The notes beneath the pieces were generated by a model. It was not told the origin of the DNA. It ran no database searches and was given only the letters and a program-made list of their open reading frames with translations. A stretch of DNA of 64,000 nt from Rhodopseudomonas palustris (GTDB taxonomy: Bacteria; Pseudomonadota; Alphaproteobacteria; Rhizobiales; Xanthobacteraceae): positions 1-64,000 of the forward strand of contig NZ_QYYD01000025.1 of the NCBI RefSeq assembly GCF_003591005.1. The letters are read 5' to 3'. A program made the translations under genes and the position numbers. Positions 1 through 64,000 of the stretch are shown here, one piece after another; positions within the stretch are counted from its first letter, which is position 1, and every line of letters starts with the position of its first letter.

Positions 1-95
1 AATCAGCCGGGGGGTTCCGCCGTTGATGGGGGGCGGCCCCCCCCCCCCCGCCCCGCGGCCCTACCAAACCACCCCCCCCACGCGGGGAGAGGTCT
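1..95. other. Low-quality or corrupted sequence at the window edge
   Basis: Runs of C/G dominate (13 or more consecutive C at about 37-49, plus several runs of six to eight), and the helicase reading frame, conserved up to about base 95, becomes meaningless exactly here. This looks like the decaying end of a sequencing read or contig, not biology. Confidence 0.7.
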
Positions 96-912
96 GGCCT
101 GGCGCCTGCGACAGCAGGCGCAGCCACAGATACTGCGCGACGTTGGTGTCCTGGTACTCGTCGACCAGGATGAACTTGAAGCGGTTCTGATACTGCCGCA
201 GCACGTCGGGGTGCTCGCGGAACAGCCGGATGCCTTCCAGCAGCAGATCGCCGAAATCGGCGGCGTTGAGGGTTTTCAGCCGCTCCTGATATTGCGCGTA
301 GAGCTTGCCGCCGCGGCCGTTGCCGAAGCTGGCGGCTTCGCCGGGCGGGACTTGCGACGGCGTCAGGCCGCGGTTTTTCCAGCCGTCGATCAGCCCGGCC
401 AGCATCCGCGCCGGCCAGCGCTTGTCGTCGATATTGTCGGCGGCGAGCAGTTGCTTCAGCAGCCGGATCTGATCGTCGGTGTCGAGCACCGTGAAGTTCG
501 AGGTCAGCTGCACCAGCTCGGCGTGATAGCGCAGGATGCGGCCGCCGATGGAGTGGAAGGTGCCGAGCCACGGCATGCCTTCGACCGCCTGGCCGAGCAT
601 CTGGCCGAGCCGCAGCTTCATCTCGCGCGCGGCCTTGTTGGTGAAGGTCACCGACAGGATCTCGGCGGGGCGGGCGCGGCCGGTGGAGAGGATGTGGGCG
701 ATGCGCGTGGTCAGCACGCGCGTCTTGCCGGTGCCGGCACCGGCCAGCACCAGAACGGGTCCATCGAGCGTCTCGACGGCGTCGCGCTGCTCCGGATTGA
801 GGCCCGACAGATAGGCCGGTGCCGCAGCGGCGCGCGCGCGCGCGGCGATGCCGCCGGCGGCGGGCTGATAGCCGGAGAGGTCGAGGTTGGCGCGCTTGTT
901 CGGTTCAGTCAT
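61..912 (-). CDS. uvrD: UvrD/PcrA-type DNA helicase, N-terminal part only
   Basis: Superfamily 1A 3'-5' DNA helicase, used in nucleotide excision and mismatch repair. The 283 readable residues hold the Q motif and Walker A (AGAGTGKT, residues 57-64), motif Ia (TFTNKAAREMK, about 89-99), motif Ib (GTFHS, about 117-121) and Walker B (DEYQDT, 251-256). A full-length family member has about 700-850 residues, so most of the protein lies beyond the left edge. After about residue 275 the reading dissolves into glycine/valine codons and a stop at 61-63, where family members continue with a CVGDDDQSIYGWRG-like motif III. That part coincides with the G/C-run sequence at the window edge, so I take the stop as a sequence artefact rather than a real end. 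ATG start at 912. Confidence 0.93.
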   Translation of the reverse strand: MTEPNKRANLDLSGYQPAAGGIAARARAAAAPAYLSGLNPEQRDAVETLDGPVLVLAGAGTGKTRVLTTRIAHILSTGRARPAEILSVTFTNKAAREMKLRLGQMLGQAVEGMPWLGTFHSIGGRILRYHAELVQLTSNFTVLDTDDQIRLLKQLLAADNIDDKRWPARMLAGLIDGWKNRGLTPSQVPPGEAASFGNGRGGKLYAQYQERLKTLNAADFGDLLLEGIRLFREHPDVLRQYQNRFKFILVDEYQDTNVAQYLWLRLLSQAPGQTSPRVGGVVW

Positions 913-1214
913 GCGACTCGTCTTTGCCCCACGATGGCACCGCGGGTGCGGAAAGGGGAGCCTTCATAGCAGGATTGTCCAGCCATATAGGCGCTGGCGG
1001 CTACCGGCGACAGGCATGCGGCTGCATGGCCGCGCCGCGACCCCGCTTTCGTTCCGGCTGCGGCAACAAATGAAGCTGCAGGGCAACACCGACCGCGTCG
1101 GAACTTTCGTTCCCGCCCCGGATTGTTGGTTCAGTCGGTGCGGCTGCACGTAGCCAAGCCAAATGTCAAGGGATATCGCCGCTGGGCCGTCCCGAAGCGA
1201 ACGGAGAGCATGTC

Positions 1215-1388
1215 ATGCTGGGTTGGGTCGTCACTTTCCTCGTCGTCGCGCTGATCGCCGGTCTGCTCGGCTTTGGCGGTATCGCCGGTGCTTCGATCGA
1301 AATCGCCAAGATCATCTTCTTCATCGCGATCGCGCTGTTCCTGATCTCGGCGGTGGTTCACCTGGTGCGCGGCCGCTCCCGCGTCTAG
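1215..1388 (+). CDS. DUF1328 small membrane protein (YtjA family)
   Basis: A 57-residue, almost wholly hydrophobic protein starting [20 protein letters not shown] and ending with a short basic tail (RGRSRV). It has two predicted transmembrane helices (about residues 4-22 and 29-49) separated by a [11 protein letters not shown] linker, which is the DUF1328/YtjA pattern and length. ATG at 1215 follows an AGCGAACGGAGAG ribosome site. Function is unknown; homologues in rhizobia are often stress-induced. It stands alone between the divergent helicase gene and the convergent thioesterase gene, whose stop lies 10 bases away. A GGAAC-TTTC-GTTCC inverted repeat at 1100-1113 lies about 100 bases upstream. 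Confidence 0.85.
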
Positions 1389-1397
1389 CAGGCAGCA

Positions 1398-1919
1398 CTA
1401 ACTTCGCTTCGAGGGCATCGCGACGCTGCGTCCGATGCCCTCGGGCTTTTCAAGCGTGCGATGCGCGGCCGCCACCTGATCCACGCGCGCCTTGATATCG
1501 GGCGGAAACGGCGCCACCTTGCGAACGGCCATGTCGACATGCATCGTCATGTTCTCCGAGGTGGCCGACAGCCAGCCCTCGTCGGCGTGACGCAGTTCTT
1601 CAAACGTGTGGATGCGTTTTTCGTCCGCTGCGATCAAGTACACGTGCACCCGCACCGGATCGCCGAGATGCACCTCCCGCAGGTAGCGGACATGGCATTC
1701 GGCCGTGAAGGTCGAGCCGCCGCGAGTTTTCAGATAGTCCGGGCCAATGCCGAGCTCGAGCCACATCTGATCGATCGCACGATCGAACAGCACGTTGTAA
1801 TAGGCCATGTTGAGATGGCCGTTGTAGTCGATCCAGCCCGGCTCGATCTGCATCACCGTGGTGACGAACGGAGCCGCGATGCTGCCTGCTTCGGCGTTGC
1901 GATCTACTTCCAAAGTCAA
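1398..1919 (-). CDS. Thioesterase, hotdog fold (4-hydroxybenzoyl-CoA thioesterase-like)
   Basis: A protein of about 173 residues hydrolysing an acyl-CoA thioester. The hotdog signature is clear: PGWIDYNGHLNMAYYNVLFD, with the catalytic-type Asp in the DYNGHLN turn, followed by an ECHVRYLREVHLGDPV strand and an ADEKRIHTFEEL strand. The reading frame stays open far upstream, antisense to the next gene, but homology begins only near 1900. The best start is TTG at 1919, with GGGAGG (1925-1930) five bases before it. It is divergent from the FAD oxidase at 1986, with a very short shared promoter region. The natural acyl-CoA substrate cannot be told from sequence. Confidence 0.82.
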   Translation of the reverse strand: MTLEVDRNAEAGSIAAPFVTTVMQIEPGWIDYNGHLNMAYYNVLFDRAIDQMWLELGIGPDYLKTRGGSTFTAECHVRYLREVHLGDPVRVHVYLIAADEKRIHTFEELRHADEGWLSATSENMTMHVDMAVRKVAPFPPDIKARVDQVAAAHRTLEKPEGIGRSVAMPSKRS

Positions 1920-1985
1920 TCCTGCCTCCCTTGACCCCTCCGGTAACCTTTGCCACGGTCGCCCGCGAGCCGGAGGATTTTTATC

Positions 1986-3413
1986 GTGGGTCTGACCATC
2001 ACCAACATTCCGCAGCGCGCAGAACCGAAGGCGGTCGCCAGCGCCATTGAAGCGCTCGCAGCCCGGTTCGGCAACCGCCTCGTCACCTCGCTGGCGGTGC
2101 GCGAACAGCATGGTCACACCACGACCTGGCTGCCGAACCAACCGCCGGACGCAGTGGTGATGGCGCAGGAGACCGCGGACATTCAGGACGTGGTGCGGAT
2201 CTGTGCGCAGCACCGCGTGCCCGTGATCGCGTTCGGCACCGGGACCTCGCTGGAAGGCCACGTCAACGCCCCGGCCGGTGGCATCTGCATCGACCTGCGG
2301 GACATGAACAAGATTCTCGCCGTGCATGCCGAGGATCTCGACTGCGTGATCCAGCCCGGCGTCACCCGCAAGGCGCTGAATGAGAACCTGCGCGACCAGG
2401 GTCTGTTCTTTCCGATCGATCCCGGTGCCGACGCCTCGATCGGCGGCATGGCGGCGACCCGCGCCTCCGGCACCAACGCGGTCCGCTACGGCACCATGCG
2501 CGACAATGTTTTGGCGCTGAAGGTGGTGCGCGGCGACGGCGAGATCATCACCACCGGCACCCGGGCCAAGAAGTCGTCGGCCGGCTACGACCTGACGCAT
2601 CTGTTTGTCGGCAGTGAAGGCACGCTCGGCATCATCTCGGAACTGACCATCAAGCTGCGCGGCATCCCGGAGACCATCGCGGCTGCGGCTTGCTCGTTTC
2701 CGTCGGTGAGCGACGCCTGCCAGGCGGTGATCCTGGCGATTCAGACCGGCATTCCGCTGGCCCGGATCGAGCTGATGAGCGAAGCCCAGGTCAAGGCGGT
2801 CAATGCTTATTCCAAGCTGACGCTGCCGGAGACCCCGCTGCTGCTGCTCGAATTTCACGGCAGCGAGGTCGAGGTCGGCGAGCAGTCGAAGAACTTCGGC
2901 GCGATCGCCAAGGATTGCGGCGGCGGCGACTTCACCTGGACGACGCGGCCCGAGGACCGCAACAAGCTTTGGCAGGCCCGGCACGACGCCTATTGGTCGG
3001 TGCGGGCGCTGCGTCAGGGTGATGGCGTCGGCGTCGTCGCGACAGACGTGTGCGTGCCGATCTCGCGACTGGCGGATTGCGTTGGCGAGACGGAGCAGGA
3101 CATGCAGCGGCTCGGTCTGCTGGCGCCGATCGTCGGCCATGTCGGCGACGGCAACTTCCATTGCTCGTTGCTGTGCGACGTCAACGACACCGACGAGATG
3201 GCGCGGGCCGACGAGTTCATGCACCGGCTGGTCGAGCGGGCGCAGGCGATGGACGGCACCTGCACCGGCGAGCACGGCGTCGGCCAGGGCAAGCAGAAGT
3301 ATCTGCGAGGCGAACTCGGGCTCGAGGCGCTGCAGGCGATGCGGGCGATCAAACAGGCGCTTGACCCGCAGAACATCTTCAATCCCGGCAAGATCCTGCC
3401 GCAAGGGGTTTGA
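1986..3413 (+). CDS. FAD-linked oxidase, GlcD/D-lactate dehydrogenase family
   Basis: Flavoprotein of 475 residues that oxidises a 2-hydroxy acid (D-lactate or glycolate type). It has a PCMH-type FAD-binding domain in the N-terminal half (FGTGTSLEGH at about 83-92; GADASIGGMAATRASGTNAVRYG at about 147-169) and an FAD-oxidase C-terminal domain with HVGDGNFH (about 386-393), GEHGVGQGK (about 428) and a terminal DPQNIFNPGKI. It resembles eukaryotic-type D-lactate dehydrogenase (cytochrome) and GlcD. GTG at 1986, preceded by CGGAGGA, is preferred over a TTG at 1950. There is no GlcE/GlcF neighbour, which favours a single-subunit D-lactate dehydrogenase; the exact substrate is inference. Confidence 0.88.
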   Translation: MGLTITNIPQRAEPKAVASAIEALAARFGNRLVTSLAVREQHGHTTTWLPNQPPDAVVMAQETADIQDVVRICAQHRVPVIAFGTGTSLEGHVNAPAGGICIDLRDMNKILAVHAEDLDCVIQPGVTRKALNENLRDQGLFFPIDPGADASIGGMAATRASGTNAVRYGTMRDNVLALKVVRGDGEIITTGTRAKKSSAGYDLTHLFVGSEGTLGIISELTIKLRGIPETIAAAACSFPSVSDACQAVILAIQTGIPLARIELMSEAQVKAVNAYSKLTLPETPLLLLEFHGSEVEVGEQSKNFGAIAKDCGGGDFTWTTRPEDRNKLWQARHDAYWSVRALRQGDGVGVVATDVCVPISRLADCVGETEQDMQRLGLLAPIVGHVGDGNFHCSLLCDVNDTDEMARADEFMHRLVERAQAMDGTCTGEHGVGQGKQKYLRGELGLEALQAMRAIKQALDPQNIFNPGKILPQGV

Positions 3414-3558
3414 AGTCCTGTCGTTTTGGGCTCACGGCAAGTCGCACAGAATTTGCTGTGAGTTCGCCATAGTTAGTCGTTACGCGTTGAAACAACGGAG
3501 TTATTGATCGTTGGCGTGATGCTGGCCGGGGCATCCGCTCGCCCGAGGGGACACCGCG

Positions 3559-6500
3559 TTGCAAACCACCTTGCTCGGTCTGGCCCTTGCGCTGATCCTG
3601 GCGCTGCTTGCCGCCCTGGTGGGGCCGTTCGTGATCGACTGGAATCAGTTCCGGGATCAGTTCGAGGCCGAGGCGACCCGGCTTGCCGGCGCGCCGGTGC
3701 GGGTGGCGGGCCCACTCGACGCCCGGTTGTTACCGACCCCGACGCTGCGGCTGCGCGATGTGACTGTCGGGGGCGCCAATGATCCCGGCCGCATCCGCGC
3801 CGCCAAGCTCGATGTCGAGTTCAGCCTCGGATCGCTGATGCGCGGCGAGTGGCGGGCGGACGAGCTGTCGGTCAACGGCGTCTCGCTCGATCTCGGCCTC
3901 GACGCCAACGGGCGGTTCGACTGGCCGGCCGCCGGGCTCTCCAATCTGGCGGCGCTGACGATCGACCGGCTCAATGTCACCGGCCGGATCGCATTGCACG
4001 ATGCCGCCAGCCGCTCGACGATTGAACTCAGCGATATCGCTTTCGCCGGCGACCTGCGCGCACAGGCCAGCGCGCTGCGCGGCGACGGCAATTTTACCTA
4101 CAACGGCAACCGCTATCCATTCCGTCTGTCGGCTGGTCGCTCGACCGACGGGACCGGCACGCGGCTGCGGATCGGCGTCGAACAGGCAGGTGCCGGGCTG
4201 TCGACCGATCTCGACGGCGTGTTGACCTTCGAGGAGCGCTCGCCGCGGTTCGACGGCAGCGCAGTGCTGACGGCGACGGCTGCGGTCGATCCGCCGCGGA
4301 CGCCGTGGCGGATCTCGGCCAAGCTGAAGGCCGATCCGGCGCTACTGGTGCTGGATCAGCTCGAAACCTCATGGGGGCCCGAGGAGCGCGCCGTGAAGCT
4401 CGCCGGCTCCGGCAATGTCCGGCTCGGCGCGGCGCCGCTACTGACCGCGAAGCTGACCGGCCGCCAGCTCGACGGTGACCGGCTGCTGGGAGCGGAGGGC
4501 GATGCTTGGCTGCCGCGGCTGCGCGCGCTGGCCGGCGATCTGCCAGCTCCGCCACTGCCGATGAAGATCGCCTTCGACGCCGAGCAGATCATGCTCGGCG
4601 CCCGCCCTCTGACCGACATCACCGCCGAGCTGCGCGCTGACGGCGACGCCTGGCGGGTGGAGCGGCTCGATCTGCGCGCCCCCGGCGGATCGCGCTTGGC
4701 TGTGAGCGGCGGGGCAGCTGCCACAGCGGCCGACCAGTTCCAAGGCACGGTCACGCTCGACTCCGCCGATCCGGATCTGCTCAGTGCATGGCTGCAAGGG
4801 CGGGCGCCGACCCCCGGCAGCACGCCGAGGCCGCTGCGCATACAGGGCAACGTTGCCGCGGCGCCCGGCAGTCTGGCGATCGATCCGCTGAAGATCGAAG
4901 CCGACGGCGGCACGCTGCAAGGACGCATCGCCTATCGGTCGAGCGCCGCGGAGCCGGGCGGCCGGTTCGACGCGACGCTGGCCGGCGATCGGGTCGATCT
5001 CGACAGCGCGTCGGGACTGGTGAGTTCGCTCGCTGGACCGCGCGAAAGCTGGCCGGCGCAAGCCAAATTGGCCCTCGATGTCCGCGAGGCGCGGTCGCGG
5101 GCCAGCGGGCAGAGCTGGCGTCCTCTGGTTGTGAAGGTCGGCTATGGGCCGGGGACGCTGACGCTGGATCAGCTCCGCGCCGGGAGTGCCAGTGGCGTTG
5201 CGCTGGAAGGTGACGGGACGCTCGATCGCCCCAGTGCCACCGGGCGGCTCAATCTGAAGGCGAGCGCGCCGGCGCTGGGGCCGATCGTCCAGGCGCTGGA
5301 GCCGATCGCGCCGGCGGTGGCGACGCGGCTGAAGGCGATCGGCGATACGCCGGGCGCCAGCCAAGTGTCGCTTCAGCTCTCGCTGGATCACGACAGGGCC
5401 AAGGCCGGGCAGGTCAAGGCTGCGGGCGTCGTGCAGATCGACTCGCCGCAGCTCCGTGGCCGCGCCTTGCTGACCGCCACTCCCAAGATTGCCGATGTCG
5501 GCGAGCTCGACGCCGCCGCGCTCGGCCAGATCGATTTTGGCGCCGAAAGCAAACTGACTGCGGCGCGCGGCGGCGCGTTGCTGGCTCTGCTCGGCCTCGA
5601 TCGCAGCTTCGCGGCCGGCGAGGGCGCAGCGACGCTCGACGCGACCGCGACCGGCACCTGGCAAGGCGCGCTCAAGATGAAGGCACGGCTGGCCGGCGGC
5701 GCGTTCGACGTCGAGGCCGATGGGACCGCCGAGCCGTGGGCGGCGGAGCCGAAGGCCGTCCTATCACTGAACGCCCGGCGGCTCGATCTGACGCCGCTGC
5801 TCGAGCTGAAGGGAGCGGACGCCGGCGCGACGCGGATCAGCGCGACGTCGCGGCTCGCGGTTGCCGGTCGGCAGTTGACGTTCAACGAGATCGACGCCGG
5901 CCTTGGCGGGGCACGCCTCCGCGGACGGCTGGCGCTGACGCTTGGTGAGCAGGCCGAGGTCGATGGCGAAGCCGGGCTCGATACGCTCGCGCTCGGCCCG
6001 GCGCTGCAGCTGGCGCTCGGCGTCGCCGGCCGCGATCCGGCCGAGCCGCTCGGGCCTGGACTGCTGCGCGGCTGGCGCGGCAAGATCAGCTTCCAGAGCT
6101 TGCGCGCCATCCTGCCGGGCGGCTCCGAACTGCAGCCGTTCGGCGGCACGCTGCGCCACGATGGCCGGATGCTGACACTCGACGCCAACGGCAAGCTCGG
6201 GGGCGGCGACGCCAAAGTGCTGATGCACGCTCGGCCAGGCGATGCCGGCGTGTCGCTCGACGCCAATATCGGGGTGACCGGCGCCACAGCATCGGCGCTG
6301 CGCTTCGGCAATCAGGTGATGCCGGCGGCGAAAGCGTCGCTGCAGATGACGCTGGACAGCATCGGCCGCAGCCCGTCGGCGCTCAGCGGGGCGCTCGCCG
6401 GCGGCGGCACGCTCAAGCTGGAGCGGGCGCAGATTCCGGCGCTCGACCCCAAGGCGTTCGACGTGGCAATGCGCGCCGGCGAGTCGGCGCAGCCGGTGGA

Positions 6501-7392
6501 CGATACCAGTCTGGCCAAGATGATCGAGCCCGCGCTCGCCGCCGGACCGTTCATGGCGGACGCCGTCGAGATGCCGATCAGTCTCGCCGATGGCCGGCTT
6601 CGGGTCGCGCCGACCAGTCTTCAGACCAAGGGGGCTCGCGCGGTGATCTCCGGAGGCTACGACATTCCGGCCGGGCAGGCGGACATCCGCGCGACGCTGA
6701 CGATGACCGGCACCGGTCCGGGGCTGCCGCCCGAGATCCGGATTTTCGCAGCCGGGCCGCCGGAGCGGCTGACGCGCAATGTCGATCTGTCGGCACTGTC
6801 GTCCTGGCTGACGGTCAAGCGGATCGAGCGTGAAACCAGGAAGCTGCAGACGCTGGAGCAGCAGGCGCGCCCGCCGGTATTACCGGCAGCGCGACCGGGC
6901 CCGCAGGCGCCTGCGCCGCCGCCGCCAGGTCCAGCCCCGGCGAACGACGCCCGAGACGACGCTGTGCAGGGTGGCGCTCAAGACAAAGCTGGACAAGACA
7001 AGGCGGGGCCGAATGGCACGGCCCAGGACCGCCGCAAACCCGACGGCACCACGCCGACGGGTGCGCCTGCCGCTGCGTCGGAAGGCGGCGGACAGGCAGC
7101 GCCCCCGGCGGAAGCAGCGGCGCCACCACTTGTGCCGCTGCCCGATATCGATCCGCGACGCGCACCACCGCCGAAGCCGCGTACAGCCTCACCGCCGCCC
7201 CGGCCGGCGCCGGCAGCTGTTCCGAACGAGCCTGCACCGCATCCCCGCGATCTGCCAGGGTCGCACGACAGGGTGCAGCCGCTGCCGCCGCCCCTGGAAA
7301 TCAAGCCGGCTCCAGGCGACGCGCGCGCGTCGTCGCGGCCGCGCCCGCCATTGGTGCTGACGCCTCCAAACGATTCGCGGACGGCGTATTAG
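3559..7392 (+). CDS. AsmA family protein, 1277 residues
   Basis: Very long envelope protein with one N-terminal membrane anchor (about residues 4-27, LLGLALALILALLAALVGPF) followed by VIDWNQFRDQFEAEATRLAG, the standard AsmA opening, and a long repetitive beta-rich periplasmic part. AsmA-like proteins are thought to act in outer-membrane assembly or inter-membrane phospholipid transport. The last 170 residues or so are proline/alanine-rich and low-complexity (PPPGPAPANDARDD..., PPKPRTASPPPRPAP), an extension typical of the rhizobial versions and probably disordered. TTG start at 3559 with a GAGGGG site about ten bases upstream. It is a single gene with its own upstream region. Confidence 0.87.
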   Translation: MQTTLLGLALALILALLAALVGPFVIDWNQFRDQFEAEATRLAGAPVRVAGPLDARLLPTPTLRLRDVTVGGANDPGRIRAAKLDVEFSLGSLMRGEWRADELSVNGVSLDLGLDANGRFDWPAAGLSNLAALTIDRLNVTGRIALHDAASRSTIELSDIAFAGDLRAQASALRGDGNFTYNGNRYPFRLSAGRSTDGTGTRLRIGVEQAGAGLSTDLDGVLTFEERSPRFDGSAVLTATAAVDPPRTPWRISAKLKADPALLVLDQLETSWGPEERAVKLAGSGNVRLGAAPLLTAKLTGRQLDGDRLLGAEGDAWLPRLRALAGDLPAPPLPMKIAFDAEQIMLGARPLTDITAELRADGDAWRVERLDLRAPGGSRLAVSGGAAATAADQFQGTVTLDSADPDLLSAWLQGRAPTPGSTPRPLRIQGNVAAAPGSLAIDPLKIEADGGTLQGRIAYRSSAAEPGGRFDATLAGDRVDLDSASGLVSSLAGPRESWPAQAKLALDVREARSRASGQSWRPLVVKVGYGPGTLTLDQLRAGSASGVALEGDGTLDRPSATGRLNLKASAPALGPIVQALEPIAPAVATRLKAIGDTPGASQVSLQLSLDHDRAKAGQVKAAGVVQIDSPQLRGRALLTATPKIADVGELDAAALGQIDFGAESKLTAARGGALLALLGLDRSFAAGEGAATLDATATGTWQGALKMKARLAGGAFDVEADGTAEPWAAEPKAVLSLNARRLDLTPLLELKGADAGATRISATSRLAVAGRQLTFNEIDAGLGGARLRGRLALTLGEQAEVDGEAGLDTLALGPALQLALGVAGRDPAEPLGPGLLRGWRGKISFQSLRAILPGGSELQPFGGTLRHDGRMLTLDANGKLGGGDAKVLMHARPGDAGVSLDANIGVTGATASALRFGNQVMPAAKASLQMTLDSIGRSPSALSGALAGGGTLKLERAQIPALDPKAFDVAMRAGESAQPVDDTSLAKMIEPALAAGPFMADAVEMPISLADGRLRVAPTSLQTKGARAVISGGYDIPAGQADIRATLTMTGTGPGLPPEIRIFAAGPPERLTRNVDLSALSSWLTVKRIERETRKLQTLEQQARPPVLPAARPGPQAPAPPPPGPAPANDARDDAVQGGAQDKAGQDKAGPNGTAQDRRKPDGTTPTGAPAAASEGGGQAAPPAEAAAPPLVPLPDIDPRRAPPPKPRTASPPPRPAPAAVPNEPAPHPRDLPGSHDRVQPLPPPLEIKPAPGDARASSRPRPPLVLTPPNDSRTAY

Positions 7393-7448
7393 GGCGGTTC
7401 AGTTCTAGAGAAAAACAGAGTTGGCGAATCGGGACGGCCCCCCAACTA

Positions 7449-7950
7449 CACCCTCATAGTGAGCAGGCGCGGAGTGCGTCTCGAACCATAGGCCGTCTGG
7501 AATGACACGCGTCGCTTCCGGCGTTGTGCCGGGCATCCACGCCTTGCTGCGGGAAATGCAGCAAAGGCGTGGATGCCGAGGCAAGCCCGGCCATGACGGA
7601 GATCGTGAGCAAACTAACCGACTGCAAAAAAAAGTGGCCGAGGATTCGTCGTCAGTCTGAATCAGAGTCTGAGCACGCGGCGAAGCTGGGCGTCTCGAAG
7701 GATGTGGCCACGCGGCGCGGGTGGCCGATGGTTCGAGACGGCGCTCCGCGCCTCCTCACCATGAGGTTGTACTTGTGGCGACCACCTTGCGGGCTCAGTT
7801 CAAAGCGAACTAATTAGACTGAAGCTGCACCCGCAAAGCCGGGCGGCACGCGAGATAGGGCGACTCAGTGCCCGTGGCACCTAGCCTCGTAGTTCGACAC
7901 ACGCTACGCACCTCGTCGCCGTGAGATCGTGCCTGTGGCGAGCATCCAGT
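7449..7950. repeat. Mosaic of intergenic inverted and degenerate direct repeats
   Basis: The roughly 620-base gap between the AsmA gene and the RHH gene shows no convincing gene but layered repeats. A cctcat...gtctcgaaccat element at about 7451-7492 recurs inverted at about 7725-7766 (gttcgagac...caccatgagg). A third, degraded copy in direct orientation lies at about 7893-7950 (gttcgacac...gtgagatcgtg...agttcagcgaact), matching 7732-7811. Between them sits the hairpin at 7532-7577. Elements of this kind are common intergenic repeats in Bradyrhizobium and Rhodopseudomonas. Confidence 0.7.
7532..7577. repeat. Large imperfect hairpin (about 19 bp stem)
   Basis: GGCATCCACGCCTTGCTGC (7532-7550) pairs with GCAGCAAAGGCGTGGATGCC (7558-7577) around the loop GGGAAAT, with one bulged A. 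Outer GCCGGGC/GCCCGGC arms could extend it. It lies within the intergenic repeat mosaic and has no T-run, so it is more likely a repeat element than a terminator. Confidence 0.8.
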
Positions 7951-8015
7951 TCAGCGAACTCTGCTTCCAAGAGAAGCAGAGCCGCTTTCGTTAGCGCACC
8001 GATCGCCGGAGCGGA

Positions 8016-8315
8016 TCAGTGCGCGACCAGACTGCTATCGGCCTTCGCTTCCGCCGCTGCTGGCTGCTGAGGCTGCTGCGGCTGCTGCGGCTGCTGCAGC
8101 GCGCGGCTGCGGAAGTAATCCAGCACGAACAGGCGAATCGCCGAGGACAGATTGCCCTGCTGACGGTTGCTGTCGATCTCTCCGACGAGCTCGGACAAAG
8201 TCATGTCCCGCACGCTGGAGATTTCCTTCATGCCGTTCCAAAAAGCCTCTTCGAGGCTGACACTGGTCTTGTGGCCCGCGACCACGATCGACCGTTTGAC
8301 CACCGGCGATTTCAT
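8016..8315 (-). CDS. Ribbon-helix-helix domain protein with QQP-repeat tail
   Basis: A 99-residue protein. Residues 1-70 (KRSIVVAGHKTSVSLEEAFW, then LSELVGEID and SSAIRLFVLDYFR) match the RHH_4 type of ribbon-helix-helix domain, a small DNA-binding fold seen in many alphaproteobacteria with unknown targets. The tail is a (QQP)4 run followed by an Ala-rich stretch. Its ATG overlaps the end of the DUF4169 gene by four bases (ATGA), so the two are co-transcribed and probably translationally coupled. No target or ligand is evident. Confidence 0.82.
   Translation of the reverse strand: MKSPVVKRSIVVAGHKTSVSLEEAFWNGMKEISSVRDMTLSELVGEIDSNRQQGNLSSAIRLFVLDYFRSRALQQPQQPQQPQQPAAAEAKADSSLVAH
8062..8097. 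repeat. Four tandem 9-bp units encoding QQP
   Basis: GGCTGCTGA followed by three copies of GGCTGCTGC, in frame with the C-terminal tail of the RHH gene. Copy number could vary by slippage without breaking the frame. Confidence 0.85.
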
Positions 8316-8500
8316 GACGCGTCCTCGCCCCCGATTTTGTGTTGATCGAGCAGTTCATTGGCGCGGCTGACCCGATGATCGTCGAGAGCGCGCTGCGATT
8401 TGGTCCGCCCAAACCGCGCACGATTGACGTCGGCGAGCTGAGCGGCTGCTTCCCGCTCGGCTCGTTTCTTGAAACGTTTAAAATTGACCAAGTCCGCCAT
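8312..8500 (-). CDS. DUF4169 family small protein
   Basis: A 62-residue, highly charged protein beginning MADLVNFKRFKKRAEREAAA, which fits DUF4169 proteins (short, N-terminal 'LVN-R-K' motif, helical). I chose ATG 8500 because family members begin at this motif; an in-frame ATG at 8509 would add three residues. It is the first gene of a two-gene unit with the RHH protein, an association seen in related genomes. Function is unknown. Confidence 0.72.
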   Translation of the reverse strand: MADLVNFKRFKKRAEREAAAQLADVNRARFGRTKSQRALDDHRVSRANELLDQHKIGGEDAS

Positions 8501-8764
8501 AACGGGCACCCATTATCGACTAAATCGGCAACGGGCGGCGCTTACGGGCCGGGCACGAATGCACGAAGCCATAGGCGGCTCGATCACCATCAAGAACACA
8601 GTCCTTACCGCTGCAGGTGCTGCCAAATCTGCTTCGCCAAAACGGCTCACACGACCAACCGCAACACTGCGGGAACAAGTTGATCAATCTGCGCACGCGA
8701 GGGATATGATTTACATCAATTTCCGTGATGGCGTATTCGAGTTTGCGCTTATTGCTAACTCGGC

Positions 8765-10198
8765 TTAGCCCGGATGTGTCATTTTGTCCGGGCGGACGAG
8801 GCGATCGAATTCGGCTTCGGTCACCAACCCGAGCCGGAGCGCTTCTTCTTTCAACGTCGTGCCACGCTGATGCGCGGCTTTCGCAATCTTCGCGGCGTTA
8901 TCATAGCCGATTTTCGGCGCCAGTGCAGTCACCAGCATCAACGAACGCTGCATCAATTCGCCGATTCGCGTCTCGTCGGCGCGTATACCGTCGACGCAAT
9001 GGGTGGTGAACGACCGTGCTGCATCTGCGAGTAGTCCGATCGATTGCAGCATCGCCTGCGCCATCACCGGCTTGTACACGTTGAGCTCGAAGTGGCCCTG
9101 GCTACCGGCAACTGTCAGCGTGGTATGATTGCCGAAGACCTGGCAGCAAACCATGGTCATCGCTTCGCACTGGGTCGGGTTGACCTTGCCGGGCATGATC
9201 GACGAGCCGGGCTCGTTCTCCGGCAGGATCAGCTCGCCAAGTCCGGAGCGCGGCCCGGAGCCGAGCAGGCGGATGTCGTTGGCGATCTTGAACAGCGCGG
9301 TGGCGGCGGCGTTGATTGCGCCGTGAACCGAGACATAAGCGTCATTGCCGGCCAGCGCCTCGAATTTGTTCGGCGCGGTCACGAACGGCAGCTTGGTCAG
9401 GGCTGCGGCGCGCTGGGCGAACGCCCTGGCGAATTTCGGGTGGGCGTTGAGGCCGGTGCCGACGGCGGTGCCGCCCTGCGCCAGCGGGTAGAGCTCCTTC
9501 ACCGCGATCTTGAGCCGCGCCAGACTGCTCGCCACCTGCGCGGCGTAACCGGAGAATTCCTGGCCAAGCGTCAGCGGCGTGGCGTCCTGGGTGTGCGTGC
9601 GGCCGATCTTGACGATTTTGGCGAACGCCTTCTCCTTGCGGCGCAGCGCCTCGTGCAGCGCGGTCAGGCCGGGGATCAGATCCGACGTGATCGCCTGCGC
9701 AGCCGCAATGTGCATCGCGGTCGGGAACGAGTCGTTCGACGACTGGCTCATGTTGACGTGGTCATTCGGATGCACGGGCTGCTTGGCGCCGCGCTCGCCG
9801 CCGAGCAGTTCGTTGGCGCGATTGGCGATCACTTCGTTGAGGTTCATGTTGCTCTGGGTGCCGGAGCCGGTCTGCCAGACCACCAGCGGGAAGTGATCGT
9901 CGAGCTCGCCGCTGATCACTTCACGGGCGGCACGGACGATCGCGCCGGCGCGGCGCTGATCGAGCAGGCCGAGCTCGCGGTTGGTCTCGGCGGCTGCCAG
10001 CTTGACGATGCCGAGCGCGTGCACGAGGCCGATCGGCATCCGGTCGCGGCCGATCTTGAAATTCTGCCGCGATCGCTCGGTCTGCGCACCCCAGTAACGA
10101 TCGGCCGCCACCTCGATCGGACCGAAGCTGTCGGTCTCGGTGCGGGTTGCAGCCGCCGTTTTGTCGTCGGGGGTGCGGACCGTTGATTTGCGCGCCAT
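8765..10198 (-). CDS. fumC: Fumarate hydratase class II
   Basis: Interconverts fumarate and L-malate in the TCA cycle; oxygen-stable homotetrameric class II enzyme in the cytosol. The protein of about 477 residues contains [21 protein letters not shown] (substrate-binding region), [14 protein letters not shown] and the lyase signature [14 protein letters not shown] at 10198 ([12 protein letters not shown]) is preceded by GAGAGGA; the open frame reaches 10276 but those residues are not family-like. The first 25 residues or so are longer than in E. coli FumC. Its nearest neighbour upstream on the same strand is sspB, 85 bases away. Confidence 0.96.
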
Positions 10199-10283
10199 TT
10201 CGTCCTCTCGGTGACGTTTGAAACCATGCAAAGGTGCCGCGGACGTTGTAGTCCACGGTGCGATTGCGCAATTCACGCGGCGG

Positions 10284-10799
10284 TTATTTCTTCCGGAAAC
10301 GGTCCAGCCGAACCACTTCGGCGCCTTCCGACTTCACCGGCTCCTCAGCTGGCGCGTCGGCCGCAGGCTCGGCCGCCACAGGCAGAGCAGCGGGCGGCGG
10401 CGGCGCATCCTCAGGGGCGTCAGCCGTCACCTCGGCGCTGCCGTCGTCGGCCTCGAATTGCAGGCCGAACTGCACCGACGGATCGAAGAAGCTCTTGATC
10501 GCCGAGAACGGCACCACCAGCCGCTCGGGAATGCCGCCGAACGACAGCCCCACCTCGAAGCGATCCTCCGTGACCACCAGATCCCAGAACTGGTGCTGCA
10601 GGATCACAGTCATCTCTTCCGGATACTGCGCGAGCAGCCGCGGCGACAGCTTCACGCCGTCCGCCCTGGACAGGAAGGTGATGAAGAAATGATGCTCGCC
10701 GGGCAGACCATGCTGGGCGACGTCGGTCAAGACCGTCCGCAGCACGCTGCGCAAAGCATCCCGCGCCAGCACGTCGTATCGGATGTGATCGGTCGCCAT
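10284..10799 (-). CDS. sspB: SspB, ClpXP adaptor (alphaproteobacterial type)
   Basis: A 171-residue adaptor that tethers ssrA-tagged proteins to the ClpXP protease. The N-terminal substrate-binding fold spans about residues 1-115 ([77 protein letters not shown]). A flexible Pro/Ala-rich linker follows ([15 protein letters not shown]), then a C-terminal ClpX-docking tail ([11 protein letters not shown]). This architecture matches Caulobacter-type SspB. It lies on the same strand and just downstream of the ssrA tmRNA gene, which makes the tag whose products SspB delivers. Confidence 0.92.
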
Positions 10800-10980
10800 T
10801 GAGTTGTCCTGTGCCTTGTCGTCTAGGTTCGCCTGACGCCTTCAACGCAAATCGATGCGTGCAGGTCCGACTCGCAGCCTGCCGCAGCGTATCCCGGTCC
10901 AAGCCTCGGGTCAGCAGGCATCGCGGCTGAATATTGGGCGGGCCGCGGCTTCCAGGAAGGGCAGGCAGAGCGAAGATTGA

Positions 10981-11307
10981 GTGGAGGCTTCTGTTGCCAG
11001 GTGCCTCCGAACCCCGCCTAACGGAGCTTAACCCGTTAGGACTTTAGACTTGGTTTTTCAAACTGCGTTACGCAGCCTGAGCAACCGGAGCATAGTTGTC
11101 GTTGGCAACTATTGCAGTAGCCCGATAACGGCGGAACAATACCGGGAAAAAGCGAGTCCTTTACGCCCTCGTCGATCCTGTTTCGCCCCCGCCAAAGCCC
11201 GCGCCGGTCGGGAGCGGCGGGCTTTGGTGGAGGCGCCGGGTACTGCCCCCGGGTCCGAATGGTTTATTGCGACGGCCATTTATTTCCATAGTCGGGTTGC
11301 CCCGACG
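10981..11307 (-). ncRNA. ssrA: tmRNA, circularly permuted two-piece form
   Basis: Trans-translation RNA that rescues stalled ribosomes. On the minus strand the order is acceptor piece, spacer, coding piece. The acceptor piece ends CGCCTCC-A-CCA (11235 down to 11225). A 34-base spacer with a strong GC hairpin follows. The coding piece begins at 11190 with GGGGGCG, which pairs perfectly with CGCCTCC (one G.U) to rebuild the 7-bp acceptor stem, and continues AAACAGGATCGACGAGGG like other tmRNA 5' ends. The tag frame, resume codon GCC at 11106 to TAA at 11068, encodes ANDNYAPVAQAA. After it come hairpins CCTAACGG/CCGTTAGG and GGAGGC/GCCTCC. The outer ends (about 11307 and 10981) are estimates. 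Permutation is the known alphaproteobacterial state. Confidence 0.93.
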
Positions 11308-11312
11308 TTCCC

Positions 11313-11342
11313 AATATAGGCGGCGAAGGCCGGTGGCGGAAG
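11313..11342 (-). promoter_or_regulatory. Probable promoter of ssrA
   Basis: On the minus strand a TATATT -10 element (11318-11313) lies just before the expected tmRNA 5' end, with a weak TTCCGC -35 candidate 17 bases upstream. The -10 is convincing; the -35 is poor. Confidence 0.45.
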
Positions 11343-11434
11343 GGCGTTGGCGAGGAATCTCGTCCGTGTGCAGAACTGTAGCGGGGCGCGCAAAAGCGGT
11401 GGCCGGTCGAAGGCCTGCGTTCTACAGCTGGGCG

Positions 11435-12022
11435 ATGGTCGCCGATCCTTCCGCAGGTCCAAACGCCGCTCCGGTTCCAAAACCCGAGCTCGGCGAATTA
11501 TTCGTCGCTTTTGCGCTGATGTCGCTCGCCGGCTTCGGCGGCGTGCTGGTCTGGGCCCGGCGCGGTATCGTCGAGAAGCACCGTTGGATGACCGCGGACG
11601 AGTTCAACGAGACGTTCGCGCTGTGTCATTTCCTGCCGGGGCCGAACATCGTCAATCTCTCTGTGGTGTTCGGCTCGCGGATTCGCGGCATTCCCGGCGC
11701 GCTCGCCGCCTTCACCGGTCTGCTCGCTCCACCAGTGCTGATCGTCACCGCGCTCGCGGCGCTGTATGCGCAATATGGTGAGATCGACGCGCTGCGCCGC
11801 GCACTCGCCGGCGTCGCCTGCGTGGCCATCGGGCTGCTGTTCGCGGTCACCTTCAAGATGCTGATGCCGCTCCTGCGCAAGCGCGATCCGTTGGCTCTGG
11901 CGCTGCTGGCGGCCGTGTTCGTGGCGATCGGCGTGCTCCGGCTGCCGCTGCCGGTCGTGCTCGGCGTCATGGTTCCGCTCAGCATCGGCGCCAACTACGT
12001 CCTGGCGAGGCGGGCGCGATGA
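11435..12022 (+). CDS. Chromate-transporter family (ChrA) half protein 1
   Basis: A 195-residue membrane protein with one CHR domain: FVAFALMSLAGFGGVLVWARRGIVEKHRWM, then DEFNETFALCHFLPGPN, the hallmark Pro-Gly-Pro-Asn motif, followed by about four further hydrophobic segments. Short CHR proteins work as pairs of opposite membrane orientation; the partner follows with an ATGA overlap. Transport of chromate is the family name only; sulfate or another anion is possible. I chose ATG 11435 because the longer open frame to 11267 overlaps the tmRNA gene on the other strand and is not family-like. Confidence 0.85.
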   Translation: MVADPSAGPNAAPVPKPELGELFVAFALMSLAGFGGVLVWARRGIVEKHRWMTADEFNETFALCHFLPGPNIVNLSVVFGSRIRGIPGALAAFTGLLAPPVLIVTALAALYAQYGEIDALRRALAGVACVAIGLLFAVTFKMLMPLLRKRDPLALALLAAVFVAIGVLRLPLPVVLGVMVPLSIGANYVLARRAR

Positions 12023-12555
12023 GCGGTGGCGATGCCTCGCTCGGTTCGCTTGCTGCGACGTTCGGGGTGATGTCGCTGTTCGCGATCGGCGGTGCCAATG
12101 CGGCGGTCCCGGAGATCCACCGTATCGTCGTCGACGTCCACCATTGGCTCACCGATCAGCAATTCGCCGATGCCTACGCGATCGCGCAGCTGTCGCCCGG
12201 CCCCAACGTGCTGATCGTGACGTTGATCGGCTATCAGGTCGCCGGCGTGCTTGGTGCAATGGTGGCGACGTTGTCGATGTGCGGCCCGACCGCGGCAGCC
12301 GCGTACGTCGTGAGCCGCGTGCTCGGCCGCTCCAGCCATTCGCCCTGGCCAAGGATCATTCAGGCGGCGCTGGTGCCGCTGTCGATCGGGCTGATGGGGG
12401 CGAGCGGCCTCGTGCTCGCGGTCACTTCCAATCGCTCGATCGGCGCGGCGCTGGTCACCATCGCCGTGGCGGTCGTGGCCGGAGCCACACGGGTCAATCC
12501 GCTGTGGCTGTTGATCGGCGGCGGCGTCTTGGGTTTCACTGGCGTTATCGGCTGA
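12019..12555 (+). CDS. Chromate-transporter family (ChrA) half protein 2
   Basis: A 178-residue partner of the preceding gene, with the matching core: MSLFAIGGANAAVPEIHRIVVDVHHWL, then DQQFADAYAIAQLSPGPNVLIVT and several hydrophobic helices. It overlaps its partner by four bases (ATGA), indicating coupled translation and a 1:1 heterodimer. A tctB-like gene begins 69 bases downstream on the same strand, so co-transcription with the Tct system is possible. Confidence 0.85.
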   Translation: MSGGDASLGSLAATFGVMSLFAIGGANAAVPEIHRIVVDVHHWLTDQQFADAYAIAQLSPGPNVLIVTLIGYQVAGVLGAMVATLSMCGPTAAAAYVVSRVLGRSSHSPWPRIIQAALVPLSIGLMGASGLVLAVTSNRSIGAALVTIAVAVVAGATRVNPLWLLIGGGVLGFTGVIG

Positions 12556-12624
12556 AAATAGGTAGGCAGGTTAGCAAGGCCGCTCACAACAAACGGGCGC
12601 GAAGACGACAACGGGGAGGGTGTG

Positions 12625-13125
12625 ATGAGCGAAGCGCCGAGCGGGCTCTCGGAGAAATCCGTATTCCCGAAATGGATCCGGGGGCCGCAAGACTTCGTCG
12701 GCGGACTCGCGCTGGTCGCGGTGGCAGCCTTTGCGTTGTTCGCTTCCAGCGATCTTCAAGGCATGCAGGGGTTCTCGTTCGGTGCGGGCACTGCGCCGCG
12801 CATCTTCGCCATCCTGCTACTCGTGCTCGGCGCATTGCTCACGATCAGCGCGGTACTGGTCGACGGCGAGCCGATGGCCAAGTTCCATTGGCGCGGCCCG
12901 TTGTTCGTCGTCCTCGCCATCCTGTCTTTCGCTGCGACAATCCGTCCGCTCGGTCTGATCGTCTCTGCTTTCGCGAGCTTCATGATCTCCGCGCTCGGAA
13001 CGCCGGAGACACGCTGGAAGCAAACGATCATCGTCGGCGCCGTGCTGACGGCCGGTTGCAGCCTGCTGTTTCCATACGCGCTCGGCCTGCCGATGCCGCT
13101 GTATCCCAGCTTCCTGATCCGGTGA
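12625..13125 (+). CDS. tctB: Tripartite tricarboxylate transporter small subunit TctB
   Basis: A 166-residue protein with four predicted membrane helices (about 23-41, 55-78, 90-117, 130-150). This is the small membrane subunit of a binding-protein-dependent secondary carboxylate importer. The motif GFSFGAGTAPRIFAILLLVLGALL is typical. The start is ATG 12625, preceded by GGGGAGG; a GTG lies one codon earlier. The tctA start follows eight bases after the stop, so the two are one operon. The order B-A-C differs from the classic C-B-A order. Confidence 0.82.
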   Translation: MSEAPSGLSEKSVFPKWIRGPQDFVGGLALVAVAAFALFASSDLQGMQGFSFGAGTAPRIFAILLLVLGALLTISAVLVDGEPMAKFHWRGPLFVVLAILSFAATIRPLGLIVSAFASFMISALGTPETRWKQTIIVGAVLTAGCSLLFPYALGLPMPLYPSFLIR

Positions 13126-13132
13126 ATGCGCG

Positions 13133-14650
13133 ATGCTTGATCTGTTCTCGAACCTCGCGCTCGGCTTTCAGGTCGCAGCTTCGCCGACCAATCTCGGACT
13201 CTGCCTGGTCGGCGCGCTGGTCGGCACGCTGGTGGGCGTGCTGCCCGGCATCGGCACCATCGCCACCGTGGCGATGTTGTTGCCGATCACCTTCGGCTTG
13301 CCGCCGGTCGGCGCGCTGATCATGCTCGCCGGCATCTATTACGGCGCGCAGTACGGCGGTTCCACCACCTCGATCCTGGTCAACATTCCCGGCGAAGCCG
13401 GGTCCGTGGTCACGGCGCTGGACGGCTTCCAGATGGCGAAGCAGGGGCGAGCCGGCCCGGCGCTGGCGATCGCTGCAATCGGTTCGTTCTTCGCCGGTTG
13501 CGCCGCCACCGTTCTGATCGCCGTGCTCGGCGCGCCGCTGACCAAGCTGGCGCTGGCGTTTGGTCCGGCCGAGTACTTCTCGCTGATGGTGCTCGGCCTG
13601 ATCTTCGCGGTGGTGCTGGCCAAAGGCTCGGTGCTGAAGGCGATCGCCATGATCGTGTTCGGTCTGCTGCTGTCGATGGTCGGCTCCGACATCGAGACCG
13701 GCGCGTCGCGGATGACCTTCGGCATTCCCGAACTGGCCGACGGCCTCGGCTTCGCCACGGTGGCGATGGGCGTGTTCGGCTTCGCCGAGATCATCCGGAA
13801 TCTCGATACCGGCGCGGAGTCGGACCGGCAGCTAGTGCAGAACAAGATCACCGGCCTGATGCCGACCAGGAAGGATCTGATCGCTTCCGCGCCAGCGATC
13901 GCGCGGGGCACCGTTCTCGGCTCGATCCTCGGCATTCTGCCCGGCGGCGGCGCCGTGATCGCATCGTTCGCCGCCTACACGCTGGAAAAGAAGATCTCGC
14001 GCGATCCGAAGCGGTTCGGCCGCGGCGCGATCGAAGGCGTGGCGGCGCCGGAAAGCGCCAACAATGCCGCGGCACAGACGTCTTTCATCCCGCTGCTGAC
14101 GCTCGGCATTCCGCCGAACGCCGTGATGGCGCTGATGGTCGGCGCCATGACCATCCACGGCATCGTGCCGGGACCGCAGGTGATGCAGAAGCAGCCCGAC
14201 CTGGTGTGGGGCATGATCGCCTCGATGTGGATCGGCAATCTGATGCTGCTGGTCATCAACCTGCCGATGGTCGGCATCTGGGTGCGATTGCTGCGCGTGC
14301 CTTACCGGCTGTTGTTTCCGGCGATCGTGGTGTTCTGCTCGATCGGCATCTACTCGGTGAACAATGCGCCGATGGACGTCGTGCTGGCCGGCGTGTTCGG
14401 CCTGATCGGCTATTGGCTGGTCAAACACGATTTCGAGCCGGCGCCGCTGCTGCTCGGCATGGTGCTGGGCCCGCTGATGGAGGAGAACCTCCGCCGCGCT
14501 CTGCTGATCTCGCGCGGCGATGCCACCGTGTTCGTGACCCGGCCGTTGTCCGCGACGCTGCTGGCGATCGCCGCGGGGCTGCTGATTCTCGCGGTGCTGC
14601 CGTCGCTGCGGCGCAAGCGCGACGAGGTCTTCGTCGAGTCGGAGGGGTAG
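13133..14650 (+). CDS. tctA: Tripartite tricarboxylate transporter large subunit TctA
   Basis: A 505-residue membrane protein with about 11-12 helices that carries solute with cation symport. The family motifs are GTLVGVLPGIGTIATVAML near residues 33-52, YYGAQYGGSTTSILVNIPGE near 70-89, and a second GILPGGGAVIASFAAYTLEK block near 265. All are well conserved, so the protein is probably functional. It sits between tctB and two tandem binding-protein genes. The carboxylate carried cannot be read from the sequence. Confidence 0.93.
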   Translation: MLDLFSNLALGFQVAASPTNLGLCLVGALVGTLVGVLPGIGTIATVAMLLPITFGLPPVGALIMLAGIYYGAQYGGSTTSILVNIPGEAGSVVTALDGFQMAKQGRAGPALAIAAIGSFFAGCAATVLIAVLGAPLTKLALAFGPAEYFSLMVLGLIFAVVLAKGSVLKAIAMIVFGLLLSMVGSDIETGASRMTFGIPELADGLGFATVAMGVFGFAEIIRNLDTGAESDRQLVQNKITGLMPTRKDLIASAPAIARGTVLGSILGILPGGGAVIASFAAYTLEKKISRDPKRFGRGAIEGVAAPESANNAAAQTSFIPLLTLGIPPNAVMALMVGAMTIHGIVPGPQVMQKQPDLVWGMIASMWIGNLMLLVINLPMVGIWVRLLRVPYRLLFPAIVVFCSIGIYSVNNAPMDVVLAGVFGLIGYWLVKHDFEPAPLLLGMVLGPLMEENLRRALLISRGDATVFVTRPLSATLLAIAAGLLILAVLPSLRRKRDEVFVESEG

Positions 14651-14750
14651 AAAGCAAGCTGCGGCGTTACGCCACTCTGGTCGAGTGTTAGCTGTTCGGA
14701 TGTTGTGGCGCGCAAGTAAGAATCCTGCAGGGGCTAGGAGACGTTCCACC

Positions 14751-15737
14751 ATGAAGTTGTTTGCTCGATTGCTGCGGCTCGGCCGCTTTACGCTGGCGGC
14801 CGGCGCCTTGCTGGCGACGCCGGCGCTGGCGGCCGACTACCCGACACGAACTATCACCATGATCGTGCCGTTCGCGGCCGGTGGCCCGACCGACGTGATC
14901 GCCCGTATCGTGGCGCAGCACATGTCGACGACGCTGGGCCAGGCGATCGTGATCGAGAACGTGGTCGGCGCCGGCGGTACCACCGCGACCACCCGCGCGG
15001 CCCGCGCCAATCCGGATGGCTACACCATCATCACCGGCCACATGGGCACCCATGCGGCCGCCGTGCCGCTGTATCCGAAGCTCGCTTATGATCCGCGCAA
15101 GGACTTTGCGCCGGTGTCGCTGCTCGCCGGCACGCCGATCCTGATCCTGGCGCGGACCGATTTCCCGCCGAAGGATCTGGCCGAGTTCATCACCTACACC
15201 AAGGCCAATGGCGACAAGCTGAACCAGGCCCACGCCGGCGTCGGTTCGGTCTCTCACGTATCGTGCCAGCTGCTCGACTCCGTGCTGGGCATTAAGCCGA
15301 CCGGCGTACCGTTCAACGGCACCGGCCCGGCGATGAACGCGCTGGTCGGCAAGCAGGTCGATTTCATGTGCGACCAGATCGTCAACGCGGTGCCGCAGAT
15401 CAAGGGCGGTACCATCAAGGCCTATGCGATCGCCACACCGACGCGAAATCCGTCGCTACCGGACGTCCCGACGACGACCGAGGCCGGTCTGCCGAATTTC
15501 CAGGCTCAGGCCTGGAACGCGATCTTCGCCCCGAAGGGGACGCCGGAGCCGATCGTGGCGGCGCTGAACGCCGCGGCCGTAAAGGCACTCGACGACGACA
15601 ACGTCCGCAAGCGGCTGCTCGATCTCGGCAGCGTGATTCCCGAGAAGGCGGACCGCTCGCCCGAGGCGCTTGGCAAGCTGGTCGAGTCCGAGATTGCCAA
15701 ATGGACCCCGGTGCTGACGGAGTCGGCAGCGAAATAG
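14751..15737 (+). CDS. Bug/TctC-family periplasmic binding protein 1
   Basis: A 328-residue periplasmic receptor that delivers a carboxylate-type ligand to TctAB. A Sec signal peptide spans residues 1-26 or so (RFTLAAGALLATPALA-A). The Bug pattern follows: YPTRTITMIVPFAAGGPTDVIAR, GQAIVIENVVGAGGTTATTRAA, and a C-terminal NAIFAPKGTPEPIV. ATG 14751 follows CTAGGAG. It has an obvious paralogue immediately downstream, sharing GHMGTHAAAV, TGVPF-GTGPAM and VDFMCDQIVNAV blocks. The two may recognise different ligands for one transporter. Confidence 0.9.
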   Translation: MKLFARLLRLGRFTLAAGALLATPALAADYPTRTITMIVPFAAGGPTDVIARIVAQHMSTTLGQAIVIENVVGAGGTTATTRAARANPDGYTIITGHMGTHAAAVPLYPKLAYDPRKDFAPVSLLAGTPILILARTDFPPKDLAEFITYTKANGDKLNQAHAGVGSVSHVSCQLLDSVLGIKPTGVPFNGTGPAMNALVGKQVDFMCDQIVNAVPQIKGGTIKAYAIATPTRNPSLPDVPTTTEAGLPNFQAQAWNAIFAPKGTPEPIVAALNAAAVKALDDDNVRKRLLDLGSVIPEKADRSPEALGKLVESEIAKWTPVLTESAAK

Positions 15738-15860
15738 CGCCAGGTCCGCCGATCGCGCCGAAAGGAGGCTGTCGGCGGGCAGGCCAAACATGTTACTCGT
15801 TGTTCGGCGTGTTCCGGCTGACGGCCACGCCTCCGTGGAAGCGTGGTGGTCGGCCGGCCT

Positions 15861-15890
15861 CGGACGGGTGTCACCCGTCCGGCGAATTTT
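15861..15890 (+). terminator. Hairpin with short T-run between the two binding-protein genes
   Basis: CGGACGGGTG-TCACCCGTCCG (15861-15881) is a perfect inverted repeat followed by GCGAATTTT. It could end or attenuate the transcript between the two tctC-like genes. The T-run is only four bases and starts a few bases late, so the call is tentative. Confidence 0.45.
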
Positions 15891-15937
15891 CAATCAATCA
15901 TTTCGAGATCACGAGCTCATTCTGGCGGAGACAGAAG

Positions 15938-16948
15938 ATGCTTTGGTTCGCGCAGGCGACAGCGCTGAGGCGTATGGCGACTGTGATGGCCGCCATCATG
16001 GCGTTTCCCTTGCTGCTGGCCGAGCCCGCCGCCGCTGAGCGAGCTTCGAGCTACCCGTCGCGTCCCCTCAGATTGATCGTGCCGTTCGCCAAGGGCGGAC
16101 CGACCGACGTCGTCGCACGGCTGATTTCACCCGAGATGGCGAAGTCGCTCGGCCAGCCGGTCGTGGTCGAGAACATCGTCGGCGCTGGCGGCACCATCGG
16201 CACGCTGCGGGCCGCGCAGGCGGCGCCGGATGGCTACACCCTGATCCTGGGGCACATGGGCACTCACGCGGCGGCGGTGGCGCTGTATCCAGGTCTCGGC
16301 TATCGGCCGGATGTCGATTTCGTCCCGGTCGCGCTGGTGGCCCGGATGCCGGTGCTGCTGCTGGCCCGGCGTCAATTCCCCGCCGCGAACCTTGCCGAAT
16401 TCGTCGCCTATGTCCGCAGCCATCAGGATCGCATCAACGTCGCGCATGCCGGCGTCGGCTCGGTCTCTTATGCGTCCTGCATGCTGCTCAATCATCTGCT
16501 CGACATTAACCCCACAGGCGTGCCGTTCAGCGGCACCGGCCCGGCCATGGATGCGCTGGTCGCCGGGCAGGTCGATTACATGTGCGACCAGATCGTCAAT
16601 GCGGTGCTGCCGCTGCGCACCGAAGTGATCAAGGCTTACGCGGTCGCCGGCGCGGATCGCGATCCGTCGGTGCCGTCGGTGCCGACCGCCGCCGAGGCCG
16701 GTCTGCCGCAGTTCCAGGTCGAGGCCTGGAACGCGGTCTTCGCGCCGAAGGACACGCCGCCGGAAGTCATCGCCATTCTGAACGCCGCGGTGGTCCAGGC
16801 GCTGGACCGCCCGGAGGTCCGCGAGCCGATGGTGGGGCTCGGCGGCGTGGTTCCGCCGCGCGACCAGCGCACGCCGGCGGTGCTGGCGGCGCTGGTGAGT
16901 TCCGAATTGCCGAAATGGCGTCAGGCATTGAAGCGGCCGGCGCCCTGA
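15938..16948 (+). CDS. Bug/TctC-family periplasmic binding protein 2
   Basis: A 336-residue paralogue of the preceding binding protein. The signal peptide covers about residues 1-33 (MATVMAAIMAFPLLLAEPAAA). Blocks YPSRPLRLIVPFAKGGPTDV, GQPVVVENIVGAGGTIGTLRAA, GHMGTHAAAVALYP and NAVFAPKDTPPEVI align throughout with protein 1. ATG 15938 is preceded by GGCGGAG. The upstream gap of 200 bases holds a hairpin, so it may be made at a different level from protein 1. Confidence 0.9.
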   Translation: MLWFAQATALRRMATVMAAIMAFPLLLAEPAAAERASSYPSRPLRLIVPFAKGGPTDVVARLISPEMAKSLGQPVVVENIVGAGGTIGTLRAAQAAPDGYTLILGHMGTHAAAVALYPGLGYRPDVDFVPVALVARMPVLLLARRQFPAANLAEFVAYVRSHQDRINVAHAGVGSVSYASCMLLNHLLDINPTGVPFSGTGPAMDALVAGQVDYMCDQIVNAVLPLRTEVIKAYAVAGADRDPSVPSVPTAAEAGLPQFQVEAWNAVFAPKDTPPEVIAILNAAVVQALDRPEVREPMVGLGGVVPPRDQRTPAVLAALVSSELPKWRQALKRPAP

Positions 16949-17095
16949 CAAACCGGTTGGCAAAACGCAGGTGCCGCGGATATGGTCGGTCGGCTGCTTG
17001 GGGCTGGTTTCGACCGCGAGTCCATGATCCGCAGCCCGTCCGCAAGCCGTAGCCGAAGGCCGCGCGGGCGGAGCATCCGTGAGCACCCAGCGCCG

Positions 17096-17890
17096 ATGAT
17101 CCAGTACCACGACCTGCTCGAACGCATCCTCGCCGACGGCGCGGAGAAGACCGACCGTACCGGCACCGGGACGCTATCGGTATTCGGCCATCAGATGCGC
17201 TTCAATCTGGCGGCCGGCTTTCCGATGCTGACCACCAAGCGCTTGCCGCTGAAGGCGATCGTGCACGAGCTGCTGTGGTTTCTGCAGGGCGATACCAACA
17301 TCAAATATCTGCACGACCACGGCGTGACGATCTGGGACGAGTGGGCGGACGCCAACGGCGATCTCGGCCCGGTCTACGGCGCACAATGGCGCTCCTGGCC
17401 GACCGCCGACGGCGGCTCGATCGACCAGATTGCAAATGTGATCGAGATGATCAAACGCACGCCGGACTCGCGCCGGCTGATCGTGACGGCGTGGAATCCG
17501 GCCGACGTCGAGAAGATGGCGCTGCCGCCGTGCCACTGCCTTTTCCAGTTCTACGTCGCCAACGGCAGGCTGTCGTGCCAGCTGTATCAGCGCTCGGCGG
17601 ACGTGTTTCTCGGCGTGCCGTTCAACATCGCGTCCTATGCGCTGCTGACCATGATGGTGGCGCAGGTGACGGGGCTGAAGCCGGGCGAGTTCATCCACAC
17701 GCTCGGCGACGCGCATCTGTATTCCAACCACCTGGAGCAGGCGCGGCTGCAACTGACCCGCTCGCCGCGCCCGTTGCCGGTGATGTCGATCAACCCCGAC
17801 GTCAAGGACATCTTCGGCTTCCGTTTCGAGGACTTCACGCTCCACGGTTACGATCCGCATCCGCACATCAAGGCCGAGGTGGCGGTGTGA
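17096..17890 (+). CDS. thyA: Thymidylate synthase
   Basis: Makes dTMP from dUMP with methylene-tetrahydrofolate. At 264 residues it equals the E. coli enzyme in length. It has the nucleophile in [12 protein letters not shown] (Cys146, the E. coli number), the folate/dUMP motif [19 protein letters not shown], and the dUMP phosphate Arg region [14 protein letters not shown] 17096 gives the family start [12 protein letters not shown]; the longer open frame from 16982 is not family-like. The stop overlaps the folA GTG start, coupling dTMP synthesis to recycling of the dihydrofolate it produces. Confidence 0.97.
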
Positions 17891-18423
17891 GTAGTTCGGC
17901 AACGGTGCGTTTGCCGATTGTGCTGGTCGTCGCCGTCGCTGAAAACAATATCATCGGGCAGGGCAACGCCATCCCGTGGCGGCTGAAATCCGATCTGCAG
18001 CGGTTCAAGGCGATCACGCTGAACAAGCCGGTGATCATGGGCCGCAAGACCTATCAGTCGATCGGCCGGCCGTTGCCGGGGCGTACTAACATCGTGGTGA
18101 CGCGCGACGCGGCGTTTCAAGCGCGCGGTGTGGTGGTGGCGCCGTCGGTTGAAGCCGCCGAGCAGGTCGCGACCGGCGATGCGCTGCGGCGTTTTGCCTC
18201 CGAAATCGTGGTGATCGGCGGCGCCGAGATCTACGCCCACTGGCTGCCGACGGCCTCGCGTATCGAATTGACCGAGGTGCACGCCAGCCCCGAGGGCGAT
18301 ACCATTTTCCCGGCGATCGACCCGGCGCAGTGGGAAGAAATCGCGCGCGAGCGGCACGCTGCCGGCCCGCAGGACACGGCCGATTTCTCGTATGTGACCT
18401 ATCGACGCTGCGCTGCACGTTAA
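17887..18423 (+). CDS. folA: Dihydrofolate reductase
   Basis: NADPH-dependent reduction of dihydrofolate. A protein of about 178 residues with [29 protein letters not shown] (active site and Met20-loop region), [22 protein letters not shown] (NADPH site) and [15 protein letters not shown] (GGxxIY motif). The GTG start at 17887 overlaps the thyA stop (GTGA). The acidic residue expected in the substrate site is the Asp of LKSDLQRFK. Same order as in many alphaproteobacteria. Confidence 0.95.
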
Positions 18424-18446
18424 CCTTGGCGGCGGCTGTCTTCGCG

Positions 18447-18464
18447 TTGACAAAGCTGTGTCAA
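18447..18464. promoter_or_regulatory. Inverted repeat upstream of hflK
   Basis: TTGACA-AAGCTG-TGTCAA is a perfect 6-bp inverted repeat with a 6-bp spacer, between folA and hflK. It could be a regulator site or contain a -35 element. No regulator is assigned. Confidence 0.4.
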
Positions 18465-18494
18465 GACATAGTTCGTGACGGGAAACGACGCGCG

Positions 18495-18523
18495 TTGTGC
18501 CTGCCCGGGCCGTCCCCTATAAA
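18495..18523 (+). promoter_or_regulatory. Probable promoter of the hflK operon
   Basis: TTGTGC (18495-18500) and TATAAA (18518-18523) are separated by 17 bases, a good sigma70-like arrangement about 50 bases before the hflK start. The CCCCTATAAA context also resembles heat-shock sigma32 -10 boxes, which would fit hflKC biology, but this is inference. Confidence 0.5.
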
Positions 18524-18575
18524 GCCGTGACAGATAGTGGTCCGCATGATCGCCGGGCCGCCGAGGAGATTGTTG

Positions 18576-19736
18576 ATGCCGTGGAAGAATCAAGGTGGAG
18601 GCCCGTGGGGTTCTGGTCCGAAGGGGCCGTGGGGCTCGGGGCCACAATCATCGGGTCCGCGGCCGCCTGATCTGGAAGACCTGCTGCGCCGCGGCCAGGA
18701 CCGGCTGCAGCAGATGCTGCCCGGCGGCTATTTCAGCGGGCTCGGCATCGCCATCGCGGTGCTCGGCGCGCTGACGATCTGGGGCCTGTCCGGCTTCTTC
18801 CGGGTGCAGTCCGAAGAACTCGGCGTGGTACTGCGCTTCGGCAAACACGTCCGCACCGTGCAGCCGGGCTTGAACTATCACCTGCCGTATCCGATCGAGA
18901 CCGTGCTGCTGCCGAAGGCGCTGCGCGTGTCGACGATCAGCATCGGCATGACGCTGCTCAGCGATCCGGCGCGGCGCGGCACGACCGTGCGCGACGTGCC
19001 CGAGGAAAGCCTGATGCTGACCGGCGACGAAAACATCGTCGACGTCGACTTCACCGTGCTGTGGCGCATCAAGCCCGACGGCGTCGGCGACTTCCTGTTC
19101 AACATCCAGAATCCGGAAGGCACCGTGAAGGCGGTGGCCGAGAGCGCGATGCGCGAAGTGATCGGCCGCTCCAACATCCAGCCGATCCTGACCGGCGCCC
19201 GGACCACGATCGAGACCGGCGTGCAGGAGCTGATGCAGAAGACGCTCGACAGCTACGGCGCCGGCGTGCTGGTGCAGCAGGTGCAGATGCAGAAGGTCGA
19301 CCCGCCGCAGCAGGTGATCGACGCCTTCCGCGACGTTCAGGCGGCGCGTGCCGACCTCGAGCGCCTGCAGAATGAAGCGCAGACCTACGCCAACCGCGTC
19401 ATCCCCGACGCGCGCGGACGCGCCGCACAGATCATCCAGAACGCCGAAGGCTACAAGGGCCAGGCGGTCGCCGAGGCCAAGGGCCAGAGCGCACGCTTCC
19501 TCGACGTCTACGAAGAATACAGGAAGGCTCCCGACGTGACGCGCGAGCGGATCTATCTCGAAACCATGGAGCGCGTGCTCGGCCCGGCCGAGAAGCTGGT
19601 CTACGACCCAGGGTCAGGGCCGGGTGGAGGTCAAGGCGTGGTGCCGTATCTGCCGCTGAGCGAACTCAGCCCGCGCCGGCAGCCGCAGGCCCCCGCCGCG
19701 CCGCAGAACCAGCAGACTCAGGGAGGCACCCGATGA
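18576..19736 (+). CDS. hflK: HflK, membrane protease-modulator subunit
   Basis: An SPFH/band-7 protein that with HflC forms the periplasmic-side cage regulating the FtsH protease. 386 residues: a Gly/Pro/Trp-rich cytosolic N-terminus (PWKNQGGGPWGSGPKGPWG), one membrane helix (about 53-75), the band-7 domain (FRVQSEELGVVLRFGKHVRTVQPGLNYHLPYPIETV) and an Ala/Glu-rich helical region with ARGRAAQIIQNAEGYK. ATG 18576 with GAGGAG upstream is preferred over an earlier in-frame start at 18537. It overlaps hflC by four bases. Confidence 0.95.
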   Translation: MPWKNQGGGPWGSGPKGPWGSGPQSSGPRPPDLEDLLRRGQDRLQQMLPGGYFSGLGIAIAVLGALTIWGLSGFFRVQSEELGVVLRFGKHVRTVQPGLNYHLPYPIETVLLPKALRVSTISIGMTLLSDPARRGTTVRDVPEESLMLTGDENIVDVDFTVLWRIKPDGVGDFLFNIQNPEGTVKAVAESAMREVIGRSNIQPILTGARTTIETGVQELMQKTLDSYGAGVLVQQVQMQKVDPPQQVIDAFRDVQAARADLERLQNEAQTYANRVIPDARGRAAQIIQNAEGYKGQAVAEAKGQSARFLDVYEEYRKAPDVTRERIYLETMERVLGPAEKLVYDPGSGPGGGQGVVPYLPLSELSPRRQPQAPAAPQNQQTQGGTR

Positions 19737-20728
19737 GAGCGGGTATCGCGGGCATCGTCGGCCTGATCGTCCTCCTGGTCGTCGTCATCGTCGGCTGGTC
19801 GTCGCTGTTCACCGTGCGCCAGACCGAGCAGGTGCTGCTGGTTCGCCTCGGCGAGCCGGTGCGCGTGGTCACCGAACCGGGCCTGCACTTCAAGGCGCCG
19901 TTCATCGACTCGGTGATCAGCATCGACAAGCGCATTCTCGACCTCGAGAACCCGTCGCAAGAAGTCATCGCGTCGGACCAGAAGCGGCTGGTGGTGGACG
20001 CCTTCGCGCGCTACCGGATCAAGAACGCGCTGCGCTTCTATCAGAGCGTCGGCTCGATCCCGGCCGCCAATATCCAGCTCACCACGCTGCTCAACGCCGC
20101 GCTGCGCCGCGTGCTCGGCGAGGTCACCTTCATTCAGGTGGTGCGTGACGAGCGTGAAGGCCTGATGCAGCGCATTCGCGCGCAACTCGACCGCGAGGCC
20201 GAGAACTACGGCATCTCGGTGGTCGACGTCCGTATCCGCCGCGCCGATCTGCCCGACCAGAACAGCCAGGCCGTGTATCAGCGGATGCAGACCGAGCGTC
20301 AGCGCGAAGCCGCCGAGTTCCGCGCCCAGGGCGGCCAGAAGGCGCAGGAGATCCGCTCCAAGGCGGACCGCGAGGCGACGGTCATCGTTGCCGAAGCCAA
20401 CTCTCAGGCTGAAGAGATCCGGGGTTCCGGCGACGCCGAGCGCAACCGGCTGTTCGCCTCGGCCTATTCCAGGGATCCGGAGTTCTTCGCGTTCTATCGC
20501 TCGATGACGGCCTACGACAACGCGCTGAAGAGCTCGGACACCCGCTATCTGCTGCGGCCGGACTCCGACTTCTTCCGGTTCTTCGGCACCCCGGGCGGTC
20601 GCAACGGCACCGCGTCGGCGGCAGCTGCGCCGACGCGGCCAGCAGCGGCTCCGGGCGCGGCTCCCACGGCAGCTCCGGCTCAGCCGCCTGCGGCGAACGA
20701 GCCGGCGGCTCCGGCTCCGGCGCGGTAG
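19733..20728 (+). CDS. hflC: HflC, membrane protease-modulator subunit
   Basis: Partner of HflK. 331 residues with an N-terminal membrane helix (about 4-24), the band-7 domain (FTVRQTEQVLLVRLGEPVRVVTEPGLHFKAPFIDSV) and the signature SAYSRDPEFFAFYRSMTAYDNAL typical of HflC. A Pro/Ala-rich tail (last 40 residues or so) is longer than in E. coli. It overlaps hflK by ATGA, giving coupled translation for the 1:1 complex. Confidence 0.95.
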   Translation: MRAGIAGIVGLIVLLVVVIVGWSSLFTVRQTEQVLLVRLGEPVRVVTEPGLHFKAPFIDSVISIDKRILDLENPSQEVIASDQKRLVVDAFARYRIKNALRFYQSVGSIPAANIQLTTLLNAALRRVLGEVTFIQVVRDEREGLMQRIRAQLDREAENYGISVVDVRIRRADLPDQNSQAVYQRMQTERQREAAEFRAQGGQKAQEIRSKADREATVIVAEANSQAEEIRGSGDAERNRLFASAYSRDPEFFAFYRSMTAYDNALKSSDTRYLLRPDSDFFRFFGTPGGRNGTASAAAAPTRPAAAPGAAPTAAPAQPPAANEPAAPAPAR

Positions 20729-20884
20729 CGCACCGTCGAATAGCTGGCGGGCGGGATTGCGTTTTGCGTTCCCTCCGGCAGTCGATTAGAACAGCCGCAA
20801 GACAGGGGCGCGGGCCGCAGGGTCCGCGCTTCTTCAATTGCAGCGCAGGCGGGCCCGGCCCGCCGGCCGGGAGGAGCCAGTCGT

Positions 20885-21085
20885 ATGAGGTCTTTCGCGT
20901 TCGCCGACCTCCTGATCGGGGTGGGTGTACTGTTCGTGCTGGAAGGCCTGATCTTCGCGGCGAGCCCGAGCTGGATGCGCCGCGCCATGAAGAGCGCGCT
21001 GGCGACCCCCGACAATGTGCTGCGTATCGTCGGCCTGGTGTCCGCCGTGCTGGGGCTGGTGCTGATCTGGGTGGTGCGGCACTGA
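20885..21085 (+). CDS. DUF2065 small membrane protein
   Basis: 66 residues with two predicted membrane helices (about 5-24 and 44-63) and the DUF2065 pattern DLLIGVGVLFVLEGLIFAASPSWMRRAM. ATG 20885 follows GGGAGGAG. Its place between hflC and degP is conserved in alphaproteobacteria, suggesting a role in envelope quality control, but no function is known. Confidence 0.88.
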   Translation: MRSFAFADLLIGVGVLFVLEGLIFAASPSWMRRAMKSALATPDNVLRIVGLVSAVLGLVLIWVVRH

Positions 21086-21315
21086 CGCAGTTCGACCGCG
21101 ATCGGGGCCTCGAGGGTTCGGGTTCGCTTTCGGGTTCGCCTGGACGGAGGTCCACGGCATCGTGAGCCGAGCCGTCCGCTTTTCGCCTTAATCTCTCCGG
21201 CGGATGGGGTAGCCTCGACCGATTTCGACGCTTGCGCCGGCCCCTGGGCTGGGCGCAGTGTTTTCAGCCAGCCGCGCCGACAGGCGCCGCGCCTCGTTCA
21301 GGAGACGTCTCGCCC

Positions 21316-22839
21316 ATGTCCGCAGCGACCATGTCCGCAGCGACCAAGCCCGCAGCGACCTCTGCTTTCGGCCTTCGTATCCGGCCTCTGGTTACCGCCC
21401 TCTGCCTCGGCGCGGCCGCCGCATTGATGACGGCGCCGGCGCAGGCCCGCGGCCCCGAAGGCATCGCCGACGTCGCCGAGAAGGTGATCGATGCGGTGGT
21501 CAACATCTCGACGACGCAGACCGTCGAGGCCAAGGGCTCCGGCGAGAGCAACAGCGCCAAGCCGAACCTGCCGCCGGGCTCGCCGTTCGAGGAGTTCTTC
21601 GACGACTTCTTCAAGAACCGCCGCGGCGGCAAGGAGGGCGGTGGCCCGCGCAAGACCAATTCGCTCGGCTCCGGCTTCATCATCGATCCGTCCGGCGTCG
21701 CGGTCACCAACAATCACGTCATCGCCGATTCCGACGAGATCAACGTGATCCTCAACGACGGCACCAAGATCAAGGCGGAGCTGGTCGGCGTCGACAAGAA
21801 GACCGATCTGGCGGTGCTGAAGTTCACGCCGCCGGCCGGCAAGACGCTGACCGCGGTTCAATTCGGCGACAGCGACAAGCTGCGGCTCGGCGAGTGGGTG
21901 GTGGCGATCGGCAACCCGTTCTCGCTCGGTGGCACGGTGACCGCCGGCATCGTCTCGGCGCGCAACCGCGACATCAATTCCGGGCCCTACGACAGCTACA
22001 TCCAGACCGACGCCGCGATCAATCGCGGCAATTCCGGTGGACCGCTGTTCAACCTCAATGGCGAAGTGATCGGGGTCAACACGCTGATCATCTCGCCGTC
22101 AGGCGGCTCGATCGGCATCGGCTTCGCGGTGCCGTCGAAGACGGTGGTCGGTGTGGTCGATCAGCTGCGTCAGTTCGGCGAGCTGCGCCGCGGCTGGCTC
22201 GGCGTCCGCATCCAGCAGGTCACCGACGAAATCGCCGAGAGCCTCAACATCAAGCCGGCGCGCGGCGCGCTGGTTGCCGGCATCGACGACAAAGGCCCGG
22301 CCAAGCCGGCCGGCATCGAGCCGGGCGACGTCGTCGTCAAGTTCGACGGCAAGGACGTCAAGGAGCCGAAGGATCTATCGCGCGTCGTCGCCGACACCGC
22401 GGTCGGCAAGACCGTCGACGTGGTGATCATCCGCAAGGGCAAGGAAGAGACCAAGCAGGTCACGCTCGGCCGCCTCGACGACGGCGCCAAGCCGCAGCCG
22501 GTCTCGGCCAAGTCGCAGCCCGAAGCCGACAAGCCGGCGACCCAGAAGGCGCTCGGCCTCGATCTCGCCGCGCTGTCGAAGGACCTGCGCGGCCGATACA
22601 AGATCAAGGACAGCGTCAAGGGCGTGGTCGTGGTCGGCGTCGACAACGGCTCCGACGCCGCCGAGAAGCGGCTGGGTGCGGGCGACGTCATCGTCGAGGT
22701 CGCGCAGGAAGCGGTGACGAATGCCGCCGACATCAAGAAGCGCGTCGACCAGCTCAAGAAGGACGGCAAGAAGTCGGTGCTGCTGCTGGTCTCCAACGCC
22801 GAGGGCGAGCTGCGCTTCGTGGCGCTGAGCCTGCAATAG
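21316..22839 (+). CDS. degP: DegP/HtrA-family periplasmic serine protease
   Basis: Degrades misfolded envelope proteins. 507 residues: a signal peptide (about 1-43, cleavage after APAQA), a trypsin-like domain with the triad His134 (TNNHVIAD), Asp164 (KKTDLAVLK) and Ser240 (RGNSGGPLF), and two PDZ domains (about 290-375 and 415-500). A loop with EEFFDDFFKNRRGG precedes the protease core, as in DegP/DegQ. The start is the first ATG of MSAATMSAATKPAAT; the open frame extends upstream to 21232 but lacks a signal-like start there. It lies downstream of hflKC, fitting a shared quality-control role. rsmJ starts five bases after its stop. Confidence 0.95.
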   Translation: MSAATMSAATKPAATSAFGLRIRPLVTALCLGAAAALMTAPAQARGPEGIADVAEKVIDAVVNISTTQTVEAKGSGESNSAKPNLPPGSPFEEFFDDFFKNRRGGKEGGGPRKTNSLGSGFIIDPSGVAVTNNHVIADSDEINVILNDGTKIKAELVGVDKKTDLAVLKFTPPAGKTLTAVQFGDSDKLRLGEWVVAIGNPFSLGGTVTAGIVSARNRDINSGPYDSYIQTDAAINRGNSGGPLFNLNGEVIGVNTLIISPSGGSIGIGFAVPSKTVVGVVDQLRQFGELRRGWLGVRIQQVTDEIAESLNIKPARGALVAGIDDKGPAKPAGIEPGDVVVKFDGKDVKEPKDLSRVVADTAVGKTVDVVIIRKGKEETKQVTLGRLDDGAKPQPVSAKSQPEADKPATQKALGLDLAALSKDLRGRYKIKDSVKGVVVVGVDNGSDAAEKRLGAGDVIVEVAQEAVTNAADIKKRVDQLKKDGKKSVLLLVSNAEGELRFVALSLQ

Positions 22840-22843
22840 GGCG

Positions 22844-23515
22844 ATGGCCAAGGCTGCCCGGCCCGCGCTCGCCGTCGATTTCGTCGGCGGCGCGACCGGC
22901 TACAAGCTGCGCACCGGCGCCGCGCGCAGCCATGCCCTGCTCAAGGCCACCGGCATGGCGCCGGGCCGTTCGCTGACGGTCATCGACGCCACCGCCGGCC
23001 TTGGCCGCGACGCCTTCCTGCTCGCCGCGATGGGCGCCACGGTCACGCTGATCGAGCGCTCGCCGCAGGTCCACGCGCTGCTCGCCGAAGCCCTCACGGC
23101 CGCGCGGGCGGAAAGCCCCGACCTCGCCGCCATCACCGCCCGCATGACCCTGCTGCACGGCGACGCCCGCGAACTGCTTCCCACCCTGCAAGCCGACGTC
23201 GTCACCGTCGACCCGATGCACCCCGAACGCACCAAGACCGCTCTGGTGAAACAGGAGATGCGGCTGCTGCGCGACATCGTCGGCACCGATCCGGACGTCA
23301 CCGAGTTGATGCAGGCGGCGCTGGCGGCACGCTGCGGTCGCGTGGTGCTGAAGTGGCCATTGCGGGCGGAGCCGCTGCAGGGCGTGCGGAAGGCGTCGTA
23401 TCAGATCGCCGGGAAGACGGTGCGGTATGATGTGTTCGTGCAGGTGAGAGAAGCGTCGGACGAGACCGCCGCGCAAGTCGCTGCTGCGCGATCTGTCGGG
23501 ATAGATCCCGGATAG
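22844..23515 (+). CDS. rsmJ: 16S rRNA (guanine-1516-N2) methyltransferase RsmJ
   Basis: SAM-dependent methyltransferase of 223 residues. Motif I is VIDATAGLGRDAFLLAAMGA (about 46-65), the acidic SAM ribose contact is in VTLIERSPQVHALL, and the catalytic-type motif is TVDPMHPERTKTALVKQEMRLLRDIVGTD. That last motif is diagnostic: E. coli RsmJ has a DPMFPHKQKSALVKKEMR equivalent. The start is five bases after degP, so it is probably read through from that operon. Confidence 0.9.
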   Translation: MAKAARPALAVDFVGGATGYKLRTGAARSHALLKATGMAPGRSLTVIDATAGLGRDAFLLAAMGATVTLIERSPQVHALLAEALTAARAESPDLAAITARMTLLHGDARELLPTLQADVVTVDPMHPERTKTALVKQEMRLLRDIVGTDPDVTELMQAALAARCGRVVLKWPLRAEPLQGVRKASYQIAGKTVRYDVFVQVREASDETAAQVAAARSVGIDPG

Positions 23516-24067
23516 CTCCCCGCTGTTGCAATCAAGTCTCCGCCTCCACTGTCGACGACGCGTTGCTTGCAGCGCTGAAGTACGTGGACCCCGGAGCGAC
23601 CTACGCTCCGTTCCTAACGGCGGGACAGTCAACGCGTCGAGGTGGCCCCCGAGCGGGCGTGTGATCGCGGGCCGCGATGGCTCGTTGGACCCCGGCTCGC
23701 GCGGCGCCCGTTGTGCGAAATATTCATCTGGTGATCCGAACTGTCGTTCTCCTGCATCATGGCTCGGCAGCGTGCTGTACAATTGCGCAAGCCATGATCG
23801 GCATCTGTGCACGGACTAGTTAGTTAGTATTGACATTCGTTCGTGATCAGGAGAGGCTTGCGGTAATAGTTGGAGGGAGAGCCGATGCCGGTTCGTCGAA
23901 CGCGACGCAATGCTCGGCCGCTCGGTGTCGCTGATGCGGCCAATCCGTCAGCAACGTGAACGGAGAACATCGGGTGAAGTGATCGCCGCGCCGATCGACA
24001 TCAGCAAGTTGGTACCGGCGGAATCCGAGTTGATTGAGCCGCAAATCGCCTGACGGAGACGGGTCTC
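23516..24067. other. Intergenic region at the left edge of the accessory cluster
   Basis: About 550 bases without a convincing gene. It holds a 9-bp inverted repeat (ATCATGGCT near 23757, AGCCATGAT near 23790), a degenerate copy of the cluster's TetR-type operator (23812-23827), and two small open frames. One is 24 codons (23885-23959) behind a strong GGAGGGA site. The other, in a different frame, ends ...PAESELIEPQIA at 24053, 14 bases before the next gene. They could be the eroded remains of one gene. Confidence 0.5.
23812..23827. promoter_or_regulatory. Degenerate TetR-type operator copy
   Basis: CGGACTA-GT-TAGTTAG matches the cluster consensus TTGACTA-N2-TAGTCAA at 5 of 7 positions in each half. 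It is the weakest of the series and lies about 240 bases before the first ABC gene. Confidence 0.3.
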
Positions 24068-24868
24068 GTGAACATCGCTGTCGCGCCGCCGACGACCACG
24101 CCCTATCTAGAGGTCGACAATCTCAGCAAGGTCTATGCGAGCGTCGACGGCCCGGTCCGCGCGCTCGACCGCGTCTCGTTGCAGCAGCGCCGCGGCGAGT
24201 TCGTGTCGATCGTCGGGCCGAGCGGCTGCGGCAAGAGCACGTTGCTGATGATCGCGGCCGGCCTGGCGTCGCGGTCGGAAGGGCGGGTGTTGGTCGAGGA
24301 CAGGTTGATCGAAGCGCCGCGCACCGATCTCGGCATCGTGTTCCAGAACCACGTGCTTTTGGAATGGCGCACGGCGCTGCAAAACGTGATGCTGCAGGCG
24401 GTGGCCCGCAAGATGGACATGAAGGTCGCCGAGAAGCGCGCGCGCGAACTGCTCGCCGCCGTGGGGCTCGGCGGCTTCGAGAACAAGTATCCAGGCTCGC
24501 TGTCGGGCGGCATGAAACAGCGCGTCTCGATTTGCCGGGCGCTGATCCACGATCCGCCGCATCTGCTGATGGACGAGCCGTTCGGCGCGCTGGACTCGCT
24601 GACGCGGGACCAGCTGGTGCTCGACCTGCAGCGGATCCGCGCCGAGCGTTCGACCGCGGTGCTGTTCATCACTCACAGTATCGCCGAGGCCGTCTTCCTG
24701 TCCGACCGGGTCGTGGTAATGACGCCGCGGCCGGGAAAGATCGATCGCATCATCGACATCGACCTGCCGCGGCCGCGAACGCTGGCGATGCGGGAGTCCC
24801 CGGAGTTCGCACGCTACAGCCACGAGATCCTCGAGGTGTTTCTCGCGCGCGGCGTGATCAAGGAGTAG
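24068..24868 (+). CDS. ABC transporter ATP-binding protein (TauB/SsuB type), system 1
   Basis: A 266-residue ATPase of the nitrate/sulfonate/taurine importer class. Walker A is GPSGCGKST (about 48-56), Q-loop VFQNHVLLEWR, signature LSGGMKQRV, Walker B LLMDEPFGAL, H-loop ITHSIAEAV. GTG start at 24068 with a CGGAGA site. The permease gene follows five bases after its stop. No binding-protein gene lies in this operon, which is unusual for the class. Confidence 0.92.
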   Translation: MNIAVAPPTTTPYLEVDNLSKVYASVDGPVRALDRVSLQQRRGEFVSIVGPSGCGKSTLLMIAAGLASRSEGRVLVEDRLIEAPRTDLGIVFQNHVLLEWRTALQNVMLQAVARKMDMKVAEKRARELLAAVGLGGFENKYPGSLSGGMKQRVSICRALIHDPPHLLMDEPFGALDSLTRDQLVLDLQRIRAERSTAVLFITHSIAEAVFLSDRVVVMTPRPGKIDRIIDIDLPRPRTLAMRESPEFARYSHEILEVFLARGVIKE

Positions 24869-24873
24869 GGGAC

Positions 24874-25725
24874 ATGGCCGACATCGCGACGGGCGCTGCG
24901 CTCTCCATCGAGCAGATCGAGCAGCGGGTTCAGGAACAGACCCGGGCGAAGCGTAAGCGCGACCGCCGCGCCGAGCTGATCTACCCGGTCCTGACCGGCA
25001 TCCTGCTGCTGGTGATCTGGGAGGTCGCGACCCGAGGGTTTCGCGTGCCGGTCTATTTGTTTCCGCCGCCGAGCGTCGTGCTGCAGGCCACCATCGAGAA
25101 CTGGGATCTGCTGCTGCGTGAGAGCTGGATCACCTCCGTCGAGATTCTCGCAGGCTACGCCGTCAGCATCATCGTCGGCATTCCGCTCGCCTTCGCCATC
25201 TTCCGATGGCCGGTGTTCTCAAAGTCGATCTACCCGCTGCTGATCTCGTCGCAGGCGATGCCGAAGGTGGCGGTGGCGCCGCTGTTCGTGATCTGGTTCG
25301 GCTTCGGGCTGGTTCCGAAGGTGTTGATCGCCTTCCTGATCGCGTTTTTTCCGATCGTGATCAACACGGTGATGGGGCTCGCCGCGATCGAACGCGAGAA
25401 GATCTATCTGGCGCAGTCGATGGGGCTGTCGTCGTTCGATACTTTCAGGCTGATCCGGCTGCCGAACGCTTTGCCGTCGATCTTCGCGGGGCTGAAGATC
25501 TCCATCACGCTGGCGGTCGTCGGCGCGGTGGTCGGCGAATTCGTCGGCGGCGACGGCGGGCTCGGCTATCAGTTGATGGTCGCCAATGGCAGTATGAACA
25601 CGCCGCTGCTGTTCGCAGGTCTGGTGGCGTTAACGGTGCTCGGCGTGTTCTTCTTCTGGATCGTCGAGGTCGTCGAGCGGCTGTGCATGCCGCATCAGGA
25701 GAAGATCTCGCCGCCGACGGTGTGA
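24874..25725 (+). CDS. ABC transporter permease (TauC/SsuC type), system 1
   Basis: A 283-residue inner-membrane permease with about six helices and the cytoplasmic EAA loop (GLAAIEREKIYLAQSMGLSSFDTFRLIRLPNALPSIFAGLK). A 45-residue charged cytosolic N-terminus (EQIEQRVQEQTRAKRKRDRRAE) precedes the first helix. ATG 24874 has GGAGTAGGGG upstream. It pairs with the preceding ATPase; the likely receptor is the orphan binding protein at 34034-35074. Confidence 0.92.
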   Translation: MADIATGAALSIEQIEQRVQEQTRAKRKRDRRAELIYPVLTGILLLVIWEVATRGFRVPVYLFPPPSVVLQATIENWDLLLRESWITSVEILAGYAVSIIVGIPLAFAIFRWPVFSKSIYPLLISSQAMPKVAVAPLFVIWFGFGLVPKVLIAFLIAFFPIVINTVMGLAAIEREKIYLAQSMGLSSFDTFRLIRLPNALPSIFAGLKISITLAVVGAVVGEFVGGDGGLGYQLMVANGSMNTPLLFAGLVALTVLGVFFFWIVEVVERLCMPHQEKISPPTV

Positions 25726-25905
25726 CCGGTCCGCGTGCAGGCGACGGCGAGGGCAGGTGACAAGTCGGCGGCCGGGCGCGAGCGATCGGAATCGCTTGTC
25801 GGTTCGTCGACCTGTTCCAGTCAGCGCCGGCAGATCGGCTCTGGTTCCAAGCCGCGTCCGGCGCTAATGCTACCCGGTCATTGCTCCGCATCTGAAAGTC
25901 ATTGC

Positions 25906-26664
25906 ATGGCCGATATCTCCACGTCCGCCCGGACGACCAAGCCCCGCAAGTCCGCGCCGGCAACCGCCAAGGCAAAGGCCCCGCGCAAGGTGGCCGGCGG
26001 GCGCGCGAAGGCGGTTAACAGCGCCGGCAACGGCCAGATCGCCACACGGCAGCGCATTCTGAACATCGCCACCAAGGAATTTTCCGCGAAGGGCTACGAC
26101 GGAGCTCGGGTCGACGACATCATGCGCCTCGCGAAGGTCAGCAAGAACCTGATCTACCATTACTTCGGTAGCAAGGAGGGGCTGTTCATCGCGGTGCTCG
26201 AGTCGGCCTATGAGGGCATGCATGCCTACCAGACCGCATGGCCGCTGGAGGTCGCCTCGCCGGTGGACGGCGTTCGCAAGCTGGTCCAATCCACCTTCAA
26301 ATACTGGCACGATTCGCCCGAGTTCATCGGCCTCTTGAACTCCGAGAACTTCCACAAGGGGCGTCATCTGCGGAAATCGAAGGTGACCAAGGCCGGCTAT
26401 TCGGGATTGCTGGCGAATATCAGCGAACTGTTGAAGCAGGGCGAGCGCTCCGGCGATTTCCGTCGCGACGTGGATCCGGTCGAGCTCTACATTTCGATCT
26501 CGGCGCTGGCCTATCACTTCCTGTCCAACCGTTACACGCTCGCTTATCTGCTCGACCGCAAGCTGTCGACCGAAGAGGACATGAAGGCGCGCACCGCGCA
26601 TATCGAGGATCTGATCCTCGGCTACCTGCGCTTTGGAGCCCCCAATTCGGCCGCCAACAAGTAA
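25906..26664 (+). CDS. TetR-family regulator 1
   Basis: A protein of about 252 residues. A Lys/Ala-rich N-terminal extension (about 45 residues) precedes the TetR helix-turn-helix (RQRILNIATKEFSAKGYDGARVDDIMRLAKVSKNLIYHYFGSKEGLF, about 46-93) and a helical ligand domain ending ISALAYHFLSNRYTLAYLL. That ending closely resembles the second TetR in this cluster. Ligand domains of this type are found in the RutR/YcdC relatives. ATG 25906 is chosen as the first ATG; the frame is open further up, and the ribosome site is weak. It is a prime candidate for the regulator that binds the nine similar palindromes. Confidence 0.88.
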   Translation: MADISTSARTTKPRKSAPATAKAKAPRKVAGGRAKAVNSAGNGQIATRQRILNIATKEFSAKGYDGARVDDIMRLAKVSKNLIYHYFGSKEGLFIAVLESAYEGMHAYQTAWPLEVASPVDGVRKLVQSTFKYWHDSPEFIGLLNSENFHKGRHLRKSKVTKAGYSGLLANISELLKQGERSGDFRRDVDPVELYISISALAYHFLSNRYTLAYLLDRKLSTEEDMKARTAHIEDLILGYLRFGAPNSAANK

Positions 26665-26693
26665 CAACATGGCCTGCCGCTTCGGAAAACGTC

Positions 26694-26709
26694 TTGACTA
26701 ACTGGTCAG
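26694..26709. promoter_or_regulatory. TetR-type operator before the hydrolase/DHOD/Mo-hydroxylase operon
   Basis: TTGACTA-AC-TGGTCAG: half-sites TTGACTA and, on the other strand, CTGACCA, two bases apart. It lies 75-90 bases before the isochorismatase-like gene and 30 bases after the TetR gene. Confidence 0.7.
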
Positions 26710-26783
26710 TATCCTGAATGTTTTGCAGCGGGTGAGCACCGGCTATCGTGCTGGCCGATGGTCTTCGCAATCGGGAGTCCTGC

Positions 26784-27449
26784 TTGGCGTCCACCACCGC
26801 GCTGCTTCGCACCGTCGCCGACAAAGTCGATCCGCAGCATTGCGCGCTGCTGGTGATCGACGTGCAGAACGATTTCGCCGCACCCGGCGGTTTCTTCGAT
26901 CAGATCGGCGCCGACCTGAAAGTGGTCCAGCAGGAGCGCGTTCCCAATCTGATGCGGCTGATCGGGGCCGCTCGCGACGCGGGGGTGCTGGTGATCTTCG
27001 TCCAGGCGATTTACGATCCCGAGCATCTGTCGGACGCGATGCGCGAGCGCAACGCGCGGATCGGCAGCGAGTTGCCCCGCTGCCGCAGCGGCTCGTGGGG
27101 CGCCGAATTCTACCGCGTCGCGCCGGAGCCCGGCGAGCCCGTGGTGATCAAACATCGCTACAGCGCCATGGTCGGGCCGGAACTGCCGGAGCTGTTGCGC
27201 GAGCGCGGCATCCGCAGCCTGCTGCTCACCGGCATCGCCACCGACACTTGCGTCGAGTCCGCCGGTCGCGACGCGTATTTTCGCGATTACTACGTGACGC
27301 TGGTCGGCGATTGCTGCGGGGCTGCCACTGATGAGGATCATCGCGGCGCGCTGAAGCGCTTCCATCGCGACTACGGACCGGTGGTCGACGCCGACGAGGT
27401 GATCTCGGCCTGGCGATCGACGGTCGCCGCGGCGGCGAAGTCCGCCTGA
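26784..27449 (+). CDS. Isochorismatase-like cysteine hydrolase
   Basis: A protein of about 221 residues that probably hydrolyses a C-N bond (amidase, ureidoacrylate or carbamoyl type) rather than isochorismate. The catalytic triad is visible: Asp26 (VIDVQNDFAAPGG), Lys123 (VIKHRYSAM) and Cys156 (IATDTCVESAGRDAYFRDY). RutB, NicF-type maleamate amidases and N-carbamoylsarcosine amidase share this layout. I prefer TTG 26784 (preceded by GGGAG) over GTG 26748; both are possible. Its stop overlaps the next start by one base. It is the first gene of a six-gene unit. Confidence 0.86.
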   Translation: MASTTALLRTVADKVDPQHCALLVIDVQNDFAAPGGFFDQIGADLKVVQQERVPNLMRLIGAARDAGVLVIFVQAIYDPEHLSDAMRERNARIGSELPRCRSGSWGAEFYRVAPEPGEPVVIKHRYSAMVGPELPELLRERGIRSLLLTGIATDTCVESAGRDAYFRDYYVTLVGDCCGAATDEDHRGALKRFHRDYGPVVDADEVISAWRSTVAAAAKSA

Positions 27450-28492
27450 TGGACCTGTATCGCGACCTTTTTGCTCACGGCCTGTTCCGGATGTCGGCCG
27501 ATCGGAGCCACGCGTTTGCGCACACCGCGCTGCGTCGCGCCGCCCCCTGGCGGCTGCTCGCAGCGGCTGCCGATCTGCGCGTCGACGATCCACGGCTTGT
27601 CACGCGCTTTGCGGGCGTCGATCTGCCCAATCCGGTTGGCCTGGCGGCTGGCTTCGACAAGGATGCCGACCTGGTCCCGGCGCTGTCCTGCCTCGGCTTC
27701 GGATTCGTCTGTGTCGGCTCGATCATGCCGGAGCCGCGTATCGGAAATCCATTTCCGCGATTGATGCGCCGTCGCGGCACCGAGTCGATCGTCGACTCGA
27801 TGGGGGTGCCGAGCAAGGGCAGGGCCTACGCGGTCGAGCAGCTGCGCCGTCTTGGCGCGCGCGCTGTACCGGTCATTGCGAATGTCGGGGGCTTCTCGGC
27901 GGACGCGATCGCAGCGGGCGTGAACGAAGTCGCTCCTTATGTCGACCTGGTCGAACTCAGCCTGATGTGCCCGAACGTGCTGCGCGAAGGCGAGGTGTTC
28001 GACGAGATCGGCATGCTGCGCGGCGTGCTCGCGCGCATCGAGGGCCGCGCAGGATCGATCGTGGTACGCGTGCCGAACGACACCAAGAGACTGCCCGACC
28101 GGTTCGCCGAACTGATCGAATTGTGTATCGAGGCCGGCGTCGGCGGCATCAAGGTCGGCGGTGGCCGACGCATCCCAGAGCCGGGACTTGGAACAGGTGC
28201 CGGCACCCTGCATGGCCGCGAAATCTTCGACGCGGCACTGATGAATGTCGAGCGCGCCGCGGAGTTCGCGCGCGGCCGCCTGTCGATCAAGGGCAATGGC
28301 GGCATCAGTTCCGCCGCCGACGTGCTGGCGATGCGGAGCGCGGGCGCGACCTGCGTCGACCTTTATTCGGCCTTCGTGTTCCGCGGCTGGACCATCGCGC
28401 GCGATATCAACCGCGAACTGGCGCCGGTCTGGGCCGCTACGACGTCGACCGCGGCGCCGGCCTTCGGATCGCAGCTCCAGAGCATGGCATGA
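27449..28492 (+). CDS. Dihydroorotate-dehydrogenase-like flavoprotein
   Basis: A 347-residue FMN TIM barrel. The N-terminal helices (LYRDLFAHGLFRMSADRSH), AGFDKDADLV (residues 67-76) and IGNPFPRLMRR resemble class 2 DHODH. KGNGGISSAADVLAMRSAGATCVDLYSAFVFRG is the typical C-terminal phosphate-binding end. The catalytic loop, however, reads LSLMCPNVLREG with Cys174 where class 2 enzymes have Ser in SSPNT; Cys in 'CPN' is the class 1 feature. It is unlikely to be the pyrimidine-pathway PyrD: it sits in a catabolic operon, one base after the isochorismatase-like gene, with an ATGA overlap to the CocE gene. It may act on a related cyclic ureide or imide. Confidence 0.82.
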   Translation: MDLYRDLFAHGLFRMSADRSHAFAHTALRRAAPWRLLAAAADLRVDDPRLVTRFAGVDLPNPVGLAAGFDKDADLVPALSCLGFGFVCVGSIMPEPRIGNPFPRLMRRRGTESIVDSMGVPSKGRAYAVEQLRRLGARAVPVIANVGGFSADAIAAGVNEVAPYVDLVELSLMCPNVLREGEVFDEIGMLRGVLARIEGRAGSIVVRVPNDTKRLPDRFAELIELCIEAGVGGIKVGGGRRIPEPGLGTGAGTLHGREIFDAALMNVERAAEFARGRLSIKGNGGISSAADVLAMRSAGATCVDLYSAFVFRGWTIARDINRELAPVWAATTSTAAPAFGSQLQSMA

Positions 28493-30171
28493 TCGTCGAG
28501 ACCAACGTCATCATCCCGGTGAGCGATGGACACGGCCTGCGTGCCAATGTTTTTCGTCCCGCGGAGGGCGGGCCGCATCCGGTGCTGATGTCGCTTGGCA
28601 TCTACGGCAAGGATATCCATTTCGCCGATGGCTATGAGCTGCCCTGGAAGAAGTTGCAGACGCTCAATCCTGCGATCATCGACGAGGGGTCGAGCGGACG
28701 CTATCTGCGATGGGAGAAGATCGACCCCGAGCGCTGGGTGCCGGACGGCTACGTGGTGATCGCGGTCGACGGTCGCGGCAGCGGGCAGTCACCGGGCTAT
28801 CTCGATCCGTTCTCACCGCGCGAGACGCAGGATTACTACGACGCGATCGAATGGGCCGCGGCGCAGCCGTGGTCGAGCGGCAAGGTCGGGCTGATCGGCA
28901 TTTCCTATCTGTCGATCAAACAGTGGCAGGTCGCCGCACTGCGGCCGCCGCATCTCGCCGCGATCTGCCCATGGGAGGGCGGCAGCGATCTGTATCGCGA
29001 CTGGAGCCACCACGGCGGCATCTTGAGTAACTCGTTTCCGACGGCGTGGCTGCCGCGGCAGGTGCTGCCCAATCAGCACGGCAACGCGCAGACGCATCAT
29101 CGCGATCGCGAGACCGGCCAAACGACCACGGGGCCGGCGCTGAGCGACGATCTGCTGCACGCCAATCGGGCCGACCACGTCGGCGATCTGTTACAACACC
29201 CGCTCGACGATGCGTGGTACCGGCAGCGCTCGCCTGAGCTTGGCCGCATCGAGGTGCCGCTGTTCTCAGCTGGCAATTGGGGCGGCTGCGGGCTGCATTT
29301 GCGCGGCAACATCGAAGGCTTCTGCCGCGCCGGCGCCAAGGACAAATGGCTCCACATGCACATCGGTACGCATTTCGAGAGCTTTTATCTGCCGGCCTAC
29401 ATTGCGCGCCAGAAGCGGTTTTTCGCGCATTTCCTCAAGGGCGAGGCGAACGGGTGGGACCGCGAGCCGCCGATCCGGCTCGAGATCCGCAGTCCGGACG
29501 GCGCGGTCGCGCGCGACGAGACGGAATGGCCGCTCGCCCGCACCGATTGGCAGCGGCACTATCTCGACGCGGCCGCTCAGAGCTTGTCGACCGATGCGCC
29601 CATCGCGGCGGCATCCGCCACCTTCATTGCGATGGGCGACGGTCTCAGTTTCCTGACAGCGCCGTTCGCGGAGGCGACCGAGTTCACCGGTCCGGTGACC
29701 GCCAGGCTGTGGATCGCATCGTCGACCACAGACGCCGACATCTTCGCGACGCTGCGGTTGTTCGCACCGGATGGCAGCGAAGTGGTGTTCGCCGGCGCCA
29801 GCGACATCGAGCCGGTGGCGCGCGGCTGGCTGCGCGCGTCGCATCGCAAACTCGATGCTGCGATGTCGACGACGGTGCGGCCATATCACAGCCACGACGA
29901 GATCCAGAAGCTCGAGCCGGGCCAGCCTTATCTGCTCGACGTCGAGATCTGGCCGACCAGCATCGTCTGCCCGGCGGGCTATCGGCTGGCGTTGACGCTG
30001 CAGGGCCGCGATTACGAGGCGGCCGGCGTGTCGGGGCGCATCCTGCACAATCACGAGCACGACCGGCCGCGCGCCGAATTCGACGGCCGCACCACGATCT
30101 TCACGGGCCCTGGCCACGAGTCCCATCTGCTGCTGCCGCACATCCCGTCGCAGCCCGGAGCCACGCCATGA
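28489..30171 (+). CDS. CocE/NonD family serine hydrolase
   Basis: A 560-residue hydrolase. The alpha/beta-hydrolase part has VVIAVDGRGSGQSPG and the nucleophile Ser139 in GISYLSIKQWQVAA, closely like cocaine esterase (GVSYLGVTQW). The C-terminal jelly-roll (X-Pro dipeptidyl-peptidase C-terminal type) runs from about residue 345 to the end (FTGPVTARLWIASSTTDADIFATLRL). No signal peptide is seen, so it is cytosolic. It overlaps the genes on both sides by ATGA. The substrate is unknown: ester or amide of the compound handled by this cluster. Confidence 0.87.
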   Translation: MIVETNVIIPVSDGHGLRANVFRPAEGGPHPVLMSLGIYGKDIHFADGYELPWKKLQTLNPAIIDEGSSGRYLRWEKIDPERWVPDGYVVIAVDGRGSGQSPGYLDPFSPRETQDYYDAIEWAAAQPWSSGKVGLIGISYLSIKQWQVAALRPPHLAAICPWEGGSDLYRDWSHHGGILSNSFPTAWLPRQVLPNQHGNAQTHHRDRETGQTTTGPALSDDLLHANRADHVGDLLQHPLDDAWYRQRSPELGRIEVPLFSAGNWGGCGLHLRGNIEGFCRAGAKDKWLHMHIGTHFESFYLPAYIARQKRFFAHFLKGEANGWDREPPIRLEIRSPDGAVARDETEWPLARTDWQRHYLDAAAQSLSTDAPIAAASATFIAMGDGLSFLTAPFAEATEFTGPVTARLWIASSTTDADIFATLRLFAPDGSEVVFAGASDIEPVARGWLRASHRKLDAAMSTTVRPYHSHDEIQKLEPGQPYLLDVEIWPTSIVCPAGYRLALTLQGRDYEAAGVSGRILHNHEHDRPRAEFDGRTTIFTGPGHESHLLLPHIPSQPGATP

Positions 30172-31052
30172 AGATGCCGCCGTTCGACTACGCCTGTCCG
30201 ACCACGCTGGACGAGGCGGTGCAACTGCTTGCCGCCAACGACGGCGCCAAGGTGCTGTCCGGCGGGCAGAGCCTGCTGCCGCTGTTGGCGTTCCGCATGG
30301 CGTACCCGCCGTTGCTGGTCGACATCCAGAAGCTGCCCGGCATCGACGCGATCGAGGTGACCGCGGACGGCCTGCGCGTCGGCGCGCGCGTGCGCTGGTG
30401 CCAGATCGAGCAGGACCAGCGGCTGTCGACCGCGCATCCGCTGTTCCAAGCGATGATCGATCACGTCGCGCACTACCAGATCCGCAACCGCGGCACCGTC
30501 GGTGGCAGTCTCGCCCATGCCGACCCGTCGGCGGAAATGCCAGGCTTGGCCCGGGTGTGCGACTGCGAGATCGTCGCGGTCGGCAAGGACGGGCCGCGGG
30601 CCATCAAGGCCGCGGATTTCTTCGTTGCCGCGCTTCAGACCGCGCTGGCGCCGGACGAGATCATCACGGAGGTTCGGTTTCCGCCGTGGCGCCCGGGTCG
30701 GCGCTGGGCGTTTCACGAATTCGCGCGGCGCAAGGGCGACTTCGCCATGGCCGGCGTGGCGGTGTTCTTCGATGTCGACGCAGCCGGCCGGATCGTCGAT
30801 CCACACGTCGGAGCGATCGGCGCGGGCGACACGCCGCTGCGGCTCACCGGGGTTGAACAAGCGCTTGCTGGGCGCATCCTCGACGACGATCTGATTGCGC
30901 GTGCGCGCACGCTGGCGTCGGAGTCAGTCGAGCCTTCCGCCGACATCCACGCATCGGCCGACTATCGCAAATCCCTGATCGGGACGCTGACTGCGCGCGC
31001 GCTCCGCGACGCCGGCGCGCGTAAGGAGAGCTTCGTTGAAAACGCGGGTTGA
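30168..31052 (+). CDS. Molybdenum hydroxylase FAD subunit (CoxM type), set 1
   Basis: A 294-residue FAD-binding medium subunit that passes electrons from the 2Fe-2S subunit to an acceptor. FAD motifs: LSGGQSLLPLLAFRM (about 31-45) and QIRNRGTVGGSLAHADPSAEMP (about 103-124). The CO-dehydrogenase flavoprotein C-terminal domain follows. The start overlaps the CocE stop (ATGA) and its end overlaps the small-subunit gene by 17 bases. Confidence 0.93.
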   Translation: MKMPPFDYACPTTLDEAVQLLAANDGAKVLSGGQSLLPLLAFRMAYPPLLVDIQKLPGIDAIEVTADGLRVGARVRWCQIEQDQRLSTAHPLFQAMIDHVAHYQIRNRGTVGGSLAHADPSAEMPGLARVCDCEIVAVGKDGPRAIKAADFFVAALQTALAPDEIITEVRFPPWRPGRRWAFHEFARRKGDFAMAGVAVFFDVDAAGRIVDPHVGAIGAGDTPLRLTGVEQALAGRILDDDLIARARTLASESVEPSADIHASADYRKSLIGTLTARALRDAGARKESFVENAG

Positions 31053-31524
31053 ATTCGAACTGAACGGCGCGCCGGTCGCGGCCGAGATCGAGCCGCGACT
31101 GACGCTCGGCGATTGCATCCGCCACGAGCTCGGCAAGACCGGGACCCATATCGGCTGCGAGCACGGCGTCTGCGGGGCGTGTACGATCATTATCGACGGC
31201 GAAGCGGTGCGGTCGTGTCTGACGCTCGGCGTTCAGGTCGCCGGCAAGTCGGTGATGACGATCGAAGGCCTCGCGGAGGGCGAGAAACTCGGGCCGTTGC
31301 AGGCATCGTTCCAGAAGCATCACGGCCTGCAATGCGGCTTCTGCACGCCGGGCTTTCTGATGACGGCGCACGCGCTGCTGACGCGCGAGCCGGATGCCGA
31401 CGAAGAGCGCATCCGGGAGGTGCTGTCCGGCAATGTCTGTCGCTGCACCGGCTATCTGTCGATCATCAAGGCGGTGATGGACGCGCGCCCCGCGTATCAG
31501 CGTAGTCAGGGAGGCCGGTCGTGA
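31036..31524 (+). CDS. Molybdenum hydroxylase 2Fe-2S subunit (CoxS type), set 1
   Basis: A 162-residue iron-sulfur subunit. The plant-type ferredoxin cluster is ligated by GCEHGVCGACTI with a downstream Cys (RSCL); the second cluster by CGFCTPGF and CRCTGY. TTG start at 31036 with AAGGAG seven bases upstream. It overlaps the large-subunit GTG start by four bases (GTGA). Confidence 0.94.
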   Translation: MKTRVEFELNGAPVAAEIEPRLTLGDCIRHELGKTGTHIGCEHGVCGACTIIIDGEAVRSCLTLGVQVAGKSVMTIEGLAEGEKLGPLQASFQKHHGLQCGFCTPGFLMTAHALLTREPDADEERIREVLSGNVCRCTGYLSIIKAVMDARPAYQRSQGGRS

Positions 31525-33802
31525 ACGTGCGCGCGCCGCTCGTCGGCCAGCCGATCCAGCGCGTCGAGGATCCGAAGCTGCTGCGCGGTCTCGGCAGCTT
31601 CGTCGACGACATTCATCGCCACGGCATGCTGCACGCCGCGATCCTGCGAAGTTCGGTCGCACACGGCGTGATCCGCCGGATCGACGCCGCCGCCGCGCGC
31701 GCGATGCCCGGCGTCCACGCAGTCTACACCGCCGAGGACATCGGCGTGGTGCCGCGAATTCCGGTGCGGCTGTTCCCGAACGAGGCGATGGAGCCGTTTC
31801 GTCAGCCGGTGATCGCAGACGGCAAAGTCCGCTTTGTCGGCGAACCGATCGCGATCGTGATCGCCGACAGTCCGGCGCTGGCCGAAGACGCGCTCGAACT
31901 GATCGAGACGGACATCGACGCGCTGCCGGCCGTCACCAAGCTCGAAGATGAAGCAGTGCACCAAGCCGTGCTGTTCGAGGCGCACGGCTCCAACCAGGTG
32001 TTCGACTACGAGGTCGCGCGTGACGAGATCGGCGACACGTTCGAGACCGCGCCCTACACCAGGCGCGAGCGGCTCTACGTGCACCGCCACACCGGCATCA
32101 CCATGGAGACCCGCGGCGTGGTCTCGGAGTGGGACGCCGCGGCCGGCCGGATGACGTCGTGGGGCGCCACCAAGGTGCCGTTCGCGAACCGCAAGATTCT
32201 CGCCGAAATGCTCGGCCTGCCCGAAGAGCAGGTGGTGATGATCGAGGGCAATGCCGGCGGCAGTTTCGGCGTCCGCGGCGAATTCTTTCCCGAGGACTTT
32301 CTCATCCCGTTCGCCGCGCGCCGTTTGGGCCGGCCGGTGAAGTGGATCGAGGACCGCCGCGAGCATCTGCTGGCCGTGACGCATTCGCGCGACGTCGGCG
32401 CCGATGTCGAGATCGCGTGCGAGCTCGACGGTCGCATCCTCGCGATCCGCGCCCGGATGCAGATGAATATCGGGGCGTATTTCCGCACCTCGACGACGAT
32501 CGCGCCGCGCAATGTCGGGCAGTTCCTGCCGGGCGCTTATCGCGTGCCGCGTTATCGCGCCGACGTGTCGGTGATGGCCTCCAACAAGTCGCCGGCCGGC
32601 ACGTATCGAGGCCCTGGACGGTTCGAATCGGACTTCTTTCGCGAGCGGATGTTCGACCTTGCCGCCGACGACCTCGGCATCGACCGTGTCGAATTCCGCC
32701 GCCGCAATCTGCTGAAGCCGGAAGAATTGCCGTTGGCATTTCCGGCGATCAGCCCAAACCCGGTCGTCACCGAGCTCGATAGTGGAGCATACGAAAAGGT
32801 GCTGGATCTCTGCCTCGCCAAGGCGGGCTGGGCCGACAAGCAGCATCTGCAGGGCCGGCTGATCGACGGCCGATATCACGGCCTCGCGGTCGGCTGTTTT
32901 GTGGAGGGCGGTGCCGCGGGCCCGCGCGAGAGCGCGCGCATGGTGCTGGAAGCCGACGGCACGATCTCGCTCTATGTCGCTCATCCGCCGTCGGTCAGGG
33001 CGTCGAGACCATCCTGATGCAGATCGCGGCCGATGCGATGGAGCTACCGCTCGACGCGATCCGGGTGTTCCACGGCTCGACAACTTACGTGAAGGAGGGC
33101 TGGGGTTCGTATCACTCGCGCTCCACCGTGATGGGCGGCAACGCCGTGCTGTTGGCAGCCGGGCAGATCAAGGCGCAGATGCTGGCGGCCGGCGCCGGCC
33201 TGCTGCAATGCGCCGAACAAGCAGTGAGTTATGGGGCCGGACGCGTTACGGCGGAGCACGGCGGTTCGGTCGGACTGAAGGAGCTCGCCGGCAAGGGCAT
33301 CGCCTTCGAGGCGACGTTCCACAACAGCAAGCACACCTACACTTATGGCAGCCACGTCGCGCACGTCGCGGTCGATGCCGAAACCGGGCATGTCGAGATC
33401 GTCGACTACGTCGCGATCGAGGATGCCGGGCGCATCATCAATCCGCTGACGCTGCACGGCCAGGCGATCGGCTCGATCGTGCAGGGGATCGGCGGCGCGT
33501 TGCTCGAACACTTCGTCTACGACGATGACGGCCAGATGCTGTCCGGCTCGCTGGCAGACTATCTGGTTCCGCTCGCGACCGACTTCCCCAACATCCGCTC
33601 CTCATCGATAGAGCTATGCCCGTCGCCGAACCATCCGCTCGGCGCCAAGGGCGCTGGCGAGGGCGGCACCATTCCGGTCGGCGGCATCTTGGCGAATGCG
33701 GTCGCGGCGGCGCTGCGCGATTTCAGCGTTCAGCCCAAGTCGCTGCCGCTGTCGCCGGATCGGATCTGGCGATTGATCCAGGCTGCGGCGCATCCGGCGT
33801 AA
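31521..33802 (+). pseudogene. Molybdenum hydroxylase large subunit (CoxL type), set 1, one-base frameshift
   Basis: Mo-cofactor subunit of the xanthine oxidase family, broken into 31521-33017 and 33017-33802. The first part ends ...ISLYVAHPPSVRASRPS, while the second begins in another frame with VGQGVETILMQIAADA. Inserting one G beside base 32979 restores YVGSSAVGQGVETI, matching YLGSSSVGQGLETI in the paralogue at 43.1 kb. The repaired length is 760 residues (paralogue 767). The substrate motif is GTYRGPGRFE and the active-site Glu is in GAKGAGEGG. All other parts are intact, so it is either a recent mutation or a sequencing error. GTG start overlaps the small-subunit stop. Confidence 0.85.
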
Positions 33803-33953
33803 CGGAGCGCCGCCGCAATGCGCGACGGCCCGAGTATGACGTATCGCGGGCAGGATGACGCGCGTCTGCTGACCGCGTCAAACCCGTCGATGCCGATGCC
33901 TCGCCGGTGCGCAGCATGATGCGCAAAGTGCCCGACAGTGCCGCCAGGTTGAA

Positions 33954-33969
33954 CAGACCAGTTAGTCAA
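33954..33969. promoter_or_regulatory. TetR-type operator before binding protein 1
   Basis: CAGACCA-GT-TAGTCAA. Read on the other strand it is TTGACTA-AC-TGGTCTG, differing at one base from the site at 26694. It lies about 65 bases before the binding-protein start. Confidence 0.7.
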
Positions 33970-34033
33970 ATAGATTTGACTTTGAGGATCGCCGGACAAT
34001 AATCGATCAACTAATCAAACGCGGGAGCGCACT

Positions 34034-35074
34034 ATGTTCGCAGGGAAGATCACGCGGCGCGATTTGCTCAAGACCGGAGCCGCGGCCGCGGCCGTTTTGT
34101 CTTTGCCGGCGATCGTGCGGGCGCAATCGCTGAAGTCGTTGCGAGCCATCTCGCTGCAGACCGACTGGATCTACGGCGGACCGAATGCCGGCTTCCTGAT
34201 GGCGAAGGAGAAAGGCTTCTTCGCCGACGAAGGCTTCGACGTCACGATCAATCAGGGCAAGGGCTCCGGCAACACGGCCCAGATCGTCGCCTCCAAGGCC
34301 GCGCAGTTCGGCTTTGCCGACGGTTACGTCGTCGGCAACACGGTGTCGAAGGGCGCCAAGCTGAAAATGGTCGCCGGCATCTACCGGCGCAATCCATGTG
34401 CGGTGCTGGTGCTCGACGAATCCGATATCAGACAGCCGAAGGACCTCACCGGCAAGACGGTCGGCATCACCACGGGCTCGGCGCAGTTTCAGCAGTTTCC
34501 GGCGTTCCTGCGGAATTCCGGTATCGATCCGGCTTCGGTGCGCGTGGTCAATGTCGACGGCTCCGGCGCCGGTCCTGCGCTGATCAACGGACAGGTCGCG
34601 GCGATCGCCGGGTTCGCCCAGGGCTACATCCCGTCGATCGAAATTCGCGGCAAGAAGACCGTGCGGCCATTTTGGTACTCCGACGCCGGAGTCAATTGCA
34701 TGAGCAACGGACTCATCGTGCACGAGGACATGCTCTCCGAGCCGGACGTCGTGCGCGGCATGGCGCGTGCCACGGTCAAGGGCTTCCTGCAGGGCCGCGC
34801 CAACCCGAACGAACTGACGCAGGTCGTGAAGAAATATCTCGACGCGACCGATCCGGCGATCACGCTGCGTGAAGCGCAACTGTCATGGAGCACCTGGGTG
34901 ACGCCGACTTCCGCAAACAAGCCGCTCGGCTGGATGCCTCCAGAGGACTGGGCCTCGACGGTGGCCGTGTTGAAAGCCAGCGGAGGCGTCACTACGCCAC
35001 TGGAGCCGGGCTCGCTCTACACCAACGACTACGTGCCGGAAGGCGCCGCGTTCGTGCCGCCGCAGAGCACCTGA
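34034..35074 (+). CDS. ABC transporter substrate-binding protein (NMT1/TauA type), orphan
   Basis: A 346-residue periplasmic receptor with a Tat-type signal (TRRDLLKTGAAAAAVLSLPAIVRA, twin Arg at 8-9). The NMT1/THI5 fold shows in QTDWIYGGPNAGFLMAKEKGFFADEGFDV and DLTGKTVGITTGSAQFQQFPAFL. The aromatic-rich start (TDWIYGG) recalls pyrimidine- and thiamin-precursor-binding proteins. No ATPase or permease adjoins it; the operon at 24.1-25.7 kb lacks a receptor and is the likely partner. Confidence 0.9.
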   Translation: MFAGKITRRDLLKTGAAAAAVLSLPAIVRAQSLKSLRAISLQTDWIYGGPNAGFLMAKEKGFFADEGFDVTINQGKGSGNTAQIVASKAAQFGFADGYVVGNTVSKGAKLKMVAGIYRRNPCAVLVLDESDIRQPKDLTGKTVGITTGSAQFQQFPAFLRNSGIDPASVRVVNVDGSGAGPALINGQVAAIAGFAQGYIPSIEIRGKKTVRPFWYSDAGVNCMSNGLIVHEDMLSEPDVVRGMARATVKGFLQGRANPNELTQVVKKYLDATDPAITLREAQLSWSTWVTPTSANKPLGWMPPEDWASTVAVLKASGGVTTPLEPGSLYTNDYVPEGAAFVPPQST

Positions 35075-35107
35075 AGAGGCATCGACTGGATGACGGCGGC
35101 TTGCGTA

Positions 35108-35142
35108 TAAAGAAAGCCGGGTCGGTTGCGAACCGACCCGGC
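35108..35142 (-). terminator. Rho-independent terminator of the cupin gene
   Basis: GCCGGGTCGGTT-GCG-AACCGACCCGGC (35116-35142) is a perfect 12-bp stem. Read on the minus strand it is followed by TTTCTTTAT, so it mainly ends the cupin transcript. It also lies after the binding-protein gene and could block that transcript too. Confidence 0.8.
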
Positions 35143-35179
35143 TGAACGATCCATCCCGCGGCGTCCAGCGCCGGGCGCC

Positions 35180-35707
35180 TCAGCCCTTCAGGTGCTGATC
35201 GCGGCGCTTGTACAACTCGTCGTCCGCATAACCCATCGTCTCGGGCTTGCCGCGGCCGATCATCACCTGGAAGTACACCGGCTCGAGGCTGTCGTTCTGA
35301 TAGCCGTGGATCACGCCGGCCGGGCAGGAGATGCATTCCCACGGTCCGAGGCGGCGGGTGATGCGGCGCCCGGTCTCGTCCTCGACGAACACGTCGAGGT
35401 GACCCTGCAGCACGAAGAAGACTTCCTCGGCCTCGTGCGTGTGCGGCGCGTTGCCCTGACCGGGCGGAACGAACATGATCGACAGCGTGAAATTGCCTGC
35501 CGGAATCACCGTCGCGTCGTTGTACTTGCCGGAGCCGCCGGCACCGATGAAACGGTGCTGGGCGCGCTTGTAACCCTCGATCTTGGCGTCCTCGAAGGCA
35601 GCCCAATCGGCCCTGCGGTCGGCGTAGCGCGCCACATAACGCTCGATGATTTCGTCGATCGAAACGCCTTCGAGCTCCTTCGGGCGTGCGTGTCTCGCCG
35701 TGGCCAT
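35180..35707 (-). CDS. Cupin-domain protein
   Basis: A 175-residue protein with a single cupin barrel: motif 1 PGQGNAPHTHEAEEVFFVLQG (two His and a Glu as metal ligands) and motif 2 around CPAGVIHGYQNDSLEPVYF. This resembles ring-cleavage or isomerase cupins but is not diagnostic. ATG 35707 follows TGGAGG. A near-perfect operator palindrome lies 58-73 bases upstream, and a strong terminator lies beyond its stop, so it is a single-gene unit. Confidence 0.85.
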   Translation of the reverse strand: MATARHARPKELEGVSIDEIIERYVARYADRRADWAAFEDAKIEGYKRAQHRFIGAGGSGKYNDATVIPAGNFTLSIMFVPPGQGNAPHTHEAEEVFFVLQGHLDVFVEDETGRRITRRLGPWECISCPAGVIHGYQNDSLEPVYFQVMIGRGKPETMGYADDELYKRRDQHLKG

Positions 35708-35764
35708 GTCAAATTCCTCCAGAACCGTTCCACCAGCAGTGCAGTTGAATATGGGTAGTTCGTG

Positions 35765-35780
35765 TTGACTATCTAGTCAA
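35765..35780. promoter_or_regulatory. TetR-type operator before the cupin gene (best copy)
   Basis: TTGACTA-TC-TAGTCAA: both 7-base halves are perfect complements. This copy defines the consensus used for the whole cluster. Confidence 0.8.
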
Positions 35781-35846
35781 TTAATTTCGCGTCGTTGCAC
35801 GCTCTCGGGTTCATTCAAGATGCGTCGGTGAAACCTGCGCAGCGGC

Positions 35847-36620
35847 TCACACCACGATCAGGCCGGCGCGCTTCTTGATGCTGTGGACGAGGCTGTAGGG
35901 CGCCAGCATCGACGTCTTTGGATTGGCCGGCAGCGTAGTCGAACGCGTCGTCGTCGTGATCTCGCCGAATGCACCGCGGGCGACAAAGGAGTGCGTGTTG
36001 CCGTTCGCAGCGGGATCGACAACGAGGCTCACCTGCGTGCGCTCGAAGCCGAGACCGGCGAGGGCGAGTGCTGCGACCACGTTGGCGTTCTGCGGGAACT
36101 GCAGCGCCGCGGTGCGCGCGTCGCATTCGAGAAACGTTGTAGCCGAGGTGATCGATTTCAGGTCCACCATGTTCTCCGCGGGCGTGTGGCTCCACGCCGC
36201 CGGGGATTTTCTGCCGACATAAGACACCGACTCCAGACCTGCTTCGCGGGCCGTGCTCAGCGCGTCGAGGCCGCCCAGCGCCCCGGCTGCGATCAGCAGA
36301 CGACCTCCGGCTCGTGCGGCTGTTCGCAATCGTTGCTCGAGCGCAGGATCGGCGAGGGCACCGACCGAAACCACCAGCAGATCGGCGCCTGCGCGGAGAG
36401 TCGTCTCGCCACTCTCAGACAAAGCGCCATGGCCGGCGCATTCGACCACAAGTTCAGGGCGGGTTGCCAGCAGCGCATCGAGATCGTCGACGATGCGGTC
36501 GTTGCGATCGGCCGGCGCCGGCACCGAATAGATCGCGGTAATCTCGATGTCCGGAACGGCGTCGAGCTGCTCGATCAAGAACCTTCCGATGGCTCCGTAG
36601 CCGATCACGGCGATCTTCAC
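35847..36620 (-). CDS. L-aspartate dehydrogenase-like protein (NadX family)
   Basis: A 257-residue NAD(P)-dependent oxidoreductase. Rossmann motif VIGYGAIGRFLIEQL at the N-terminus, then LIAAGALGGLDAL, YVGRKSPAAW and FPQNANVVAALALAGLGF, which are the recognisable aspartate-dehydrogenase blocks. The length fits the family. The reaction in the family is deamination of L-aspartate to oxaloacetate/iminoaspartate; in this cluster it may release or incorporate ammonia from a ring-derived amino acid. Divergent from the aldehyde dehydrogenase, with an operator between them. Confidence 0.85.
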   Translation of the reverse strand: MKIAVIGYGAIGRFLIEQLDAVPDIEITAIYSVPAPADRNDRIVDDLDALLATRPELVVECAGHGALSESGETTLRAGADLLVVSVGALADPALEQRLRTAARAGGRLLIAAGALGGLDALSTAREAGLESVSYVGRKSPAAWSHTPAENMVDLKSITSATTFLECDARTAALQFPQNANVVAALALAGLGFERTQVSLVVDPAANGNTHSFVARGAFGEITTTTRSTTLPANPKTSMLAPYSLVHSIKKRAGLIVV

Positions 36621-36671
36621 TGCCGACCTCGATCCAATGAATATGTTGCGACTTTCGTCGATCGACGAATG

Positions 36672-36687
36672 TTGACTGAATGGTCAA
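36672..36687. promoter_or_regulatory. TetR-type operator between the divergent AspDH and ALDH genes
   Basis: TTGACTG-AA-TGGTCAA: halves TTGACTG and, on the other strand, TTGACCA. It lies 52 bases from the AspDH start and 102 bases from the ALDH start, so it could control both. Confidence 0.75.
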
Positions 36688-36788
36688 CATGATGTCAAGT
36701 CGAGGGATATTCCCAAGCCGCTGGCCAGGCGACGCCGGCGACGCCGGCGGCGCAGGCTTTCAACACTTCATTCGGCGAACGGGGCCAT

Positions 36789-38180
36789 ATGCAAGCTGAC
36801 ACGGACGGTCAATTCGTTGTTCACAATCCCTGGACGGCCGAGGTCGCGTTCGAGGTCACCTCCACCGGCGAAACCCGTGTCGATGCGATCGCGCGTGAAG
36901 CGAAAGCGTCGTTTTATCAGTACCTGAAGACCCCGGGACATCGTCGGGCGGAGTGGATTCAGGGCGCAGCCGCCGCTTTGGAGCGGGCCCGGGGCGAGAT
37001 CGTCGAGGCGATGATCGCGCACATCGGCAAGCCGCGCAAAGCTGCTGAGATGGAGGTTAAGCGCAGTGTTGCGTTTATCACCGCCTGTGCGCAGCATCTG
37101 CATACGCTGGGTGGCCAGCTGCTTCCGCTCGACATGGTACCGGCCGGCGCCGGCTCGATCGGCTTCGCGCGGCGTGTGCCGTACGGCGTCGTCGCTGCGG
37201 TGACGCCTTTCAACGCGCCGTCCAACCTGCTGGTGCAGAAACTCGCGCCGGCGCTGGCCACCGGCAACGCGGTGCTCATCAAGCCTTCGCTGGAGGGAAC
37301 GCGGATCGCCGAAATGATCGCGCAGGCGTTCATTGCCGGTGGCGTGCCGGAGGGGCTGGTCCGCGTCGTGACGGGCGATCGCGCCGAAGCGCTGGCGCTG
37401 GCGGCGCATCGCGACGTGGATCTCGTGACGCTCACCGGCGGAACCGCGGCCGGCGACGCGCTGGCGCGTGCGGCCGGCGCCAAGCGCTTTCTCGGCGAAC
37501 TCGGCGGCAATTCGCCCAACATCGTCGCGGCCGATGCCGACATCGAGGATGCGGTGAAGCGCATCGTGCCGTCGTCGTTCGAGGCGAGTGGCCAGCAATG
37601 CATCTCGACGCAGCGGATCATCGTCGAAGCACCGGTGTTCGACCGCTTCCTCGATCTTTTCGTCGAGGCGACCAAGCGACTCAAGATCGGCGATCCTGCC
37701 GGGGCGGAGACCGACCTCGGTCCCGTGGTGTCGCGCAGATCCGCCGACCGGATTGCGGCGATGATCGACGATGCGCGCGCGCTCGGCGCCCGTGTCATCA
37801 GTTGCGGCGAACGCCGCGATTGCGTCATCCCGCCGACCATCGTGGTCGAGCCGCCCGCGGCGGCCCGGCTGATCCGCGAGGAGGTGTTCGGACCGGTGGT
37901 TGTGGTGCTACGCGCCGCCGATGTCGACGACGCAATCCGCATCGCCAATGATTGCGAGTTCGGTCTGCAGGGGTCGTGCTTCACGACCAGCCTCGCGACG
38001 GCGTTGCGGGTCTCGGACGAAGTGCGCGTCGGATCGCTGTGGATCAACGAAGCCAGTCGCTTTCGCCTCGACAACTATCCGTTCGGTGGCATGGGCCGCT
38101 CGGGCGTCGGCCGCGAGGGCCTGCCTTATGCGCTGGAGGAATACACCCAGCTCAAATTCACCGGCATGCGTGGTGTGTAG
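36789..38180 (+). CDS. NAD(P)-dependent aldehyde dehydrogenase
   Basis: A 463-residue aldehyde dehydrogenase, somewhat shorter at the N-terminus than the 490-500 residue norm. It has VTPFNAPSNLLVQKLAPALATGNAVLIKPS (cofactor-binding), FLGELGGNSPNIV with the general-base Glu, and SGQQCISTQRI with the catalytic Cys. The C-terminal FGGMGRSGVGREGLPYALEEYT is typical. Likely converts a semialdehyde intermediate to its acid. It is divergent from the AspDH gene. Confidence 0.93.
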   Translation: MQADTDGQFVVHNPWTAEVAFEVTSTGETRVDAIAREAKASFYQYLKTPGHRRAEWIQGAAAALERARGEIVEAMIAHIGKPRKAAEMEVKRSVAFITACAQHLHTLGGQLLPLDMVPAGAGSIGFARRVPYGVVAAVTPFNAPSNLLVQKLAPALATGNAVLIKPSLEGTRIAEMIAQAFIAGGVPEGLVRVVTGDRAEALALAAHRDVDLVTLTGGTAAGDALARAAGAKRFLGELGGNSPNIVAADADIEDAVKRIVPSSFEASGQQCISTQRIIVEAPVFDRFLDLFVEATKRLKIGDPAGAETDLGPVVSRRSADRIAAMIDDARALGARVISCGERRDCVIPPTIVVEPPAAARLIREEVFGPVVVVLRAADVDDAIRIANDCEFGLQGSCFTTSLATALRVSDEVRVGSLWINEASRFRLDNYPFGGMGRSGVGREGLPYALEEYTQLKFTGMRGV

Positions 38181-38205
38181 TCCGCGCTGATGGCGCACCG
38201 ACGGT

Positions 38206-39123
38206 TCAGCCCGCGGTGCGGATGAACTCCAGGCAGGCTCGGCCGAGCGCGTCGTCGGCAGTGTTGAACTGGCCGATGATCGAGGTGTGATTGTGGTCCT
38301 TCAGCCACATGAACGGCGGGGCCTTCCGCTTGGCCGCGGCGAGTTTGTAGGCGAGCTCGAAGCAATATACGTCGATCAGTGGATTTTCGAATTCCGCGCA
38401 GGCGATGAAGGTCGGCGGACTGTCGGTATCGACGTGACTGACCGGCGATACGTCCTCGTGGACCGTGGCATCGTGGCCGTAATATTCGGCGACGCGCAGC
38501 GCGTTCGGATTGTGCGCATGGCCATCGGCGCGGACGCGGCCGCTGATGATCAGCACGCCCGCGAGGCCGTGCCCGTTATCGGCTTGGTGGCGCCGGTCGA
38601 ACGCATAGCTGCCGACATGGGCGCCGCCTGCCGAATGGCCCATCAGGAAGATACGGTCGGCATCGACGCCGAGCTCCTTGGCATTGGCGCGCATCCAGGT
38701 CAGCACTTTGGCGATGTCGCGCGTCGCCTCCGGATAGCGTGCTTCGGGCGCCAGCCGATAGCCGGCATTGATGCCGACGATGCCGTGCCGCGCGAAGTAA
38801 TACAGAACGTTGGCGTAGATCTCGCTGGTGCGGTCCCGCCGTCCTTCCGTAAATGCCCCGCCGTGCACGAAGATCAGGCCCGGTCGTCCGGTCTGTGGCC
38901 CTGACTGCGGGCGGTAGACGTCGAAGGCCTGGCGCTCGTGCGGCCCATAGGCGATGTTGGTCTCGACGTCGACGCCGTGCTTCGGCGCGTGCTTCAGCAG
39001 CTTGCTGAACTCGTCGATCATCAGCTTGATATGGCCCTTGGTATCCGTCGCCCATTTGGGGCCGATCTCTGCCATGAGCGCGCGCAGCTCGGCGGGGATC
39101 TCGGGTGGCGTCAGGTTCGGCAT
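38206..39123 (-). CDS. Alpha/beta hydrolase (HSL/BD-FAE, arylformamidase-like)
   Basis: A protein of about 305 residues with the oxyanion-hole motif FVHGGAFTEGRRD, the INAGYRLAPEARYPEATRDIAKVLTWM block, and the nucleophile in MGHSAGGAHVGSYAF. The catalytic Asp/His are expected near the C-terminus (DHNHTS contains the His). Small-substrate esterases and kynurenine-formamidase-like enzymes share this pattern. ATG 39123 is preferred over 39162. It starts 13 bases after the amidohydrolase stop, so the two are one operon. Confidence 0.87.
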   Translation of the reverse strand: MPNLTPPEIPAELRALMAEIGPKWATDTKGHIKLMIDEFSKLLKHAPKHGVDVETNIAYGPHERQAFDVYRPQSGPQTGRPGLIFVHGGAFTEGRRDRTSEIYANVLYYFARHGIVGINAGYRLAPEARYPEATRDIAKVLTWMRANAKELGVDADRIFLMGHSAGGAHVGSYAFDRRHQADNGHGLAGVLIISGRVRADGHAHNPNALRVAEYYGHDATVHEDVSPVSHVDTDSPPTFIACAEFENPLIDVYCFELAYKLAAAKRKAPPFMWLKDHNHTSIIGQFNTADDALGRACLEFIRTAG

Positions 39124-39136
39124 GGTCAATCCGCTG

Positions 39137-40090
39137 TCACAGCTTGAGCAGGCGGCTCGCATTGCCGCCGATCAGCTTGCGTTTGTCGGCGGGGGCGATC
39201 TGCAGCTGCTCGATCCAATCCGTGCCGTCACGATTGAGCACATAGGGATAGTCCACCGCGAACATGATGCGGTCGATGCCGAGTTCCAGCATCGTGCAGA
39301 TCAGCGCCGGCGTCGAGAAGAAGCCGCTCGTGGTGACGTGGAAATGCTCACAGAACTGCTTGCGGAAGTCGAGCGGCGTCTGGCCGGGGCGCGCCAGCGC
39401 CTGGTTGATCCGCCACAGCAGAAAGGGCAGGGTCTCACCGAGATGACCGAGGATGATCTGCAGCCGGGGATAGCTTTCCAGCGCGCGGCTGAGGATCAGA
39501 CGGATCGCCATGGTCGCCGTCTCGACGGTGAACCCCCAGGCGGGCCGGATCACCGTTGGAAGTTCACGCGCGTAGTCGTCGTAATAGTGCCGCGTGACTT
39601 CGGCATGCGGCACCGACGGATGCAAATAGATCGGAACGTCCAGCTTTTCGGCGACCTCGAAGATCGGCCAGAACCGTTTATCGTCAATGAACAGGCCGTT
39701 GGTGAGGCCGTGGATCATCGCGCCCTTGAAGCCGAGATCGCGGACGCAGCGCTCGAGTTCGAGCGCTGCCGCCTCCGGCGTCGGCGTCGGCAGGGCGGCG
39801 AAGGCGGCGAACCGGTTCGGAAACCGCGCGCAGGCCTCCGCCAGCCGATCGTTGACGCGTCGCGTCAGCTCGGGCGCGACCTCCGGAGACAATTTTTGCG
39901 CGGCGGGCGCGCCGTGCGACAACACTTGAAGATCGATCCCGGCCTCGTCCATCGCCCGCAGCCGCACGTCGCCGAGTTCGGTCAGCAGATTGGCGAGTGG
40001 GGACGCGTTCTCGCCGGTTGGGAAATGGCTCACCATCTCCGGATCCCAATAGTGCTCCTCGATGGCGATCACTGGCGTTTCATGCTGCAT
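39137..40090 (-). CDS. Amidohydrolase_2 family protein (ACMSD/gamma-resorcylate decarboxylase-like)
   Basis: A protein of about 317 residues, a metal-dependent TIM-barrel. It begins TPVIAIEEHYW, where EEH replaces the usual HxH metal motif, as in gamma-resorcylate-type decarboxylases. Other ligands: LHPS, ILGHLGE and FAVDYPY near the end. Non-oxidative decarboxylation of a ring carboxylate is the most likely reaction. ATG 40090 is chosen; the in-frame start at 40144 adds a non-conserved tail. The operator at 40176 lies 86 bases upstream. Confidence 0.87.
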   Translation of the reverse strand: MQHETPVIAIEEHYWDPEMVSHFPTGENASPLANLLTELGDVRLRAMDEAGIDLQVLSHGAPAAQKLSPEVAPELTRRVNDRLAEACARFPNRFAAFAALPTPTPEAAALELERCVRDLGFKGAMIHGLTNGLFIDDKRFWPIFEVAEKLDVPIYLHPSVPHAEVTRHYYDDYARELPTVIRPAWGFTVETATMAIRLILSRALESYPRLQIILGHLGETLPFLLWRINQALARPGQTPLDFRKQFCEHFHVTTSGFFSTPALICTMLELGIDRIMFAVDYPYVLNRDGTDWIEQLQIAPADKRKLIGGNASRLLKL

Positions 40091-40175
40091 CGGGGGCCTT
40101 CGCGTCTTCGTTGACAAGAGGGGACCGAAGTCGATTGACGGCATCGGCCTTCGATCATCGCAAGGTATTCAAGTG

Positions 40176-40191
40176 TTGACCGGGTAGTCAA
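40176..40191. promoter_or_regulatory. TetR-type operator between the amidohydrolase operon and Mo-hydroxylase set 2
   Basis: TTGACCG-GG-TAGTCAA. It lies midway between the divergent starts at 40090 and 40271 and could control both operons. Confidence 0.75.
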
Positions 40192-40270
40192 CATCCGACA
40201 CACTACCCGTCTCGAGTAACCCGAGACGCGTAGGACCCGGGTTCGGTCGCTCATCCCGGTCGGAGATCTC

Positions 40271-41128
40271 ATGAAGCCACCGGCATTCGACTATGCCTCT
40301 CCCAACACGATCGCGGAAGCCGTCGCGCTGCTCGGTTCACGCAAAGGCAATGCCAAGGTGCTGGCGGGCGGCCAAAGCCTGATGCCGATGTTGGCCTTTC
40401 GCCTCGCTGCTCCAGAGCTGCTGGTCGATCTGAAACGCCTAAAAGGTCTCGATCGGATCGAGATCGGCGACGACGGGGTTCGCCTCGGCGCCCGGGTGCG
40501 GTGGCGCGATATCGAGGCGGATCAGCGGCTGACGACTGCGCATCCGTTGCTGTGTGAAGGGATCAAGCACGTCGCGCATTATCAGATCCGCAATCGCGGC
40601 ACTGTGGGCGGCTCGCTGGCGCACGCCGATCCATCGGCCGAAATGCCGGGCATCGCCGTTACCTGCGACGCCGAACTGACGATCGTTGGCGGCACGGGAA
40701 CGCGCGTGGTCGCAGCCGGCGAGTTCTTTCTGGGTGCGCTGGAAACCTCTCTTGCACCCGACGAGATTATCACCGAGGTGCGGCTTCCGCCGTGGCCGGC
40801 CGGGCGACGCTGGGGTTTCCTGGAATTCGCGCGCCGCAAGGGCGACTTTGCAATGGCTGGGGTGGCGTTGCATTACGACATCGACGCCCAGGGGCGCATC
40901 GTCGACGCGCATGTCGGCGTGATCGGAGTCGCTGACCGGCCGCTGCGGCTGTCCGCGGTCGAGCGCGTGCTGAACGGCGGCGTGCTCGACGATGCGCTGA
41001 TCGCTGCCGCGTCGACGGCACTGAGCCAATCAATCGATCCGCCCACCGACATCCACGCGCCCGGCGCCTATCGTGCATCGCTGGCAGCTACGCTGCTCAC
41101 GCGCGCGCTCGGCAAATCCGCCGCTTAG
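40271..41128 (+). CDS. Molybdenum hydroxylase FAD subunit (CoxM type), set 2
   Basis: A 285-residue FAD subunit, colinear with and very similar to set 1: LAGGQSLMPMLAFRLA, HYQIRNRGTVGGSLAHADPSAEMPG and a shared FARRKGDFAMAGVAL block. ATG 40271 follows CGGAGA. It is the first gene of the M-S-L operon. Confidence 0.93.
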   Translation: MKPPAFDYASPNTIAEAVALLGSRKGNAKVLAGGQSLMPMLAFRLAAPELLVDLKRLKGLDRIEIGDDGVRLGARVRWRDIEADQRLTTAHPLLCEGIKHVAHYQIRNRGTVGGSLAHADPSAEMPGIAVTCDAELTIVGGTGTRVVAAGEFFLGALETSLAPDEIITEVRLPPWPAGRRWGFLEFARRKGDFAMAGVALHYDIDAQGRIVDAHVGVIGVADRPLRLSAVERVLNGGVLDDALIAAASTALSQSIDPPTDIHAPGAYRASLAATLLTRALGKSAA

Positions 41129-41138
41129 GGAGTCCCGC

Positions 41139-41609
41139 ATGCAGGTCCAATTCGAGCTCAACGGCGAGCGGGTCAGCGCAGAGGTGGAGCCGCGCACCAC
41201 GCTCGCCGACTGCATCCGCAACGATTTCGGCCAGACCGGCACGCATCTCGCCTGCGAGCACGGCGTCTGCGGGGCCTGCACCATTCTGGTGAACGGCGAA
41301 GCCGTGCGCGCCTGCCTGATGCTCGCCGCGCAGGCGGACGGGGAGACCGTCACCACCGTCGAGGGGCTGTCCGGCGACGAACTGACGCCCTTGCAGAAGG
41401 CCTTCCGCAAGCACCACGCGCTGCAGTGCGGTTTCTGCACGCCCGGCTTCATCACCACAGCTCACGCGCTGCTGAGCAGCGAGCCGGATGCCAGCGAGGA
41501 GCGGGTCCGCGAGGTGCTGTCCGGCAATCTCTGCCGCTGCACCGGCTATGTGCAGATCGTCGAGGCGGTGATGGAGGCGCGCGCCGCCTATGCGGAGACG
41601 CGGCGATGA
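41139..41609 (+). CDS. Molybdenum hydroxylase 2Fe-2S subunit (CoxS type), set 2
   Basis: A 156-residue subunit with two 2Fe-2S clusters: ACEHGVCGACTI plus RACL, and CGFCTPGF plus CRCTGY. ATG 41139 follows TAGGGAGT. It begins ten bases after coxM and overlaps the large-subunit start (ATGA). Confidence 0.94.
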   Translation: MQVQFELNGERVSAEVEPRTTLADCIRNDFGQTGTHLACEHGVCGACTILVNGEAVRACLMLAAQADGETVTTVEGLSGDELTPLQKAFRKHHALQCGFCTPGFITTAHALLSSEPDASEERVREVLSGNLCRCTGYVQIVEAVMEARAAYAETRR

Positions 41610-43909
41610 ACATGATGAAGGTCGCGAACTCCTACATTGGTCGGCCGATGGAGCGTGTCGAGGATCTGCGCATGGTGCGTGGGCGCGGCACCTACGTGGC
41701 TGATGTCAACCGGCCGAACCAGCTTTACGCGGTCGTGCTGCGCAGTTCGGTGGCGCACGGCCGGATCAGGTCGATCGACGTGTCCGAGGCATTGGCGCTC
41801 GACGGCGTGCATCGCGTGCTGACCGCCGCGGACTTCGGCGCAGAGTTGCCGGTGATTCCGTTGCGCCTGCAGCCGCTGCCGGAGCTCGAGCCGTTTCATC
41901 AGCCGATGATCGCGTCCGACAAAGTCCGCTACGTCGGCGAGCCGGTGGCCGTGGTGATCGCCGACAGCGCGGCGATCGCGGAAGACGCGCTGGAGCGCAT
42001 TGCTGTGGACATCGATCCGTTGCCGGCGATCGCGAACCGGCAGCAGGCCGAGGCGATGGAGGCGGTGCTGTTCGAACAGCACAAGTCGAACGTCGCGATC
42101 ACCTGGAAGGCGTTTCGCGGCGACGCCGACGACGCGTTCAAGACGGCCGACTACGTGCGCCGCGACCGCTTCAAGATCCAGCGTCACGCGGCGATGTTCA
42201 TGGAGCCGCGCGGCTTCGTCGCCGACTGGGACGCGGGTGCGGGCAAGCTCACGGTTTGGGGTGCGGCGAAGACGGCTTGGTACAACCGCCGTGTGCTCGC
42301 CGGAGCGCTCGGGCTGCCGCTTGACGCGGTGGATCTGATCGAGGTCGACGTCGGCGGCGGCTTCGGATCACGAGGCGAATTCTATCCGGAAGACTACCTG
42401 ATCCCCGCGGCCGCCAAGATCGTCGGCCGGCCGGTCAAGTGGACCGAAGATCGCCGCGAACATATGATGAGCGCCAACCACGCGCGCGACATCGAATGCG
42501 ACGTCGAGTTCGCGATGTCGAAGGACGGACGGTTCATCGGCCTGCGTGGGCAGATCTGGGCCGATATCGGCGCCTATGTCCGCACCAACGGCTCGGTCGG
42601 TCCGCGCAATGTCGCGCAGTACATGTCAGGGCCCTACGCGATCGAGCACATCGACCTGAAAAGCTCGATGCTGACCACCAACAAGACCCCGTCCGGGACC
42701 TATCGCGGGCCGGGGCGCTTCGAGACCGATTTCATCCGCGAGCGCATGATCGATCTGGCGGCGCGCGATCTGAAGATCGATCGCGTCGAGCTGCGCCGGC
42801 GCAACCTCGTGGCCGACGCCCAGATGCCTTACCCGTTGGCGTCGATCACCCCCTTCGACAGCTCCACCGAACTCGACAGCGGCGACTATCATGCGGTGTT
42901 CGATCGCTGCCTCGACGAATTCGGCTGGGCCGACAAGCAGCAGCTCAGCGGTCAGTTGATCGATGGCTACTATCACGGCCTCGCTGTCGGCAGCTTCATC
43001 GAGGGCGGCGCCGCGGGGCCCAAGGAAGAGGTGCGGCTGGTGCTGGAGCCCGGTGGTACGCTGACCGCCTATCTGGGCTCGTCCTCGGTCGGCCAAGGCC
43101 TCGAGACCATCATGGCGCAGATCGCTGCGGATGCGACCGAGATCGCCTACGACAAGATCACGATCCGCCACGGTTCGACCACCGACGTCAAGGATGGCTA
43201 CGGCGCCTACCATTCGCGCTCGACCGTGATGGGCGGGTCGGCGATTTTGCTCGCCGCCGAAAAGCTCAAGCTGCTGATCCGGCAGACCGCCGCTGCCCGG
43301 TTCGACTGCGCGCCGGAACAGGTAGCGATCGACGGCGAGACCGTGCGCCATGATGGCAAGCATTTGTCGTTCGCCGATCTGGTAGAGGTTCCGCTCGAAG
43401 TCGAAGCCGAGTTCCTCAACAAGAAATACACCTGGGCTTATGGCACCCAGGCCGCGCACGTCGCGGTCGATCCCGGCACCGGGCACGTCAAGGTGCTCGA
43501 CTACATGTCCGTGGAGGACGTCGGGCGGATGATCAACCCGTTGACGCTGCACGGGCAGGCGATCGGCTCGATCGTGCAGGGCCTTGGCGGAGCGTTTCTC
43601 GAGCATCTGGTCTATGACGACGAAGGCCAGTTGCTCACCGGCTCGTTCGCAGACTATCTGATGCCGACGGCCTCGGATTTTCCGAACATTCGCTCGATCA
43701 CGCTGGAGCTGAAGCCGTGCCCGAACAATCCGCTCGGCGCCAAGGGCGCCGGCGAGGGCGGCCTGATCCCGGTCGGCGGAATCATGGCCAATGCGGTCGC
43801 GGATGCTCTGTCGCATCTCGGCGTGCAGCCGATGGAGCTGCCGCTGTCGCCGCCGCGGATCTGGCAAATGGTGCAGGACGCCAACGACTTGAACCGGGTA
43901 AAGCCCTAA
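41606..43909 (+). CDS. Molybdenum hydroxylase large subunit (CoxL type), set 2
   Basis: A 767-residue Mo-cofactor subunit, intact. N-terminal domain YIGRPMERVEDLRMVRGRGTYVAD; cofactor region VDVGGGFGSRGEFYPEDYL; substrate-loop motif GTYRGPGRFETDFIRERM; YLGSSSVGQGLETI; active-site Glu in GAKGAGEGG. The loop is neither the form I (AYRCSFR) nor form II (AYRGAGR) CO-dehydrogenase signature, so a CO substrate is unlikely; an N-heterocycle or aldehyde is more plausible. It is the closest relative in the window of the frameshifted set 1 gene. Confidence 0.93.
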   Translation: MNMMKVANSYIGRPMERVEDLRMVRGRGTYVADVNRPNQLYAVVLRSSVAHGRIRSIDVSEALALDGVHRVLTAADFGAELPVIPLRLQPLPELEPFHQPMIASDKVRYVGEPVAVVIADSAAIAEDALERIAVDIDPLPAIANRQQAEAMEAVLFEQHKSNVAITWKAFRGDADDAFKTADYVRRDRFKIQRHAAMFMEPRGFVADWDAGAGKLTVWGAAKTAWYNRRVLAGALGLPLDAVDLIEVDVGGGFGSRGEFYPEDYLIPAAAKIVGRPVKWTEDRREHMMSANHARDIECDVEFAMSKDGRFIGLRGQIWADIGAYVRTNGSVGPRNVAQYMSGPYAIEHIDLKSSMLTTNKTPSGTYRGPGRFETDFIRERMIDLAARDLKIDRVELRRRNLVADAQMPYPLASITPFDSSTELDSGDYHAVFDRCLDEFGWADKQQLSGQLIDGYYHGLAVGSFIEGGAAGPKEEVRLVLEPGGTLTAYLGSSSVGQGLETIMAQIAADATEIAYDKITIRHGSTTDVKDGYGAYHSRSTVMGGSAILLAAEKLKLLIRQTAAARFDCAPEQVAIDGETVRHDGKHLSFADLVEVPLEVEAEFLNKKYTWAYGTQAAHVAVDPGTGHVKVLDYMSVEDVGRMINPLTLHGQAIGSIVQGLGGAFLEHLVYDDEGQLLTGSFADYLMPTASDFPNIRSITLELKPCPNNPLGAKGAGEGGLIPVGGIMANAVADALSHLGVQPMELPLSPPRIWQMVQDANDLNRVKP

Positions 43910-43948
43910 GTCCGATTGATTTTTCCTCGAGGCGCAGCATAGTCGCGC

Positions 43949-44692
43949 ATGGGCGAAGCGGCCGATTTGGGCCGTCGCCCGGCCATGGAGGATAACGGCT
44001 TGGCGCGGAGAAGCAGTGATCCGGCTCGCGTTCGCGAGAAGATACTCAAGCTTGCCATGGAGGAATTCGCCCGCACCGGCTTCGACGGTGCGCGCGTCGA
44101 CCGGATCGCTGAGCGGTCCAAGGTCAGCAAGAACATGCTCTACTACTACTTCAAGTCGAAGGAGGGGCTGTTCGTCGCTGCGCTGGAGCGGATGTACGAG
44201 GAGGTGCGCGACCAGCAGCGCGAGCTGTCGGTGCGCGCCCACGATCCGATCATGGCGATGAAGCAACTCGTCGAACACACGTTCTCGGCCTTGGAGAGCA
44301 ATCCGAACGCGATCCGGCTGATGAACGAGGAGAACAAGCAGCGCGGCCGCTTCCTGCGCAAATCCAAGCGGATCCGCGACCTTTACAACCCGCTGGTCGA
44401 GACCATCAGCTTCATTCTCGAACGCGGCCGGGCCGAAGGCGTGTTCAGGCCGGGACTGGATTCGGCTGTCGTCTACATGACACTGTCGTCGCTGTGCTAT
44501 CACTATCTGTCTAACCGCTACACGCTCGAAATCGCGCTCGGCAAGGACCTCGACTCGGCGGCCTCGCGCAAAACCTGGGTCGAGCACGTCGGCGACATCG
44601 TGTTGATGTATTGCACGACCGAGAGGCCGGCCACCGCTGCGCCGAAGGCCGCTGCGACACGTCAGCGCGCAACATTCGACGCGGACGCTTAG
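43949..44692 (+). CDS. TetR-family regulator 2
   Basis: A protein of about 247 residues with a TetR helix-turn-helix (REKILKLAMEEFARTGFDGARVDRIAERSKVSKNMLYYYFKSKEGLF, about 29-76) and a ligand domain ending LSSLCYHYLSNRYTLEI, shared with regulator 1. It begins 39 bases after set 2 coxL and may be partly read through from that operon. ATG 43949 is taken; ATG 43985 is also possible. No operator lies directly upstream. Confidence 0.88.
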   Translation: MGEAADLGRRPAMEDNGLARRSSDPARVREKILKLAMEEFARTGFDGARVDRIAERSKVSKNMLYYYFKSKEGLFVAALERMYEEVRDQQRELSVRAHDPIMAMKQLVEHTFSALESNPNAIRLMNEENKQRGRFLRKSKRIRDLYNPLVETISFILERGRAEGVFRPGLDSAVVYMTLSSLCYHYLSNRYTLEIALGKDLDSAASRKTWVEHVGDIVLMYCTTERPATAAPKAAATRQRATFDADA

Positions 44693-44861
44693 TCCTTTTC
44701 GCGCACAGACAGCTTCTGCAACGCGCGCGCCGCCACGGCGTGCTCGCGACGCCCTGCGACTGCACGGCGTGCGAACTAGCAGCCGCTGCTCAGATTCAAT
44801 GCAAGAATGCTACGTGCTTTCGATGTAGGACTTTTGACTAGACAAGCTATGAGAATGCCAG

Positions 44862-44877
44862 TTAACTGGATAGTCAA
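44862..44877. promoter_or_regulatory. TetR-type operator before ABC system 2
   Basis: TTAACTG-GA-TAGTCAA, one half perfect and one with two changes, about 70 bases before the ATPase start. An extra isolated half-site TTGACTA lies at 44834. Confidence 0.7.
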
Positions 44878-44947
44878 CAACGAAGCTGCAGCACGAGAGT
44901 GAGCCGGTTTCGGTTCGGTCGGCTCCAGCACGTCGCAGGAACCTACG

Positions 44948-45778
44948 ATGGCCGCTGTCCAATCTGTGCGAAGCGGAATTACGGCGCTGCCAGAGCAGCG
45001 CCTGATCATCGAGATCGGCGGCCTTGAGAAGAGGTTCGCGACGCACTCCGGCGAAATCGTCAACGCGCTCACGAACGTCGACCTGAACATTCGCGAAAAC
45101 GAATTTGTTTCGGTCGTCGGCCCGAGCGGTTGCGGCAAGACGACGTTGCTGCGGATCCTCGCCGGCCTCGAGCGCGCCTCGGCCGGCGTCGTGCGCTGCG
45201 ACGGCACCGAGATCGCAGGGCCGCGTCCGGACGTCGGCGTGGTGTTTCAGCAGGCGACGCTGCTACCGTGGAACACGGTGCTGTCGAACGTCATGCTGCC
45301 CGCGCAGCTCAAGCACGACAAATCGCCCGAGGCGCTGGCGCAAGCCGAGCGCCTGCTGGCTTTCATGGGGCTGCAGGATTTCGCCCGGAAGTACCCGTTC
45401 GAATTGTCGGGCGGCATGCAGCAGCGGGTGGCGATCTGCCGCGCCCTGATGCGTAATCCGCGCATCCTGCTGATGGACGAGCCGTTCGGCGCGCTGGACG
45501 CGATGACTCGGGAGTCGATGAACATGGAGCTGATGCGGGTGTGGGCGGAGGAGCGCAAGACGGTCGTGTTCATCACCCACAGCATCCCGGAAGCGGTGCT
45601 GCTCGGCGACCGAGTGGTGGTGATGTCGCCGCGGCCGGGGCGGATCTCGGAGGTGATCGACATCGATCTCGGCCGTCCGCGCAGCCTGCACACCATGGCG
45701 ACCCCGCGGTTCGGCGAACTGTGCGACCGCATCCGCGGGATATTCGGCGCGCAATCGATGGCGCAGACCTCGCTATGA
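44948..45778 (+). CDS. ABC transporter ATP-binding protein (TauB/SsuB type), system 2
   Basis: A 276-residue ATPase. Walker A GPSGCGKTT, Q-loop VFQQATLLPWN, signature LSGGMQQRV, Walker B LLMDEPFGAL, H-loop ITHSIPEAV. It precedes the permease with an ATGA overlap. The N-terminal 20 residues or so are variable. First gene of a complete ATPase-permease-receptor operon. Confidence 0.92.
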   Translation: MAAVQSVRSGITALPEQRLIIEIGGLEKRFATHSGEIVNALTNVDLNIRENEFVSVVGPSGCGKTTLLRILAGLERASAGVVRCDGTEIAGPRPDVGVVFQQATLLPWNTVLSNVMLPAQLKHDKSPEALAQAERLLAFMGLQDFARKYPFELSGGMQQRVAICRALMRNPRILLMDEPFGALDAMTRESMNMELMRVWAEERKTVVFITHSIPEAVLLGDRVVVMSPRPGRISEVIDIDLGRPRSLHTMATPRFGELCDRIRGIFGAQSMAQTSL

Positions 45779-46560
45779 AGCTCAGCCGCAAAACCTCACA
45801 TCTGCTTCAGTCGCTGCTTGTCGCCGTGATTGTCGTTTCGGTTTGGGAGGGCTGCTGCCGACTGTTCGGCATCTCGCAATTAGTTCTGCCGCCGCCGAGC
45901 GCGATTGCCGTACGGCTGCAGTCGCTGGTGTTCGGGGGAATGATCTGGCCGCACCTTTGGGCGACGCTGTTCGAGATATTGAGCGGCTTCATGCTCGGCG
46001 TGCTTGCCGGCCTGGTCGTGGGCGCCCTGATCTCGCTGATCCCGGTGCTGGAGCGGTTGATCTATCCATATCTGGTTGCGCTCCAGACCCTGCCGAAGGT
46101 CGCAATCGCGCCGCTGTTCATCATCTGGTTCGGCTACGGGCTGACGTCCAAAGTGGTGATCACCGCGCTGGTCTGCTTCTTCCCGGTGCTGGTCAGCGTG
46201 ATTGCGGGCTTCCATTCCACCGACAAGGACCAGCTCGACATGATGAAGGCGTTCGGCGCGACGAAATGGCAGACGCTGGTGCGGCTGCGGATTCCGTCGG
46301 CGCTGGTGCTGATCTTCGCAGGGCTGGAAATCGCCGCTGTGCTCGCCGTCATCGGCGCGATCGTCGGCGAGTTCGTCGGCGCGCAGGTCGGCCTCGGCTA
46401 TCTGGTGGTGACGTTGAATTTCAGCCTCGATGTGGCTGGCGTGTTCGCGGTGCTGATCGTGCTGTCGGCGATCGGCCTCGCGATGCACGCGATCACCCGC
46501 TACGCCGCGCGCCGCTACATCTTCTGGATCAGGCGCAGCGACGCGCCGGTGATCCCCTGA
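45775..46560 (+). CDS. ABC transporter permease (TauC/SsuC type), system 2
   Basis: A 261-residue permease with about six helices. The EAA loop lies in HSTDKDQLDMMKAFGATKWQTLVRLRIPSALVLIFAGLE, and QTLPKVAIAPLFIIWFGYG is the conserved central motif. ATG 45775 overlaps the ATPase stop by four bases. The binding-protein gene follows after 31 bases. Confidence 0.92.
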   Translation: MKLSRKTSHLLQSLLVAVIVVSVWEGCCRLFGISQLVLPPPSAIAVRLQSLVFGGMIWPHLWATLFEILSGFMLGVLAGLVVGALISLIPVLERLIYPYLVALQTLPKVAIAPLFIIWFGYGLTSKVVITALVCFFPVLVSVIAGFHSTDKDQLDMMKAFGATKWQTLVRLRIPSALVLIFAGLEIAAVLAVIGAIVGEFVGAQVGLGYLVVTLNFSLDVAGVFAVLIVLSAIGLAMHAITRYAARRYIFWIRRSDAPVIP

Positions 46561-46591
46561 TCGTGCCGTCATCCCGCATCGGAGAGTCATC

Positions 46592-47686
46592 ATGCCTGGC
46601 CTGAATTTCTCACGCGTCCTGATCGCCGCCGCCGCGGGCATCGCCGTCTGCATGGGGGGCGCCGGCACCGCCGCGGCTCTCGACAAGGTCCGGGTCCTGA
46701 TCCCGGTGAGGAATATCGACGAGGCGTTCTCGCCCTTCGTGGTCGCCAAGGAGAAGGGCTACTTCGCCGAGGAGGGGCTGGACGTCACGCTGATCGCGGT
46801 CGGCGGTTCCAACGAATCCGCGATCCAGGTCTCCGCCGGCAATGGCGACGTCGGCGCGGCCTCGCCCGGCGAAGCGCTGGTGGGCATACAGAGCGGCAAG
46901 CTCGATGTGCGCTACTTCTACAGCCTCTATTACGAGAACATCTGGCACGTCGCGGTGCTGCCCGACAGTCCGATCAAGGCGCTCACCGATCTCAAGGGCA
47001 AGAAGCTCGGCGTGCAGTCGCTCGGCAGCGCCGGCACCACCTTCGGCAAGGCCTTCGTGCAGCAGGCGGGGCTCGATCCACAGGCGGACGTCACCTTCCT
47101 GCCGATCGGCGTCGGCGCGCAGGCGGTCACCTCGGTTCGTCAGAAGTTCGTCGACGCAGTGGTGTATTGGGACGCCGCGCTCGCCAAGTTCAGGTTCTCG
47201 GGGCTCGACCTGCGCGAGGTGCCGGCACCGGAGGGCATTCGCTCGCTGCCGGATGTCGGCCTGCTCGCCACCAGCGATACGATCGCCAAGAAGCCCAAGA
47301 TGCTGACCGGCGTCGCCCGCGCGGTTGCCAAGGGATATGATTTTTCGATGGCCAATCCCAAGGCGGCGGTGCTGATCACCTGGAAGGCGTATCCGGAGGC
47401 GAAGTCGAAGAATCCGGACGCCGCAGCGGCGCTGGAGGAGGGCGTCGCCGTCAATCAGGCCCGCCTCGGCATCTGGAATTCGCCCAAGACCGAGGATCAG
47501 CATGGCCGGCTGATCGACGCCGACTGGAAGCGCCTGGTCGATTTCTTCGTCGAACAGAAGGTGCTGCCGGCGGCGGTGCCGGTCGACCGGGTTATCACCA
47601 ACCAGTTCGTCAAGGACGCCAACAGTTACGATCGTCAGGCGGTGATTGCGGACGCCAAGAAGACAGACGCGTCGAAGCTCGACTGA
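46592..47686 (+). CDS. ABC transporter substrate-binding protein (NMT1/TauA type), system 2
   Basis: A 364-residue periplasmic receptor with a Sec signal (about 1-29, MGGAGTAAA-L). The NMT1 fold shows in SPFVVAKEKGYFAEEGLDVTLIAVGG and DLKGKKLGVQSLGSAGTTFGKAF. Third gene of the system 2 operon. It converges on the set 3 coxL gene, with a perfect 20-base palindrome between them. Confidence 0.9.
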   Translation: MPGLNFSRVLIAAAAGIAVCMGGAGTAAALDKVRVLIPVRNIDEAFSPFVVAKEKGYFAEEGLDVTLIAVGGSNESAIQVSAGNGDVGAASPGEALVGIQSGKLDVRYFYSLYYENIWHVAVLPDSPIKALTDLKGKKLGVQSLGSAGTTFGKAFVQQAGLDPQADVTFLPIGVGAQAVTSVRQKFVDAVVYWDAALAKFRFSGLDLREVPAPEGIRSLPDVGLLATSDTIAKKPKMLTGVARAVAKGYDFSMANPKAAVLITWKAYPEAKSKNPDAAAALEEGVAVNQARLGIWNSPKTEDQHGRLIDADWKRLVDFFVEQKVLPAAVPVDRVITNQFVKDANSYDRQAVIADAKKTDASKLD

Positions 47687-47708
47687 CGCGTCGACGCGCC
47701 GCGCCATC

Positions 47709-47728
47709 GGTCAAGGCGCGCCTTGACC
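47709..47728. repeat. Perfect 20-base palindrome between convergent operons
   Basis: GGTCAAGGCG-CGCCTTGACC has no mismatch and no loop. It could be a bidirectional terminator stem (no T-run) or a protein site. Its GGTCAA/TTGACC ends are operator half-sites in the opposite relative orientation. Confidence 0.55.
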
Positions 47729-47831
47729 AGGCTTGGCGTTTCGAGAGCACCTGCGACGTTATGCTCACGCGTCTTTCGATCCAGCCAATTGGCGCCGGAT
47801 TGCGAGATCCGGCGGACTGATTGCGGTGTAC

Positions 47832-50172
47832 TTATCCGAAGGCAGTGACGATCTGCTCCGGCCTGATCGGCGTCGCGTTGAACTCGGCCTTGAGGTGAGA
47901 CAGCGCATCCGACACCGCGTTGGCGATCACCACCGGCGGCGCGATGGCGCTGCCTTCGCCCACTCCCTTGACGCCGTACGGATTCAGCGGTGACGGGTAG
48001 TGCATGTGCTTCAGCTCGAAATTCGGCACGTCGCTGGCGCCCGGCACCAGATAGTCCATGAACGAACCGACCAGCAACTGGCCTTCGGAGTCGTAGCTCA
48101 GTTCCTCGAGAAGCGCGCCGCCGAGGCCCTGCACGGCGCCGCCCTGGATCTGGCCATCGACCAGCATTGGATTTACCACCACGCCGCAATCGTGGACGAT
48201 GACGTATTTCTCGATCTCGACGCGCCCGAGCTCGGCGTCGACCTCGACGATCGCGGCATGGGTCGCATAGGCCCAGGTGACGGTCGGCGGCTCGAAGTAA
48301 GCAGTCTCCTCCAGGCCGGCCGAAACGCCGTCGGGACGCCTGTTGTCCCAGCCGGGCATCGCCGCCTTGGCGATACGCGCCAGCGGAATTTCCTTGCCGG
48401 GCACGCCGAGAAGGCCTACGGCGCCATTGCGCAGCTCGAGATCGCTCGGCGAGCATTCGAGCATGTCGGCGGCGATCGCGAACACCTTCTTCTGCAGCGT
48501 TTCGCTGGCTTTGTGGATGGCACCCGACAAATTCACCGTGCTGCGGCTCGCGATGGTGCCGAAGCCGATCGATATCACGCTGGTGTCGGCCAATGCGACG
48601 ACGACGTCCTCGGGTTTGACCTGCCAGGCATCGGCGACGACCTGTGAGAAGATCGTCTCCATCCCCTGGCCCTGTGGGCAGGCGCCGCCGGCGAGATAGA
48701 GCTTTCCTGACGGGTCGATCCGCACGGTGGCACTCTCGAATGGGCCGACGCCGGTGCCCTCGACGTAGCAGCCGAGCCCGAGGCCGAGATAACGACCTTG
48801 CGCCAGCGCATCGCGCTGCCGCGCACGGAAGGCTTCGACGCCGCCGATCGCGGCCAGCGCCTGTCGCAGGGATTCCGGATAGTCGCCGCTGTCGTAGACG
48901 ATCGGCTCGCCGTCCCGATAGGGCAGGCCGAGGTGATATGGCATCTCGGACGCCGGGATCATGTTGCGCATGCGAACCTCGGCTGGATCGAGGCCGAGTT
49001 CGGCGGCGATCAGATCCATCGCCCGCTCCATCGCGAAGGTCGCTTCGGGACGGCCGGCGCCGCGATAGGGTGCGTTCGGCACCTTGTTGGTGACGGCGAT
49101 CTTGGAGCGGACCGCGAAGTGATCGAACTTGTAGGGGCCGGGCAGATGCACCGCGGTGTTGTAAGCGATGCCGGAGCCGATCGGATTCCATGCGCCGCAA
49201 TCGACCACGAATGTGTCCTGGAACGCCAAGAGGCGGCCGTCATCGTCGAAGCCGAACTCGACATCGTGGACCTGGTCGCGGGAATGGCAGGCACTCATGA
49301 AGTGCTCGTGCCGATCCTCGATCCATTTCACCGGGCGGCCGACTTCGCGTGCCAAATAGGGGATCAGCAGTTCCTCCGGATAGACGTGGCCCTTGACGCC
49401 GAAGCCGCCGCCGACGTCGAGCGCAACGCAGCGGATGCGGGCTTCGGGCATGTCGAGCACGGTCGAGGCTTCGCGGCGGAGCCAATGGATGACCTGGCAG
49501 GCCGACCAGATGCTGATCGAATCGGTGCGCTCGTCGTAGGTCGCGGCAACGCCGCGGCCTTCCATCGGGATCGCGGCATAGCGATGATGATAGAAGCGGC
49601 GAGTCATGCGGCGCGGAGCCTTCGCGAGCGCCGTCGTGACGTCGCCCTTGGCGATCGCGAAGTCGCCGATCAGATTAGTGTCGTACTGCTCGTGCAGGAC
49701 GGCGCTGTCCGCAGTCAGGCCCGCCTCCGGATCGACGACGGCCGGCAGCGGCTCGATCTCCATCGTCACCAGCTCGGCAGCGTCTTCGGCGAGATATCGG
49801 CTCTCCGCAAGGATGACGGCGACGGCTTCGCCGACGTGCCGAACCTTGTCGTACGCAAGCAGCGGCTGCTGCGGGTTGAGAAACGTGTGCTGGACCCGCG
49901 TCGTCCACTTCTTCGGCAAAGACAATTGCGTGTCGGGCACTGGCGGCAGCAGCTTCGCGAGGTCCGGCCCGGAGATCGCGTAGACCACGCCCGGAGACTT
50001 CTGGGCGCGCGACAGATCGACCGACTTGATGCGGCCGTGCGCCACCTGGCTGCGGACGAACGCCGCATGCAGCATCGACGGAAGCTTGAGATCGGCGATG
50101 AACTGTCCCTTGCCGGTCAACAGCCGCTTGTCTTCACGGCGCGGCACCGACTTGCCGATGAACCCGTTCGTC

Positions 50173-50180
<8 letters not shown>
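47832..50180 (-). CDS. Molybdenum hydroxylase large subunit (CoxL type, form II-like), set 3
   Basis: A protein of about 782 residues. N-terminal FIGKSVPRREDKRLLTGKGQFIADL; cofactor region LDVGGGFGVKGHVYPEELL; substrate-loop APYRGAGRPEATFAMERAMD; PQGQGMETIFSQVVADA; active-site Glu in GVKGVGEGS. The YRGAGR loop is the 'form II CoxL' signature, clearly different from sets 1 and 2. Form II enzymes have varied or unknown substrates. ATG 50180 overlaps the small-subunit end by eight bases; an in-frame ATG at 50201 is less likely. Last gene of a six-gene minus-strand unit. Confidence 0.92.
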
Positions 50181-50679
<499 letters not shown>

Positions 50680-50700
50680 CGTAACTCTTTCCGCCCTGGA

Positions 50701-51564
50701 TCAGGCGTGTTCGGACGCGACGCGTTGCAGCACGCGCCGGGTCAACACCTTGGTGAGATGCCGGCGATAGGACTCGCTGCCGTTGCGGTCGGCGCTCGGC
50801 TCGACTGCCTCACTGGCAGCCTGCGCAGCCCTCTCGATCACGGTCGCGTCGAGTGCTTGTCCTTCAAGCGATTGCTCGGCGGCGTGCAGGCGGCTCGACG
50901 CGGGCGACACACCGGCGGTCGCCAGTCGTGCGCTGTGGCAGACGCCATCCTGCATGGTCACCATCGCAGCCACGGCGGCGATAGCAAAATCGCCGCGGCG
51001 GCGCGAAAATTCCTCTACGGCGAACCGCGCATCCGGCGGCATCGCCGGCGCGCGGATGTCGATGAGGATTTCGTCTTCCGCCAGGCTGGTGGTCATCGCG
51101 TCAACAACGAACTCCGCCGCCGGGATAGTTCGTTCGCCCTGCGGCCCCGCCACACGCATCTCGGCTTCGAGCACCTGCAGCACCATCGGGATCTCGGCGG
51201 ATGAATCGGCATTGGCAAGCGAGCCGCCGATCGTTCCGCGGGAGCGGGTGGGCAGATGGCCGACCATCTTGATGGCGGCGTGCAGCAGCGGCAGATCGCG
51301 CGCAATCACAGACGAAAATTCCAGCGTACGCTGCCGCGTCATCGCGCCGATGCGCACGTGGCGGCCGTCCGATTCGATGAAGGCAAGCTCGGGTATCCGG
51401 CCGAGGTCGATCAGGACGTCAGGCGCGACCAGGCGGAAGTTCATCATCGGCAGCAGCGTCTGCCCTCCGGCGAGGAGTCGCGCGTCGCTGCCGTGACGCT
51501 CCAGCAGCGCGAGCGCGTCGGCGATCGTGGTCGGGGCGTGATAATCGAAGGCCGCAGGCTTCAT
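50701..51564 (-). CDS. Molybdenum hydroxylase FAD subunit (CoxM type), set 3
   Basis: A 287-residue FAD subunit with LAGGQTLLPMMNFRLVAP and HLPTRSRGTIGGSLANADSSAEIPM for FAD binding. It is more distant from sets 1 and 2 than they are from each other (for example TRSRG for QIRNRG). It starts 105 bases after the ABC permease stop on the same strand, so it is probably in the same transcript. Confidence 0.92.
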   Translation of the reverse strand: MKPAAFDYHAPTTIADALALLERHGSDARLLAGGQTLLPMMNFRLVAPDVLIDLGRIPELAFIESDGRHVRIGAMTRQRTLEFSSVIARDLPLLHAAIKMVGHLPTRSRGTIGGSLANADSSAEIPMVLQVLEAEMRVAGPQGERTIPAAEFVVDAMTTSLAEDEILIDIRAPAMPPDARFAVEEFSRRRGDFAIAAVAAMVTMQDGVCHSARLATAGVSPASSRLHAAEQSLEGQALDATVIERAAQAASEAVEPSADRNGSESYRRHLTKVLTRRVLQRVASEHA

Positions 51565-51669
51565 GCAGGTTCCAGAAAGCTTGTCGAGATTGGAGGAAGA
51601 TCGTCGCGCGCGGCGAAGCGCGCTGACATGGAAGCAACGCGCGCTCCGGCGGCCCGGTGTGCTGCGGGA

Positions 51670-52449
51670 TCAGTGTCCCTTCTTGGCGCGCTGCGAAACG
51701 TGCCAGGGCAGCATCCAACGCTCGATCCATTCGATGGCGAAGAACATGATGGTGCCGAGAATGCCCAGCACCACAATCGCCGCGAAGGCCCGCGTGCTAT
51801 TGAAGGTCGCCTGGCTGGTGAGGATGACGTAGCCGAGGCCCTGCTCGCCGGCGACGAATTCGCCGACGATAGCGCCGATCAAGGCGAAGGACACGCCGAT
51901 CTTGGCGCCCGCGAACAGGCTCGGCAACGCGTTGGGGAAGCGGACCTTCATCATGATGTCGAGCCGCGAGGCCCGAGCCGATCGCGCCAGGTCGATCATG
52001 TCGTTGTCGATCGCCCGAAGGCCGACGGTGGTGTTGATCACGATCGGGAAGATGGCGATGATCGCCGCAATCGCGATCTTCGGCGCTCCACCGGTGCCCA
52101 GCCAGATCACAAACAGCGGCGCCAGCGCGACTTTCGGGATCGAGTTGGTCGCCACCAGCAGAGTGTAAAAGGTGCGATCAATGAAGCTCGACGACACGAT
52201 GGCGATCGCAGCCAGCACGCCGCCGACCAGCGCGATCATGAAGCCGGCGGTGGTGACATAGAGCGTGTAGAGCGACTGCCGCCCGAAGAACGCCGGGTTG
52301 GCGAAGATATCGGCGATCACGATCGACGGCGCGGGCAGCAGGAAGGCGCGGATGCCGAACAGGTGCACCGACAGCTCCCAGATCGCAGTCAGCGCCGCCA
52401 GCACTACGATGATGGTGCGCGCGTGCTCGGTTTTCCGCCAATAGCTCAC
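51670..52449 (-). CDS. ABC transporter permease (TauC/SsuC type), system 3
   Basis: A protein of about 259 residues with six or so helices, SIPKVALAPLFVIWLGTGG as the conserved central motif and an EAA loop (LRAIDNDMIDLARSARASRLDIMMKVRFPNALPSLFAG). I choose GTG 52449 (VSYWRKTEHART), four bases after the ATPase stop; the frame is open to 52509 within that gene, so a longer, overlapping form is possible. Confidence 0.88.
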   Translation of the reverse strand: MSYWRKTEHARTIIVVLAALTAIWELSVHLFGIRAFLLPAPSIVIADIFANPAFFGRQSLYTLYVTTAGFMIALVGGVLAAIAIVSSSFIDRTFYTLLVATNSIPKVALAPLFVIWLGTGGAPKIAIAAIIAIFPIVINTTVGLRAIDNDMIDLARSARASRLDIMMKVRFPNALPSLFAGAKIGVSFALIGAIVGEFVAGEQGLGYVILTSQATFNSTRAFAAIVVLGILGTIMFFAIEWIERWMLPWHVSQRAKKGH

Positions 52450-52453
52450 CGCG

Positions 52454-53281
52454 TTACTCAGCTTTGACGAGCCCCATCGACGCGAAGAGATGACGGATGT
52501 GCTGGACATATTTGCCGAAGTCCTCGGTTTGACGAATGCTGAGCGGGCGGGGCCGGGGGATATCGATGTCGACGATCTCGGCGATGCGGCCGGGATTGCG
52601 CGCCATCACCACGACGCGGTCGCCGAGATACACGGCTTCGTCGATCCCGTGGGTGATGAAGACGACCGTCTTCCGCGTCTCGTGCCAAAGCCGTTCGAGT
52701 TCCGCGTTCAGGTCGTCGCGTGTCATGGCGTCGAGCGCGCCGAACGGTTCGTCCATCAGCAGCAGATCCGGATCGACGATCAGCGCGCGGCAGATGGCGA
52801 CGCGCTGGCGCATGCCGCCCGACAACTCCCAGGGAAAACGGTTGGCGTAGCCATCGAGACCGTATTCGCGGAGCAGCTTGTGCGCGCGCTCCTGATAGTC
52901 CTTGCGGCGAAGTCCCTTGAACTCCACCAGCATCAGCACGTTATCGAGCACGGTGCGCCAATCGAACAGGACGTCGCGCTGAAACACGATCGCCATGTTC
53001 TCCGGCGGAGCATTGACCGGCTGGTTGCGGATCTTGATCGAACCAGCGCTGATCGGCTGCAGGCCGGCGATGCATTTCAACAGCGTGCTCTTGCCGCAGC
53101 CCGACGGACCGACGATGCTGATGAACTCGCCGGGCGCGATGTCGAGATTGATGTCTTTCAGCGCTGCGATCGGACTTTCGGCACCGTAGCTCTTGTCGAC
53201 GCCGCTGATCGAGATCGAGGCGGAGCCGAGGGATGCGGCCTGCGGCTCGATCGAGCGGGCGCCGGCGGACAGTGCCGTCAT
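52454..53281 (-). CDS. ABC transporter ATP-binding protein (TauB/SsuB type), system 3
   Basis: A 275-residue ATPase. Walker A GPSGCGKST, Q-loop VFQRDVLFDWR, signature LSGGMRQRV, Walker B LLMDEPFGAL, H-loop ITHGIDEAV. ATG 53281 overlaps the binding-protein stop by four bases. The C-terminal RHLFASMGLVKAE is variable. Confidence 0.93.
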   Translation of the reverse strand: MTALSAGARSIEPQAASLGSASISISGVDKSYGAESPIAALKDINLDIAPGEFISIVGPSGCGKSTLLKCIAGLQPISAGSIKIRNQPVNAPPENMAIVFQRDVLFDWRTVLDNVLMLVEFKGLRRKDYQERAHKLLREYGLDGYANRFPWELSGGMRQRVAICRALIVDPDLLLMDEPFGALDAMTRDDLNAELERLWHETRKTVVFITHGIDEAVYLGDRVVVMARNPGRIAEIVDIDIPRPRPLSIRQTEDFGKYVQHIRHLFASMGLVKAE

Positions 53282-54366
53282 GCGCCGACCAGATCGTTGG
53301 TGAAGAAGCCCGAGATGTCGGCGTCGGCCTTGGCCTGGCCAGCCTCCGCCATCATCGCGATGGTGGCCTTCCAATCGTCCGGAGACTGCCAGCCGAGCGG
53401 TTTGCCTTTGGTGTTCTCGGTGTCGACGAATTCCTTGCAGAGCGCGGTCTGGCCTTTGAGGATGTCGAAATTCAGCTGCTTGTCCGGGCGATTGGCCATG
53501 ATGGCGCGTGCGCCTTCGTCGATGTGGGACGGCTCCGCGAAGATGTACTCCCACGAGCGACGCTGATTGGCGACCAATTTGGCGAGCAGATCCTTGCGCT
53601 TTGCGAGCGTGGCATCCGTGGCGATCAGGCCGTAGCTCGGGAACGCGATGCCGACATCGGCGGCCAGCAGGGAGCGGGCCGGCCGCGCCTGCTCGACATA
53701 GGGTTCGCCGAACTCCTTGAGCGACATGAAGCCATCCGCGGCGCCCGATGCATAGGTGGAAACCATCGCGGCCGGCGACACCATCACCACATTGACCTTG
53801 TCCGGCCCTTCGCCGCGCGCGAGCCCGATGCGCTTCAAGTACACGTCGACGAACGGCGCCCAGGGGCTGTTGGCGAAGCAGACGATCTTCTTGCCGGCGA
53901 GTTCCTTCGGTGTCTTGGGCCCGGTCTTGGCGTCCACCATCGTGGCGAGATCGCCCTTGCGCAGGAAGCCGGCAAACGACGTCACCGGCAGTCCCTGCGA
54001 CCGCGCGATCGCCAGCATCCCGAGCTGAACCAGCCCGACATCGACATTGCCGGCGGCGACCAGATTGATGGTGTTGAGCGTGCCGGTTCCGTCCTGGAGG
54101 TCGATATTCAGGCCGTCGTCCTTGAACCAGCCTTTTGCTTTCGACAAATGCAGCGCCGAGTGAACGCCCCATGGCGCGAAATCGACCCGAACCGACAGAG
54201 GCTCTTCGGCCAAGGCCCGCCCACTACGCAGCACGAACGGAGCCGCGAGGGCGCCTCCCAGCAGGGCGCGGCGCGACAGGCCCGGCGCGATTGATCCCAT
54301 CTTGGCTGGCACGGCTTGCTCCCCCATCGCTTTGCTTGGTGACTTCACGGACTTCGAGATTGTCAT
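53278..54366 (-). CDS. ABC transporter substrate-binding protein (NMT1/TauA type), system 3
   Basis: A 362-residue receptor with a twin-arginine signal (GLSRRALLGGALAAPFVLRSG, after a 30-residue lead). The NMT1 fold shows in DFAPWGVHSALHLSKAKGWFKDDGLNIDL and ELAGKKIVCFANSPWAPFVDVYL. First gene of the six-gene operon SBP-ATPase-permease-coxM-coxS-coxL, which links uptake of a compound directly to its hydroxylation. An operator lies 28-47 bases upstream. Confidence 0.9.
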   Translation of the reverse strand: MTISKSVKSPSKAMGEQAVPAKMGSIAPGLSRRALLGGALAAPFVLRSGRALAEEPLSVRVDFAPWGVHSALHLSKAKGWFKDDGLNIDLQDGTGTLNTINLVAAGNVDVGLVQLGMLAIARSQGLPVTSFAGFLRKGDLATMVDAKTGPKTPKELAGKKIVCFANSPWAPFVDVYLKRIGLARGEGPDKVNVVMVSPAAMVSTYASGAADGFMSLKEFGEPYVEQARPARSLLAADVGIAFPSYGLIATDATLAKRKDLLAKLVANQRRSWEYIFAEPSHIDEGARAIMANRPDKQLNFDILKGQTALCKEFVDTENTKGKPLGWQSPDDWKATIAMMAEAGQAKADADISGFFTNDLVGA

Positions 54367-54393
54367 CGGTTCACCTTGTCTCCATCCTATGGC

Positions 54394-54413
54394 TTGACTG
54401 TCTAGTTAGTCAA
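54394..54413. promoter_or_regulatory. TetR-type operator before system 3 (two overlapping registers)
   Basis: TTGACTGTCTAGTTAGTCAA. It can be read as TTGACTG-TC-TAGTTAG or as CTGTCTA-GT-TAGTCAA, each with one good half. Overall it is a TTGACT/AGTCAA inverted repeat with a longer spacer. Confidence 0.65.
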
Positions 54414-54473
54414 CATATGAGGAAATCCCTCAGCAACAATCGTGCCAGCGGCGAGCCGTGCTGCGCCGCGCTG

Positions 54474-56237
54474 TCACGCTGCCGCGGACGCAGTGCCGTT
54501 GTTCATCCTGCGCGCGATGTCCTGCACCGCGATGTAGGCGAACACGATCGCCGGTCCCAAGGTGATGCCGGGGCCGGGATAGTTTCCGCCCATCACCGAA
54601 TGCATGTCGTTGCCGCAGGCGTAGAGCCGTTCGATGCGGCTGCCATCGTGACGCAGGACGCAGGCGCTTTCGTCGGTCACAAAGCCCGTCGCGGCGCCGA
54701 TATCACCAGGGAACAGGCGCACTGCATAGAACGGCGCGGTGTCCACTGCGCCGAGGCATGGGTTCGGTCCATGGCTCATATCACCTGCGGTGATACGTTG
54801 ATAATCGGTCGAGCCGCGGCCGAAGTCCTGATCGATTCCGGTGCGGGCAAATTCGTTGAAGCGCTGAACCGTCGCGGTGAGTTCGGCGGGCGCAATGCCC
54901 AATTTGGCGGCAAGCTCGGCGAGAGATTCGGCACGCGTCAAATAGCCATCCCTGATGAAAGGCCCGCGTCCCCAGCGGCCGGGCCGCGCCATGCCGAGAC
55001 CATACTTGCGAAGCGCGGTCTCGTCGGCGATCAGATAGGCGGGAATGGATGGTGAGATCGCGTTGGCGTCGAGCATCCCCTGGGTGAAGGGATGATAAGA
55101 CAACGCCTCGTTGACGAAGCGGCGACCGCTCTGGTTGACGGTGATCGTCCCCGGCCGGCCGCGGTCGAAGATGAAGTGAGGGAACACCGCGGTCTCGCCA
55201 TTGCGGCGCCGGCGCACAGACACCGGCGCCCAGAACGCACTGTCGCGGCCGTCCGCGCCGTAACGGGCGCCGATTCCCGAAAGCAATTCGTGCAACTGAC
55301 CGGTGTGGCCCTGCGCCCCGGGACAGTACTGTGCGACGGGCTGCCGCAGCAGTTCCGCGCGAAGGCGTGGGTGCCGATTGAAGCCGCCGGTGGCGCTGAC
55401 GAGGCCGCCGCGACAAACGAGCGTTCGCGTAACGCCGTCTTGTTCGATGGTCAGCTGCGAAGGACTGCCGTCGCGCAAGTCGATCGCCTTGACCGAGGCA
55501 TTCAACAGCATCGGCACGCCGCGCTCCCGCAGCGACAGCAGCAGCCGCGCCGTGAGCGCATTGCCCATCATCAGCCGAGTGCCGCGACGATGCGACAGTC
55601 GGTCGAGCGCATGACGGGCGAGCAGGCCGGCAGAATGCCGGAAAGCCCGCCAGGAGCGCCCGGCTGAAAGGAAGTTCAGCACGTCCTCCTGATTGACCAT
55701 CATGCCTCCGAGCACCGTGAATTCAGGAATGGGCTCGCGAACAAGATCGAACAGATCGCCGAGTTCGCGGCCGTCGAACGGCATCGCCTCGAGGACGCGG
55801 CCCTTCAGTGTGGCGCCGGGCAGGTCGCTGTTGTAGTCGGGATGCAGCTTTCGGGCGCGAAAGCGCACGTGGGAATGCTGCTCCAGATCGGCGACCGCCT
55901 TCGGTCCATTGGCCAGGAAAGCCAGCCGCATCGATTCGGGAGACTCGTTGCCGACGGAGTGCCGTAGATACAAAGCCGCCTTGTCGATGCTGTCGTCTGC
56001 ACCGACCAGAGCCGCGTGATGCGTATTGGGGATCCAGGCGCTGCCGGCCGAATAGGCGCTCGTGCCGCCGACCCGGTCGGTATGCTCGACCAGCAGGGGC
56101 TTCAGCCCGGCGATCGCGGCGAACAAGGCGGCCGACAAGCCTGCCGCGCCCGCCCCAATGACGATGACGTCGAATGAACCACTCTCGATATCGCCGAGCT
56201 GATGATCTGTTCTCACTGTCGCTTCGGTCCGATTCAC
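54474..56237 (-). CDS. FAD-binding dehydrogenase (fumarate reductase/3-ketosteroid dehydrogenase family)
   Basis: A flavoprotein of about 587 residues. The dinucleotide motif VIVIGAGAAGLSAALFAAIAGLKPLLVEHTDRVGGTSAYSAGSAW lies at about 24-68, and the C-terminal FAD motif GGNYPGPGITLGPAIVFAYIA is typical of the 3-ketosteroid-delta1-dehydrogenase group. It could desaturate or reduce a ring intermediate. GTG 56237 is my choice, 7-9 bases after an AGG; the open frame reaches 56432 but runs through the operator. Single-gene unit. Confidence 0.85.
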   Translation of the reverse strand: MNRTEATVRTDHQLGDIESGSFDVIVIGAGAAGLSAALFAAIAGLKPLLVEHTDRVGGTSAYSAGSAWIPNTHHAALVGADDSIDKAALYLRHSVGNESPESMRLAFLANGPKAVADLEQHSHVRFRARKLHPDYNSDLPGATLKGRVLEAMPFDGRELGDLFDLVREPIPEFTVLGGMMVNQEDVLNFLSAGRSWRAFRHSAGLLARHALDRLSHRRGTRLMMGNALTARLLLSLRERGVPMLLNASVKAIDLRDGSPSQLTIEQDGVTRTLVCRGGLVSATGGFNRHPRLRAELLRQPVAQYCPGAQGHTGQLHELLSGIGARYGADGRDSAFWAPVSVRRRRNGETAVFPHFIFDRGRPGTITVNQSGRRFVNEALSYHPFTQGMLDANAISPSIPAYLIADETALRKYGLGMARPGRWGRGPFIRDGYLTRAESLAELAAKLGIAPAELTATVQRFNEFARTGIDQDFGRGSTDYQRITAGDMSHGPNPCLGAVDTAPFYAVRLFPGDIGAATGFVTDESACVLRHDGSRIERLYACGNDMHSVMGGNYPGPGITLGPAIVFAYIAVQDIARRMNNGTASAAA

Positions 56238-56259
56238 AAACGCACCTGCCAGGTTTCTG

Positions 56260-56275
56260 TTGAACGGACATTCAA
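56260..56275. promoter_or_regulatory. TetR-type operator variant before the FAD dehydrogenase
   Basis: TTGAACG-GA-CATTCAA: same spacing and outer bases as the cluster consensus, with A instead of C at position 5 of each half. The symmetrical change suggests a variant site, possibly for the other TetR protein. Confidence 0.5.
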
Positions 56276-57111
56276 CATCAGGCGTCGCTTGATGACAACA
56301 AGCCAGAACGCATCCGTTCAGCCGTTCGGAGGAAACGGTAGCAAGAATGACTTCCGATCGAGGCGTCCAACGGGCGCTGCGCACGATGCCGCCAGCCAGC
56401 GCCTTTCCGACTAATCGATCAATGCTCAACAACTACTTTCAGAATTGCCCGTGAGCCTGTCGCGCAGAGAATGGGGCGAAGCTGATGTCCGGATCGGCGG
56501 GCATCGGAAGACCGGTGTAGTCGGGAACGATCTTCCGCTTTTCGGCAGCGATGAAGATCGGTGATCACGCCACCGCGGTATGAACCCGGATACAAATCGC
56601 ATCGCAACTCATCCCGTCAGACACGGGCCACTCTTGCATGGCGTGGCTGGCAACGAACGATCCGTCCACGGACGAACCGGCGGTTGAAGAATCGAGGCGA
56701 GGCCAGCGCGTCCTTTTCAACGAGGCGATCCCGCGGAGCCGAATGAGGTGAGACCGACTACTTCGGCTCCCCAACAACGATTGCAGGATCAATATCGGAG
56801 CTTGCGGTCTCCGCGGCCGGACAAGCATCTGCGATGACATCGTGGCCGGCGCAAATCGCTCAGTCTGCTCACGCGACGCGTCATGGTCGGGCCTTCCGGT
56901 CGGACTCGGTCTGAAGAGCCCGGCGAAGCCAAGGCATCCCGAAAGATACGCGTGAGAGGCCCGAAGCAACGCGCGCTCGTCGCGCCGACAGGCCCGCATC
57001 GCCTGCTTGAGGGCATCGAGGCGCGGTTCACGCGTGCGGTCTAGCACGCCGACCTATGGTCGCCGAGGCGGGGCTTGCGGCTGTCGAAGCTGTCAGTCAG
57101 GCGATTGGATC
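56276..57111. other. Gap with possible gene remnants, right edge of the accessory cluster
   Basis: About 840 bases with no convincing intact gene. On the minus strand at 56558-56439 a 39-codon stretch reads IFIAAEKRKIVPDYTGLPMP and then a typical-looking end (...ADPDISFAPFSARQAHGQF) but has no start, so it may be the tail of a deleted gene. A 160-codon open frame at 56565-57047 (minus) has an Arg/Ser-rich composition and no family features; I do not support it. Confidence 0.4.
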
Positions 57112-57185
57112 TGGCTGGGGAACCTGGATTCGAACCAAGACAAACAGAGTCAGAGTCTGTTGTGCTACCGTTACACCATTCCCCA
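57112..57185 (-). tRNA. tRNA-Gln (anticodon CUG)
   Basis: On the minus strand TGGGGAA...TTCCCCA form a 7-bp acceptor stem, followed by discriminator G and an encoded CCA (57114-57112). The anticodon stem ACAGA/TCTGT closes the loop CTCTGAC, giving anticodon CTG. The T-arm contains GGTTCGAATCC. The D-arm has GTGTAACGGTAGCAC. Its 3' end faces the accessory cluster. Confidence 0.95.
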
Positions 57186-57343
57186 CCGAAAATGCCGGCG
57201 TAGCCAGTCATTTAGGGTCGAGCCGGGGGCGGACCCAATTGGTCGGCCCGGCGGCTCGGATGGCGCGACTTCTAGCGGGGTCGGGCCGGTCCTGCAAGGG
57301 GCTTGCTGACATTGATGACAGGCGATCGACCCTGCCGCGGCCC

Positions 57344-60300
57344 TCACTCCGCCGCCTGCTTCACCTCGCCGTGCGGCACGCGGGCCTCCTCCGGCCGTCG
57401 GCCGCGGCCCCAGGCCGTCAGGGCGTTGGAGAGGCGGTCGAGATAGAGATAGACCACCGGGGTGGTGAACAGCGTCAGCGCCTGGCTGACGGCGAGGCCG
57501 CCGACCATGGCGTAGCCGAGCGGCTGGCGGATTTCCGAGCCGGTGCCGGTGCCGAGCATCAGCGGCACGCCGCCGAGCAGCGCCGCCATCGTGGTCATCA
57601 TGATCGGGCGGAAGCGCAGCAGCGCCGCCTTGCGGATCGCCTGCTCCGGGTCGAGATGCTCGTCGCGCTCCGCCGCGATGGCGAAGTCGACCAGCATGAT
57701 GCCGTTCTTCTTGACGATGCCGATCAGCAGGATGACGCCGATCAGCGCGATCAGGCTGAAGTCGAAGCCGAACAGCATCAGGATTGCCAGCGCGCCGACG
57801 CCGGCGGAGGGCAGGGTGGAGAGAATCGTCAGCGGGTGGATGTAGCTCTCGTAGAGAATGCCGAGGATCAGATAGACCACCACCAGCGCGGCGAGGATGA
57901 GCAGCGGCACGGTGCCGAGTGATTGCTGGAACGCCTGCGCGGTGCCCTGGAAGCTGCCGTTCAGCGTCTGCGGCGCGCCGATCTCGGCCATCGCGCGCTG
58001 GACCGCCTCGGTGGCCTGGCCGAGCGCGGCGCCCGACGCCAGGTTGAAACTGATCGTGGTGGCGGGGAACTGGCCCTGATGGGCGATCGACAGCGGCCGC
58101 ACCGGCACAGTGGTCCATTTGGCGAAGGCTGACAACGGCACCGCGTCGCCAGTGGTCGGCGAGGTGATGTAGATCTTGTCCAGCGACTCGACCTTGCCCT
58201 GCAGCTCCGGCAGCACCTCCAGAATGACGTGGTAGGAGTTGGTCTGGGTGAAATACTGCGCGACCTGGCGCTGGCCGAATGCGTCGTACAGCGTGTCGTC
58301 GATCAGCTGCGGCTGTATGCCGAAGCGCGAGGCGGAGTCGCGGTTGATCGTCAGCGTCAGCGTGGTGCCTTCGGTCTGCTGGTCGCTGGCGACGTCGCGC
58401 AGCTCCGGCAGTGTCTGCAGCTTGGCCAGCACCTTCGGCGCCCACTCGTTGAGTTCGGTGAGATTGGCGTCCTGCAGGGTGTATTCGAACTGGGTGCGGG
58501 TCGGCCGGCCGCCGAGCCGGACGTCCTGCGCCGCCTGCATGAACAGCCGCGCGCCTTCGACCTGCTCGAGCTTCGGCCGCAGCCGCGCGATGATCTGCTG
58601 AGCACTGGCGGCGCGGCCGTCGCGCGGCTTCAACGTGATGTACATGCGCCCGGTGTTGAGTGCGCTGCCCGAGCCGCCGATCGCCATCGCCACGCTGGCG
58701 ACGTCGGGATCGGCCTGCACGATTTTGCCGAGCGCTTCCTGGTGCGCCTTCATGTCGGCGAACGAGATGTCCTGCCCGGCCTCCGAGGACGCCGTGATCA
58801 GGCCGGTGTCCTGCTGCGGGAAGAATCCCTTCGGGATCACCATGAACAGATACACCGACAGGCCGAGCGTGGCGAAGAACACCATCAGCGTGGTCAGGCG
58901 CCAGCGCAGCACCAGGTCGAGTCCGCGCTCATAGGCGCGCAGCATCGCCTCGAAGCCGCGCTCGCTGAGCTCGTACAGCCGGCCGTGCTTCACGGCGTGT
59001 TCGTTGCGCAGGAAGCGCGATGCCATCATCGGCGTCAGGGTCAGCGACACCACCAGCGACACCACGATGGTCATCGCCAGCGTCACGGCAAATTCGCGGA
59101 ACAGCCGGCCGATGATGCCGCCCATCAGCAGCAGCGGGATCAGCACCGCGATCAGCGAGATCGAAATCGACACGATGGTGAAGCCGATTTCGCCGGCGCC
59201 CTTTAGCGCCGCCGCCATCGGGGTTTCGCCTTCCTCGATGTAGCGGGTGATGTTCTCCAGCATCACGATAGCGTCGTCGACCACGAAGCCGACCGAGATC
59301 GTCAGCGCCATCAGCGACAAATTGTCGAGCGAATAGCCGGCGGCCCACATCAGAGCGCAGGCGCCGAGCAAAGCCAGCGGAACCGTGACGCTCGGGATGA
59401 TGGTCGCCCAGATGTTGCGCAGGAACAGGAAGATCACCATCACCACCAGCGCGATGGTTAGCAGCAGCGTGAACTGCACGTCCTCGACCGCAGCGCGGAT
59501 AGTCTGGGTGCGGTCGCTGATCACATCGATCTTGACCGCCGGCGGGATCGCCGCGACGAGGCGGGGGAGCTGCGCCTTGATTTTGTCGACGGTGTCGATG
59601 ACGTTGGCGCCGGGCTGCTTGAAGATCACCAGGAATACGCCGCGCTTGCCGTTGGCCCACGCCGCCTGCTTGGCGTCCTCCGGGCCGGCGACCGCCTGGC
59701 CGATATCGCGAATGCGCAGCGGGCCGCCGTTGCGATAGGCGATGATGACGTCGTTCCAGTCCTTGGCGCGGGTCAGCTGGTCGTTGGCATAGATGGTGTA
59801 GCTGCGCTTGGCGCCGTCGAGATTGCCCTTCGGAGCATCGACGGTGGTGATGCCGATGCGGGTGCGGACGTCCTCGAGCGACAGTCCCTTGGCGACCAGC
59901 TTGGCGGGATCGACCTGGACGCGGATGGCCGGCTTCTGCTGGCCGCCGATCAGCACCTGGGCGACGCCGGTGATCTGGCTGATCTGCTGGGCGAGCTGGG
60001 CGTCGACCGCGTCGCTGACCTCGATCAGCGGCAGCGTGTCGGAGGTCGCCGACAGCAGCAGGATCGGCGAGTCCGCCGGGTTGACCTTGCGATACGTCGG
60101 CGGGTTCGGCAGCGTCTTCGGCAACTGGCCGCCGGCCGCATTGATGGCCGCCTGCACGTCATTGGCGGCACCGTCGATGGCGCGGCTGAGGTCGAACTGG
60201 ATGGTCACCGCGGTCGAGCCGAGCGAACTGCTCGAGGTCAGCTGTGCGACGCCGGGAATTTGCGCGAACTGCCGCTCCAGCGGCTGGGCCACCGAGGACG

Positions 60301-60484
60301 CCATCGTCTCCGGGCTGGCACCGGGCAAAGTGGCGGAGACCTGGATGGTCGGGAAGTCGACCTGCGGCAGCGGCGCCACCGGCAGCATCGGATAGGCGAC
60401 CAGGCCGACGAACAGGATGCCGGCCATCAGCAGCGAGGTGGCGATCGGATAGCGGATGAACGGGGAGGAGATGCCGCCTTCCAT
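57344..60484 (-). CDS. RND efflux pump inner-membrane transporter (MdtB/MdtC-like)
   Basis: A 1046-residue proton-driven exporter with 12 membrane helices and two large periplasmic loops. The start ISSPFIRYPIATSLLMAGILFVGLVAYPMLPVAPLPQVDFPTI is characteristic of the MdtBC/MuxBC branch. The proton-relay Asp pair lies near residue 400 in VGFVVDDAIVMLENI, and FFPQQDTGLI at the second-half opening is conserved. It begins one base after the adaptor gene's stop. No outer-membrane channel gene is in the window. Substrates are unknown (drugs, bile-salt-like or phenolic compounds in relatives). Confidence 0.94.
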   Translation of the reverse strand: MEGGISSPFIRYPIATSLLMAGILFVGLVAYPMLPVAPLPQVDFPTIQVSATLPGASPETMASSVAQPLERQFAQIPGVAQLTSSSSLGSTAVTIQFDLSRAIDGAANDVQAAINAAGGQLPKTLPNPPTYRKVNPADSPILLLSATSDTLPLIEVSDAVDAQLAQQISQITGVAQVLIGGQQKPAIRVQVDPAKLVAKGLSLEDVRTRIGITTVDAPKGNLDGAKRSYTIYANDQLTRAKDWNDVIIAYRNGGPLRIRDIGQAVAGPEDAKQAAWANGKRGVFLVIFKQPGANVIDTVDKIKAQLPRLVAAIPPAVKIDVISDRTQTIRAAVEDVQFTLLLTIALVVMVIFLFLRNIWATIIPSVTVPLALLGACALMWAAGYSLDNLSLMALTISVGFVVDDAIVMLENITRYIEEGETPMAAALKGAGEIGFTIVSISISLIAVLIPLLLMGGIIGRLFREFAVTLAMTIVVSLVVSLTLTPMMASRFLRNEHAVKHGRLYELSERGFEAMLRAYERGLDLVLRWRLTTLMVFFATLGLSVYLFMVIPKGFFPQQDTGLITASSEAGQDISFADMKAHQEALGKIVQADPDVASVAMAIGGSGSALNTGRMYITLKPRDGRAASAQQIIARLRPKLEQVEGARLFMQAAQDVRLGGRPTRTQFEYTLQDANLTELNEWAPKVLAKLQTLPELRDVASDQQTEGTTLTLTINRDSASRFGIQPQLIDDTLYDAFGQRQVAQYFTQTNSYHVILEVLPELQGKVESLDKIYITSPTTGDAVPLSAFAKWTTVPVRPLSIAHQGQFPATTISFNLASGAALGQATEAVQRAMAEIGAPQTLNGSFQGTAQAFQQSLGTVPLLILAALVVVYLILGILYESYIHPLTILSTLPSAGVGALAILMLFGFDFSLIALIGVILLIGIVKKNGIMLVDFAIAAERDEHLDPEQAIRKAALLRFRPIMMTTMAALLGGVPLMLGTGTGSEIRQPLGYAMVGGLAVSQALTLFTTPVVYLYLDRLSNALTAWGRGRRPEEARVPHGEVKQAAE

Positions 60485-60485
60485 G

Positions 60486-61700
60486 TCAGCGAGCTCCGGC
60501 GACGGTTGATCCGGTGGTCGGCCCGCCGTGCGGCTGACCGTCGGCGACCTTGAACGCCACCGTGGAGCCCGGCTTGACCTTATATTGGCCGCCGACGATG
60601 ACGCGGTCGCCGGGCTCGAGCCCGGCGGTGATCACCGTGTTGCGGTCGTTGGCCGGGCCGACCTCGAGCTTGCGGACCTGCGCCTTGTTGTCGGCATCGA
60701 CCGCATAGGCATACAGCCCATCGGGGCCGTGCTGGATCGCCTCGTTCGGCGCCACCACCACGTCGTCCAAGGTCTTCACCAGGAGTTCAGTGGATACAGC
60801 CAGGCCCGGCCACAGCGCGTGGTCCTTGTTGTCGAACACCGCCTTCAGCCGCACCGTGCCGCTGTTGGAATCGACCTGGTTGTTGACAACCGACAGCACG
60901 CCCTCCGATAGCCGCGTCTTGCCGTCGGTCGATAGCGCGATCACCCGCAGCGGCTGCGCCGCCTGCGCCTTGTTGATGTCGGAGACGCGTTCCTCCGGGG
61001 CGGTGAAGATCACCGCGATCGGCTCGATCTGGGCGATGGTGACGATGCCGGTCTGGGTCGCGGCGTTGACGATGTTGCCCTTGTCGACCTGGCGGATGCC
61101 GGTGACGCCCGAGATCGGGGCCCGAACGCTGGCGTAATCGAGCTGGGTCTGGGCATTGGCGATGGCGGCCTCGTCGGCCGCGATCTGAGCGGTGAGCTGC
61201 TGCACGGTGGAGCGCTGGGTGTCGGTCTGCTGCTTGGTAGCGAACTCGCCGAGCCGCACCGAGCGGCTGAGGTCGAGCTGGGCGTTGGCCAGATTGGCCT
61301 GGTCCTGCGCTTTCTTTGCCTTGGCCTGATCGAGCGTGGCCTGGAACGGACGGGGGTCGATCTGGGCGATCAGGTCGCCGGCCTGGACGATCTGGCCTTC
61401 CTTGAACGCGATCTGGTCGACCTGGCCATCGACCCGGGTTCGCACCACCACGGTGTTGAAGCCCTGCACCGTCCCGAGGCTGGTGAGATAGACCGGGAAC
61501 GAGGCCTTCTGGACCGTTGCTACCGTCACCGGCACGGCCGGTCCCTGACCGGCCTTGCTGCTGTCCTTGCCGGTTTTGGAACTGGCCGACTGCTGGCTGG
61601 GCTGAGTATGGTAGTGCTGCCAGGCCCAGGTACCGGCGCCGACAGTTCCGAGCAGGGCGACACCGGTCAAAGCCCGGCGGAGGGCGTGGGAAGAGCTCAT
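60486..61700 (-). CDS. RND efflux periplasmic adaptor (MdtA-like membrane fusion protein)
   Basis: A protein of about 404 residues with an N-terminal membrane anchor (about 9-27), a lipoyl-like half (VVVRTRVDGQVDQIAFKEGQIVQAGDLIAQIDPRPF), an alpha-hairpin rich in Ala/Gln (AKAKKAQDQANLANAQLDL...), then the second lipoyl half (YASVRAPISGVTGIRQVDKGNIV) and the beta-barrel domain. ATG 61700 is used; GTG 61733 is also open and neither has a strong ribosome site. First gene of the efflux operon. Confidence 0.93.
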   Translation of the reverse strand: MSSSHALRRALTGVALLGTVGAGTWAWQHYHTQPSQQSASSKTGKDSSKAGQGPAVPVTVATVQKASFPVYLTSLGTVQGFNTVVVRTRVDGQVDQIAFKEGQIVQAGDLIAQIDPRPFQATLDQAKAKKAQDQANLANAQLDLSRSVRLGEFATKQQTDTQRSTVQQLTAQIAADEAAIANAQTQLDYASVRAPISGVTGIRQVDKGNIVNAATQTGIVTIAQIEPIAVIFTAPEERVSDINKAQAAQPLRVIALSTDGKTRLSEGVLSVVNNQVDSNSGTVRLKAVFDNKDHALWPGLAVSTELLVKTLDDVVVAPNEAIQHGPDGLYAYAVDADNKAQVRKLEVGPANDRNTVITAGLEPGDRVIVGGQYKVKPGSTVAFKVADGQPHGGPTTGSTVAGAR

Positions 61701-62188
61701 CGACGATCCGTTGCGTTCGCTGCCGGATTTCACACGGGCATACGCCGTCCAGCCTGTTGCGGCGATCAGAGCAGTCTTTTGGACCTAAACAGCGGTCCCG
61801 GCAGTGTAAACACACTTGCGCGCGAAACCGCCTCACATTGCCAAAGCTTCATGAACAGCCGACAAAACGCAGGGCGCCAGCGCTTTGTTGCATATGACGA
61901 GGGTAAACAAACCCGCGCTTCGGCGCGTGCCTGATCGGGCGTCAGGTGCTGGAGACGAGCACATCGCAAGGTGCTTCGTCGTATTTTCAATGGCGTCTTG
62001 CCGAACGCTCCCTGCCCGAAATCTCGCTATGTCAGTGCCCCGCCCCATGCCAGAGGCGTGGAGAGGCAGGACAAGCGGCCGGTAGACCAAATAGCTAGTT
62101 GAGAACTGTTCCAATTGTCAGCAAGCCGGCTGTCGGTCATATCCGGTCGCGCCCGGTCGCGTCGGACCGGCATGATCCGGAGAGGGGA
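61701..62188. other. Intergenic region upstream of the efflux operon
   Basis: About 490 bases between the divergent adaptor gene and a small unknown gene. Small open frames on both strands overlap each other and have no family features. I see no repeat, RNA gene or regulator gene here. Confidence 0.5.
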
Positions 62189-62434
62189 ATGGAAGAACTG
62201 AACGGGCGGATGATTGCCTGCCAGATCCTGATCACCGGGCTGATCGCGCGTGTGGCCAACGATCAGGCCGATCCGCTGCGCTTCCTTAGTGAATTTCGCG
62301 ACGAGATCCGCGCGGTGGTGAGCGGGATCAGGATCGCCGGCGCGCTGGACAGCGAGCGCGTGCGTCTGACGGCGCAGCAGACCGTCGATGAGTTGTTCTC
62401 GTTGATGAAGCCGCCGAGCACGGCGGAGGATTGA
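62189..62434 (+). CDS. Small hypothetical protein, 81 residues
   Basis: MEELNGRMIACQILITGLIA at the start, then a helical, moderately acidic sequence (DPLRFLSEFRDEIRAVVSGI) and a Pro-rich end. ATG 62189 is preceded by a very good AGAGGGGA site, which supports a real gene. It is predicted to be all-helical. I do not recognise a family; similar short proteins occur in Rhodopseudomonas/Bradyrhizobium. It stands alone. Confidence 0.65.
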   Translation: MEELNGRMIACQILITGLIARVANDQADPLRFLSEFRDEIRAVVSGIRIAGALDSERVRLTAQQTVDELFSLMKPPSTAED

Positions 62435-62561
62435 GCGTGGGCGGCTGGCTGGTACTATCCAAGTACCACATCGCTGCGCGCAAAAACTCCGCAATTGCTC
62501 AGCATCGCGGCAAATTCTGCGGGATGCGGAGATCAGCTCCGGATGTTTCCGGAGGCGTTAG

Positions 62562-62578
62562 TTTAGAACCGTTTTGAT
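62562..62578. promoter_or_regulatory. Possible Irr/ICE iron-control box
   Basis: TTTAGAA-CCG-TTTTGAT matches the rhizobial iron-control element TTTAGAA-N3-TTCTAAA fully in the first half and 4 of 7 in the second. It lies about 110 bases before a TonB-dependent siderophore receptor, a typical Irr target. A TTGACT -35 candidate follows at 62615. Confidence 0.45.
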
Positions 62579-62686
62579 CTTGAACGATTCCAGCGCGACA
62601 AAGCCGCGCGCGCGTTGACTCTCTATTTTGCGGCCGATACCACTGAAACCTGCAGGTAATTAGCAACTGCACTTTTCGGAGGCATC

Positions 62687-64000
62687 ATGATGGTTGGGGC
62701 GGGTATCAGCGGGGTGAAGACGCCAAGGTCGTTGCGAACTGAGGCGTCAATCCGGACTTTCAATGACGAGTTCGACAGTCACTATGGCCGCAAGGTTTCG
62801 GCGGTTGCCGGCATGATTGCGGTGGCGTCGATCGGCGGCGCCGAGGCGCAGCAATCGAGCCTGCCTGCGGTGACGGTCGACGCCCCGGTGGCGCGGCCGC
62901 GGCCCGCTGCAGCGAAGCCGACGCCCGATCAGGTGCGCGCCCGCAACGCACTGCGCCGCGCCGCTCGCCGGACACAACCCGCGCAGGTTGCGCCGGTGCC
63001 TTTTCCGAACGCCGGCGCGCTGTCGGCCGATGCCAACCCTTATGCGGACGCTGCGGCGCCCTACAAGGTGGACCGGCTGTCCGGCGGCAAGTTCACCGAG
63101 CCGCTGCTCAACACGCCGCGCACCGTGACGGTGCTGAGCAAGGAAGTGCTTGAGGACAAGAACGCCACCTCGCTGCGCGACGTGGCGCGCTCGACCGCCG
63201 GCGTCACGCTCGGCACCGGCGAGGGCGGCAACGCGTTCGGCGACCGCTTCTTCATCCGCGGCTTCGACGCGCGCAACGACGTCTTCATCGACGGCATCCG
63301 CGATCCCGCGGTGTCGATCCGCGAAAACTTCTTCACCGAGCAGATCGAGATCCTGCGCGGCCCGGCCTCGACCATGGCGGGGCGCGGCACCGCCGGCGGC
63401 GCCATCAATATCGTCACCAAGCAGGCGACCACCGCCGGCAATTTCACCAAGGCCGAGACCACCTTCGGCACCGACGCGACGCGGCGCGTCACCGTCGACG
63501 TCAACCAGGTCATCAACCCGACACTGGCGGTCCGGGTCGACGGTCTGTATCAGGAAGCCAATGTCGCCGGCCGCAACTACGTCAACGACGACCGCTGGGG
63601 TGCGATGGGCGCCATCAAGTGGACGCCGACCGATACTGTCAAGATCACCGCAAACTACGTTCACACCGATCTCAGCGGTCTGCCGGACTTCGGCGTGCCT
63701 TACAACACCGCGCTGCGCCGGCCCTCGACCGACATCAACGTGCCGCGGGACACCTATTACGGCTTCGTCAACCGCGACTTCCAGAAGGCGTCGCAGGATT
63801 TCGGCACGGTCATCGGCGAGTTCGAGATCACGCCCGACCTCAAGCTCAGCAATCGCACCCGTGCGGCGCATTCGGTGCTGGACTATATCGGCACGCTGCC
63901 GAGCAACCCGACCGCCACCACGGTGTCGCTGGCATCGCAGAGCCGCTATCAGACCACCGACGTGCTCGCCAACCAGACCGACCTGACCTACAAATTCGAC
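62687..64000 (+). CDS. TonB-dependent siderophore receptor, partial
   Basis: Outer-membrane ferric-siderophore transporter; 438 residues are present and the gene continues past the right edge. The N-terminus has a long charged lead, then a hydrophobic stretch (KVSAVAGMIAVASIGGAEA, about 37-55) as signal peptide. A Pro/Ala/Arg-rich linker follows. The plug domain starts near residue 120 (EPLLNTPRTVTVLSKEVLEDKNATSLRDVARSTAGV) with FFIRGFDARNDVFIDGIRD and EILRGPASTMAGRGTAGGAINIVTK, the FhuA/FecA/FpvA-type plug pattern. Beta strands follow. ATG 62687 or 62690 with CGGAGG upstream. It was read by direct translation because the frame is open at the edge. Confidence 0.92.
   Translation, partial: MMVGAGISGVKTPRSLRTEASIRTFNDEFDSHYGRKVSAVAGMIAVASIGGAEAQQSSLPAVTVDAPVARPRPAAAKPTPDQVRARNALRRAARRTQPAQVAPVPFPNAGALSADANPYADAAAPYKVDRLSGGKFTEPLLNTPRTVTVLSKEVLEDKNATSLRDVARSTAGVTLGTGEGGNAFGDRFFIRGFDARNDVFIDGIRDPAVSIRENFFTEQIEILRGPASTMAGRGTAGGAINIVTKQATTAGNFTKAETTFGTDATRRVTVDVNQVINPTLAVRVDGLYQEANVAGRNYVNDDRWGAMGAIKWTPTDTVKITANYVHTDLSGLPDFGVPYNTALRRPSTDINVPRDTYYGFVNRDFQKASQDFGTVIGEFEITPDLKLSNRTRAAHSVLDYIGTLPSNPTATTVSLASQSRYQTTDVLANQTDLTYKFD

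What the first reader, a model, noticed from the sequence alone, without database searches (positions are those of the whole stretch)
23812..56275. One palindromic operator family marks almost every promoter of a 33-kb accessory cluster
The sequence shows nine related palindromes with layout 7-2-7, best copy TTGACTA-TC-TAGTCAA (35765). Others are at 26694, 33954, 36672, 40176, 44862, 54394 (two registers), 56260 (variant) and 23812 (weak). Each lies 25-250 bases before a gene or divergent gene pair, and I noticed none in the other 30 kb. Known: the RutR operator of E. coli is TTGACCA-N2-TGGTCAA, same half-site and spacing. Inference: one or both local TetR proteins control the whole region as a single regulon responding to the substrate or an intermediate.
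Basis: partly seen in the sequence, partly recalled or inferred. Interest (0 to 1): 0.82.

Follow-up and report, generated by a model that had tools for sequence, protein, structure and literature searches.

The report
Two sister repressors, two related operators
In an environmental bacterium, every inferred promoter of an accessory gene cluster that seems to break down an aromatic or nitrogen-ring compound carries a closely related DNA palindrome, and comparison with related genomes suggests that two sister repressor proteins each read a slightly different version of it; no binding has been tested.

Summary
The palindromes are real and far beyond chance: 5 sites score 13 or more of 14 against a null mean of 0.03. 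They are specific to this locus: 3 exact matches in the 5.62-Mb genome, all here. They sit before all 11 transcription units that I infer for an accessory catabolic cluster. The single-regulon reading needs revision. In 296 genomes of the family, the symmetric operator TGTTGACYRNNYRGTCAACA (searched by its core) tracks one local TetR (TetR2, 43949-44692): 10 of 11 TetR2+ genomes versus 29 of 285 others; three or more sites, 8 of 11 versus 0 of 285. Sites 23812, 26694 and 33954 form a second, asymmetric class, YTRACTAACTRGTCNG, that goes with the paralogue TetR1 (25906-26664), including one genome with TetR1 and no TetR2. Recognition helices differ consistently (SKNMLYYYF, 21 of 21 rows; VSKNLIYHYF, 7 of 7). 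Two sub-variants (54394, 56260) are conserved before the third module. Best reading: two, perhaps three, interlocked RutR-like regulons, each probably repressing near the -35 region until a pathway metabolite binds. The layout resembles E. coli RutR's, but neither TetR is RutR. Binding, ligand and substrate are untested.

The parts
23812..23827 (-).
   Evidence: Same class before SBP-ABC1 in G141, G089, G169 and G169's second TetR1 locus, and directly before ABC1 in G135
23989..24053 (+). Apparent 3' remnant of a substrate-binding protein gene; limits approximate
   Evidence: Window 23989-24108 aligns (77%) to the end of the 342-residue gene and the ABC1 start in G141, and 23814-23854 (88%) to its operator/promoter; 134 bases lie between the two pieces here, about 993 in G141
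24068..24868 (+). ABC1 ATPase
   Evidence: Pfam PF00005; NCBIfam matches below cut-offs
24925..25725 (+). ABC1 permease
   Evidence: Pfam PF00528 on the longer ORF; NCBIfam below cut-offs
25906..26664 (+). TetR1, TetR_N + TetR_C_29 (start codon uncertain: 25906 or 25990)
   Evidence: Pfam; 41% identical to TetR2 over 206 residues
26694..26709 (+). TetR1-class operator TTGACTAACTGGTCAG
   Evidence: Identical in G141, G089, G169, G135 before the same gene
26748..27449 (+). Isochorismatase-fold amidohydrolase (RutB/biuret hydrolase-like)
27449..28492 (+). Dihydroorotate-dehydrogenase-like flavoprotein
28489..30171 (+). CocE/NonD-family hydrolase
30150..33802 (+). Xdh1: FAD, 2Fe2S and two-part molybdopterin subunits of a xanthine-dehydrogenase-family hydroxylase
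33954..33969 (-). TetR1-class operator TTGACTAACTGGTCTG (- strand)
   Evidence: Identical 16-mer in G141, G089, G135, G147
34034..35074 (+). SBP1, NMT1-type substrate-binding protein
35180..35707 (-). Cupin
35765..35780 (.). TetR2-class operator TTGACTATCTAGTCAA (cupin promoter)
35847..36620 (-). Aspartate-dehydrogenase family protein
   Evidence: NF009828 and NF009827 above cut-off
36672..36687 (.). TetR2-class operator TTGACTGAATGGTCAA (divergent AspDH/AldDH promoter)
36789..38180 (+). Aldehyde dehydrogenase
38206..39162 (-). alpha/beta hydrolase
39137..40144 (-). Amidohydrolase-2 family, nearest solved relative gamma-resorcylate decarboxylase
40176..40191 (.). TetR2-class operator TTGACCGGGTAGTCAA (divergent decarboxylase / Xdh2-TetR2 promoter)
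40271..43909 (+). Xdh2: FAD (40271-41128), 2Fe2S (within 41073-41609, assigned by eye from the translation), molybdopterin (from about 41606)
43949..44692 (+). TetR2, TetR_N + TetR_C_29, inferred reader of the symmetric operator
44862..44877 (.). TetR2-class operator TTAACTGGATAGTCAA (ABC2 promoter)
44948..47686 (+). ABC2 ATPase, permease, NMT1-type SBP2
47832..51564 (-). Xdh3: molybdopterin, 2Fe2S, FAD subunits
51670..54366 (-). ABC3 permease, ATPase and NMT1-type SBP3
54394..54413 (.). 20-bp composite operator TTGACTGTCTAGTTAGTCAA (two overlapping 7-2-7 registers)
   Evidence: Full in G141, G089, L034; with 2 mismatches in L032 and G182
54474..56237 (-). FAD-dependent oxidoreductase (3-ketosteroid-dehydrogenase-like)
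   Evidence: NF009477 above cut-off
56260..56275 (.). Variant operator TTGAACGGACATTCAA with TG..CA flanks (A in place of C in each half-site)
   Evidence: Same class before this gene in G141, G089, L032, L034, G182; not found in G169 or G243

Best explanation
The cluster carries two interlocked regulons governed by two paralogous, RutR-like TetR repressors. TetR2 (43949-44692), as a dimer, reads the symmetric operator TGTTGACYRNNYRGTCAACA before the cupin, AspDH/AldDH, decarboxylase/Xdh2-TetR2 and ABC2 promoters. TetR1 (25906-26664) reads an asymmetric relative, YTRACTAACTRGTCNG, before ABC1-TetR1, the amidohydrolase-to-Xdh1 operon and SBP1. At several promoters the operator's TTGAC half may serve as the -35 hexamer, so binding would block RNA polymerase; binding of the substrate or an early intermediate in the C-terminal pocket would release the repressor. 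Because each tetR lies in an operon behind an operator of its own class, both are expected to be autoregulated. The third module (54394, 56260) is probably under TetR2 or a further relative. Shown: sites, their conservation, their segregation with each TetR, their location. Inferred: binding, repression, ligand, autoregulation.
For: Chance excluded and locus-specific in the genome. Co-occurrence across 296 family genomes: an exact site in 10 of 11 TetR2+ (E 1e-60) versus 29 of 285 other genomes, Fisher p 5e-9; three or more sites 8 of 11 versus 0 of 285, p 1e-13 (genomes treated as independent, which they are not). In TetR2+ genomes 25 of 28 exact sites lie within about 12 kb of TetR2 on the same contig, 2 lie beside cluster genes on another contig of a split assembly (G243), 1 (G169) is remote. 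The TG..CA flanks, not used for selection, are conserved. TetR1-class sites occur in G135 (TetR1 77%, no TetR2 at E 1e-60) and beside G169's second TetR1; the exact TetR1-class pattern is absent from 15 of 15 regions with TetR2 and no TetR1 and from 396 of 396 other genomes of the order (18 of these are of the same family). Recognition-helix residues are class-specific, 21 of 21 and 7 of 7 rows, and the one intermediate protein (G147, LSKNMLYHYF) has the TetR1 histidine and sits beside a TetR1-class site.
Against: No binding or expression data. G243 has TetR1 but no TetR1-class site on its 8-kb contig (the genes that would carry one are not on it). G135 has two exact symmetric sites elsewhere in its genome without a TetR2. 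Cross-recognition is not excluded: the cupin site in G141 and G089 is an exact TetR2 site and only 1 mismatch from the TetR1 pattern. G147, counted as TetR2+, is as close to TetR1 (47-48% each) and has no exact TetR2 site. -10 elements are weak: strict matches at spacing 16-18 total 13 of 74 promoter orientations, no more than the 13 at spacing 10, and the simple promoter scan found a promoter at only 2 of 9 sites, one of them beside rather than within the operator. Other TetR proteins of the genome could bind too, though 6 of 6 checked (L014-L019) have no site of 13 or more within about 1.5 kb.
Confidence: 0.7

Rival explanations
1. One regulon: a single local TetR (or both interchangeably) binds all sites, and the classes are mere sequence drift.
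For: Half-sites are closely related, the TetRs are 41% identical over 206 residues, and the TetR2 matrix still finds 26694 and, weakly, 33954.
Against: Class and regulator segregate: TetR1-class sites in a genome without TetR2 at the threshold; no exact one in 15 of 15 TetR2-only regions; the asymmetric AACT core and the lack of TG..CA flanks are kept across genera; helix residues differ by class.
Confidence: 0.2
2. The repeats are promoter elements (-35 TTGAC repeated), not operators.
For: TTGAC is the sigma-70 -35 core; at cupin, Xdh2 and SBP3 promoters of several genomes a -10-like hexamer lies 16-18 bases downstream.
Against: The sites keep palindromic symmetry with outer TG and CA flanks, lie between divergent genes, and their presence follows a TetR gene. 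A -35 element explains none of this, although operator and -35 may coincide.
Confidence: 0.05
3. A regulator encoded elsewhere (RutR or another TetR) is the true reader.
For: Layout and half-site resemble the RutR box; the genome has other TetR proteins up to 39% identical to TetR2.
Against: No match to the RutR model at E 1e-20 in this genome; loci L014-L019 carry no site of 13 or more; co-occurrence is with TetR2 and TetR1 orthologues.
Confidence: 0.05

Closest known systems
RutR of Escherichia coli and its RutR box
   Same: TetR fold (an unnamed-function TetR, 3npi, ranks 1-2 and RutR chains rank 3-9 of the PDB fold matches); recognition helix with both lysines; 16-bp 7-2-7 palindrome; the E. 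coli rutA-rutR site TGGACTAAACGGTCAA scores 13/14 and tops the 11-kb region with our matrix; a RutB-like hydrolase lies in the TetR1-class operon.
   Different: Far below the RutR model cut-off (52 and 62 bits against 368); different enzymes; two paralogues with two operator classes; TetR2 operator has conserved TG..CA flanks; ligand unknown.
Picolinate (pic) degradation clusters with the PicC decarboxylase
   Same: Molybdenum hydroxylases plus an amidohydrolase-type decarboxylase. PicC was seen only in a search listing with the start of the abstract (PMC10142695); the rest of the pathway is recalled.
   Different: Aspartate-dehydrogenase homologue, aldehyde dehydrogenase, cupin and three ABC importers have no pic counterpart that I recall; PicC's sequence was not compared.
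Paralogous TetR pairs with diverged operators (general kind)
   Same: Sister repressors in one cluster with related palindromes (general knowledge, recalled).
   Different: Here the split can be followed across genera, with single-regulator loci and one intermediate protein.

Membership tests
TetR family repressors | N-terminal TetR HTH domain | tested here: met
   PF00440 in both proteins; helices in the TetR2 model
TetR family repressors | All-helical C-terminal ligand domain, TetR fold | tested here: met
   PF17938 in both; TetR2 model pLDDT 83, pTM 0.74, best PDB matches are TetR proteins; TetR1 not modelled
TetR family repressors | Ligand-released DNA binding | not testable with these tools
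   Needs binding assays
RutR (TIGR03613) | Score above curated cut-off of 368 bits | tested here: not met
   TetR1 52.1, TetR2 62.0
RutR (TIGR03613) | Neighbouring rut pyrimidine operon | tested here: not met
   RutB-like hydrolase below cut-off (111 against 378 bits); no RutA, C or D model among the listed hits of the 20 cluster proteins given to NCBIfam (lists cut at 25 per protein)
RutR (TIGR03613) | 16-bp 7-2-7 palindrome with GAC-type half-site | tested here: met
   E. coli site found by the same matrix; passages describe an approximately 16-bp palindrome (PMC10891134)
RutR (TIGR03613) | Uracil/thymine as ligand | not tested
   Pocket residues not compared

The most novel reading that the evidence does not exclude
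A RutR-type repressor was duplicated and its operator code split in two within one catabolic cluster. A few recognition-helix changes (NMLYYYF against NLIYHYF, the Tyr/His position being the best candidate) separate a copy reading a symmetric 20-bp operator with a free spacer from a copy reading an asymmetric operator with a fixed AACT core, while a 20-bp two-register operator and a C-to-A variant mark further branches. The result is several nearly orthogonal operators in one island, with a living intermediate (G147).
Probability: 0.35. Interest if true: 0.6.

Novelty: new member of a known kind. Interest (0 to 1): 0.42.

Why it matters
It gives a clean natural record of how duplicated repressors part ways: homologous promoters, two regulators, loci with only one of the two, and an intermediate protein, so the residues that change operator choice can be tested directly. 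It also offers two sensor proteins with their operators to anyone looking for the (unknown) ring compound that this island degrades.

Tried and rejected
RutR itself as reader: no hit at E 1e-20 in this genome. That search was given 32 of the 39 motif-positive genomes (3 TetR2+ and all 29 TetR2-); 2 of 32 have a hit, none over the cut-off, and neither locus has a site of 12/14 beside it; the control search rang in E. coli and Caulobacter. Promoter calls by consensus: weak. Literature: eight searches gave no listed title or abstract start that describes this operator or cluster; they cover open PMC papers only and the lists were cut, so this is no proof that it is unpublished. Of papers I saw search listings with abstract starts, and for PMC10891134 also the 12 passages; none was read whole. 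Plasmid collection: 68 records with TetR2-like proteins at E 1e-40, all under 60% identity, not pursued. tRNA-Gln as an attachment site: no shared word of 13 bases between 57080-57230 and the rest of the window. Substrate: not resolved; nearest solved relatives point to an aromatic or N-heterocyclic acid.

One search scanned 25 regions, without L026.

Full report
Observation. The nine-palindrome family is present at the coordinates given. Scored against TTGAC[TC][AG] on both half-sites, the window holds 3 sites at 14/14, 5 at 13 or more and 10 at 12 or more; 200 Markov resamples of the window give 0, 0.03 and 0.97 on average and never reach the observed counts. One of the ten (42423) is inside a gene. 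In the whole 5.62-Mb genome TTGACYRNNYRGTCAA has 3 exact matches, all in the window; allowing one mismatch there are 11, 5 of them here and 6 in the rest, while the reversed control pattern has 12. The outside sites are therefore what chance gives.

Setting. The region 24.0-56.3 kb encodes three xanthine-dehydrogenase-family hydroxylases, three ABC ATPase/permease pairs, three NMT1-type binding proteins, an amidohydrolase-2 decarboxylase homologue, an aldehyde dehydrogenase, an aspartate-dehydrogenase homologue, a cupin, hydrolases, two flavoproteins and two TetR proteins. The nearest named TetR2 relative is from Rhodopseudomonas infernalis (92%). The cluster is accessory: TetR2 occurs in 3 of 16 genomes of the genus. 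The left neighbour (SAM methyltransferase) and the right-hand HlyD-type gene are 37 kb apart here; in the 9 other genomes of the genus that have both on one contig the gap is about 7-12 kb in seven, 18 kb in one and 30 kb in one. One of the nine, G141, carries its copy of the cluster on another contig. A tRNA-Gln gene (57112-57185) lies at the right edge. G+C stays between 0.63 and 0.68 from 22 to 64 kb.

Coverage. The sites precede the 11 transcription units that I infer from gene order: ABC1-TetR1 (23812), amidohydrolase to Xdh1 (26694), SBP1 (33954), cupin (35765), AspDH and AldDH (36672), decarboxylase and Xdh2-TetR2 (40176), ABC2-SBP2 (44862), SBP3-ABC3-Xdh3 (54394), flavin oxidoreductase (56260).

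Which regulator. The exact symmetric pattern was counted in 296 genomes of the family, and TetR2 was searched in a draw of the same size with the same handles. TetR2 orthologues (E 1e-60 or better) are in 11; 10 of these have an exact site (G147 has none), against 29 of the other 285; three or more sites occur in 8 of 11 and 0 of 285. Of 28 exact sites in TetR2-positive genomes, 25 lie within about 12 kb of TetR2, 2 lie beside cluster genes on a different contig of a fragmented assembly, and 1 (G169) is remote. In addition 15 of 15 loci fetched from named genomes by TetR2 similarity have a 14/14 site, although at least four of them are the same loci as in the family set. Gene order is rearranged between genera, yet sites stay with the same genes. 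A matrix from 36 distinct sites of other genera shows that the conserved operator is longer than the search pattern: TGTTGACYRNNYRGTCAACA, the outer TG and CA not having been used for selection.

Two classes. Sites 23812, 26694 and 33954 do not fit that consensus well: they lack the flanks and have a fixed centre, YTRACTAACTRGTCNG. Copies with at most one mismatch stand before the orthologous genes of G141, G089, G169 and G135, and beside G169's second TetR1 gene. G135 has a TetR1 orthologue (77%) and no TetR2 at the threshold used; it carries three TetR1-class sites at that locus and no exact TetR2-class site there, but two exact symmetric sites elsewhere in its genome that I cannot explain. 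Fifteen regions with TetR2 but no TetR1 in the fetched stretch have no exact TetR1-class site. For ten of the fifteen I did not search the whole genome for TetR1; of the other five, four have no match at E 1e-50 and G071 has one at 46% identity. The exact pattern occurs in none of 396 other genomes of the order. Of 24 loci of more distant TetR1 relatives (42-50% identity, about 1.5 kb each side), 23 have no site of 13/14 or better and no TetR1-class site was seen; the other is G147, which has a TetR1-class one.

Protein side. Recognition helices are constant within each group and differ between them: SKNMLYYYF in 21 of 21 TetR2 rows, VSKNLIYHYF in 7 of 7 TetR1 rows. G147, about equally distant from both (47-48%), has LSKNMLYHYF and a TetR1-class site. 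This is one case only. Both groups keep the lysines that correspond by alignment to K52 and K62 of RutR, which the passages seen in PMC10891134 describe as DNA-contacting.

Sub-variants. 54394 is not a sloppy site: a 20-bp form with two overlapping 7-2-7 registers, TTGACTGNCTAGNCAGTCAA, stands before SBP3 in G141, G089 and L034, and with 2 mismatches in L032 and G182. 56260 is a symmetric C-to-A variant with the TG..CA flanks, kept before the flavin oxidoreductase in 5 other genomes but not found in G169 or G243. G169 and G243 have a third TetR (37% to TetR2) near that gene and different 20-bp-like sites. So the third module may have its own reader; in this genome I cannot say which.

Mode of action. 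At the cupin, Xdh2, decarboxylase and SBP3 promoters a TANNNT-like or similar hexamer is often found 16-18 bases from the operator's TTGAC, so that the half-site could be the -35 element; the strict count does not stand out (13 of 74 at spacing 16-18, 13 of 74 at spacing 10). Repression by occlusion is the usual TetR mechanism (general knowledge) and fits; it is not shown.

Comparison with RutR. The matrix made here picks out the E. coli rutA-rutR intergenic site, TGGACTAAACGGTCAA, as the best of 11 kb, and RutR is the closest functionally named fold relative of the TetR2 model. Membership fails: 52 and 62 bits against a cut-off of 368 and no rut operon. The proteins probably work like RutR at the DNA; what they sense is unknown.

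Substrate. The decarboxylase homologue is nearest to gamma-resorcylate and 5-carboxyvanillate decarboxylases, the amidohydrolase to biuret hydrolase and RutB. With three molybdenum hydroxylases this suggests an aromatic or N-heterocyclic acid. In G135 and G169 the TetR1 neighbourhood has its own decarboxylase, alpha/beta hydrolase, AspDH and cupin homologues (and AldDH in G169), which are missing beside TetR1 in this window, so here the two modules may share the TetR2-controlled set (inference).

Noticed in passing
window 23827-24068: Between the conserved TetR1-class operator and ABC1, relatives G141 and G089 have a complete NMT1-type substrate-binding gene; here about 860 bases are missing and only its 3' end aligns. 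G135 also has no such gene at this place.
   Followed up: yes
window 57112-57185: tRNA-Gln gene at the right edge of the accessory cluster; no 13-base repeat of it elsewhere in the window.
   Followed up: partly
window 31521-33802: The molybdopterin subunit of Xdh1 is encoded as two overlapping genes (498 and 261 residues), as I recall for nicotinate dehydrogenase of Eubacterium barkeri; both parts match in G141 and G089, where I did not check for the split.
   Followed up: partly
window 10977-11320: tmRNA gene with tag ANDNYAPVAQAA, of ARAGORN's starred type (permuted, as I recall the sign).
   Followed up: no
L085/L086 (G169) and L091 (G243): A third TetR-like gene (37% to TetR2) near the flavin oxidoreductase, with divergent 20-bp palindromes such as CTAACTGTCTGGTTAGTCTG.
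   Followed up: partly
window 44834-44849: An extra half-site-like stretch TTGACTAGACAAGCTA lies just upstream of operator 44862.
   Followed up: no
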